Shown here: positions 1-38,201 of the stretch, piece by piece
Position numbering within the stretch: the first letter of the stretch is position 1
How the letters are laid out: every line of letters begins with the position of its first letter
From: Aestuariibaculum sediminum
GTDB taxonomy: Bacteria > Bacteroidota > Bacteroidia > Flavobacteriales > Flavobacteriaceae
DNA: 38,201 nucleotides
Assembly (NCBI RefSeq): GCF_014596945.1
Contig: NZ_JACVXB010000014.1
Coordinates: 1-38,201 of the forward strand
Reading direction: 5' to 3'
Translations under genes and position numbers: made by a program
The notes under the pieces: model-generated
Database searches by the model: none
What the model was told of the DNA's origin: nothing
The model's input: only the letters and a program-made list of their open reading frames with translations

Positions 1-42
1 AAGTGGAGGATTTGACTTAGGGTTAAACATAAATTTTAGTTT

Positions 43-73
43 AAAAGGTTACATGGTTTTGTAGCCTTTTTTT
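43..73 (+). terminator. Rho-independent terminator of an upstream gene
   Basis: A 10-bp stem (AAAAGGTTAC at 43-52 pairing with GTAGCCTTTT at 61-70, one G-T pair) with an 8-nt loop runs into a T tract. It presumably ends a gene whose last codons lie at or before base 1-20; too little is present to identify that gene. Confidence 0.6.
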
Positions 74-79
74 ATTCGT

Positions 80-523
80 GTTAAAAAGAAAATTCCATGA
101 GTATTTTGGATTCTAAAGAGGAGTCTCTTTAGTGATATAATGGCGTTAAATTAAACTTTTCCTTTTTGTGAAATCCGCTTAAAATTAAATTAATATAAAA
201 ATAACATAGAGAGTAGTAAAATTGATTATATTATGTATGCTATTAATCGTTTTAAGAAATGACCTTGCGTCTAGATGAGCTTGCTCAAATAGAACAAGGT
301 CTTTTAGTTCAAATGGGTATTAATTAATTGTTTTTGAGGTTAATACGAATAAGTTTTTTAATTTTATAAATCCAAATAAATAATCTTTATCCTAATAATC
401 CGATCTTAAAGGGTTTTATTTATTAGCAAAATTAGAGATAGAGCGCTCTTTATGTGTAGCATTAAAATGTTTTACATGACTGCTTCGTCTTACGGTAGGT
501 TTTGTTAATTAAAATTTTAGGAT
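80..523. other. Gene-poor stretch with a nested hairpin
   Basis: I see no convincing gene here. A nested inverted repeat is present: GACCTTG (261-267) pairs with CAAGGTC (295-301), enclosing GAGCTTGCTC (277-286), and is followed by TTTT. A 22-codon ATG frame (260-328) covers the same bases but has no recognisable product. The stretch may be the worn edge of the IS scar that follows. Confidence 0.4.
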
Positions 524-802
524 ATGAATACTACACTTAAAGTAACATCATGGAATGTGGAATGGCTTGATAAACTATTTGACAATATTGATGGAAAAAA
601 GCAAAAGCGAATCGATGCCATTAAAAAAGAAATCTTAGATATTAATGCGGATGTCTTATGTATTTTAGAAGGTCTTAAAGCAGAAGATAAAATGCTTGAC
701 TTTTTGTCAAAATGTTTTAGGAAATAAGTATAATCTGGTTAAAGCTTTAGATAATGATTATAAAACCCAAGGTAGACAATGGTGCAAAAAACGGCTATAT
801 TG
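524..802 (+). pseudogene. Truncated endonuclease/exonuclease/phosphatase fragment
   Basis: The first 67 codons encode the start of an endonuclease/exonuclease/phosphatase-type protein: a beta-strand with TSWNVEWLD (the catalytic Asn-Glu region of this metal-dependent fold), then ADVLCILEG. The frame stops at 725. In the +1 frame, from about base 720, the same protein continues (GNKYNLVKALDNDYKTQG, then RQW) to a TGA at 800-802, where unrelated IS-end repeats begin. The gene is therefore both frameshifted and missing most of its catalytic domain. Family members are usually several hundred residues long. The fold assignment rests on one motif region and is moderately sure; that the gene is dead is clear from the sequence. 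Confidence 0.65.
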
Positions 803-882
803 AGCCACCCACAGCGGATTAAAGTGAGCATAGCGCGGCGGATAAAACTGAGCCACCTGCAGCGGACGAAAGTGAGCCACTA
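791..882. repeat. Degenerate ~23-bp tandem repeats, IS21-type terminus remnant
   Basis: Four imperfect units resembling GCGGAtnAAAntGAGCCACC follow each other (around 791-810, 811-833, 834-859 and 860-882). GAGCCAC appears in three of them, and GAGC is followed by ATAG in the second. Multiple internal terminal repeats of this sort are typical of IS21-family ends. No istA or istB gene is present, so I read this as an orphan end left after deletion. It is visibly richer in G+C than its surroundings. Confidence 0.5.
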
Positions 883-963
883 AAAATCGATTCTATTTGT
901 ACGGCATTACCGATCTTATAATCAATGGAGTTGCAATAAAAAGTCGGACATTTTTTTTAAGAC

Positions 964-1870
964 CTATGCTACATTTTTAAATTGATAAAATTCTTGTTCT
1001 ACTTCATAAGGAGTTTTATACCCTAAAAAGGAGTGTAAACGTTTTCTATTATACCATATTTCGATGTACTCAAAAACAGCGGTTTTAGCCTGTTCTATAG
1101 TTTTAAAATCATCATCATAAATAAGTTCTACCTTTAATGTTTTAAAGAATGATTCAGCAACTGAATTAACCCAACAATTTCCCTTTCTACTCATAGATTG
1201 GGTTACCAAAGGGTTGGATTTAATAAAAGATCTAAATGTTTTTGAGGCATATTGTATTCCTCGATCTGAGTGAAATATTAAATCCATGTTTATGGTACGC
1301 TTGCTTTCAGCCATTTTCCAGGCTGGAATAATAGTTTGATCGGTATGTAAACTTGTACTTAATGACCAACCTATTACCTGCCTATCAAACAAATCAATAA
1401 TTGTGGTTAGGTATAGCCAGCCTTGATAGGTTTGGATATAGGTAATATCACTAACTCAAGCTTCATTTAATCTACTGGGATTAAAGTTTCTGTTCAATAA
1501 ATTTCTACAAACCGGATAACTGTGATTGGAATCTGTGGTAGCTTTAAATTTTCTTTTGTGTTTGCTTACCCAATTGTTAGCCCTCATAATTTTAGCCACT
1601 CTAAACCTGGATATACAGTAGCCTTTACGTTTAAGTTTTTCTGCTATTCGTGTAGATCGATCCATATCGTTTTTTGCTCTGATCAAATTCCGTTTTAATC
1701 AAATCCGTAAATAGGCTAAGTTCCAATCTTCGTTTTGATGGTCCAGCCGTATACCACCTATAAAAACTACTCCTACTTATTTTAAAAACCTTGCACATCC
1801 TCTCAATCGGATATAAATGTTTATAGCTGGCTATAAATCCATAGATTTCCCATCGCTCTTGGAGAAGATG
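964..1870 (-). pseudogene. IS3-family transposase OrfB (DDE integrase), broken
   Basis: The rve/DDE integrase part is clear: FHSDRGIQYAS (second Asp), then NCWVNSVAESFFKTLKVEL (the catalytic Glu region), and a C-terminal YNRKRLHSFLGYKTPYE motif. Two lesions break it. An in-frame TGA at 1456-1458 replaces the Trp codon expected before VSDIT. A GATCGATC stretch at 1655-1662 looks like a 4-bp duplication that shifts the frame between KKRYGS and TRIAEKLKRKG. The upstream part (HLYPIERMCKVFKISRSSFY) is readable on the minus strand in the frame overlapping the end of orfA, as expected for -1 frameshifting IS3 elements. Not functional as read. Confidence 0.85.
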
Positions 1871-2127
1871 TGCACGGCCTTTTTTAATATCTCAAGTTCA
1901 AGTTCCTTTTCTCTAAGTGCTTTGCGTAGTCTTTTAACCTCTAATGTGTCATCAGGTATTGCTTTTTCTGGCTTAGGAGATATTGTTGTTTTGGCAGCCT
2001 TTCGCCATTTATAAATCCTTTGAACTTCTAAACCCAACTCGTCTGCTAATTCTTTTATATTCTCGCGCTGGTAACTTAACCGAACTGCTTGCTCCTTTAA
2101 TTTAGGACTGTAATATCGTTTTTTCAT
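1831..2127 (-). CDS. IS3-family transposase OrfA
   Basis: This 98-residue protein has the OrfA layout: an N-terminal helix-turn-helix (YSPKLKEQAVRLSYQ, then ELADELGLEVQRIYKWRK) and a C-terminal Leu/Glu/Lys-rich coiled coil (about residues 63-87, LEVKRLRKALREKELELEIL). OrfA binds the IS ends and is fused to OrfB by frameshifting to make the active transposase. OrfA itself looks intact, but its partner orfB is broken, so the element is probably dead unless a related copy acts in trans. Confidence 0.85.
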   Translation of the reverse strand: MKKRYYSPKLKEQAVRLSYQRENIKELADELGLEVQRIYKWRKAAKTTISPKPEKAIPDDTLEVKRLRKALREKELELEILKKAVHIFSKSDGKSMDL

Positions 2128-2199
2128 GTTTCTAAGATATTTGTTTTATAACAAACAGTCTTAAATTTTATGTACGAGTAAAGGTAGCAACTCCATTAT

Positions 2200-2418
2200 T
2201 TGAAGGTTTATAGGGTTTCAACAAATAATAAGCGGAAAGCATCTTATCAGGAGTTAGAATTTGATGTCATTCATAAATGTAATTTTCCTAAAAAGGTTTC
2301 AAGTGGAAATTCACAAAGGTTTGTTTTTGTATTGCCAAAGTTTTCATTGGGAGATAGTGAAGGTGTGGAATTTGAATTATTAGAAAATAATGGATGTAGG
2401 AAGTTTATATTAAAATAG
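2200..2418 (+). pseudogene. Orphan 3' gene remnant next to the IS3 element
   Basis: A 72-codon open frame begins with TTG three bases after the IS3 inverted repeat and ends in ENNGCRKFILK. I do not recognise the product. The start coincides with the IS edge, so the true start was probably lost on insertion and this is the C-terminal part of an older gene. The sequence (YQELEFDVIHKCNFPKK) reads like real protein, with mixed beta and charged segments. It could be the tail of the nuclease gene broken at 524-802, but nothing here proves that. Confidence 0.3.
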
Positions 2419-2867
2419 AATTTCTTCAAAAAGAATGAGATGAAAAGTTTTGATATTACATATTTATTGATTTTTTGTTGGCATATATTATTTTAAAAGT
2501 TATATTTGTTATTGAATGATTTTTCTTATTCTTTTTTAAGAAAAATCATTATTATAAAGATTTATGTGAACATCAATTTTATAGTAAATAATTTTAAAGT
2601 ATTCAGTGATATTGTCATAAACTAGATAGGATAAGAAAGAGGTCTTACATCGTTAGTCAACCTAACCATAGTGAAAAAAAAGTACTCATAATCAATTCAT
2701 TTGTGATTAAATTCATTGTTGCTTTTTCTGATGTAATGCGTGCATAAATAGTTAATTAAAGTAACAAAATATCTGGAAGTTTACGTAATTAATATAATTT
2801 ATTAAAACAAAATCATTTAATTAATGAGAAGTAGTGGGCTTCATATATACCAAAATAACAATTAAAA
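2419..2867. other. Intergenic region before the peptide-system block
   Basis: I see no gene here. The stretch is very AT-rich and contains the perfect hairpin at 2515-2550. The last 100 bases presumably hold the promoter of the lipoprotein gene at 2868, but I could not find an exact TAnnTTTG -7 element. Confidence 0.5.
2515..2550. terminator. Bidirectional hairpin terminator candidate
   Basis: AATGATTTTTCTTA (2515-2528) and TAAGAAAAATCATT (2537-2550) form a perfect 14-bp stem with an 8-nt loop. The arms are A/T-rich, giving T tracts on both strands. It separates the IS scar from the gene block that follows. Confidence 0.5.
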
Positions 2868-4850
2868 ATGAAATATCTAGGTTACTTATTATTGACATCA
2901 ATATTATTTTCTTGTAATCAGAAACCCAAGGATGTGCAACGTTGCTTGGAACTTGCTGGAGAAAATAAGGCTGAACTACAAAAAGTAATAAATCACTATC
3001 TTAAAACTAAAGAAAATTTAAAGTTGGAAGCAACTTATTTTTTGATTGAAAACATGGATACAAAGTATTCATATAATAATGAAGAAATAGGGCCTCATAA
3101 AAGTCTTCTGAGTTTTGTAGATTCTTTGCATAAAGCCCAAGACCCAGTAATTATCAACCCTTCAAAATTCTGGACAGGAGATAATGTTTTTACAGATGGG
3201 CATACTGTAGTAGATAGTTATTGGGACACGCTAAAATTGAAAAATGGACCATTAAACTCAAGATCCTTAACTGTTTTACCTGACCTTCAAACTGTTAAGG
3301 CTAATCAGTTAATCGAAAATATTGATTATGCGTTTAAGGTCTGGGAAAATCCTTGGGCAAAGCATTTAAATTTTGATCAATTTTGTGAATATGTTCTTCC
3401 GTACCGAAATTTGACAGAACCTATTACTCAATGGAGAAAAGAGGTTTATGAAGACTATAAATCTGAATTAAAAAAAGTAAATTATTCTGAAAATATAGCG
3501 CTCAATGCCGCCCAAGCTCTATATGAAAGGGTAAGTGTTGTTAAAAATAACTATTTTACTTTTAGAGAATATCCAGATTTGGGATGGGAAGATTTAAATA
3601 AGGTAAGGATGGGAACTTGTAGAGATCAGAGTAATTTTATTATATATGTTATGCGCTCACAAGGAATTCCAATTGGAACTGTGTTTCTCCCTTATGGAAC
3701 GGAATGGGAAGTACTTCTAGACTCTAAAGGAAATTATTTGCAGTTTGGTGCTGAAAATTTTCCTCCAGATGAAGATTCTAATTATTATTTATCCGAATGG
3801 AAAAGTCCAGCCACTTCTGCATCTAAATTTTTTCAGCATTCTTTTAAAAAGGATATGAGACTACTAAAAATGCTAGCATTGGAGGATATACCTCCTTTTT
3901 TTAGAGACCCTAATTTAAAAGATGTAACAGAATATTTACATGAAAACGCAAACGAAGTTAGTGTAGAAGTAATTAAGGGGTCTAAAGATCATAAGGTAAT
4001 TTATTTATGTGATTACACTTCGAGCAACAAATGGTCGGCAATAGATTGGACAGAAATCAAAAACGACAGATGTACTTTTTCATCTGTTGGGAGTGGTAAA
4101 ATTTATATGCCTGCAGAATATAAAAATAATGAGTATAATTATATTCATCCTCCAATATACTTGGAAGAAAATGGTCATAAAATAATTCTTAATGCAAATC
4201 TGGAAGAAAAGGAAAAAATTAGATTATATAGAAAGCATCCAAGAGGAATTGGGGAAACAAGATTTGCGAAAAAAATGATTGAAACCTATTTTCAGGTCGC
4301 TAATAAATCTGATTTTTCGGATGCAGTAACTATATTTAAGATAAAGGATATACCAGATAAGGCAGAAGAGGTGAAAGTTAATTTGAATAAGAAATATCAA
4401 TTTATTAGGCATGTTGCCGATACTACTATCAACATAGCCGAATTGGGTTTCTTTGACAAGAATGAGACACGTTTAAATGGAAAAGTCATATGTTCTTCAA
4501 AGGATACCAAGTTTAGACCTGAATATGCTTTTGATGGAAATATTAGAACTAATTACAATAATGATAATACAAAATCTTGGATTGGACTGGCACTAGATAG
4601 ACCTATTGAAATTTCTAAAGTGAAGTACTTGTTTAGGAATTCCTTTAATACTATCGAGCCAAACAATCAATATGAACTTTTTTATTGGCAAGATAGTGGT
4701 GGTTGGATATCCTTGGGGAAAAAAAATGCTCAACTGGATTATATAGATTTTATAGCACCAAAAAACGCTCTGCTATTATTAAGAAATCATACTCAAGGAA
4801 ATGCGGAAATGATATTTTTTATGAAGGCAGGAGAACAAATTTGGGGATAG
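2868..4850 (+). CDS. Transglutaminase-fold lipoprotein, divergent active site
   Basis: The 660-residue precursor begins with a lipoprotein signal (MKYLGYLLLTSILFSC; lipidated Cys16), so it should be anchored in the periplasm or on the surface. It is a clear paralog of the protein at 8091-10193. They share AGENKAELQKVINHY near the N terminus, ENIDYAFKVWENPWAKH at mid-length, a transglutaminase-like core, and a discoidin-like beta-rich C terminus ending QIWG. In the core, the nucleophile is kept (GTCRDQ, Cys251), but the following segment GTEWEVLLDSKGNYLQFG lacks the His and Asp that the paralog has. It may be a non-catalytic peptide-binding or immunity version, or use other residues. It stands alone, 268 bp before the next gene, on the same strand. 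The fold call is moderately sure; the substrate is unknown. Confidence 0.7.
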   Translation: MKYLGYLLLTSILFSCNQKPKDVQRCLELAGENKAELQKVINHYLKTKENLKLEATYFLIENMDTKYSYNNEEIGPHKSLLSFVDSLHKAQDPVIINPSKFWTGDNVFTDGHTVVDSYWDTLKLKNGPLNSRSLTVLPDLQTVKANQLIENIDYAFKVWENPWAKHLNFDQFCEYVLPYRNLTEPITQWRKEVYEDYKSELKKVNYSENIALNAAQALYERVSVVKNNYFTFREYPDLGWEDLNKVRMGTCRDQSNFIIYVMRSQGIPIGTVFLPYGTEWEVLLDSKGNYLQFGAENFPPDEDSNYYLSEWKSPATSASKFFQHSFKKDMRLLKMLALEDIPPFFRDPNLKDVTEYLHENANEVSVEVIKGSKDHKVIYLCDYTSSNKWSAIDWTEIKNDRCTFSSVGSGKIYMPAEYKNNEYNYIHPPIYLEENGHKIILNANLEEKEKIRLYRKHPRGIGETRFAKKMIETYFQVANKSDFSDAVTIFKIKDIPDKAEEVKVNLNKKYQFIRHVADTTINIAELGFFDKNETRLNGKVICSSKDTKFRPEYAFDGNIRTNYNNDNTKSWIGLALDRPIEISKVKYLFRNSFNTIEPNNQYELFYWQDSGGWISLGKKNAQLDYIDFIAPKNALLLLRNHTQGNAEMIFFMKAGEQIWG

Positions 4851-5013
4851 ACAGGATGCGGTATATTTAATTGGTTCTATGTGAAATTTAAGAATTATCC
4901 CGTTATAAGTCCATATAGCCTGATAAAGTGTAGTTGTTTTATTTATAGTGTTAAAACATTTAAAATGATTATTTAGTAATCCTTATTTGAATGATTTGTC
5001 ATCTATAAACTGT

Positions 5014-6945
5014 ATGAATAAATCGTATTATTGTAAGTAAATAAAGACATTAAGCATCGTAAAAATTAATCATTTTATAGAAATAACTTTAGGTCTAATA
5101 GTTTTAATTATACTATTATTGATTCCTAGTATTAATTGTCATCAATACGTCAATTCAACAATAACAAGCAAGTTATTAATGTTTTTAGTTGTTTGTCTTT
5201 TGATTTTTGGAGTTCTTATATTCAGATTTCTTTTTTCTAAAAATCCATCAATAAATCTTTCCATATTAGATATAGGTCTTTTTATTCTTTTACTTTATGT
5301 TCTAATTAACAGGTATGTTATTCAAATTGAATTTGGTTTTTCAATTCGATATATTGAATTGTTAGGAATTAGTTTGTTTTATCTGGTTCTAAGAAGTTTA
5401 TCGGTGAAAGTCTATTCATGGTTGTTTTTAACCATTATTTTATCTTCAATATTACAAGCTATTCACGGAAATTTACAATTACTTGATTTTTGGGAGTCAA
5501 ATCATTCAGGATTTAAAATAACAGGTAGTTTTTTTAATCCAGGTCCTTATGCAGGTTTCTTAGCTTCTGTTTGGCCAGTAAGTTTAGGGATGTATTTTTT
5601 TAAAGATAAATTTTTGGTCGCTGCTAAATCGTTTAATTCTAACACAAAAATTGTAAATAGTGTTATTTCTGTTGCTTGTGAGTATATCCCATTGATTGGT
5701 CTTATAAGTGTATTTATTGTTTTACCATCCACTCAGTCCAGAGCTGCTTGGCTGGCTGTTATAATGAGTAGTACCCTCCTAATAGAATATAAGTATAGCT
5801 ATGCTGCTAGATTTTTAAAATCATTGAAAGGTTCAAAGAAAATTTATTTGGCAATTTTAGTTTTCTGTGTTTTTGCAGTTGGAATCCTGGGTGTATACCA
5901 TTTTAAAAAGGCTTCGGCTGATGGTCGTTTGTTTGTATGGAATGTTTCATCAGGTATCATAAAAGATAACCCTTTGACAGGTGTTGGATTTGATAGATTC
6001 AAAGCACACTATATGGATTATCAAGCCACTTATTTTAAAAGTAATAATGGGGCTTTAGCAGGAGATGTTGCAGATAATACATATTATGCGTTTAATGAGT
6101 GGCTTCAATTCATTGTTGAAGAAGGGTTTTTAGGTTTTGTAATACTGTTGTTTTTTTTATGGTGTTTGTATAAGGTCGTAAAGGAAAATCGAAATAAACA
6201 TCCGTTTATTATGATAGCTACTTCTATTTTACTGTCAATCGGTGTATTTTCCTTTTTTTCATACTCTTTACAAATACTACCTATTAAACTTTTAATTATA
6301 ACCTCATTTGCATTTTTGGCCAATTCTGATCAAAATAAATTTTTTAGGCTGATTAAAATAGACTCCCAACTCTCAGTAATAAAATTTTTTAAGGGGTTTT
6401 TGGCGGTGTTAGGATTTGTTATTGTATTTAAAGGCTATGAGTATTCTAAGTATTTAGAAGATGGATTTATTACATGGAAGAACGCAATAACTGTTTACCA
6501 ATATGGAGATTATGAAGGGTGCATTGATGAGTATCAAAAGGTCTATCAAGTATTTAAAAAAGATGGTGATTTTTTAATGAATTATGGGAAAGCCTTAACA
6601 ATGTCCAATAAGAACGAAAAAGCAATTCAAATATTGGAAAAATCAAAAATTTATCTAAATACCACGATTATTCAAACAGCCTTAGGAGATGCGTATAAGG
6701 ATTTAAAACAATATAAGAAGGCTGAAAAGGCTTATGAGCAAGCTTATAATATGATTCCCATTCGTTTTTATCCTTTGTATTTGTTGGCGAAGTTATATGA
6801 CGAAAGTGGAGATAAACAAAAGGCTCTTGAAATGGCTGATGAAATATTAAATAAAGAGACAAAAATTCCTTCAACGGCTATCAGGGAAATTAAGTCAGAA
6901 ATGAAAATAATTATAAATAAGTATGAAGGGCAAAATGATTTATGA
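5014..6945 (+). CDS. Wzy/O-antigen-ligase-like membrane protein with TPRs, early stop
   Basis: This polytopic inner-membrane protein has the Wzy_C/O-antigen-ligase hallmark region: SRAAWLAV after a hydrophobic block, DNPLTGVGFDRF, then a loop and NEWLQFIVEEGFLG. The last 170 or so residues form TPR-like repeats (WKNAITVYQYGDYEGCIDEY, LGDAYKDLKQYKKAEKAYEQ). Family members join glycans to lipid or protein acceptors. The start is odd. ATG at 5014 opens the frame (MNKSYYCK), TAA at 5038-5040 interrupts it, and the same frame then runs open through a perfect first membrane helix (about 5068-5130) to 6945. The only standard start after the stop is TTG at 5119, which would cut off most of that helix. 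Either codon 9 mutated or an ATT/ATA start is used. The HlyD-like gene follows 22 bp downstream. A role in modifying the peptides is inference from position. Confidence 0.7.
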
Positions 6946-6967
6946 TTCTTAAAAGGAAAATACAAAT

Positions 6968-8080
6968 ATGAAAGGCAAACACATAAATCAACGGCAAAGC
7001 ATCGTTTTACTTGTATTCTTTGTAATGGCTTTACTCTCTTGTAAAGAAGGTAAAAAGAAAGTCGATCAAGATCAGACAATAACAAAACAAGAATATTTAC
7101 CAGAAAAAAATGAGGTAGGTATTATGGTTTTAGAAAAAGGCATTTTTCAAAAGGAAATTGTCAGTAATGGAAAGCTTATTGCATTACAAAAAAATCAACT
7201 CAAGTTTGATGTGAGTGAAAATATAGATAAGCTTTTAGTAAAAAATGGTGATTATGTTAGAGAAGGGCAAACATTAGCTGTTTTAAAAGATTTTACTTAT
7301 CGGCAGTCGTATGATAAAGCAAAAATTAACCTAAAAAAAGCGGAGTTAGAATTTCATGATAAACTGGTGGGTAGAGGTTATGAAACTTTCAATAAGGACA
7401 GTATACCTTCTGAAGAATATGAAATGTTATCGATTCGTTCCGGGTATAAAGATGCACTGCATGATCTAAAGAACACCGAGTTCAATTTAAAATCTACAAA
7501 ACTCATTAGTCCTTTTAGTGGTAAGATAGCTAATATAAAATATAAAGAACATGAACAAATTAACGCAGGGGCAGATGTTATGACATTAATAAATGACACA
7601 GTTTTTGAAGTAGAGTTTTATTTAATAGAATCTGAAATTTTTCAAATACAGTTGGGTGGTGAAGTAGAAGTAGAACCTTTTGCTTCGGGAAAGTTGGTGA
7701 AAGGTACTATAACAGCAATTAATCCACAGGTAGAAAAGGATGGAACTATTTTAGTGAAGGGTAAAATTAATAATAGAGGAGCATTAATGGATGGTATGAA
7801 TGTTAAGGTTTATATAAAAAAGGATATCTCTAATCAGCTCGTAGTTCCTAAATCAGCTGTTGTTTTACGTCAAAATCAGGAAGTTTTATTTACGGTTAAA
7901 TCGGGGAGAACATATTGGACTTATGTACAGACTATTCATGAAAATAGTCATGAATACAGCGTCATTCCACATCCAGATAAGAGTAGTGCATCTTTAAAGG
8001 AAGGGGATTCTATAATTGTATCGGGGAATTTAAATTTAGCCCATGACGTAGAAGTTTTAATTAAAAGTACTAATCGATAA
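6968..8080 (+). CDS. RND efflux periplasmic adaptor (membrane-fusion) lipoprotein
   Basis: This 370-residue HlyD/AcrA-type membrane-fusion protein bridges an inner-membrane RND pump and an outer-membrane channel. It has a lipoprotein signal with Cys at LLSCKEG (about residue 25). A lipoyl-like half-motif follows (VSENIDKLLVKNGDYVREGQ), then a helical hairpin (AKINLKKAELEFHDKL) that is short for the family. The second lipoyl half (STKLISPFSGKIANIKYKEH) and a beta-barrel/membrane-proximal domain complete it. The downstream RND and TolC genes (10200, 13345) are its natural partners. The transglutaminase-fold gene at 8091 is inserted between them, 10 bp after this gene, so the lipoprotein is probably co-expressed with the pump. 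This is the only adaptor in the window although there are two RND permeases. Confidence 0.88.
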   Translation: MKGKHINQRQSIVLLVFFVMALLSCKEGKKKVDQDQTITKQEYLPEKNEVGIMVLEKGIFQKEIVSNGKLIALQKNQLKFDVSENIDKLLVKNGDYVREGQTLAVLKDFTYRQSYDKAKINLKKAELEFHDKLVGRGYETFNKDSIPSEEYEMLSIRSGYKDALHDLKNTEFNLKSTKLISPFSGKIANIKYKEHEQINAGADVMTLINDTVFEVEFYLIESEIFQIQLGGEVEVEPFASGKLVKGTITAINPQVEKDGTILVKGKINNRGALMDGMNVKVYIKKDISNQLVVPKSAVVLRQNQEVLFTVKSGRTYWTYVQTIHENSHEYSVIPHPDKSSASLKEGDSIIVSGNLNLAHDVEVLIKSTNR

Positions 8081-8090
8081 TTTTTTTGTA

Positions 8091-10193
8091 ATGAATTTTA
8101 GTAAAAGTATAAATTCAATAGTAGCCTTAAGGAATTCTCTAGTTTATATTATAACATCAATTTTGTTTGTTTTTCTATTTTCATGCAATCAATTACCTAA
8201 TGAGGTAGAGGAAAGTTTAAAGTTAGCAGGAAATAATAGGGATGAACTTCAAAAGGTACTGGATCATTACCAAAAACCTGAAGACAGCTTAAAATTGAGA
8301 GCAGCTTATTTTTTAATTTCAGAGCAAGTTCCTTATGGAGTATTTACAGATAGTAGAAATGATCAATTGTTAAATGATTATTTTAATGCTTTTGAAGATT
8401 CATTAGCAGTTTATTTTTGTAAAGAAAGTGACAAAAACATAGAAGAAAGAAAGGATATAATAAATAGCATTATTAAAAAATACCAACTTAATCATGGCAA
8501 AGTTTTTAGAAATAAATGGTCTTTAAAAAGAGATATACACCATATTACAGGAGCATTTTTAATTGAAAATATAGATTATGCTTTTAAAGCTTGGGATTTA
8601 CCTTGGGCTAAACATTATAGTTTTGATGAGTTTTGTAATTATATTTTACCTTATAGAGAAGGAAAGCATTACCCTAATTCTTGGCGTAAATATTTTTTTG
8701 AGGAATTTATGGGTTTCAGGGATTCTTTAGGGCAAGAAAGAGATCCTCTTGTAGCGGCTGAAAAGCTTAAAAAATATTTAGGTAATATGAAATTTATTTC
8801 TGGAGGGCTTTATGATGCTCCAGAATGTCTTTTAAGTTCCGTTATGTATAAATATAAAATTACTGGAAACTGCGTTAGTATATCGACATTTATACAGGAG
8901 GTTTTAAGAGCACAAGGTATTGCAACTGTTGAAGTTTTAGTAAATAAGTTTGGACATACAGCAAAAGATCATGTTTCTAATGGGGTTTTAGATAATAATG
9001 GGAGTTGGCATTACTTTGATGGTATTCCTAGTGCTCCTGGGAGTTTAAATATTAAGGATGAAGTTACTAAATTATACAGGAAAAAACCTATTGTTCGAAA
9101 TGAACTAACTCAAACAAAAGGAGAAGCATTTAATCATCTTAACCTTTTCGGTTGGGAAGATATAACTAAAGATCTGATTGATTGTTATGATATATCCATC
9201 AATTTAAAAGATTTATATTGTAAAAATTTACCTATAGCCTACTTATGTATTTTTGACAATCTTAGTCATGGAGGTTGGGTTCCTATCGATTGGGGGGAGA
9301 TTGATAAAGACCTAAGAAAAGTTACCTTTAAAGACATTGGAGGTAAGGAAGTTGTTTATTTAGTCATGGTTTATGATGAATTTAATAACTTAAAACCAGT
9401 TAGTTCTCCTTTTGTTTTAAAAAATGATGGTGCGATTGATTATTTAAATATAAAAAGAGGTGTTGATGATAGAAGGGAAATGATAATAGATAGAAAGTTT
9501 TCTCCTAAGCAACATTTAAATAAAATCGCAAAGAATTTAATTGAAGGACGATTTGAAGGGGCAAATTCCCCAGATTTTAAGAAAAGAGAAGTTTTATACA
9601 CCTTAAAAAATATAACAGATGTTAATAGTAAATTGATAGAAATTGAGCCTAAAAATTATCAATATTATCGTTTCGTATTTCCAAAAATAAAAGACAGTTT
9701 GTACTATGATATAGCTGAACTTGGTTTTGGTAATTTAACTTCTAATTCTTTTCGTAAAGAGAATGGCGATTATATAAGTTCAAAAGGTATAAATGCAACT
9801 ATTCAAAATAGCTATTTTGATGATGACTTATTGAGTTATACAACTATTTACAGGAAGGAAGGTGTGTTAAAAGCATATATGCCAAGTTTGAAGGAAGTTT
9901 GTGTTGATATTGATAAAGAGGTTTGGATTGGTATTGATTTAGGAAGTTCTAAGAGTATTTCACAACTTTATCTATGTCCAAGAACTGATAAGAATAGTAT
10001 TTACCCTAAAATGGATTATGAATTACTTTATTGGGATAATAGATGGGTGTCTACGGGTATAAGAAATACTAATCAAGGATATTTGAAATATGATGATTTA
10101 CCAAGCAACACTTTGTATTGGCTTAGAAATTATACAGAGGGTAAAGAGGAACGCATTTTTACTTATGAAGATGGTAAACAAATTTGGTGGTAA
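8091..10193 (+). CDS. Transglutaminase-fold lipoprotein with intact catalytic triad
   Basis: The 700-residue precursor has a long n-region, a hydrophobic stretch and a lipobox (FLFSC, Cys32). It is a paralog of the lipoprotein at 2868-4850 along its whole length, including the C-terminal discoidin-like segment ending QIWW. The transglutaminase-like core keeps a complete triad in the expected order: Cys261 in ITGNCVS, His294 in KDHVSNG and Asp310 in HYFDGIP. Proteins of this fold act as cysteine proteases, peptide cross-linkers or amidases. It sits between the adaptor (10 bp upstream) and the RND pump (6 bp downstream), so it is almost certainly part of the export operon. Processing or cross-linking of the exported peptides is a reasonable guess, not shown. 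Confidence 0.75.
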   Translation: MNFSKSINSIVALRNSLVYIITSILFVFLFSCNQLPNEVEESLKLAGNNRDELQKVLDHYQKPEDSLKLRAAYFLISEQVPYGVFTDSRNDQLLNDYFNAFEDSLAVYFCKESDKNIEERKDIINSIIKKYQLNHGKVFRNKWSLKRDIHHITGAFLIENIDYAFKAWDLPWAKHYSFDEFCNYILPYREGKHYPNSWRKYFFEEFMGFRDSLGQERDPLVAAEKLKKYLGNMKFISGGLYDAPECLLSSVMYKYKITGNCVSISTFIQEVLRAQGIATVEVLVNKFGHTAKDHVSNGVLDNNGSWHYFDGIPSAPGSLNIKDEVTKLYRKKPIVRNELTQTKGEAFNHLNLFGWEDITKDLIDCYDISINLKDLYCKNLPIAYLCIFDNLSHGGWVPIDWGEIDKDLRKVTFKDIGGKEVVYLVMVYDEFNNLKPVSSPFVLKNDGAIDYLNIKRGVDDRREMIIDRKFSPKQHLNKIAKNLIEGRFEGANSPDFKKREVLYTLKNITDVNSKLIEIEPKNYQYYRFVFPKIKDSLYYDIAELGFGNLTSNSFRKENGDYISSKGINATIQNSYFDDDLLSYTTIYRKEGVLKAYMPSLKEVCVDIDKEVWIGIDLGSSKSISQLYLCPRTDKNSIYPKMDYELLYWDNRWVSTGIRNTNQGYLKYDDLPSNTLYWLRNYTEGKEERIFTYEDGKQIWW

Positions 10194-10199
10194 ATAGAT

Positions 10200-13100
10200 A
10201 TGGTAAAATTCCTTATTCATAAGCCTATCGCTGTTTTAATGACTACATTGGGAATACTCATTTTAGGTATTTATGCCTTGGGGTTAATCCCTGTGTCTTT
10301 AATGCCAGATATTGACATACCTGAGATTACGGTTCAGGTTTCTGTAGATAATATGTCGGCCAGGCAGATAGAAGATGCTGTAGTGAAACCCTTGCGCCGA
10401 AATTTAATGCAATTAAGTCATCTTAAAGATATTACCAGTGAATCGAGCAATGGCTTAGGAGTTTTACAACTTGAATTCAACCATGGCACTAAAATAGATT
10501 ATTCTTTTATAGAGGTTAATGAAAAGATAGACCGTGCCATGGCTGGTTTTCCAAAAACCATGGAGCGTCCTAAGGTGATTAAATCCAGTGCGACAGATAT
10601 TCCTGTTTTTTATTTAAGTATGACCCTTAAAGATGATGGTTCAGCTAAAGCCATAAGTTCAGAGCTTCATCCTGTATCCCAAAAGTTCGTAGATTTTAAT
10701 CGCTTTGCCAATCAGGTAATCCGAAAGCGTATTGAACAGGTTCCTGAAGTGGCCATGGTAGACATTTCAGGTTTGGTGTCTTCTGAAATATTAATCATTC
10801 CCGATCAAAATAAATTGGATGGCTTGGGTATTAGTTTAGATGAGTTAGAGGCTAACATAAAAAAGCATGATATAGAGATAGGAAGCTTACTTATTAAAGA
10901 CAGTCAATACCAATATGATGTAAGATTAGGGAACTCGCTTAAAAATATACAAGAGTTAAAGGATATTTATATTCATAAAAACAACCGTTTATACCAATTA
11001 AAAGAATTGGCAGAGGTGTTGGAACACCCTCAAAAAAGAACGGGATTGGTGTTGTCTGATACAAAGGAAGCCATAATCATGGCTATTATCAAGCAAAGTG
11101 ATGCCCGTATGGGGGATTTAAAAGCATCGCTAAATACATTGATGGGCTATCTGAAAAAGGATTATCCCAATATAGAATTTGTTATAACCAGAGATCAAAC
11201 AAAGTTATTGGATTATGCTATTAATAATCTGTTTCAAAGTTTATTATGGGGAATGTTGCTGGCTTTTGGTATTATGTTCCTGTTTTTAAAAAATGTAAAA
11301 TCTCCATTGCTTATAGGGATTGTAGTTCCGGTATCCTTAATTGTTTGTTTATTATGCTTTCAATGGCTTCAAATTTCAATAAACATTATCTCCTTATCCG
11401 GATTGGTGCTTGGCATCGGACTTATGATTGACAATTCTATCATTGTAATAGATAATATCATTCAGTTTAGGGAGCAAGGTTACAAGTTATCAAAAGCTTG
11501 TGTAAAGGGAACCAATGAAGTTATAAAACCATTACTGAGTTCAGCACTGACGACTTGTGCGGTATTTTTACCCTTAATATTTTTAAGTGGGATTAGTGGG
11601 GCCTTATTTTATGATCAGGCCATGGCGATAACCATAGGTTTGTTTGCTTCTTTTGTTGTTTCCATTACTTTATTGCCTGTTCTATACCGATTGTTTCATT
11701 TGAAAGACACAAATAAGCCAGGTCTTATTACCAAATTTCTCACCAAAACAAATAGATTAGATTATGCGGCGTTTTACGAAAGAGGTTTCAAATGGGTCAT
11801 GAGACATCAAAAAATGGCCTGGCTGGTTTGTGCTTTGTTATTAGTGCTAACTTTTGGGTTGTATAATATAATCCCTAAAACCCAAATGCCAAATTTCACG
11901 ACTACGGAAACGCTTTTAAGAATTGATTGGAACAGTCCTATTCATGTTGAAGAAAATAAAAGCAGGGTGTTGGATATTCTAGGCGGGATACAGGGAAAGT
12001 TAGTGAATCAAACAGCGCTTGTGGGGCATCAACAATTTCTCTTGGATAAAACCACTCAGGCTAAAACTTCAGAAACCACATTGTATTTGCAATGTCATAG
12101 CCCTGAAGAGCTAACTGAGACGATTGATATTATAGAAAAGTCAATTCAAGAGCATTATCCATCCACTCTGATGGAATTTAAAGATGTCGATAATATATTT
12201 AATCTTATTTTTTCAGACAATAAAGCTAAGTTAACAGCACGGATACGACCTGTAGGAGACCTTGGAGATAACCAAAATGAAGAGTTAAAAAACCTTTGGT
12301 TTCAATTGCAAGGACAATTTAATGAACTCAAATTAAAACCAATTGTTTGGCAGGATTATATGACTTTGGTAGCCAATCAGGAGAAGCTGATGACCTATGG
12401 GGTAAGTTCCAATAGTATATTCAGTACATTAAAGAGTGCTTTTAATGAACGTGAAATATTAACAATTGTAGATAATCAAAGTTTTGTTTCTGTTATTCTA
12501 GGTGGTGAAAAAAGCTCTGTTGAGCACATTTTAAATGAAACAACTGTGGTTTCTCAGGATAGTGCCGTATTTAATGTAAAAGACTTTGTAAAAGTAGTTA
12601 TGGCAAGTGATTTAAAAACGATTACAGGAGGTGGAGAAGGGGAGTATTATCCCTTATCTCTAAATCTTGATGATAAGCTTGTCAATGGATCCATGGAAAA
12701 GATCGAAACCGTAGTTCATAATAATCCCTGGTATGATGTTAATTTTTCAGGAAGCTATTTTAGTAGTCAGGAACTTTTAGGAGAATTAAAAATAGTACTT
12801 CTTTTATCTCTGGTGCTACTTTATTTTATTCTGGCTTCACAATTTGAATCCTTTACCTTACCGCTAATCATATTACTTGAAGTCCCTTTAGATTTAGCAG
12901 GAGCCTTTCTGTTTTTAAAGTTATTTGGTATGAGTATTAATTTAATGTCCATGATAGGTATTGTAGTTATGAGTGGTATTATTATAAACGATTCTATATT
13001 AAAGATAGATACCATAATACAATTGCAAAAACAGGGGTATTCATTAATGAAGGCTTTGTTAGTGGCAGGACAGCGACGATTAAAACCTATTTTAATGACC

Positions 13101-13283
13101 AGTTTAACGACCATATTAGCATTATTACCCCTATTGTTTTCAAGTGGATTGGGAGCGGAATTACAAGCACCTTTAGCAGTGGCTCTTATAGGAGGAATGT
13201 TGCTGGGAACCGTTGTCAGTCTTTATTTTATCCCCTTGTGTTATTACTACCTTTCAAAACTTCAGCTTAATGTTAAAAGATAA
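10200..13283 (+). CDS. RND family efflux permease (AcrB/HAE1-like)
   Basis: The 1027-residue protein matches RND pump length. It has a first helix near residues 11-30, a large periplasmic domain (PDIDIPEITVQVSVDNMSARQIEDAVVKPLRR), a block of six helices from about 340 to 500, a second periplasmic domain, and a final helix block after 865. In TM4 the motif reads GLMIDNSIIVIDN: Asp411 is kept, but the second acidic residue of the AcrB Asp-Asp pair is Asn412. TM10 has GIIINDSILKID, with Asn in place of the AcrB-type Lys. Such single-Asp variants are common in RND proteins. The gene lies 6 bp after the transglutaminase-fold gene and overlaps the TolC-like frame. Export of the small peptides encoded downstream, or of their modified forms, is proposed from context. 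Confidence 0.92.
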   Translation: MVKFLIHKPIAVLMTTLGILILGIYALGLIPVSLMPDIDIPEITVQVSVDNMSARQIEDAVVKPLRRNLMQLSHLKDITSESSNGLGVLQLEFNHGTKIDYSFIEVNEKIDRAMAGFPKTMERPKVIKSSATDIPVFYLSMTLKDDGSAKAISSELHPVSQKFVDFNRFANQVIRKRIEQVPEVAMVDISGLVSSEILIIPDQNKLDGLGISLDELEANIKKHDIEIGSLLIKDSQYQYDVRLGNSLKNIQELKDIYIHKNNRLYQLKELAEVLEHPQKRTGLVLSDTKEAIIMAIIKQSDARMGDLKASLNTLMGYLKKDYPNIEFVITRDQTKLLDYAINNLFQSLLWGMLLAFGIMFLFLKNVKSPLLIGIVVPVSLIVCLLCFQWLQISINIISLSGLVLGIGLMIDNSIIVIDNIIQFREQGYKLSKACVKGTNEVIKPLLSSALTTCAVFLPLIFLSGISGALFYDQAMAITIGLFASFVVSITLLPVLYRLFHLKDTNKPGLITKFLTKTNRLDYAAFYERGFKWVMRHQKMAWLVCALLLVLTFGLYNIIPKTQMPNFTTTETLLRIDWNSPIHVEENKSRVLDILGGIQGKLVNQTALVGHQQFLLDKTTQAKTSETTLYLQCHSPEELTETIDIIEKSIQEHYPSTLMEFKDVDNIFNLIFSDNKAKLTARIRPVGDLGDNQNEELKNLWFQLQGQFNELKLKPIVWQDYMTLVANQEKLMTYGVSSNSIFSTLKSAFNEREILTIVDNQSFVSVILGGEKSSVEHILNETTVVSQDSAVFNVKDFVKVVMASDLKTITGGGEGEYYPLSLNLDDKLVNGSMEKIETVVHNNPWYDVNFSGSYFSSQELLGELKIVLLLSLVLLYFILASQFESFTLPLIILLEVPLDLAGAFLFLKLFGMSINLMSMIGIVVMSGIIINDSILKIDTIIQLQKQGYSLMKALLVAGQRRLKPILMTSLTTILALLPLLFSSGLGAELQAPLAVALIGGMLLGTVVSLYFIPLCYYYLSKLQLNVKR

Positions 13284-13344
13284 ATTACCTGATATATTAA
13301 AAAAGATTAAAGAGCACTATATATTCTATCCGCAAAAGGATAAA

Positions 13345-14850
13345 ATGCAAGTAGTTGTATTAGTTGTTCTGTTAGCCTTTATTAATGTATACCGTATAAA
13401 TGCTCAAGAGAAAATAGAAGAGTCAATAACACGTCAAAGTATAGGTTTACAGGAGGTATTAAGTTTAGCAGGAGAACATTCTTTGGATGCTTTTAAATCT
13501 AAGCGAAAATATGGTGTGAATTACTGGCAGTTTAAATCCTTTCAATCGAGTTTATTACCTAAAATTAATTTTGAAACCCGACCATTTACCTTTAACAGAT
13601 CCTTGGTCAAGCGATATGATTCTGAGGCGAATATTGATGTGTTCCGCCAACAACAAAGTTTAAGCTCTTACGCCAATGTGTCCATGACACAGGATATCCG
13701 GGCAACAGGAACCAGTCTGTTTATTAATTCAAGTTTTGACAGGATAGTAAACTCAGGGATATCAGATGTAGAAAGCTATAGTGCCACCCCTATACGTATA
13801 GGACTAATTCAGCCCTTGATGGCGTATAATCGATTTAAATGGGAAAAGGAAACAGCGCCACTGGAATATCAAATAGCAAAACAGGAGTTTACCCATGAGC
13901 AACAAGCTATTAATATTAAAACTATAGATTATTTTTTTAGTTGGGCTTTAGCTTATAAAAGAGTAGAAATAGCAGAGGAAAATAAATCGTCAACAGAGCG
14001 ACTATTAAAAATAGGTAAAAAGCGTTATGAATTAGGTTCGATTGAGCGGGATGATCTTTTGAATTTAGAATTAGATGTGTATAACGCTAATACTAACCTG
14101 ACCCAAAACCTTCAAAGTTTACAAAAGGCAGAGACAGCCCTTAGGATATTTTTAAGGGATCAAATTCCTGAAGGTGTTCAGCCAGAACTACCAGAACTAA
14201 TAACAGATTTAAAAATTGATACTGAAAAAGCTAAGGCATTAGCACAAGCTAATAACCCTGATATTTTAGATTTAAAGTTAAGAAAAATAGAAGCTTTAAG
14301 AGATTTAGATAAAGCTGTAAAAGACAATAGGTTCGATTTATCTGTGACCGCTAGTTATGGTCTCAACCAACAGGCTAATACGTTTGTGGATGCTTATGGA
14401 AACCTATTGGACCAACAAATGTTATCGATTAATTTTAGTATGCCCATTCTAGATTGGGGTGAGCGTCGGGGAAGAATCAAAACTGCTCAAATGAATAAGG
14501 ATGTTACAGAAATAGAACTGCAACAGGATACTGATAAGTTAGACCAAGATATCACACAAAAAGTTATTGATTTTAATCTACAAAAGGAGCTCGTTCAAGG
14601 GGCACTTAAAACCAGTGAAATAGCTCGGGAGTCCTATCATATTACAGAAAGGCGATTTTTATCAGGAAAGATAGATTTACTCAATCTTACCAGTTCTAGA
14701 AAAGTATGGCAATCGGCAACAGAGCAGTACATACAAAGTTTGCTTAATTATTGGAAGTTGTATTACGAGGTGCAACAATTAACACTTTACGATTTTTTAA
14801 ATGAAAGTGCTTTATCTAAGAACGATATAGATTCCATTATTGAAAATTAA
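13345..14850 (+). CDS. TolC-like outer-membrane efflux channel
   Basis: This outer-membrane factor makes the exit duct of the RND-adaptor-channel complex. I chose ATG 13345 because an AGGA lies a few bases before it and it gives a normal signal peptide (hydrophobic start, cleavage after INAQ), leaving about 500 residues. ATG 13270, which overlaps the end of the RND gene, would add a 25-residue basic extension and is the alternative. The long helical regions show family repeats: YELGSIERDDLLNLELDVYN in the first half and RRFLSGKIDLLNLTSSRKVW in the second. SFNMPILDW-like beta segments are present (INFSMPILDWGERR). It is 17 bp before the HTH gene and completes the operon that begins at about 5014. 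Confidence 0.9.
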   Translation: MQVVVLVVLLAFINVYRINAQEKIEESITRQSIGLQEVLSLAGEHSLDAFKSKRKYGVNYWQFKSFQSSLLPKINFETRPFTFNRSLVKRYDSEANIDVFRQQQSLSSYANVSMTQDIRATGTSLFINSSFDRIVNSGISDVESYSATPIRIGLIQPLMAYNRFKWEKETAPLEYQIAKQEFTHEQQAINIKTIDYFFSWALAYKRVEIAEENKSSTERLLKIGKKRYELGSIERDDLLNLELDVYNANTNLTQNLQSLQKAETALRIFLRDQIPEGVQPELPELITDLKIDTEKAKALAQANNPDILDLKLRKIEALRDLDKAVKDNRFDLSVTASYGLNQQANTFVDAYGNLLDQQMLSINFSMPILDWGERRGRIKTAQMNKDVTEIELQQDTDKLDQDITQKVIDFNLQKELVQGALKTSEIARESYHITERRFLSGKIDLLNLTSSRKVWQSATEQYIQSLLNYWKLYYEVQQLTLYDFLNESALSKNDIDSIIEN

Positions 14851-14867
14851 ATTAAAAGAATTTTACT

Positions 14868-15068
14868 ATGACTTATGCAGAACGAAAAGAAAAGGAAGAA
14901 TATTTACTGTATTTAATTAAACAGAAACGGCTTTATTCATTAAAAGAAGTAGCCGATAATTTTGATTGTAGTGAAAGAACACTTAAAAGGATTATATTCC
15001 ATTTAAGAGATGAAGGTTATAATATTAAATATTGCAGGAAAAAACATAAATATTTTTTAGAAGAATAG
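14868..15068 (+). CDS. Small helix-turn-helix protein, putative regulator
   Basis: This 66-residue protein is almost entirely a winged-helix/HTH-11-like DNA-binding domain: LLYLIKQKRLYSLKEVADNF is the first part, and DCSERTLKRIIFHLRDEGYN the recognition helix. A short wing ends in KYCRKKHKYFLEE. There is no effector domain. It is the last gene of the export operon and lies directly upstream of the peptide array, so it could control that promoter; this is inferred from position only. Small stand-alone HTH proteins of this size also serve as adaptors, so the role is uncertain. Confidence 0.7.
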   Translation: MTYAERKEKEEYLLYLIKQKRLYSLKEVADNFDCSERTLKRIIFHLRDEGYNIKYCRKKHKYFLEE

Positions 15069-15442
15069 CAAAGTGTCAGAATTTGACCCTATGAAGGTTT
15101 AAATTTGTGTTATCGAACACAGTGTTATAATAGACAAAATAGGTTTAAAAAACCTCTGAGTATAAAATGATTAAAAATATATAATCCAAATGTAGTGTTT
15201 AACCATAAAACTAAAATCTATAAGAAAAGACCTTAATAATACCCAGAGGGAAAATTGTTTTTCTATATAATTAGAAAGTTTCGAATTTGAATCTAAAATT
15301 ATATATGAACTTAAATTTATCACAAAAAGCTTAATGGTTAGCTTATGTTATGTTTCACAAAGTAGCGTACCTCCATAGACTTTGCAAATGTAAATATATT
15401 TAATCATTTCTCTCAAGAAGGGAATTTAAAATTTTTTTAAAA
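15069..15442. other. Leader region upstream of the peptide array
   Basis: There is no gene in this 374-bp stretch. It holds a TAAATTTG at 15100-15107 that matches the Bacteroidota -7 consensus (TAnnTTTG), though no well-spaced -33 TTG is seen. Two short hairpins follow (TGTGTT/AACACA at 15106-15121 and AGGTTT/AAACCT at 15141-15155). A second weaker -7-like sequence (TAGACTTTG) lies about 60 bp before the first peptide start. The size suggests a regulated leader between the export operon and the abundant peptide transcript. Confidence 0.4.
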
Positions 15443-15760
15443 ATGAATTTAAAGAAAAAAATAATAGGAATGTTAGGTGTAACTGTTATAGCTACAGCTG
15501 TGTTCTTTACTAGTAATTTAAATATCCATAAAGGAGGAAACTATACTTTAGGAGAATTGATAACTGCGGCTGTAGCTCAAACAGAAACAGGAGGAGGAAC
15601 CGGTGTTTGTTTTACAAAAACTATAATAAGTTGTGGAGATTATTTATTTGGAGATAAGGTTATTTGTGATCAGACAGGGGATTACAAGCAAGGAGAGAGT
15701 TGTTCGCCCAAAAATTGTAGTTTTTCTACACCACCAAAAAAATACTGTATACAATACTAA
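15443..15760 (+). CDS. Six-Cys secreted peptide precursor 1 (NVEALA-like)
   Basis: The 105-residue precursor has a basic start (MNLKKKIIG), a hydrophobic segment (about residues 8-25), and a polar linker. A conserved block TLGELITAAVAQTETGGG follows, then a core of about 50 residues with six Cys. Cleavage after AVA (AxA rule) would release a core starting QTETGGG. Cys spacing is x7, x10, x11, x4, x9. The plan resembles Bacteroidota NVEALA peptides, whose leaders end in a similar Ala-rich motif before a Cys-bearing core. The leader is identical at nucleotide level to that of precursor 3 (15443-15630 equals 16293-16480). The core ends KKYCIQY. Function is unknown; a secreted toxin, bacteriocin or signal is possible. 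Confidence 0.8.
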   Translation: MNLKKKIIGMLGVTVIATAVFFTSNLNIHKGGNYTLGELITAAVAQTETGGGTGVCFTKTIISCGDYLFGDKVICDQTGDYKQGESCSPKNCSFSTPPKKYCIQY

Positions 15761-15773
15761 AAATAAACTTTAT

Positions 15774-15825
15774 CCTTTATTTCAGGTTGATTCCAAATTT
15801 TAGATATTAATAAAAGAAATAAAGG
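15774..15825 (+). promoter_or_regulatory. Conserved long-loop inverted repeat between peptide genes 1 and 2
   Basis: CCTTTATTTC (15774-15783) pairs with GAAATAAAGG (15816-15825) across a 32-nt loop. The whole spacer occurs again after peptide gene 3 with one visible change in the loop. It may be an mRNA processing or stability element, or just have been copied in the duplication. Confidence 0.4.
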
Positions 15826-15849
15826 TGTCTATTTTGAAAAAATAACATT

Positions 15850-16188
15850 ATGAAATTAAAAAAAGTAATACTAAGTACATTTTTTTGCATGTTTATTGCA
15901 ATAACAGGTTTGAATATCAGTAGAATAGTAGATGAAAATACAAATAACTTCGACACCTCTTATTCCCTAAGTGAATTGATTCAAGTAGCTGTAGCTCAAA
16001 CAGAAACAGGAGGTGGTTCGGTTAAATGTTTTACAAGAACTATAACAAATTGTGGTTTTCCTGCATATAATGAAAAAGTAACTTGTGATACTACGGGAGA
16101 TTATAAATTAGGAGAAGAATGTTCAGAAACTACTTGCACGAACAGTAGTCCACAGACAAAAAGATGTCAGCAAAACATTAATGGATAA
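15850..16188 (+). CDS. Six-Cys secreted peptide precursor 2 (NVEALA-like)
   Basis: The 112-residue precursor has a second leader type (MKLKKVILSTFFCMFIAITG), with a linker rich in Asp and Asn. It ends in SLSELIQVAVAQTETGGG. The core has six Cys at the same spacing as precursor 1, but its residues are of the second core class: KCFTRTITNCG, the shared TGDYKLGEEC, then SSPQTKRCQQN. Its leader is identical in DNA to that of precursor 4 over 137 nt (15850-15986 equals 16703-16839), while the two cores differ. One extra Cys lies inside the hydrophobic leader segment and would be removed. Expected to be exported and cut after AVA; activity unknown. Confidence 0.8.
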   Translation: MKLKKVILSTFFCMFIAITGLNISRIVDENTNNFDTSYSLSELIQVAVAQTETGGGSVKCFTRTITNCGFPAYNEKVTCDTTGDYKLGEECSETTCTNSSPQTKRCQQNING

Positions 16189-16292
16189 TAGATTAAATTA
16201 TTATGAGATGTATTTTGTATTTCACATATATTTTTAAGTGTCATACATTTCTTAAATAGTAGAAATCAAAAAAATAATTAAAATTTTTAAAA

Positions 16293-16613
16293 ATGAATTT
16301 AAAGAAAAAAATAATAGGAATGTTAGGTGTAACTGTTATAGCTACAGCTGTGTTCTTTACTAGTAATTTAAATATCCATAAAGGAGGAAACTATACTTTA
16401 GGAGAATTGATAACTGCGGCTGTAGCTCAAACAGAAACAGGAGGAGGAACCGGTGTTTGTTTTACAAAAACTATAATAAGCTGTGGAAGTATAAGTATAT
16501 ATGGAGATATGGCTATTTGTGATCAGACAGGGGATTACAAACAAGGAGAGACCTGTCAGCCTATAGAGTGTAGTTTTTTTACTCCACCGGAAAAATCCTG
16601 TATAAAATACTAA
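16293..16613 (+). CDS. Six-Cys secreted peptide precursor 3 (NVEALA-like)
   Basis: This 106-residue precursor is a near copy of precursor 1 through the leader and the first Cys loop. The two diverge sharply after the second Cys: here the loop is GSISIYGDMAI, one residue longer than in the others. It then converges again at CDQTGDYKQGE and ends EKSCIKY. All six Cys are kept. The loop between Cys2 and Cys3 and the tail after Cys4 are the variable parts of the family. This gene begins the second copy of the duplicated two-gene unit (offset about 850 bp from precursor 1). Confidence 0.8.
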   Translation: MNLKKKIIGMLGVTVIATAVFFTSNLNIHKGGNYTLGELITAAVAQTETGGGTGVCFTKTIISCGSISIYGDMAICDQTGDYKQGETCQPIECSFFTPPEKSCIKY

Positions 16614-16626
16614 AAATAAACTTTAT

Positions 16627-16678
16627 CCTTTATTTCAGGTTGATTCCAAATTTTAGGTATTAATAAAAGAAATAAAGG
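16627..16678 (+). promoter_or_regulatory. Second copy of the inter-peptide inverted repeat
   Basis: CCTTTATTTC (16627-16636) and GAAATAAAGG (16669-16678) repeat the element found after precursor 1. Both arms are intact, and the visible substitution lies in the loop. Confidence 0.4.
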
Positions 16679-16702
16679 TGTCTATTTTGAAAAAATAACA
16701 TT

Positions 16703-17032
16703 ATGAAATTAAAAAAAGTAATACTAAGTACATTTTTTTGCATGTTTATTGCAATAACAGGTTTGAATATCAGTAGAATAGTAGATGAAAATACAAATAA
16801 CTTCGACACCTCTTATTCCCTAAGTGAATTGATTCAAGTTGCTGTAGCTCAAACAGAATCAGGAGGAGGAACGGGGGTTTGTTTTACAAAAACTATAATA
16901 AGTTGTGGTTTTCCTTTATTCGATGACAAGGTTATATGCGATCAGACAGGAGACTATAAACAGGGAGAGTCTTGTCAGCCAGATGATTGCAGTCTCATTG
17001 ATTTGCCAGAAAAAGTATGTATAAAATATTAA
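16703..17032 (+). CDS. Six-Cys peptide precursor 4, leader/core chimera
   Basis: The 109-residue precursor joins the leader of precursor 2 (MKLKKVILSTFFCMFIAITG, then SLSELIQVAVAQTE) to a core of the precursor 1/3 class (TGVCFTKTIISCG, CDQTGDYKQGESC, ending EKVCIKY). DNA identity to precursor 2 holds through 16839. From about 16862 the sequence follows precursor 1, including GGAGGAGGAAC and the run through TTGTGG. The switch lies in the codons for AVAQTE, which are shared by all five genes. It has Ser in place of Thr in TESGGG. All six Cys are present with the common spacing. Confidence 0.8.
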   Translation: MKLKKVILSTFFCMFIAITGLNISRIVDENTNNFDTSYSLSELIQVAVAQTESGGGTGVCFTKTIISCGFPLFDDKVICDQTGDYKQGESCQPDDCSLIDLPEKVCIKY

Positions 17033-17060
17033 AGTTTAAATCGTTATAAAAAATAAAAAA

Positions 17061-17393
17061 ATGAAGTTAAAAATGAAAAAACATATTAAAATAATTGCCG
17101 TATTTTCAATTGTAATGGGAGGGCTTTTCTATATTACTGAGGATATAGATATAGATAACCAAGACTCTACATTTTCTTTAAGTGAATTGATGGAAGTGGC
17201 TGTAGCTCAAACAGAAACAGGAGGTGGTTCGACAAAGTGTTTTAAAAGAACTATAACAACTTGTGGTTGGCCTCTTTATAATGACAAGCTTGTTTGCGAA
17301 ACTACAGGGGATTACAAACAGGGAGAGGAGTGCACCCCATCCACATGTGATGACTCACACCAAGAAACAAAGAGATGTCAAAATCCAAATTAA
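17061..17393 (+). CDS. Six-Cys secreted peptide precursor 5 (NVEALA-like)
   Basis: The 110-residue precursor has a third leader type: basic start with KMKKHIK, hydrophobic IIAVFSIVMGGLFYI and an Asp-rich linker (EDIDIDNQD). It ends in SLSELMEVAVAQTETGGG. The core belongs to the precursor 2 class (KCFKRTITTCG, CETTGDYKQGEEC, then ETKRCQNPN) with six Cys. It begins 28 bp after precursor 4 and is the last of the array; a strong hairpin follows. The leader differs from the others in DNA, so it is an older member of the family rather than part of the recent duplication. ATG at 17073 is a possible alternative start. Confidence 0.8.
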   Translation: MKLKMKKHIKIIAVFSIVMGGLFYITEDIDIDNQDSTFSLSELMEVAVAQTETGGGSTKCFKRTITTCGWPLYNDKLVCETTGDYKQGEECTPSTCDDSHQETKRCQNPN

Positions 17394-17405
17394 TCTGATT
17401 CCACT

Positions 17406-17440
17406 CAAAATTAAAGCAGGTTTTTCCTGCTTTAATTTTG
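17406..17440 (+). terminator. Strong hairpin after the peptide array
   Basis: CAAAATTAAAGCAGG (17406-17420) and CCTGCTTTAATTTTG (17426-17440) form a perfect 15-bp stem with a TTTTT loop. There is no long T tract after it, so termination may be partial. That would make it an attenuator or 3'-end stabiliser, setting peptide expression above that of the downstream genes, the next of which starts at 17469. Confidence 0.7.
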
Positions 17441-17468
17441 AATTATTCACAGTAAAAAATAATTAATT

Positions 17469-18653
17469 ATGAAATATTTAGTGCTTATTATACTTGTTTT
17501 TGGAATCTCATGTAGTAAAATAGAAAATAAAACAAATTCAAAAAAAATTTATATTCAGTGTGATTCTCTTCAAAGTGTAATTGATATTGGGGCATTTGTT
17601 GAAAACATTGAAATTACACCATTAAAAGAAGAAAGAGGGGCTTACATTGGTGAAGCGCATAAAGTTCTTAAAACTAAAGATCATTATATTGTTTTTGATA
17701 AATCTATTACTAAACGTATAGTTGTTTTTGACACAGTAGGTGGTTTCGTGAAAAATGTTATTACTTTAGGAAGAGGACCTGGTGAAGCAATTCAGTTGAA
17801 CGATTGTTGGATAAATAATGAAGGTAACCTTGAAATTTATGATTTCGCACTCAAAAAGGTTTTCACATGTAATAGGGATTTTGATATTGTAAAAGAAACC
17901 AAAACATCTAAATTTATATTTTCAGCTCTATCTAGAATACCTAAAAGTAATAGTTTTGCTGGGTTTAAGAATTATTCTTCTTATAACCCTGAACATGAAG
18001 GGAAACGTTATCAAGTTGCCATATTAGATAATAGTTTAAAGAGTATTGAGGATACAGATCTTTTTTATAATGATGAACTTGATGGAATTTCTATTATTGA
18101 ATCTTCAAATCCTTTTCAGAAAATTAACGATACTTTACGATTTTCTAATTATTTAAACCCTTTTATATATGATATTTCTGTTAATAATAACTTTGTTAAA
18201 AGGTTTGAACTTGTGTATTCACCTAATCCTTTTCCTGTAGATTATGAAGAAAGTATTCTTTTGGACAATAGAGGGGTTCTTAAATTTAGTCCTGGAACTC
18301 TAAAGACAAAAGATATAACAGAAGGTTATAATGGGTATGCGGGAATTTGGATGGAAACTAATGATTATGTAATTATAGGGTCATTTAATTCTAAATACGA
18401 AAGATTTTATTCTTTGTTAAGAAAAACAGATAATCAAATAATGGTTCAGTCTAAACAATTTAGTGTTTCGAAAAACTTATTTAAGAGGTTACCGGATTTT
18501 ATGGTTTCTGAGGTTGAGGAGAATTCATTTACAGCATTAGTGCCAGGTATTCATTTAGAGTATATTTTAAATGATGATCATCCAATAATGAAAAACAGGT
18601 CGGATTATTTGGATAAAAATTTCATTATAAAAGTCAAATTAAAAAGGATATGA
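17469..18653 (+). CDS. 6-bladed beta-propeller lipoprotein
   Basis: The 394-residue precursor has a lipoprotein signal (VFGISC, Cys15). Its N-terminal part is typical of Bacteroidota 6-bladed beta-propeller lipoproteins: a strand leading to IEITPLKEE, then HYIVFDKSITKRIVVFD, and the family signature GRGPGEAIQLND. Repeated strand-turn-strand units (LEIYDFALKKVFTCNRDFDIV) follow. These proteins often accompany NVEALA-type peptides in Bacteroidota and may bind or display the product; that link is from memory of the family and its role is unproven. It starts 28 bp after the hairpin of the peptide array and overlaps the next gene by 4 bp (ATGA). Confidence 0.75.
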   Translation: MKYLVLIILVFGISCSKIENKTNSKKIYIQCDSLQSVIDIGAFVENIEITPLKEERGAYIGEAHKVLKTKDHYIVFDKSITKRIVVFDTVGGFVKNVITLGRGPGEAIQLNDCWINNEGNLEIYDFALKKVFTCNRDFDIVKETKTSKFIFSALSRIPKSNSFAGFKNYSSYNPEHEGKRYQVAILDNSLKSIEDTDLFYNDELDGISIIESSNPFQKINDTLRFSNYLNPFIYDISVNNNFVKRFELVYSPNPFPVDYEESILLDNRGVLKFSPGTLKTKDITEGYNGYAGIWMETNDYVIIGSFNSKYERFYSLLRKTDNQIMVQSKQFSVSKNLFKRLPDFMVSEVEENSFTALVPGIHLEYILNDDHPIMKNRSDYLDKNFIIKVKLKRI

Positions 18654-19288
18654 AAAAAACATTAATTCTATTTTTAATACTTTCAATATTATTTTCGTTG
18701 TATCTTTTAATTCAAAAGGGTAGACTAACTTTGGGTTATAATGATTTAAGGATTGTTGTTAATAAGCAGCAAGATAGCCTGAATAAGGCTTTAATGCAAA
18801 GCGATTATTTTAATTCGTTAGCAATGAAAAATTATCAATTAGGAAATTTAAAAATTAAAAAACTTGATCTCTACAAGTTTAATGATACAGGTCTAAAAAT
18901 TAAAACAAAATTACCAGAAGGTGATAAAAAGAAATTTATTATACGATATTCAGATATTGGATGTAACACATGTGTAAATCTTATTTTTAAAAGACCAGAA
19001 AGAATTAAAAGAATACAAGAAAAATTTGATATAATAGTTTTAGTTGATTTTAATAGATATGAAGATTTTGTTCTATGGAAACGAGCTTCAGAAATAGGTA
19101 ACAATGTTTTTTGGGTAAAAAAAGGAGAGTTACCGTTTGATAGTCTTTTTGAACCCAGTTCATATTCGTTTATTTTAGATGAAAAATTAGAAGTTCATTC
19201 ATTTTTTGTTCCTAATAATGTATTTCCAGATGAGGTTCACAATTATTTGAATATACTTCTTAACAACAATGATAAATTCCAAGAATAG
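18650..19288 (+). CDS. Membrane-anchored thioredoxin-like protein with CxxC
   Basis: The 212-residue protein has one N-terminal hydrophobic anchor (ILFLILSILFSLYLLI) and a periplasmic domain. A beta strand (KKFIIRYSDIGCNTCVNLIF) carries a CNTC motif. DIIVLVDFNRYEDF and YSFILDEKLEVHSFFVP follow, in the strand order of TlpA/redoxin-type folds. The CxxC implies a thiol-disulfide exchange role. It lies in one transcript with the propeller (ATGA overlap) and the signal peptidase (20-bp overlap), right after genes for six-Cys peptides. Making or shuffling their disulfides is therefore an attractive hypothesis. The helix after the motif is shorter than in classical thioredoxins, so the fold call is moderate. 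Confidence 0.6.
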   Translation: MKKTLILFLILSILFSLYLLIQKGRLTLGYNDLRIVVNKQQDSLNKALMQSDYFNSLAMKNYQLGNLKIKKLDLYKFNDTGLKIKTKLPEGDKKKFIIRYSDIGCNTCVNLIFKRPERIKRIQEKFDIIVLVDFNRYEDFVLWKRASEIGNNVFWVKKGELPFDSLFEPSSYSFILDEKLEVHSFFVPNNVFPDEVHNYLNILLNNNDKFQE

Positions 19289-20483
19289 GTATAATAATGA
19301 TTTTAAATTAAGTTTAAAATTAAGAAAAATAAGGATAAATAAAAGAGGGCTTGTGTTTTTAATTTTGTTAACCATAGTTTTCTTCTTTCCGTTCTGGTTT
19401 TTTGTTCTTATAAATTTAGTTATTCTTTTGTTTTATGCGTCAAAATATTTGATCCGTAAGATTAAAAACTTAAAAGTTAGGTTTTTGTTTAACTCTAGTC
19501 AATTTATTTTATTTATTTATATTATTTGTTTTAGTTTTCGGTTGTTCTGTTTTGAAATTTATTTTATACCAAGTTCATCAATGGCTAATACTTTATATCC
19601 TAAAGATATTATTGTGGTAAACAAATTAAAATATGGTCCAAGATTACCAAAGTATATTCTTGAAACTCCCTTGCTTAGAATCTTTTTTAATAAACGGGAT
19701 AGATCAAATGGAATTTCAAAACAGAACAATGGGAAGCTTAAGCGATTACCAGGTATAAGTAGTATAAATCGAGGAGATATTGTAGTTTTCGAAAATAGTA
19801 AAGTCATTGTAAAACGTTGTGTGGCCATTGCAGGTGATACCTTAAAAATAGTTAATGGAAAAGTTTATATTAATGATAGTGTTGAAAGATTTTCAAATAA
19901 TATTAAAAACAATTATACTTTAAGGATAAATAATCCCCTTATTTTTTATAAAGCCTTAGATTCCCTTAAAATTGAATCAAATATTCTATCTGTTAACAGG
20001 AATAAATGGAAGCAATTGAATCTTTCAAATATTGAGGTGGTACATGTTAATAAGCTAAGATGTATAGATTCTTTGGAATTAAAGTTAATGGATTTTTCCG
20101 TTAATACTAATCTATTCCCTTGGGCTAAGGACCATCCATGGACTTTGGATAATTATGGTCCAATTGTTTTACCCAAAAAAGGTATGGAAATACAGTTAAA
20201 TGATGATACTTTTCAATTTTATGGATATACTTTAAAGAAACATGAGAAGGTTGAAATCTATAAGGAAAATGGATTGTTCTATAAAGAAGGGAAGTTATTG
20301 GAAACTTATACTTTTAGGAGAAATTATTTATTTATGTTGGGTGATAATAGAAAGGAGTCAATGGACTCTAGGTATATCGGATTTGTTCCAGAAGAAAATG
20401 TTATAGGGGAAGTTTCCTGTGTACTATTTTCTACTAAGGATCAGCATTTTCAATGGAGCCGTTTTTTTAAAAAAGTAGAATAG
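19269..20483 (+). CDS. S26 signal peptidase I (LepB-like), cluster-specific copy
   Basis: The 404-residue inner-membrane serine protease has two or three N-terminal membrane segments (about 28-60 and 77-97). The catalytic Ser is in FIPSSSMANTL (Ser104). The general-base Lys is in VIVKRCVAIAGDTLKI (Lys182), and the box LGDNRKESMDSRYIGFVP is near 355-373. Compared with E. coli LepB, it has a long insertion between the Lys box and the GDNR box, as in many Bacteroidota. The start ATG 19269 overlaps the thioredoxin-like gene by 20 bp, which suggests translational coupling. Cells already have a housekeeping signal peptidase, so a copy inside this block points to a dedicated substrate: the peptide leaders with AVA before the core. 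Confidence 0.92.
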   Translation: MINSKNRYNNDFKLSLKLRKIRINKRGLVFLILLTIVFFFPFWFFVLINLVILLFYASKYLIRKIKNLKVRFLFNSSQFILFIYIICFSFRLFCFEIYFIPSSSMANTLYPKDIIVVNKLKYGPRLPKYILETPLLRIFFNKRDRSNGISKQNNGKLKRLPGISSINRGDIVVFENSKVIVKRCVAIAGDTLKIVNGKVYINDSVERFSNNIKNNYTLRINNPLIFYKALDSLKIESNILSVNRNKWKQLNLSNIEVVHVNKLRCIDSLELKLMDFSVNTNLFPWAKDHPWTLDNYGPIVLPKKGMEIQLNDDTFQFYGYTLKKHEKVEIYKENGLFYKEGKLLETYTFRRNYLFMLGDNRKESMDSRYIGFVPEENVIGEVSCVLFSTKDQHFQWSRFFKKVE

Positions 20484-20496
20484 GTTTTATATTATA

Positions 20497-23400
20497 ATGA
20501 AACAAAAATCACCTTCATTTACTATTCTTACCGTATTTCTATGCTTATCTATCATAGGAGCAAGTTTAATTCCTTTGCTCAACGTTCAGTTAAAACCAAC
20601 ACTTACCAATAAGTCATTAACCGTTAGTTTTAATTGGCCAGAAGCATCTGCTAGAGTCGTAGAGCAAGAAGTCACTTCGAAACTAGAAGGTGTTTTTAAT
20701 TTGGTTAGGGGTATAGAAGGAATAAGTTCAACATCTCGTAAAGGAGGAGGTTCTGTTTCTATCGATTTTAAAAATCATGTGGATATGGATGTTATCCGCT
20801 TTGAGGTGGCTAATTTAATCCGTCAAAGTTATTCTGGGTTGCCTGAGGGCGTGAGTTATCCGTCTTTATCTAAAGGAGGCGCCAATGAAAATACATCCCC
20901 AATTGTTTCATACAGCATCAATGCCAACGAAAGTCCTTATTTTATAAAAAAGTATGTTGAAAGCCAATTGCTTCCAAAGCTTTCAACGTTAAAAGGGGTC
21001 AACAAAGTAGATGTTTATGGAGCTGCTCCATATGAATGGGTTATAGACTATAATAGTGAGATACTATTTCAACTGCAAATATCAGTATCAGAACTTCAAG
21101 GAGCAATTAATTCCTATTTGAATAAAAAGGAATTAGGAAAAGCATTTATCCATTCACAAAAACAGTCTTCTGATAGTGAAATTGCTTTGGTTTTGGCCTA
21201 TAAACCACAAGGAGATATTAATTGGAATCAGATACCTATAAAGAAAATCAATAACCGAATAATTTATTTAAAGGATATTGCCACTATACGTTATAAAGAA
21301 GGCAAGGTGAATTCTTATTATCGCATCAATGGACTTAATACCGTTAATATGGTGGTGTATGCTGAAAAAGGTGTAAATACCATTAGTCTGGCAAAAGAGG
21401 TGAGACAAACAGTAGATAATTTTAAAAAGCAATTATCACCTGGGTATTCTATTAAAATGACCCAGGACACCACAGAATTTATTGTTTCTGAGCTTGATAA
21501 AATCCAAAAACGAACCCTATTCTCCTTATTAATTCTTTTGGTTTTAATTCTTCTTATTAATAGAAGTTTTAAGTACTTGATGATTTTACTTTTGAGTATC
21601 GCAGTCAATTTATTAATAGCAATAATTTTTTATTATGCTCTTGGGGTACAATTACAATTGTATTCTTTTGCAGGCATTACGATCTCCTTTGGGATTATAA
21701 TTGATAATAGCATCATTATGATTGATCACATGAGAAATAAGGGGAATAAAAAATCGTTTTTGGCCATATTGGCAGCAACCTTAACAACCATTGGAGCGCT
21801 TATAGTGATTTTCTTTTTAGAAGAAAACCAGCGTTTAAATTTATGGGATTTTGCAATAGTTATTGCGGTTAACATAGGTGTTTCCCTTTTAGTGTCTTTG
21901 TATTTTGTACCGGCTTTGATGGATAAAATCAGATTGGATAAAAAATACACTCGTTTTTCTATAAGACGTAAGCGACGTGTTATCAAGTTTACTAAGTTTT
22001 ATAGTGCGGTTGTGTTTTGGATGTGTAAACCAAAACTTAAATGGGCTTTTATTGTTTTGTTTATTTTAGGCTTTGGCTTGCCTTTACATTTATTGCCTAA
22101 AGAGCTTAAAACTGAAACTTTTGGATCTAAATTGTATAATGACACATTTGGATATGAATGGTATAATACGGAGTTACGCCCCTTTTTAGAGAAAGCATTA
22201 GGAGGATCCCTAAGGTTATTTACTGAGGATGTTTTTGAGAATTCATATTATAGTGAACCAGAACGGACAACCTTGCGTGTTACTGGAAGTATGCCTGATG
22301 GTTGTACCATAGAACAGCTTAACGAAGTGATTTTAAAAATGGAAAACTATATTGGGCAGTTTGAGGAGGTGTCATTGTATGAAACTCGAATAAGTAGTTC
22401 TAAGAGTTCAAATATAACCATCTATTTTAAAGAAGAATATGAATACAGTGGTTTCCCATATACTTTAAAAAGTATGCTGGAATCCAAATCCATAAGTTTG
22501 GGAGGCTTGGATTGGACAGTTAGCGGTGTAGGGAGAGGTTTTTCTAATGCATTGGGAAATGGATATAAAAGCAATCGCATTATTCTTGAGGGCTACAATT
22601 ATGATGATTTGTATAGTTATGCAGAACTATTACAAGAGCAATTAGAAGTGAATTCTAACGGCCGTGTAAAAGATATTGAAATTACTACAGGGCGGTGGGG
22701 GGCATCACCGCTTAATGAGTATTATATGGCATTTAACGAGAAGCAATTGGCATTAGCTAATGTTTCGCAGAATCAATTGTATGATTTTTTAAAAAATCAA
22801 GTACATTCTGGAAATATAGCCTCAATAATTCAAGATCATGAGAGACAGGATATAAAGCTTGTATCTGATAATTATCAAAAATTTACTATTTGGGATTTAA
22901 AAAACTTGCCTATTTCTGTTAACAACAAACAATATAAATTAGATCAGTTGGCGTCTGTCGAAAAACGAAAAAGTGGTAACACTATTTATAAAAATAATCA
23001 GCAATATCAGCTAACAGTAGCTTATGACTTTCTAGGAACACAACCTTTGGCTCAAAAGGTAAGAGAACATAATGTTAAGGAGTTAAGAGATAAACTTCCA
23101 ATAGGTTATCGGGTTTTAGAACAATCTTATAATTATTGGAACAAAAAGGATTCTACACAGTACTATTACATTTTTATAGTGATATTCATTATATTTTTCA
23201 TTTGTGCGATTCTATTAGAATCTTTGCACCAACCCTTTGCTATTATTAGTATGATACCCATTTCGTTTATAGGTGTATTTTTAATGTTTTACCTATTTGA
23301 ATTTAATTTTGATCAGGGGGGGTATGCGTCATTTATATTGCTTTGTGGTATTAGTGTGAATTCCGCTTTATTCATTATTAATGACTATAATAATTTAAGA

Positions 23401-23649
23401 AAACAATACCCCTATAGAAACCGCCAACAATTATATTTTAAGGCATTCAATTATAAGATTATACCAGTGATTTTAACCATTGTTTCCACCGTTGTTGGTC
23501 TGATACCTTTTGTATGGCATGGCCAAAATGAAGTGTTTTGGTTTTCATTTGCAGTAGGAGCAATAGGAGGATTATTATTCTCTTTAATAGGCCTCTATTT
23601 TTATTTGCCTATGTTTGGGATGAAAAGAAAAAGTAAAAGAGTTGAGTAA
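20497..23649 (+). CDS. Second RND family permease, without its own adaptor
   Basis: The 1050-residue protein has the RND layout with twelve predicted helices and two large periplasmic domains. Its N terminus (SLTVSFNWPEASARVVEQEVTSKLEG, written here in part) matches the family. TM4 reads FGIIIDNSIIMID, keeping Asp403 with Asn404 after it, as in the first RND protein. TM10 reads LLCGISVNSALFIIND. It is only distantly similar to the protein at 10200-13283. It follows the signal peptidase gene by 13 bp and has no adaptor or channel gene beside it. It may share the adaptor at 6968, form a mixed trimer with the first permease, or act without a channel. It ends the same-strand block. Confidence 0.9.
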   Translation: MKQKSPSFTILTVFLCLSIIGASLIPLLNVQLKPTLTNKSLTVSFNWPEASARVVEQEVTSKLEGVFNLVRGIEGISSTSRKGGGSVSIDFKNHVDMDVIRFEVANLIRQSYSGLPEGVSYPSLSKGGANENTSPIVSYSINANESPYFIKKYVESQLLPKLSTLKGVNKVDVYGAAPYEWVIDYNSEILFQLQISVSELQGAINSYLNKKELGKAFIHSQKQSSDSEIALVLAYKPQGDINWNQIPIKKINNRIIYLKDIATIRYKEGKVNSYYRINGLNTVNMVVYAEKGVNTISLAKEVRQTVDNFKKQLSPGYSIKMTQDTTEFIVSELDKIQKRTLFSLLILLVLILLINRSFKYLMILLLSIAVNLLIAIIFYYALGVQLQLYSFAGITISFGIIIDNSIIMIDHMRNKGNKKSFLAILAATLTTIGALIVIFFLEENQRLNLWDFAIVIAVNIGVSLLVSLYFVPALMDKIRLDKKYTRFSIRRKRRVIKFTKFYSAVVFWMCKPKLKWAFIVLFILGFGLPLHLLPKELKTETFGSKLYNDTFGYEWYNTELRPFLEKALGGSLRLFTEDVFENSYYSEPERTTLRVTGSMPDGCTIEQLNEVILKMENYIGQFEEVSLYETRISSSKSSNITIYFKEEYEYSGFPYTLKSMLESKSISLGGLDWTVSGVGRGFSNALGNGYKSNRIILEGYNYDDLYSYAELLQEQLEVNSNGRVKDIEITTGRWGASPLNEYYMAFNEKQLALANVSQNQLYDFLKNQVHSGNIASIIQDHERQDIKLVSDNYQKFTIWDLKNLPISVNNKQYKLDQLASVEKRKSGNTIYKNNQQYQLTVAYDFLGTQPLAQKVREHNVKELRDKLPIGYRVLEQSYNYWNKKDSTQYYYIFIVIFIIFFICAILLESLHQPFAIISMIPISFIGVFLMFYLFEFNFDQGGYASFILLCGISVNSALFIINDYNNLRKQYPYRNRQQLYFKAFNYKIIPVILTIVSTVVGLIPFVWHGQNEVFWFSFAVGAIGGLLFSLIGLYFYLPMFGMKRKSKRVE

Positions 23650-24061
23650 AAGATAAGCAAATAAAAAAATATGTTTAAAAGCTAAATCATTAGGAAATTA
23701 TAGAAAAATCATAACTTTGTTATAAATAATAACAAAAGTTCCTATCAAATAAGTTACTTATTCGGTTACTAAAAGTTACTAGGAGTATGAAACTTATTGA
23801 TTTCACTACATAAGTTGGAGTTTCAGGTCTTCCTGCCACCCCGACAAAATTGAAATATTGAAGACTAAATAAATATTAAACAAATGAATTTCAGGAGTTT
23901 AATATTTTTTAGTTTCAATTGAAATCATTTGAATTCAGTGCTAAAGATGTCCTATAGGGTGTCCTATTTAATTCAAATGAATTTCGTAAATTGTCTTTCC
24001 TACGGGACTTTCCAGAGATTTGACTTTCACTTTAATCATTGTTTAACTAAAGTGAAATGTA
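23650..24061. other. Repeat-rich boundary region, attP-like, upstream of the integrase
   Basis: There is no gene here. The stretch contains a weak hairpin that may end the RND gene (AACTTTGTTAT at 23713-23723 with ATAACAAAAGTT at 23729-23740) and three GTTACT repeats (23753, 23765, 23775). It also has a tRNA-3'-end-like relic near 23824-23847 and CAAATGAATTTC twice (23881-23892 and 23974-23985), with an imperfect inverted copy GAAATCATTTG (23921-23931). TTTCAATTGAAA (23913-23924) is a perfect palindrome. Such clustered short repeats next to an integrase gene suggest core and arm-type recombinase sites. Confidence 0.5.
23824..23847 (+). other. tRNA 3'-end-like relic, candidate attachment site
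   Basis: The segment CAGGTCTTCCTGCCACCCCG followed by ACA resembles the T-arm and acceptor 3' end of a tRNA, closest to tRNA-Pro (CAGG...CCTGCCAnCCCGA). The T-loop is too short to be functional, and no other tRNA parts are upstream. Tyrosine-integrase elements often keep such a piece at their ends. The second copy should be at the far end of the element, outside this window. Confidence 0.3.
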
Positions 24062-25342
24062 ATGAAAACCACAAAATCATTTAGTATTGGCTTTTGGTTG
24101 AAAAAGACAGCAATCAAAAGTGACGGACAAATTCCTATTTATGCACGTATTCGTGTTGATGGTGTTGGAGCAGACATCAGTATTAAGCGTACAACCTTAG
24201 AATCTCATTGGTGTTCAGAATCCTCAAGACTTAATCCAAGGGTTAAAGGTGCGCAGAGTATAAACATGTATTTAGATGATGTTTATGCTGATTTAATGGA
24301 TTGCCATAGACAACTGTATAGCGAAGGTCGCCCGATTACTTCTCAAAAAATTAAACTTCGTTATTTAGGAAAAGACAAAACCTTTGAAAAGTTATCGGAT
24401 ATTATAAGGTATCACAAAGAGGTTGAAGCTCCAAAACTATCTCAAGGCACTTTGAAAAACTATGGGGCAACAGAGAAATATCTTAAACGGTTTATTGAGC
24501 ATCAATATAAAACTTCAGATATTCAATTACAGTTCATAGATTATCTTTTTATTGTAGATTTTGAAAACTACCTAAGAACATGTAAACCTCTTCGGTCTTC
24601 ACAGCCTTTAAATAATAATGGGGTTATGAAACATATGGAACGGTTTCAAAAGCTCATAAACATTGCGGTTAAGTTTGGATGTTTTAATGCTAACCCTTTT
24701 AATTTATACGGTTTAAAGTATGATGATTATGATAGTGCCTTTTTGGAAATAAAAGAACTTAATAAATTAAAGACTGTTAAACTAAAGGAATCTGGATTGC
24801 TCCTTGTTAGAGATTTGTTTTTGTTTTCTTGCTATACAGGTTTAACCTATACTGAGGTTGAATTACTTAAAAAGGGAGATATAGTAGAAGGTGTTGATGG
24901 TGATTTATGGATTGATATTAAAAGAAAGAAAACTAAAACTACGGTAAAAGTGCCTTTATTACCCCAAGCTAACGAAATTTTAGAGCGTTATAGTCATTAT
25001 CCAAACCAAGTTAACCAAAACAGATTACTGCCAGTTATTTCTAATCAAAAGGTCAATAAATATTTAAAAACCATAGCAGTTTCTGCAGGAATTAATAAGC
25101 ATTTAACCTTCCATGTAGCTAGACACACCTTTGCCACAACAATTACTCTGCTTAACGATGTGCCCTTTGAAACTGTATCTAAACTTTTGGGACACACTAA
25201 ACTATCAACCACACAGAAATATGCGAGGGTAATTGAAAAGAAAATTAGTAAGGATATGGGGAAATTAAAGGATGTTTTAAGTAGGGAAGAGGTTAAACAA
25301 ATTATAAAAAGATCTGAAGTGGTTTGTTTAAGAATAGTTTAA
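24062..25342 (+). CDS. Tyrosine integrase, IntDOT/Bacteroidota type
   Basis: The 426-residue site-specific recombinase has an arm-binding N-terminal domain (FSIGFWLKKT, IPIYARIRVDG), a SAM-like core-binding domain (about 107-215) and a catalytic domain. Catalytic residues seen are Lys in DIKRKKTKT (about 288-291), His351 and Arg354 in FHVARHTFATT, His378 in LLGHTKLSTT and nucleophile Tyr387 in TTQKYARV. The first Arg of the R-K-H-R-H-Y set is replaced: the box reads CYTGLTYTEV (Thr262). Loss of this Arg is known from the CTnDOT integrase. It probably integrates and excises the element that extends to the right, using sites in 23650-24061. Confidence 0.93.
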   Translation: MKTTKSFSIGFWLKKTAIKSDGQIPIYARIRVDGVGADISIKRTTLESHWCSESSRLNPRVKGAQSINMYLDDVYADLMDCHRQLYSEGRPITSQKIKLRYLGKDKTFEKLSDIIRYHKEVEAPKLSQGTLKNYGATEKYLKRFIEHQYKTSDIQLQFIDYLFIVDFENYLRTCKPLRSSQPLNNNGVMKHMERFQKLINIAVKFGCFNANPFNLYGLKYDDYDSAFLEIKELNKLKTVKLKESGLLLVRDLFLFSCYTGLTYTEVELLKKGDIVEGVDGDLWIDIKRKKTKTTVKVPLLPQANEILERYSHYPNQVNQNRLLPVISNQKVNKYLKTIAVSAGINKHLTFHVARHTFATTITLLNDVPFETVSKLLGHTKLSTTQKYARVIEKKISKDMGKLKDVLSREEVKQIIKRSEVVCLRIV

Positions 25343-25410
25343 TAGAGTCTTCGTTTCGCAGTCTTCAAGTAGATGGTAACATGTTATAATTGTATTTATA
25401 CCTCATAAAT

Positions 25411-25440
25411 AAAGGGTTCACGAATTGTGAACCCTTTTTG
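25411..25440 (+). terminator. Rho-independent terminator after the integrase
   Basis: AAAGGGTTCAC (25411-25421) pairs with GTGAACCCTTT (25427-25437), giving an 11-bp perfect stem with a GAATT loop and flanking T residues. The rest of 25343-25659 holds nothing else that I can recognise. Confidence 0.8.
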
Positions 25441-25659
25441 CTTGTATAAAAATGCACGCTTTATATACCTTTTCTTTATTTAGCGAAAAATCTAAAAATT
25501 TACCTTTTATTATGTTTTTTAGCTTCATTATATTGGCTTTTTCGAGCAAGTAACATATTTGTAATCTGCAGGAATTGTTAAATTTTCTTGTTATCACACA
25601 AAAGGACACAAAACTCAATTTATTCGATGTGGGCTATGTATCATAAAATGGTTTTAAGG

Positions 25660-27837
25660 CTATTGTTCATGAGATATATTGGTGTCGGTTTTATCTTGTT
25701 CGGCCTTAGATAAGTGCCAATACATGAATTGTTGGATATTTTGTAAGTCTGAATTTCCATCATAATCACTCCAATTGCTGTCAATCTGTTCAGTCTGGTT
25801 AATATCCTTGAGTTCAGGTAGAACATCTTTTATTTTCTTAAATATTAAATCACAATCAAGTTTAAGAACCGCCGATACTTCATGGTAATCACCACTTTTA
25901 AACATACCATTGATGGTGTCGTTCCATAGGTAAGTAAAACTTCTTATAAACGATGTTATATTTTCTTTAGAATCTAAATGCTTCAATACATAGCCTTGGA
26001 AATTATCGAATTCTAATCTGGACCATATTTCCATAGTCATCTTCGATACACTTTTATTTTTGAAAAAGGGATGGTTTTCGATAGCCTTTACTTTACCAAT
26101 TAGTGTTTGTTCTATTTCTTCAATAAACTTAATTTCAATATTTTCACGTATAAATGTCTCCAAATACCAGCAGAGTTGTATATAATCTAATTTATTAGCT
26201 ATGGAAATAATTAAAGCTTTTTTTTCATCACTTTTATGGGCAAGTTTACTAGCAATGCTTCTTATCACCTCAATGTTATTTTCTTGTACATTGGTTGTTT
26301 CTGAAAATATATTTAAATTATTAATCAAGAAGTTTATTAGCTTATCAAGAAGTTTGTCATCTATGTTTTCTATTTCTGAATTAATACGATATACAATTTT
26401 CCATTGCCCTGTGTTTTGTATCATTTCATTTAAAACTGTTAAAGCTTCATCATTTTTATCGGAGCTTATTAAAGCTTTGAAATTTGAAAATGATAGTTCG
26501 GATATTTTTCCCTTTACGTGGAATGAAAAATACTTTTCAAAGTGGTTTAAATGATTAATGCGTAGTTCAGTATCTAATATTTGACTGGGTTTGATTTTAG
26601 GCCCTTGATATGCCATAACGGTTCCAGTCCTATCCATTGGAAATAAAAAATTGATAATAGAATAAGCTTCTTTATGGTTGTCCATTAACTCTTTTCTTAA
26701 GCCAGACTCGTTTTTCTGGTCTTCGAATGTATTGTTGAAATTTATTGTTTCGAGAAATATTAAATTCGATTTAAGTCTATTTCCAGCATATCCTTTTATA
26801 AGCTGATAAGTTTTTGGGTGCTTTATTTTTAGATACTCTATCCAAAATAAATCATGAATATTTACCTCATCTCCGATGGCGTAAAATGAGAAGGCAAAGG
26901 AATTTATTATGCGAACAACTTCACGTGGAGAGCTAAAATAACTACCGTTTAAACTATTAAATAGTTCGTCTAAATCTTGCTTTCTTATTTTTTTAGATGA
27001 AAGGACTGGATTTATTTTTTTCTTTAAAAAATAATCTAAATCAGCTTCTTCAACGAGGGGCAGTTCTAAGGGGATGTTTATTATTTTTTCTAAAAAATCC
27101 TTTCCAGATTTTTCATCATCACCATATCTATCGTGTATTGCTTTGGCCACATATTCGTGGTCTAAACATACAATAAAAATTAGGTTTTTAAAGTCAGCGT
27201 TTATTTTAATTAGTTTGAAAAGAGTGAATATTTCGTCTTTGTCTAGTCTATCGACATCATCTATGAAAATTATAATTTTTTTATCTGATTTCTTTAAGAT
27301 ATCATCTATGTCATTTTTAAGTTCGTCTAGGCTTTTTTTTTCACCCTCTAAGTCCTCGCCAAGTCTTTGTAATATTTCATATGGCTCAAAGGAAACTCCC
27401 ATGTTGAATAATTTAGGTACACCAGCCGAGGCTGATAGTTTAACTGATTTTAGATATCTGCTATATCTTTTTATGAGTTCACCAGCTTTTTTAAGGGTTT
27501 CGTCACCACTGTAAATTAGTTTTCCAAATAATGTTTCAAAGAAGTCATAAAGCATTTCTTCTTTGGTTTGGTAAATCCATGGATTGTAATGGAATTTTAT
27601 ATATCGTTTGTCATCTTTCTCTTTACTGAAAACTTCTATTTGTCTTTCAATAAGGTTTAATAGGGAACTTTTACCAGCTCCCCATTTACCATAAATACCA
27701 ATTGTAAGAGGTTCTGGGTTGTTCGCATATCCTTGTATTACCTTTTGAATTTTTTCAGCGTATGGATAGTAGTTTAATAAATCTTCTTCCTTTTTTCGGA
27801 TAGCAATATCGTTGCTTAATATATTTTTGTTTTCCAT
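25660..27837 (-). CDS. KAP family P-loop NTPase
   Basis: The 725-residue protein has a KAP-type NTPase domain: Walker A GKWGAGKSS (residues 50-58) and Walker B KIIIFIDDVDRLDKDE (about 187-202) with the family's Asp-Asp-x-Asp-Arg. The motif KFHYNPWIYQ (about 81-90) is also typical, and FIVCLDHEYVAKAI follows. I see no strong membrane helix between Walker A and B, unlike many KAP proteins. The last 350 residues are helical and of unknown function. KAP NTPases are related to STAND ATPases and are found in several phage-defence systems, so a cargo defence role is plausible. It is transcribed away from the YobI-like gene. The nearest downstream features are the integrase terminator and AT-rich DNA. 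Confidence 0.85.
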   Translation of the reverse strand: MENKNILSNDIAIRKKEEDLLNYYPYAEKIQKVIQGYANNPEPLTIGIYGKWGAGKSSLLNLIERQIEVFSKEKDDKRYIKFHYNPWIYQTKEEMLYDFFETLFGKLIYSGDETLKKAGELIKRYSRYLKSVKLSASAGVPKLFNMGVSFEPYEILQRLGEDLEGEKKSLDELKNDIDDILKKSDKKIIIFIDDVDRLDKDEIFTLFKLIKINADFKNLIFIVCLDHEYVAKAIHDRYGDDEKSGKDFLEKIINIPLELPLVEEADLDYFLKKKINPVLSSKKIRKQDLDELFNSLNGSYFSSPREVVRIINSFAFSFYAIGDEVNIHDLFWIEYLKIKHPKTYQLIKGYAGNRLKSNLIFLETINFNNTFEDQKNESGLRKELMDNHKEAYSIINFLFPMDRTGTVMAYQGPKIKPSQILDTELRINHLNHFEKYFSFHVKGKISELSFSNFKALISSDKNDEALTVLNEMIQNTGQWKIVYRINSEIENIDDKLLDKLINFLINNLNIFSETTNVQENNIEVIRSIASKLAHKSDEKKALIISIANKLDYIQLCWYLETFIRENIEIKFIEEIEQTLIGKVKAIENHPFFKNKSVSKMTMEIWSRLEFDNFQGYVLKHLDSKENITSFIRSFTYLWNDTINGMFKSGDYHEVSAVLKLDCDLIFKKIKDVLPELKDINQTEQIDSNWSDYDGNSDLQNIQQFMYWHLSKAEQDKTDTNISHEQ

Positions 27838-28231
27838 TTTTCAATCAATTAAATAGATATTCCAAAGTTCTGAAAATAATATCATTTTTGATACCAAGCT
27901 TGCTTAGACTTAATATAAACAAGAACTCCTTTTTAGCTATTCATCCATAATTAAACTTATTCTTTCATGTCTAAAATGCAATAAAACTTTCTAGTTAATT
28001 TGGTGTGAAATTGTCCCGTTGGATACAATTTTGAAATTAAAATAAATTGATAAAAAAGCACCTAATTAATGCAGATATTGAATTTACACCACACAGACCT
28101 CTTTTGGTATAAAAGAAGAAAATCTGTCGTAACCCCCAAAAACATTGAGGCTTTCATTGACTAAGATAAGGTGTCCTTTTATGAATTAAAGAAAATTGAT
28201 AGATTACGAAATTGATTTTAATAATATAATT
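27838..28231. other. Intergenic region between divergent cargo genes
   Basis: There is no gene here. It should hold the promoter of the KAP gene on the minus strand and that of the small membrane protein on the plus strand; I could not fix either. The sequence is AT-rich and without strong repeats. Confidence 0.4.
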
Positions 28232-28438
28232 ATGAAACGTTTAACAAACTTTATGAGCTTATTGATTTTTTTACTAGTACTTGTGGTTTTATTTTGGATG
28301 ATGCCAAATAATAAAATAGAAACTATAGGAGTTTTTTTTGAAAAGATTATGACACCACTAGCCTTAGCGGTTTCTGCTGGATTGGGTTTAAAAGAAATCA
28401 AAAGGAATTATTATGGTAAGAAAGATAAATCACCATAA
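28232..28438 (+). CDS. Small two-helix membrane protein, function unknown
   Basis: Starting at ATG 28232 the protein has 68 residues: MKRLTNFM, a hydrophobic helix (SLLIFLLVLVVLFWMM), a short linker, a second amphipathic/hydrophobic segment (IMTPLALAVSAGLGLKEIK) and a basic tail (KRNYYGKKDKSP). A TTG start at 28196 would add 12 residues without hydrophobic character and seems less likely. I do not recognise the family. Small membrane proteins are often effectors or sensors beside NTPases in defence modules, but it is separated from the YobI-like gene by the integrase ghost, so any link is weak. Confidence 0.5.
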   Translation: MKRLTNFMSLLIFLLVLVVLFWMMPNNKIETIGVFFEKIMTPLALAVSAGLGLKEIKRNYYGKKDKSP

Positions 28439-28525
28439 CGGTAAGTGTATAGTTTTATAATTATATATAGCGTAAAATGTTTTAAATTTTTTTAACCAGT
28501 CTTATAAGCCAACAAAGTTGGCAAA

Positions 28526-28672
28526 TTTATTACCCCAAGCCAACAAAATTTTAGAGCGTTATAGTGATTATCCAAACTGAGTTAACCAAAAAGGCTTTTA
28601 CCGATGATTTCTAATCCGAAGGTTAATAAATGTTAGAAGACCATAGCAAAGTTAGCTGATATTAATAAACGA
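28526..28672 (+). pseudogene. Decayed fragment of a tyrosine integrase
   Basis: This non-coding stretch is clearly related to bases 24956-25102 of the intact integrase. It shares TTTATTACCCCAAGC, TTTTAGAGCGTTATAGT, GTTAACCAAAA, and TTTCTAATC followed by GGT. It encodes the region from VPLLPQANEILERY toward SAGINK, but stops and small indels destroy it. The sequences around it (28439-28525 and 28673-28905) hold no gene that I can recognise. It marks a former integrase gene or a partial duplication inside the element. Confidence 0.8.
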
Positions 28673-28905
28673 TTTGTTGTAAAAACTTTTGTTTTGAGGG
28701 AAGTTCTTTGGTTTTTGGGTTAGCTTTAATTTGATATATGAAAATTAATTATGTCATTTTTTTAAACTATAATTAACACTTTTTAATGCGTATTTTCTGC
28801 CATATTGACATTGTTTAAGGTTGATTATAAAAATCTCTACGTTAAATGTGGAATTTTCTTAGAATGGTTAAATTTTTGATTTGCTAGAAACAAACTAATT
28901 TACCT

Positions 28906-31900
28906 ATGAGAGATAAACTAAAAAGTGCCTGGGAGATTTCTAAAAATTTTCTAAAAGATTTAAAGGCTGTGTTTTCAAACAAACAGGAAAATCAGGAACA
29001 AAATCATGTTAGTTTGTTTAACTCTTTATCTCCAAAGTCGTTAAATCCTGATAATGTAAAAATTTATTTAGAAGCATTAACAAAAGGAGTTGAAGATAAA
29101 GACATAAATAATATTGCTTTAACAGGTTCATATGGGTCAGGAAAAAGTAGCTTGATTAAAACTTTTGAAGAAACCACCAAAGGTAAATTTAGTTTTTTGA
29201 AGATTTCTTTAGCAAGTTTTGAGAAAGCCAATTTAAATAAAAATTTAGATAGGCAATTAGAACTGAGCATTCTTCAACAAATTTTTTATCATGTTAAATC
29301 TGAAAAAATTCCAGATTCTCGTTTTAAAAGAATTAAAAACATTACAACTGGACAACTTCTTAAATTATCTTTAGGTTTCGCTATTTGGTTTTTAAGTGCC
29401 CTAATCATTTTTAGTTTTAATTATTTACAAAAGCTTAATCCCGTAAACTGGACCTGGAGAATTATTGATTTGGATTTTCAAGCATTAATAGTGTTTACTT
29501 TCTTTTTTTTAGGTGTTGCTTTATTTGCAAAGAACATAATTAGAGTTTTAAATAATTCGAAGATTAGTAAAGTAAGTATAAAAGGTGAATTAGAATTAGG
29601 TAAGGATATTGATAAATCAATATTGAATCAATATTTAGATGAGCTTATATATTTCTTTGAAAGAAATTATTATAATGTTGTTGTATTAGAGGATTTGGAT
29701 AGGTTTGAAAGTATAGAAATTTTTACAAAATTACGTGAGATTAATACTTTATTAAATAATTCAGAACAGCGAAAAGGAGATGTAGTTTTTCTATATGCTG
29801 TAAGAGATGATATCTTTACAGGAAAAGACCGAACTAAATTTTTTGATTTTATTATCCCTGTAATTCCTGTAATAAATAAATCTAATTCAAACGAAAAGTT
29901 AAGGGAACGATTGTCTGCGTTAACATTTGACAAAAAACCAAATTTAAATTTCATTGATGACATAGCTTTATTTATTGATGATATGCGGTTATTAAATAAT
30001 ATATGTAATGAGTATGTAGTATATAGGAGCAATCTGAGTCCAAAGCTGATTCAGGATAATCTTTTAGGGATGATTGTTTATAAAAATTTGCGACCTGATG
30101 ATTTCGTTGAATTGCATAATGGACAAGGTAGGTTGCATGAAATTATAAGTAATAAAAAACAATACATAAAAGAAAAGATTAGTTCCATTGAGATGGAAAT
30201 TGATAAACTAACTGAAAAAGTTATAAATATTGAAGAAGAAACAGTTAAAAGTGTTAAGGAGTTAAAGGCAATATATATAAATGCCCTTAATGAGATTTTA
30301 GACAAACCAGTTTCTATTAGACTTAAACAAACTAAATTTTACTCTTTGGAAGAATTAATGGATGATGAATTATTTGAAGAATTGCAAAGCATGGAAAACT
30401 TCTATTATAAGCACTATGATGAGTTTTACAATAGAGTAATTGATAAAAACTCAAATAAATCTTTTAAAAGCTTAGAAACATTTGTAGATTCTGAACGAAG
30501 CTTTGAAAAAAGGTTGTTAAATGTGAATTCATACAATATGAATGAGGTTTATTCGATGAATAGGGAAATAGAAAAGTTAAGGGAAGAAAAAGCTCAAGTT
30601 CAAAATTATACATTAAAGCAATTATTTGAGGAGATTAATTTGGTAGAGGTTCTTGGTAGCGATTTTTCAAAAGATAAGCTTACAATTTTTCTTTTACGAA
30701 ATGGATATATAGATGAGAACTACTATGACTATATATCATATTTCCATGGAGTTAGTATGACACGTAGTGATAACGAATTCTTGCAAAGTGTTAAAAGTCA
30801 AATGCCAAACCCATTTAATTACAAATTGGAAAAAGTTGAAGCTATAACAAAACGATTAGATACCGAATATTTTAAAAAAGAGGCTGTTTTAAATTTTGAT
30901 TTAGTAGATTTTATATTCAAGAACAATAATAAATATAAAGGAAAGTGTGATGCTATAATTAAGCAGATTTCAAATAAAAAAGAGTTAGCTACCAAATTTT
31001 TAGACGAATATATTGATAAAGGACAGCAGGTAGGAGAAATTATAAAGTCATTATCTAACTGGCGTAATTTTTGGAAATATATTGAAGAAACCAAATTTAC
31101 TGAAAGTCGAAAAATCAAGTATTTAAAATTAATATTTGATAATTGTAGTATTAAAGACATATGGAGCTTATCATTATCTTCAAATCTAAAATTATTTTTG
31201 GCAGAGCAAAGTAATCCACTAACTCTTCTATCTTCATTTGAAGACCATGAAAAAACAAAGAAAGCCATTTCAGAATTAGATTTAGAATTTGAAAAATTAG
31301 AAATTCCTAAAGTTGAACATAAAGATATATTTGCATTTATAGTAAAGAACGAATTCTATAAATTGAATCTTAATAACATTAAGTTAATTCTAAAAAATAA
31401 AAATAAGTATTTGAAAGATGCCGAAATTATTGAAAAGAATTTCACGACTATAATTAATTCAAAAAATACGGATTTAATAAAGAAAGTAAATAATAATATT
31501 GAAGAATATGTGAATGATGTCTTTTTGAATTTAGACAGCAATCATGATGAGTCTGAAGAAGCTTTAATTTTATTATTAAACAATAAAGATTTGAGCTTAA
31601 ATATAAAAGATGCAATTATTCTATATTCAATTACTTCAATTTCTGATTTATCTAAAATTGATGAAATAGAGGTAAAAGAAAAACTTATATTAAATGAATC
31701 AGTTAATGTTTCATGGAATAACGTATCTAGTTATTATAAGTCTTATGAAACAAAGAAATTAGATTCAATACTTATAAACTATCTCAATAAAAAAAATGTT
31801 TATAAAGAATTAAATAAGTCATCGTTATCAAGTATAAATGAGGATTATGAATATAAGAAGGAATTGACCCTATCAATACTTAATTGTAATGATTTAGATT

Positions 31901-32562
31901 TCGATTCATTTATTAATATTGTTCCTAGTACTCCACATACATGGAACAGTTTAAGCTTTGATGGGTTAGACCCTAATAAAGTTGAGTGGTTAATTAGAAG
32001 TAAGAAGCTTAACCTTACTATAGAAAACTATGATAAATTAAAAGAAAACTTTGTTGATTTTAATATTCTTTTTATAGGGTTACATTTTACAAAATTTATT
32101 CAATCTTTTGAAAATTATGAGCTAGATGAAGAAGACTGTGTGAATTTATTCACTTCTGAGTTCTTATCATCAAAACAAAAGGTAGAGCTATTTGATAAAT
32201 TAGATGAAGAATACATTTTGGGTAATAAATCATTATCTAGTTTGATTGTTGAATTACTATCAAATTATACTTATAAATCATTATCCTTTGATTTTGTAAA
32301 TGGACTTTTTGGTCAAAGTGATTCTAACCTTGATAGAGTTAAATTGTTTAATTTACAATCAAATTATTTAACATCATCCGAGGCAAAGACTTTAGTCTCA
32401 AAATTAGCTACTCCTTTTGATAGTTTGTTGATTCCAAGAAAAAGAACAAGGTTGAGTAAAACAAAAATAAATTTAGATTTTGTTGATAATTTACTTAATA
32501 AAAACCTTATTTCTTCGAGAGAAGTAGGCAAATCTTATATTAAAGTAGTTTCCAAATATTAG
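28906..32562 (+). CDS. YobI-like membrane P-loop NTPase
   Basis: This 1218-residue protein begins with a segment typical of YobI-type ATPases (SLSPKSLNPDNVKIYLEALTKG). Walker A is ALTGSYGSGKSS (71-82). Two membrane helices follow (about 152-173 and 190-208), then Walker B NVVVLEDLDRFES (257-269) with sensor-like VVFLYAVRDDIF. After about residue 400 the protein is a long helical region with a coiled coil (about 425-455, EMEIDKLTEKVINIEEE) and many repeated short Lys/Leu/Asn-rich helices. The gene is visibly more AT-rich than the transfer genes downstream, as expected for recently acquired cargo. YobI-type proteins are little studied; large P-loop NTPases with helical tails are common in anti-phage systems, so defence is a guess. 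Confidence 0.82.
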   Translation: MRDKLKSAWEISKNFLKDLKAVFSNKQENQEQNHVSLFNSLSPKSLNPDNVKIYLEALTKGVEDKDINNIALTGSYGSGKSSLIKTFEETTKGKFSFLKISLASFEKANLNKNLDRQLELSILQQIFYHVKSEKIPDSRFKRIKNITTGQLLKLSLGFAIWFLSALIIFSFNYLQKLNPVNWTWRIIDLDFQALIVFTFFFLGVALFAKNIIRVLNNSKISKVSIKGELELGKDIDKSILNQYLDELIYFFERNYYNVVVLEDLDRFESIEIFTKLREINTLLNNSEQRKGDVVFLYAVRDDIFTGKDRTKFFDFIIPVIPVINKSNSNEKLRERLSALTFDKKPNLNFIDDIALFIDDMRLLNNICNEYVVYRSNLSPKLIQDNLLGMIVYKNLRPDDFVELHNGQGRLHEIISNKKQYIKEKISSIEMEIDKLTEKVINIEEETVKSVKELKAIYINALNEILDKPVSIRLKQTKFYSLEELMDDELFEELQSMENFYYKHYDEFYNRVIDKNSNKSFKSLETFVDSERSFEKRLLNVNSYNMNEVYSMNREIEKLREEKAQVQNYTLKQLFEEINLVEVLGSDFSKDKLTIFLLRNGYIDENYYDYISYFHGVSMTRSDNEFLQSVKSQMPNPFNYKLEKVEAITKRLDTEYFKKEAVLNFDLVDFIFKNNNKYKGKCDAIIKQISNKKELATKFLDEYIDKGQQVGEIIKSLSNWRNFWKYIEETKFTESRKIKYLKLIFDNCSIKDIWSLSLSSNLKLFLAEQSNPLTLLSSFEDHEKTKKAISELDLEFEKLEIPKVEHKDIFAFIVKNEFYKLNLNNIKLILKNKNKYLKDAEIIEKNFTTIINSKNTDLIKKVNNNIEEYVNDVFLNLDSNHDESEEALILLLNNKDLSLNIKDAIILYSITSISDLSKIDEIEVKEKLILNESVNVSWNNVSSYYKSYETKKLDSILINYLNKKNVYKELNKSSLSSINEDYEYKKELTLSILNCNDLDFDSFINIVPSTPHTWNSLSFDGLDPNKVEWLIRSKKLNLTIENYDKLKENFVDFNILFIGLHFTKFIQSFENYELDEEDCVNLFTSEFLSSKQKVELFDKLDEEYILGNKSLSSLIVELLSNYTYKSLSFDFVNGLFGQSDSNLDRVKLFNLQSNYLTSSEAKTLVSKLATPFDSLLIPRKRTRLSKTKINLDFVDNLLNKNLISSREVGKSYIKVVSKY

Positions 32563-32622
32563 AGGTTTACATGTTAAAACTTAGCAGATTTTTGGTAGTA
32601 TCTCACAAAGTGTGTAAAGTAT

Positions 32623-32657
32623 AAAATATCGAGGGTTAAGACTCTCGATATTTTTTT
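32623..32657 (+). terminator. Rho-independent terminator after the YobI-like gene
   Basis: AAAATATCGAG (32623-32633) pairs with CTCGATATTTT (32644-32654), giving an 11-bp stem with a 10-nt loop that continues into T7. It insulates the cargo from the ParB gene. Confidence 0.8.
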
Positions 32658-32894
32658 GTTTAATTTTTAAAATTTTTGATGTGCTTTTTTTACGGACTTC
32701 AAGTTAGTTGAGAGGTTAATTATCATACAATATTCACCAAAGTTAAACTCTTAAAATATTTGCTTTCAAATTTGCTGCCTAAATAATCGGAACCCCCAAA
32801 GGTTCCCCCAATTTTTTACTCGAAAATTTGAGTCAAAATTTTATCTTCCGTTTGGAGCTTGCTCAAATATTGTTTAATCTAAAATTTATGTATT
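32658..32894 (+). promoter_or_regulatory. Leader of the parB-like gene
   Basis: The upstream DNA carries the hairpin GGAACCcccaaaGGTTCC (32789-32806) followed by a T tract, so transcription entering from the left would probably stop here. Beyond it lies GAGCTTGCTCAAAT near 32855, a 14-mer also present at 277-290. No exact -7 consensus was found. Confidence 0.4.
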
Positions 32895-34667
32895 ATGACA
32901 ACAAGAGCAAAAAGTACCAAGACAAATGCATCAAAACGCGTAGTAAAAACAGCAAAAGTTGATGCTTTAAAAATCGAAATCGAGCATCTGGATATTCAGA
33001 AGATTCAATCGGATCCTTTGCAGCCCAGAAAAACCTTCGATGAGAAGCTTTTAAATGAATTAGCAGAAAGTATTAAAGCGCATGGCGTACTTCAACCCAT
33101 TACTGTCCGTTCTTCAGTAGATGGTTATATCATCGTAATGGGAGAGCGCCGATTCCGAGCTTCGAAATTGGCTGGATTGGAAACCATACCCTGTATGGTA
33201 AAGGAGTATTCTGGTAATGACATCATGGAGGTACAGATCATCGAAAATCTGCAACGTCAGGATGTGGAACCTACAGAAGAAGCTGATGCAATTGCCTATT
33301 TAAGTGAAAAGTATGAGCCTTCAGAAATAGCCAGACGATTAGGAAGGACCGACCATTTTATTCGTCAGCGATTAAAACTGGCAGGGCTTATAGAAGGGTT
33401 TAAACATTTTGTGAGATCTGGCGAGATGTCTTTAAAACAGGCTGTTAAAGTTGGATTGTTTGAGCCTCAGGAACAGGCTTTGATGCTGGAATCCATAGGA
33501 GAAGATTTTAATGTTTATTTGATTGACCGATTGATACAGGAGCAGTCCTTTGATTTGGATCGAGCACCATTTGATGTTGAGAATAAAACCTTAATTGAGA
33601 ATGTTGGTGCTTGTGTCACTTGTCCGTTTAATGCCGCGAATCAAGGGCATTTGTTTGGAGAGGGTAAAATGATTTGTACCAAAGCCATATGCTACGAGAC
33701 GAAGAAACGCAAAGTATTCACAAATCTTATAGAACAGGCTAAACAAGAGAATATTCTGTTAATTCCTGAAATACGAAAGTATTGGGTGAGTGATCAGAAT
33801 AATCAGTTGATTATCAGTGAGCTTGAAAAGAGCGGTATTAAAGTCTATTTATTAGATGATCTGGAAGTTGTTGAGAAACCAGAGGAACCTACTTTGGAAC
33901 TGCTTAAAGAAAAGTACCGTCATTACGATTACACAGACGAGGAATTACAAAAGGATTTAGATGAGGCTTTAAAAGAGTATCAGGAGGAACATCAAAAGTA
34001 TAATTCGGCAATAGATAATGGTTTTGTGAAAGGTATTGTGTTCCATCCCGAAACATACAGGTTTAAAGATTGCTATGCCAAGATTAAAGATGTTGAAGCC
34101 AGTGATTCGAGTAGTCATACCATACCTGTTTCAGAACGTAGGATGGCCGACTGTACGCCTGAGGAACAAATCATAAAGATTAAAGAACGTGAACAGCGTA
34201 AACAGCATATTGAAAATAATAAGCTGTTTGGACAGGCTATTTCAGAAATCAGGGAAGCAGGATATATTGATTTGGATAAGGCCTTATCCAAAGATGAGAT
34301 GATTGCCATAACCATATCACTATTTGAAAACAATGTGAGCTATATCCAACAGCAAAAGTATCATCTGGAGTTTTTCGGAAATACATCAAAGATGAGTAAG
34401 GAAGAGATCTACAAGGACTTCAGAACTCATTTCAAAAAAGAAATGTTTAATAAACTCATCAGGTACTTACTAATTAAACAAGTACATTTTGGAGAAAGTA
34501 ATCATACCAATAACTTGACCAATATCGCTTTTTATCAGGCTATGAAAGGTTTTTATAAAGCTGAAATGGAAAGTACAGAACAGGAATTTGAAAAAGAGAC
34601 TCTGGCTAGGGCGGCACGCATTCAGGAACGGATCGTGAAACTGGAGCAGAAAGCGCAGGCTGAGTAG
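32895..34667 (+). CDS. ParB/Spo0J-like DNA-binding protein of the element
   Basis: The 590-residue protein begins with a basic tail and has a ParB N-terminal nuclease-like domain (QSDPLQPRKTFDEKLLNELAESI, written here in part). The CTP-binding GERR box is present (GERRFRAS, 83-90), followed by ENLQRQDVEPTEEADAI and a helix-turn-helix (EIARRLGRTDHFIRQRLKL, about 144-162). A Cys cluster follows (CVTCPFN, then ICTKAIC, about 236-266), which could bind zinc. The C-terminal 300 residues are helical and Glu/Lys-rich. ParB proteins bind parS sites in partition and in the regulation of conjugative elements. There is no parA next to it, so a transfer or regulatory role is as likely as partition. A terminator follows directly. 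Confidence 0.9.
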   Translation: MTTRAKSTKTNASKRVVKTAKVDALKIEIEHLDIQKIQSDPLQPRKTFDEKLLNELAESIKAHGVLQPITVRSSVDGYIIVMGERRFRASKLAGLETIPCMVKEYSGNDIMEVQIIENLQRQDVEPTEEADAIAYLSEKYEPSEIARRLGRTDHFIRQRLKLAGLIEGFKHFVRSGEMSLKQAVKVGLFEPQEQALMLESIGEDFNVYLIDRLIQEQSFDLDRAPFDVENKTLIENVGACVTCPFNAANQGHLFGEGKMICTKAICYETKKRKVFTNLIEQAKQENILLIPEIRKYWVSDQNNQLIISELEKSGIKVYLLDDLEVVEKPEEPTLELLKEKYRHYDYTDEELQKDLDEALKEYQEEHQKYNSAIDNGFVKGIVFHPETYRFKDCYAKIKDVEASDSSSHTIPVSERRMADCTPEEQIIKIKEREQRKQHIENNKLFGQAISEIREAGYIDLDKALSKDEMIAITISLFENNVSYIQQQKYHLEFFGNTSKMSKEEIYKDFRTHFKKEMFNKLIRYLLIKQVHFGESNHTNNLTNIAFYQAMKGFYKAEMESTEQEFEKETLARAARIQERIVKLEQKAQAE

Positions 34668-34680
34668 CTTTTGTTGTCGA

Positions 34681-34718
34681 AAGAGAAATCAGTAGAGATA
34701 CTGGTTTCTCTTTTTTTT
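34681..34718 (+). terminator. Terminator after the parB-like gene
   Basis: AAGAGAAATCAGTA (34681-34694) pairs with TACTGGTTTCTCTT (34699-34712) with one T-G pair, a GAGA loop and a run of eight T. A clear intrinsic terminator. Confidence 0.85.
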
Positions 34719-35435
34719 GTATGCTTTTCATTATTAATTAGAAATTACATTCCAGTACATTCCTTAAATGTTTTTCAAACCATTTAAGAAAGGCACTTCA
34801 TGAAACGATCTTGGACACAGACTTAAAATAAAAAGCGATTATACTTTTATGGATTTTTTGATTTTAATCCAGAGTCCGCTTCCACTGCGTCATCCATTTT
34901 AAAATTATACAAGAAGTAGAAATCATTTTTTGATTTTATCTATTAAGGAAGCCAGATATGCCATTTTCTTAACCGCCATATCGGCAAAGTCTTCTCGTGA
35001 CTTTGCTCGCTCTGTCGTAAAAATGATACATCTGTCAAGCATTTTAAGGGGTTGGTAATGTTTGAGGCCTTTATTGGTTTTTGGTACAGCAAAAACCAGG
35101 CATAGCCTAAGGCACTTTTATTATGAATTCCCATAACTCCGTTTGTTTAACTTTCCGTACACGCACTTCGTGATGGTTTTCATAAGAAGGCCTAAGGCTA
35201 TAGTGGAACTTGTAAAGACCAAGTAAATTTTATAAAAACTTAAGGTTTCTACTTCCTTGAAAATCCAAGGATTTTACTACGTCGCAGACACTCCTGAACT
35301 TTTGATAAAAGTCTTGACAAAACCCACCTCAAACATGGTCCTCTTTTAGAGAGAACTATACAAAGCACCCCTTAAAATTCTAGTTTAATTAAAATCAAAA
35401 CAAGGGGGATTTATTAACCTTTTAAATTTTTTATC
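34719..35435. other. Long intergenic region between parB-like gene and ssb
   Basis: I see no convincing gene in about 700 bp. GCCTAAGGC occurs twice (near 35104 and 35191) within near-inverted 12-bp contexts (ATAGCCTAAGGC and GCCTAAGGCTAT). The last 60 bases before ssb are AT-rich with CAAGGGGGAT about 30 bp before the start. It may hold binding sites or a decayed gene. Confidence 0.4.
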
Positions 35436-35768
35436 ATGAGTACAATTAAAAACAGAGTGCAGTTAATCGGTAACGTAGGGCAAGAGCCAACGGTGACCAT
35501 TTTAGAAGACGGTAAAAAGTTAGCCCGTATGTCATTAGCTACGAATGAGCATTACAGCAATGTCAAAGGTGAGAAACAAACCAATACCAGTTGGCACAAT
35601 TTGGTAGCCTGGGGTAAAAAGGCCGACATCGTAGAAAAGTACGTGACCACAGGTAAAGAAATTGCCATTGAAGGCAAACTAACTTCCAGAAGTTATGAGG
35701 ATAAAGAAGGCGTTAAACGCTATGTGACTGAAATTACGATTAGTGAAATTTTACTACTGAGTAAATAG
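35436..35768 (+). CDS. ssb: Single-stranded DNA-binding protein
   Basis: The 110-residue protein is a single OB fold of the SSB family: IKNRVQLIGNVGQEPTV, then SLATNEHY, TSWHNLVAWGKKADIVEKYV and GKEIAIEGKLTSRSYEDKEG. It ends in EITISEILLLSK without the flexible region and acidic DDDIPF-like tip used by housekeeping SSBs to recruit partners. It probably coats the transferred strand after conjugation. It has its own leader and a terminator right behind it, so it is a single-gene transcript. Confidence 0.95.
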   Translation: MSTIKNRVQLIGNVGQEPTVTILEDGKKLARMSLATNEHYSNVKGEKQTNTSWHNLVAWGKKADIVEKYVTTGKEIAIEGKLTSRSYEDKEGVKRYVTEITISEILLLSK

Positions 35769-35778
35769 AAGTGAAAAC

Positions 35779-35814
35779 AAAAGGGTGCTCCCTTTTAACT
35801 CAGCACCCTTTTTT
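35779..35814 (+). terminator. Terminator after ssb
   Basis: AAGGGTGCT (35781-35789) pairs with AGCACCCTT (35802-35810), extended by flanking A and T residues, with a 12-nt loop and a T tract. It lies between ssb and the RadC-like start. Confidence 0.85.
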
Positions 35815-35845
35815 ATCTTACGTTTTAACTTCAAAATTGAAGTCC

Positions 35846-36289
35846 ATGAAGAGCAAAGTTAATGAAATTCAGGTAAGTTATAAAGAGAAATTAGAATTCT
35901 CTTTATCGATTAAATGTTCCGCAGATGCTAACGAAATCATTTTTAATCACTGGGACAAAGACACCATCGGCCTTTATGAGTCTTTTAAAATCATGCTTTT
36001 AAACAACTCGAATAAAGTGAAGGGCATCTATCAGTTATCCTCTGGAGGCATCACCGGGACTTTAGTAGATATCAGAATTCTTTTTGCAATTGCATTAAAG
36101 ACGCTTAGTCCCTGCATAATATTAGTACACAATCACCCCAGCGGTAAACTTAAACCCAGTGAAGTGGATAAACAACTGACAGAGAAAATTGTTAAGGCTT
36201 CCAAATTTTTAGATATAGCCGTTTTAGATCATCTCATTATTACACCCTCTGGAGAATATTTTAGTTTTGCCGATAATGGCATTTTATAG
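35846..36289 (+). CDS. RadC-like JAB/MPN domain protein
   Basis: The 147-residue protein has the JAB metal-binding motif VHNHPSGKLKPSEVD (His-x-His-Pro-Ser-Gly...Ser-x-x-Asp), flanked by KGIYQLSSGGITGTLVDIRILFAIAL and LDIAVLDHLIITPSGEYFSFAD, both shown in full length only by position in the family. The start ATG 35846 is chosen because the longer frame from GTG 35771 runs through the ssb terminator. It lacks the N-terminal helix-hairpin-helix of chromosomal RadC. Short RadC-like proteins are frequent beside ssb and transfer genes in mobile elements; their exact task is unknown. Confidence 0.85.
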   Translation: MKSKVNEIQVSYKEKLEFSLSIKCSADANEIIFNHWDKDTIGLYESFKIMLLNNSNKVKGIYQLSSGGITGTLVDIRILFAIALKTLSPCIILVHNHPSGKLKPSEVDKQLTEKIVKASKFLDIAVLDHLIITPSGEYFSFADNGIL

Positions 36290-36314
36290 TTAATATAATC
36301 CTTAATTTTATCAT

Positions 36315-36345
36315 AGGCCTTTGGATCATTCCTTAGGCCTTTTTC
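36315..36345 (+). terminator. Terminator after the RadC-like gene
   Basis: AGGCCT (36315-36320) pairs with AGGCCT (36335-36340), extended inward by GG/CC, followed by TTTTC. Modest stem. Confidence 0.55.
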
Positions 36346-36728
36346 TTTTCAATTGCTGAAGGTCATTTTAGAAAAACTGACGTTTTGAAATCCCGATTTT
36401 TTGAAATTCATACGTTTTGGTGACAATTCAATCCAATTCAAACCAACCCTCGTTTTTAGTTTTTAAAGGAATTCTTTAACTTAAATAACATCAATAAGCT
36501 GAATTTACCGGTCATTATTTACTAGTAATTCTGGGCTTGATTTTACGACCTGGCGGGGCGAAAAAGGAAGAGCAAGAGGGTAACACGCTGCGCGATGTTA
36601 CAGGGTTTGATTCCTTTGTCAGCCCTTTGTTTATAAGGGTTTTGATAATGGAGTGTTTGTAAAGAGAGTTCGTTTTTTATGAAAAAATGGGCTCAGCCCA
36701 GTAAAACCGGCGAATTTTTTATGAAAAA
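36346..36728. other. Candidate oriT region upstream of the mobilization genes
   Basis: There is no gene here. A stretch with much higher G+C than its flanks (about 36546-36610) holds CCTGGCGGGGCG and the inverted repeat GTAACA (36580-36585) / TGTTAC (36596-36601) with CGCTGCG in its loop. Further right are the hairpin TGGGCTcAGCCCA (36688-36700) and an 18-bp direct repeat. Position just before bfmA and the relaxase, GC-rich patch and hairpins fit an origin of transfer; the nick site cannot be fixed by eye. Confidence 0.45.
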
Positions 36729-36732
36729 ATGG
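36673..36732 (+). repeat. 18-bp direct repeat flanking a hairpin at the bfmA start
   Basis: TTTTTTATGAAAAAATGG occurs at 36673-36690 and again at 36715-36732, 42 bp apart. The second copy overlaps the bfmA start codon, and the palindrome TGGGCTcAGCCCA begins at the end of the first. This looks like an autoregulatory or relaxosome-binding arrangement. Confidence 0.5.
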
Positions 36733-37304
36733 ATAAAGGATACGAAAAAGAAGGATTCGATGGCTTGAGAATAAAGTCATCAGTAGCTAAGAAATTTAGG
36801 CGTTTCTGTAAGCATTACGGCAAGTCCCAATCGCTTAGCTTACTGGATATGATCCTCTTTTTTGAAACCAATGAAATCAGTCCCTTAGAGCGGTTTGGGG
36901 AGACTTTATCAAGTCTAAAGTTTCAAATGAAACGACGATTCAATGCGGTTATAGCCATCATAAAATCCATTGAAAAGCAACAAACGGAACCGACTGCTTT
37001 TCTGATGAAAAAGTTGTTTGAAGTAACAGCTAAAGAAGAGGCTGAAGAAAGTTTTGAGTTTGCACCTCAAGAGCTGATCTCTGAAAATGAAGAATTGGAA
37101 TATTATCAGAAACAGTATAAACAAAGTCAGGAGTCCTATCAGGATCTTAAAACTGAAATGACCTCACTGCTTAAAAAAGTGAAATTCGTTAGAAACAATT
37201 TTGGATTAGGACATTACAGGCTGAATGTCACTAAAGAAGAGCTAGAGCAATTAAAAACAAAACTGAATCATGTACATCACCATAACACCCCAAAAGCTCG
37301 GTGA
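36729..37304 (+). CDS. bfmA: BfmA/BtgA-type mobilization accessory protein
   Basis: The 191-residue protein has a ribbon-helix-helix-like N terminus (GLRIKSSVAKKFRRFCKHYG followed by KSQSLSLLDMILFFE) as in Bacteroidota mobilization proteins of the BfmA/BtgA group. A long helical/coiled-coil C terminus follows (about 120-185, with YQKQYKQSQESYQDLKTE). Such proteins bind oriT and help the relaxase. ATG 36729 is taken as start; ATG 36721 in the other frame stops after 15 codons. The last 35 bases overlap the relaxase start, a sign of translational coupling. Confidence 0.85.
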   Translation: MDKGYEKEGFDGLRIKSSVAKKFRRFCKHYGKSQSLSLLDMILFFETNEISPLERFGETLSSLKFQMKRRFNAVIAIIKSIEKQQTEPTAFLMKKLFEVTAKEEAEESFEFAPQELISENEELEYYQKQYKQSQESYQDLKTEMTSLLKKVKFVRNNFGLGHYRLNVTKEELEQLKTKLNHVHHHNTPKAR

Positions 37305-38201
37305 GAATTATAATCAGTCCGTAGCTGATTTCGTGGCTTATCTGGAAAAGGAAAACCAGGATAAAACCATCGAAGAACAAAATCATTTTTTTAATCACCA
37401 AGGCGAACAGTTTAATCCTAAAGACGTGATTAAAGATATTGATAGCAATACAGCTAAACTGAAGAAAAAGGAACCTAAGTTTTATTCAATTACAGTGAAC
37501 CCAAGCAAACAGGAATTAAAGCATATTCAGAATGATACGGAGAAATTAAAGGCCTATACCAAAGCGATTATGGAGGATTATGCTAAGGCATTTAATAGAG
37601 ATATTGATGGTAGACAAGTTAACATTCAGGATATAAAATACTATGCTAAAATTGAACACGAGCGCACCTATAATGGTACCGATAAAGCCATTCGCGAGAA
37701 TGCGCCTTATCACAAGAAAATAGTCAGACTTAAAAACGAGATTCAGAAAATTGAATCAGGGGATATCCATAAGAAACAACAGCAAATAAAAAGGTTGGAG
37801 CAGGAGGCGCCGCATAAGATTAATGGGAAGATGATTACTCAAGGTATGGCTAAAGAAGGGGTGCAATCGCATATACATATCATAGTCAGTAGAAAGGATC
37901 AATCCAATACCTACAGCTTGTCGCCAGGAAGTAAGTATAAGGCCTCTGAAGTGGAGTTGAATGGTAAAACAGTAAAGAGAGGTTTTGACAGAGATCAATT
38001 TTACACCAATGCCGAGAAACAATTTGATAAACAATTTAAGTACAATCGAAACTTTGTAGAAACCTATAATTCAAGAAAACTTATGAATAAAAGTCCACAT
38101 TTATATTATGCCAATCTTATTGGCTTACCCAGTAGTGAAAAGGCCATGGCTTTTAAATTGCTATCCAATGCAGGTGTGAAAGTACCCATTCCAAACATTC
38201 C
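37270..38201 (+). CDS. Relaxase/mobilization protein, cut by the window end
   Basis: An open frame begins at ATG 37270 (MYITITPQKLGENYNQSV) inside the end of bfmA and stays open to the last base, giving the first 310 residues. The His-rich motif GVQSHIHIIVSRKD (about 197-210, His201 and His203) matches the metal-binding His pair of HUH relaxases. KFYSITVNPSKQEL and AKIEHERTY precede it. The layout fits the Bacteroidota MobB/DUF5712-type relaxases that pair with BfmA proteins. A Glu/Lys-rich helical insert lies at about 150-180. It would nick oriT and lead the DNA strand into the recipient. The C-terminal part is missing, so completeness cannot be judged. Confidence 0.85.
   Translation, partial: MYITITPQKLGENYNQSVADFVAYLEKENQDKTIEEQNHFFNHQGEQFNPKDVIKDIDSNTAKLKKKEPKFYSITVNPSKQELKHIQNDTEKLKAYTKAIMEDYAKAFNRDIDGRQVNIQDIKYYAKIEHERTYNGTDKAIRENAPYHKKIVRLKNEIQKIESGDIHKKQQQIKRLEQEAPHKINGKMITQGMAKEGVQSHIHIIVSRKDQSNTYSLSPGSKYKASEVELNGKTVKRGFDRDQFYTNAEKQFDKQFKYNRNFVETYNSRKLMNKSPHLYYANLIGLPSSEKAMAFKLLSNAGVKVPIPNI

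What the first reader, a model, noticed from the sequence alone, without database searches (positions are those of the whole stretch)
2868..23649. Candidate undescribed peptide maturation and export system built on RND pumps
One same-strand block joins five six-Cys peptide precursors with every function needed to mature and release them: an extra signal peptidase, a CxxC thioredoxin-like protein, an adaptor, a TolC channel and two RND permeases. It also carries a Wzy-like protein, a propeller and two transglutaminase-fold lipoproteins. Known small-peptide exporters in Gram-negative bacteria are mostly ABC/peptidase systems. RND pumps collect cargo from the periplasm, which fits Sec-exported, disulfide-bonded peptides. 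The seen part is gene order and motifs; the pathway is inferred.
Basis: partly seen in the sequence, partly recalled or inferred. Interest (0 to 1): 0.9.

Follow-up and report, generated by a model that had tools for sequence, protein, structure and literature searches.

The report
Disulfide peptides with dedicated RND pump
A block of genes that recurs across the Bacteroidota phylum makes small cysteine-rich peptides with a shared leader and very different cores, together with what looks like their own signal peptidase, thiol enzyme and two-permease pump; it is probably an undescribed peptide maturation and secretion system, but export has not been shown.

Summary
Window 2868-23649 carries, on one strand, two transglutaminase-like lipoproteins, a Wzy/TPR protein, adaptor, RND1, TolC, a 66-aa HTH protein, five six-Cys precursors, a propeller lipoprotein, a CxxC thioredoxin-like protein, an S26 signal peptidase and RND2. 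It is not a chance neighbourhood: a database scan gave 63 other RND2 loci; of the 38 with at least 20 kb, 34 carry a propeller, redoxin, S26, transglutaminase-like or Wzy gene, against 1 of 27 control loci. The precursors share a leader plan with Pfam's NVEALA peptides of Bacteroidales, whose loci have the same block. Cores vary strongly and usually hold an even number of Cys (44 of 49). In the window, two gene pairs have leaders 99-100% identical in DNA but cores 87% and 65% identical. Best reading: Sec-delivered peptides, cut and oxidised in the periplasm, are pushed out by an MdtBC-like RND1/RND2-adaptor-TolC pump. Recurrence, leader plan and Cys parity are shown; cleavage, oxidation, transport and biological role are inferred. 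My peptide detector alone is only weakly enriched at RND2 loci (28 of 63 against 6 of 27, p=0.06).

The parts
2868..4850 (+). TG1: lipoprotein with transglutaminase-like core and F5/8C domain; the Cys column is kept, the His column reads T (probably inactive)
5119..6945 (+). WZY: O-antigen-ligase-like (Wzy_C) membrane protein with C-terminal TPR; start codon unclear
6968..8080 (+). MFP: periplasmic adaptor lipoprotein (HlyD/CusB type)
8091..10193 (+). TG2: transglutaminase-like lipoprotein, Cys and His columns kept
10200..13283 (+). RND1: AcrB/MdtB-like permease
13345..14850 (+). TolC-family outer-membrane channel (the open frame begins at 13213; likely ATG at 13345)
14868..15068 (+). 66-aa helix-turn-helix protein; in 11 of 63 GTDB RND2 loci a relative is present, in 9 directly after TolC
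15443..15760 (+). Peptide precursor 1, six-Cys core
15850..16188 (+). Peptide precursor 2, six-Cys core
16293..16613 (+). Peptide precursor 3; leader DNA 100% identical to precursor 1, core 87%
16703..17032 (+). Peptide precursor 4; leader DNA 99% identical to precursor 2, core closer to precursors 1 and 3 (mosaic)
17061..17393 (+). Peptide precursor 5, six-Cys core
15426..16915 (+). Tandem duplication: 15426-16062 matches 16278-16915 at 93.75%
17469..18653 (+). PROP: six-bladed propeller lipoprotein (DUF5128)
18650..19288 (+). TRX: thioredoxin-like protein with N-terminal membrane anchor, CNTC
19269..20483 (+). S26: signal peptidase I-type peptidase, second of two S26 genes in the genome
20497..23649 (+). 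RND2: divergent second RND permease, the marker used for the system

Best explanation
The block is the Flavobacteriaceae version of a Bacteroidota-wide system for making and releasing small disulfide-rich peptides. Each precursor enters the periplasm by Sec with a hydrophobic N-terminal segment. A second conserved segment (D-x-x-L-x-x-L-x5-A), its Ala about 24 residues beyond the hydrophobic one, ends in an A-x-A-type site, cut by the co-encoded S26 peptidase and giving a mature peptide that starts near Q, E or S. The membrane-anchored CxxC protein oxidises the paired cysteines. The peptide is then taken from the periplasm by a hetero-trimeric RND1/RND2 pump (as in MdtBC) and passed through the adaptor and TolC to the outside. 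The shared leader is the tag for the shared machinery. The propeller lipoprotein next to the peptide changes along with the core and is the likely cognate partner (immunity, receptor or holder). Shown: gene content, phylum-wide recurrence, leader plan, even Cys counts, leader/core mosaicism, catalytic motifs. Inferred: site of cleavage, oxidation by TRX, hetero-pump, transport by RND1/2, role of propeller, transglutaminase-like and Wzy proteins, and what the peptide does.
For: RND2 loci: 34 of 38 stretches of at least 20 kb carry a propeller, redoxin, S26, TG or WZY gene, against 1 of 27 control loci (Fisher 7e-13; still 34 of 38 without the two loosest clusters); the window's 22-row RND2 clade has a partner in 22 of 22 and a flagged peptide in 16 of 22. 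Flagged peptide followed directly by a propeller: 26 of 44 and 10 of 20, against 0 of 6 in controls. NVEALA over cut-off in 6 of 178 Bacteroidales genomes, 5 of them RND2-positive (RND2 in 25 of 178; p=2e-4). Same block with canonical NVEALA peptides in G620, G727 and Phocaeicola massiliensis. Leader profiles: A5 against NVEALA-locus set 95.7%, window set 74.8%. Even Cys in 44 of 49 cores. CxxC in 44 of 45 TRX. S26: Ser box 32 of 33, Lys box 32 of 33, GDN box 22 of 33. Conserved Ala 18-30 residues beyond the hydrophobic segment, median 24. Six within-locus pairs have leaders 88-100% and cores 20-77% identical; neighbouring propellers of one locus are 22-37% identical in 18 of 18 pairs.
Against: No protein or export data. 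The peptide detector flags 28 of 63 RND2 loci and 6 of 27 controls (p=0.06), so peptides as such are not proven to be at most RND2 loci. Peptides can lie far from pumps: other contigs in G845, G891 and G557 (draft assemblies), about 150 kb in G876; one NVEALA genome had no RND2 match (G783, 61% complete). RND2 loci without partner: L053, L057, L075, L083; 16 of 87 tree rows had none of the first partner set within 13 kb, many near contig ends. S26 lies in only 4 of 28 phylum-sample loci. Two of 15 listed within-locus pairs have cores more alike than leaders (G579, L063). Partner models were trained on RND2 loci, which favours them over controls, and the RND1 model also hits ordinary RND genes (26 of 27 controls). 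The leader profile is weak genome-wide (41 of 395, most look like chance). No usable peptide model (pLDDT 44).
Confidence: 0.6

Rival explanations
1. Immunity rather than export: the RND hetero-pump and propeller protect the cell from its own or neighbours' peptides, while the peptides leave by another route (vesicles, lysis or an unlinked exporter).
For: Efflux-based self-immunity to peptides is known for microcins (passages of PMC10352776). Pumps and peptides are sometimes unlinked in a genome.
Against: No second peptide exporter was evident among the 15 recurrent clusters of unclassified neighbours, judged from the starts of representative sequences and Pfam for two of them. The shared leader implies shared machinery.
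Confidence: 0.2
2. Envelope or redox-stress module: the peptides stay anchored in the inner membrane or periplasm as thiol or metal-binding factors, and the RND pump handles an unrelated substrate.
For: The long distance between hydrophobic segment and A-x-A site could mean that the precursor stays anchored. Thioredoxin-like and DUF1573 neighbours.
Against: By eye the 49 cores show no common metal-binding motif, and cores vary where leaders do not; an S26 peptidase lies in 28 of 63 loci.
Confidence: 0.12
3. Glycopeptide or glycan export: the Wzy_C/TPR protein links a glycan to the peptide (O-glycosyltransferase-like) and the pump exports the conjugate.
For: WZY in 10 of 63 GTDB loci and 6 of 28 phylum-sample loci, 0 of 27 controls.
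Against: Present in a minority of loci; nearly all of the matches that the solved-structure search listed lie in the TPR part.
Confidence: 0.08

Closest known systems
Heat-stable enterotoxin STII secretion by Sec, Dsb and MacAB-TolC (passages of PMC5985334)
   Same: A small Sec-delivered peptide is cleaved and disulfide-bonded in the periplasm, then taken up there by a tripartite pump and sent through TolC
   Different: MacB is an ABC transporter; here two RND permeases, an own signal peptidase, an own CxxC protein, propellers and hypervariable precursors lie together
Bacteroidetocins (passages of PMC6671954)
   Same: Bacteroidota peptides with at least two (A and B: four) Cys, most with a co-encoded thiol oxidoreductase; disulfide evidence from gel migration
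   Different: 15-16-aa GG leader and an ABC transporter with double-glycine peptidase domain; the passages seen name no RND, S26 or propeller gene
NVEALA proteins, Pfam PF14055
   Same: Same leader plan and same neighbours
   Different: The window's peptides do not match PF14055; no system is described for it in the searches made
MdtABC-TolC hetero-RND pump (two passages of PMC8277102)
   Same: Two different RND permeases with one adaptor and a TolC; RND1's best solved relative is MdtB
   Different: MdtABC is listed there for a drug (NOV, novobiocin by recall); RND2 here is a separate divergent lineage tied to this block

Membership tests
NVEALA-type peptides (PF14055) | Match to the Pfam profile over its cut-off | tested here: not met
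   No match for the five peptides or the own genome
NVEALA-type peptides (PF14055) | Leader plan: hydrophobic segment, then a segment such as L-x-x-L-x-x-N-V-E-A-L-A before a variable Cys-containing core | tested here: met
   Profile comparison 95.7% (36 leaders) and 74.8% (window set) with nine peptides from G620 and G727; L047 peptide bridges at E=2e-4, below cut-off
NVEALA-type peptides (PF14055) | Same genomic company | tested here: met
   G620, G727 and P. massiliensis maps
PCAT/C39 GG-leader bacteriocin loci | ABC transporter with C39 peptidase in the locus | tested here: not met
   No such domain among the Pfam hits of the ten larger proteins of the block
MacAB-TolC peptide secretion | MacB-type ABC permease | tested here: not met
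   Both permeases are ACR_tran RND proteins
MdtBC-like hetero-RND pump | Two different RND permeases, one adaptor, TolC in one locus | tested here: met
   Window and relatives
MdtBC-like hetero-RND pump | Permeases assemble as a heterotrimer | not testable with these tools
   Needs co-purification or a structure
Type I signal peptidase (S26) | Ser/Lys catalytic boxes | tested here: met
   Patterns of my own for the Ser and Lys boxes: each in 32 of 33 S26 proteins of these loci; window: PF10502 and TIGR02227 hits
Thioredoxin-like oxidoreductase | CxxC at the start of a helix in a thioredoxin fold | tested here: inconclusive
   CxxC 44 of 45; model with CNTC at 105-108, helix 106-113, pLDDT 84.9; PDB profile hits only E 0.2; fold search could not be run

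The most novel reading that the evidence does not exclude
A phylum-wide dedicated secretion system in which a hetero-RND pump exports ribosomal, disulfide-bonded peptides that were trimmed and oxidised in the periplasm; a constant leader serves the constant machinery while core and neighbouring propeller diversify together, partly by recombination, giving each strain its own peptide/partner pair for rivalry or signalling.
Probability: 0.4. Interest if true: 0.92.

Novelty: new variant of a known kind. Interest (0 to 1): 0.8.

Why it matters
If true, it gives the NVEALA proteins, for which I found no function in print, a pathway, adds an RND-based route to the known ways Gram-negative bacteria secrete peptides, and opens a large set of variable disulfide-rich peptides from marine and gut Bacteroidota. 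It is testable in gut species that carry the whole block (Phocaeicola massiliensis). A published table lists an O-antigen ligase, a hypothetical protein, a propeller, a signal peptidase and an RND adaptor at BT0662, BT0663, BT0664, BT0667 and BT0669 of B. thetaiotaomicron (passages of PMC10434189; values of 0.11-0.44 in the column that I read as p; sequences not checked here).

Tried and rejected
Pfam and NCBIfam on the window peptides gave nothing usable. A genome-collection scan with the peptides found no relative, so RND2 was used as marker. The peptide profile on 397 family genomes gave 6 at E<=0.01: own genome, G348 and G153 are real by synteny; G273 looks like chance on reading its locus; G148 and G256 I did not open beyond their match rows; the two other same-genus genomes listed had none. 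The leader profile (A5) on 395 phylum genomes gave 41 at E<=0.01; I credit five (G000, G466, G557, G620, G727) by E-value, frame length and repetition, and treat the rest as chance without opening most of them. A sigma-70 scan (68 sites, shuffles 54.1 with sd 6.7) and a Bacteroidota-type promoter pattern (3 sites, 3.4 expected; pattern recalled) told nothing. Ordinary efflux operon with unrelated neighbours: rejected because of the control loci. AlphaFold of the peptide was uninformative.

Counting limits. Partner HMMs were built from RND2 loci and then applied to controls. Propeller and redoxin counts include two loose clusters (one propeller-like cluster not checked by Pfam, one DoxX-like with CxxC in 1 of 9); without them 49 of 63, 34 of 38 and 23 of 28 loci still have a partner, instead of 50, 34 and 25. 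Controls: 6 stretches around other RND-type matches of the own genome (one, L222, a weak match without hit to my RND models), 20 from ten RND2-positive genomes, and L084. The peptide detector is a pattern of my own. Of 72 flagged ORFs, 49 with a same-strand propeller or peptide next or next but one entered the Cys count and 23 did not. The 43 seed peptides of relatives were hand-picked, 8 of 48 seeds were dropped because their leaders did not align in register (some, such as those of L023, L025 and L065, look like true peptides with variant leaders) and two from G153 were added; 36 of the resulting 40 distinct leaders went into, so its conservation counts are favourable by choice. The RND2 tree left out fragments (L064, L076, L077, L082, L083). 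Hypergeometric, Fisher and binomial values treat related genomes as independent.
Full report
What is there. The window is a whole 38.2-kb contig of a 4.04-Mb genome. Between IS3-like transposase pieces (964-2127, minus strand) and a tyrosine integrase with mobile-element genes (24062 onward) lies a same-strand block, 2868-23649: TG1, WZY, MFP, TG2, RND1, TolC, HTH, five peptides, PROP, TRX, S26, RND2. A PF10502 search finds one other S26 gene in the genome.

Peptides. Each precursor has a hydrophobic N-terminus, a second segment ending ..SELIQVAVAQTE..SELMEVAVAQTE or ..GELITAAVAQTE, and a core with six Cys. Genes 1 and 3 have identical leader DNA, 98% identical DNA in the 60 bases downstream and 87% identical cores; genes 2 and 4 have 99% identical leaders and 98% identical DNA in the 60 bases upstream but 65% identical cores, and the core of gene 4 is nearer to genes 1 and 3 (76% and 75%). 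In the cores of genes 1 and 3 synonymous sites differ as well (5 synonymous differences, pS 0.137, pN 0.139; leader 0), so the core was probably replaced by recombination rather than changed only by point mutation under selection; the numbers are small.

Recurrence. The first hint was synteny in two genomes of the same family. G153 has WZY-peptide-PROP-TRX-MFP-RND1-TolC-peptide-PROP-TRX up to a contig end. With the divergent RND2 as bait, 64 GTDB loci came back, 63 of them RND2 (L084 is an ordinary RND at 22% identity). Among the 63, propellers are in 45, redoxins in 31, S26 in 28, TG in 19, WZY in 10. Among the 38 with at least 20 kb: 33, 26, 25, 13, 9, and any of these in 34. In 28 loci of a phylum sample: 24, 12, 4, 2, 6, any in 25. 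In 27 control loci: one propeller and none of the others; that one (G620, contig 4) sits beside its own NVEALA peptide. Small ORFs flagged by my peptide pattern are in 28 of 63, 11 of 28 and 6 of 27 loci; that difference alone is weak (p=0.06). What separates them is the next gene: a propeller follows directly in 26 of 44, 10 of 20 and 0 of 6. In the phylum sample RND2 passes E 1e-120 in 28 of 395 genomes.

Link to NVEALA. PF14055 does not match the window, but two of 395 phylum genomes pass its cut-off, G620 and G727. Both have RND2 on the same contig and strand and the full block with several NVEALA peptides, propellers, TG, WZY, MFP, RND1, TolC, RND2 and S26. A Phocaeicola massiliensis record shows the same arrangement with a canonical NVEALA peptide. 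In 178 genomes of the order of G620, 6 pass the NVEALA cut-off and 5 of these have RND2, against 25 of 178 overall (p=2e-4); the sixth is 61% complete and had none at E 1e-40 either. The leader profile built without G620 or G727 sequences matches their peptides (95.7%), but it contains two NVEALA-like rows (L047, L059); the window's five alone give 74.8%.

Leader and cores. In 36 hand-picked leaders Ala is kept in 35 at the same column, Leu nine before it in 33, and the distance from the end of the hydrophobic segment to that Ala is 18-30 residues, median 24. From general knowledge, ordinary signal peptidase sites lie only a few residues beyond the hydrophobic core, so a dedicated S26 is a reasonable reader of this site; that is inference. 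Of 49 flagged peptides near a propeller or another peptide, 44 have an even number of core Cys (p=4e-9; 39 of 44 without the window), as expected of paired cysteines. Of 15 within-locus pairs with leaders over 40% identical, six have leaders 88-100% and cores 20-77% identical, and two (G579, L063) have cores more alike than leaders. Propellers beside the peptides of one locus are 22-37% identical to each other (18 of 18 pairs). So one part of each cassette follows the machinery and another part (core and propeller) goes its own way.

Machinery. S26 proteins of these loci keep the Ser box and the Lys box (32 of 33 each; GDN box 22 of 33). TRX proteins keep CxxC (44 of 45); the window's model shows a long N-terminal helix and then a thioredoxin-like order with CNTC at a helix start, but profile searches are weak and the fold search could not be run. 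Transglutaminase-like proteins keep Cys in 26 and the His column in 23 of 30 rows; TG1 of the window has T there. RND1 is closest to MdtB among solved structures; RND2 is more distant from those found. RND1-type genes lie in 46 of 63 and 24 of 28 RND2 loci, though this model also hits ordinary RND genes. The pair would suit a hetero-pump. The bacteroidetocin paper states that Bacteroides lack the general disulfide machinery and that the co-encoded thiol oxidoreductases likely do the job (passage of PMC6671954), which fits a dedicated TRX.

How it most likely works. Sec entry, cut at the A-x-A-type site by S26, oxidation by TRX, capture from the periplasm by RND1/RND2 with the adaptor, exit through TolC. 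[quoted passage not shown] What differs is the RND engine, the own peptidase and oxidase, the propellers and the variable cores.

Against. Peptides and pumps are not always neighbours (other contigs in G845, G891, G557; about 150 kb in G876); four long RND2 stretches show no partner; in the tree, 16 of 87 RND2 rows had none of the first partner set within 13 kb, many at contig ends; S26 lies in only 4 of 28 phylum-sample loci; nothing has been shown at protein level. The system may serve immunity or another substrate.

Known or not. Searches of the held library for NVEALA (0 papers), for combinations of RND, peptide and propeller words (2 papers, 134 papers of which 15 were listed, none), for Pfam accessions and DUF names (five papers listed, each with one 'pf14055', probably a Plasmodium gene name) and for B. 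thetaiotaomicron locus tags (one transcriptome paper) showed no description of the system. I saw listings, and passages of five papers. Most subscription papers, and preprints outside PMC, are not covered. I rate it a new variant of a known kind (two-step tripartite secretion of a disulfide peptide); its undescribed, phylum-wide form is the interesting part.

Noticed in passing
window 23650-38201: Right of the block lie a tyrosine integrase, KAP and YobI-like NTPases, a ParB-like protein, SSB, RadC and a DUF5712 protein (relaxase-like by recall): the block abuts a mobile element.
   Followed up: partly
window 964-2127: IS3-type transposase pieces on the minus strand left of the block (Pfam rve and HTH_Tnp_1; the IS3 label is recalled).
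   Followed up: partly
window 5050-5119: The Wzy/TPR frame is open upstream of its first TTG, but I saw no ATG, GTG or TTG where relatives begin.
   Followed up: partly
window 2868-4850: TG1 lacks the His column that most transglutaminase-like relatives keep, while its neighbour TG2 keeps it: possible division into an active and a binding copy.
   Followed up: partly
L017/L018 (G348): In Tamlana the block sits between what look like polysaccharide-degradation and sulfatase genes (by eye) and carries a truncated second S26 and a second propeller.
   Followed up: no
L250 14004-15424: Bacteroides finegoldii record holds an RND2 homologue broken into pieces with no other block gene found beside it, a sign of loss.
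   Followed up: no
L205/L247 (G557): A cassette of leader-profile peptides, propellers and a Wzy protein without RND genes found in 40 kb; the genome's RND2 homologue lies on another contig.
   Followed up: partly
B. thetaiotaomicron BT0662-BT0669 (PMC10434189): A published iron-response table lists an O-antigen ligase, hypothetical protein, propeller, signal peptidase and RND adaptor there, which looks like this block.
   Followed up: partly
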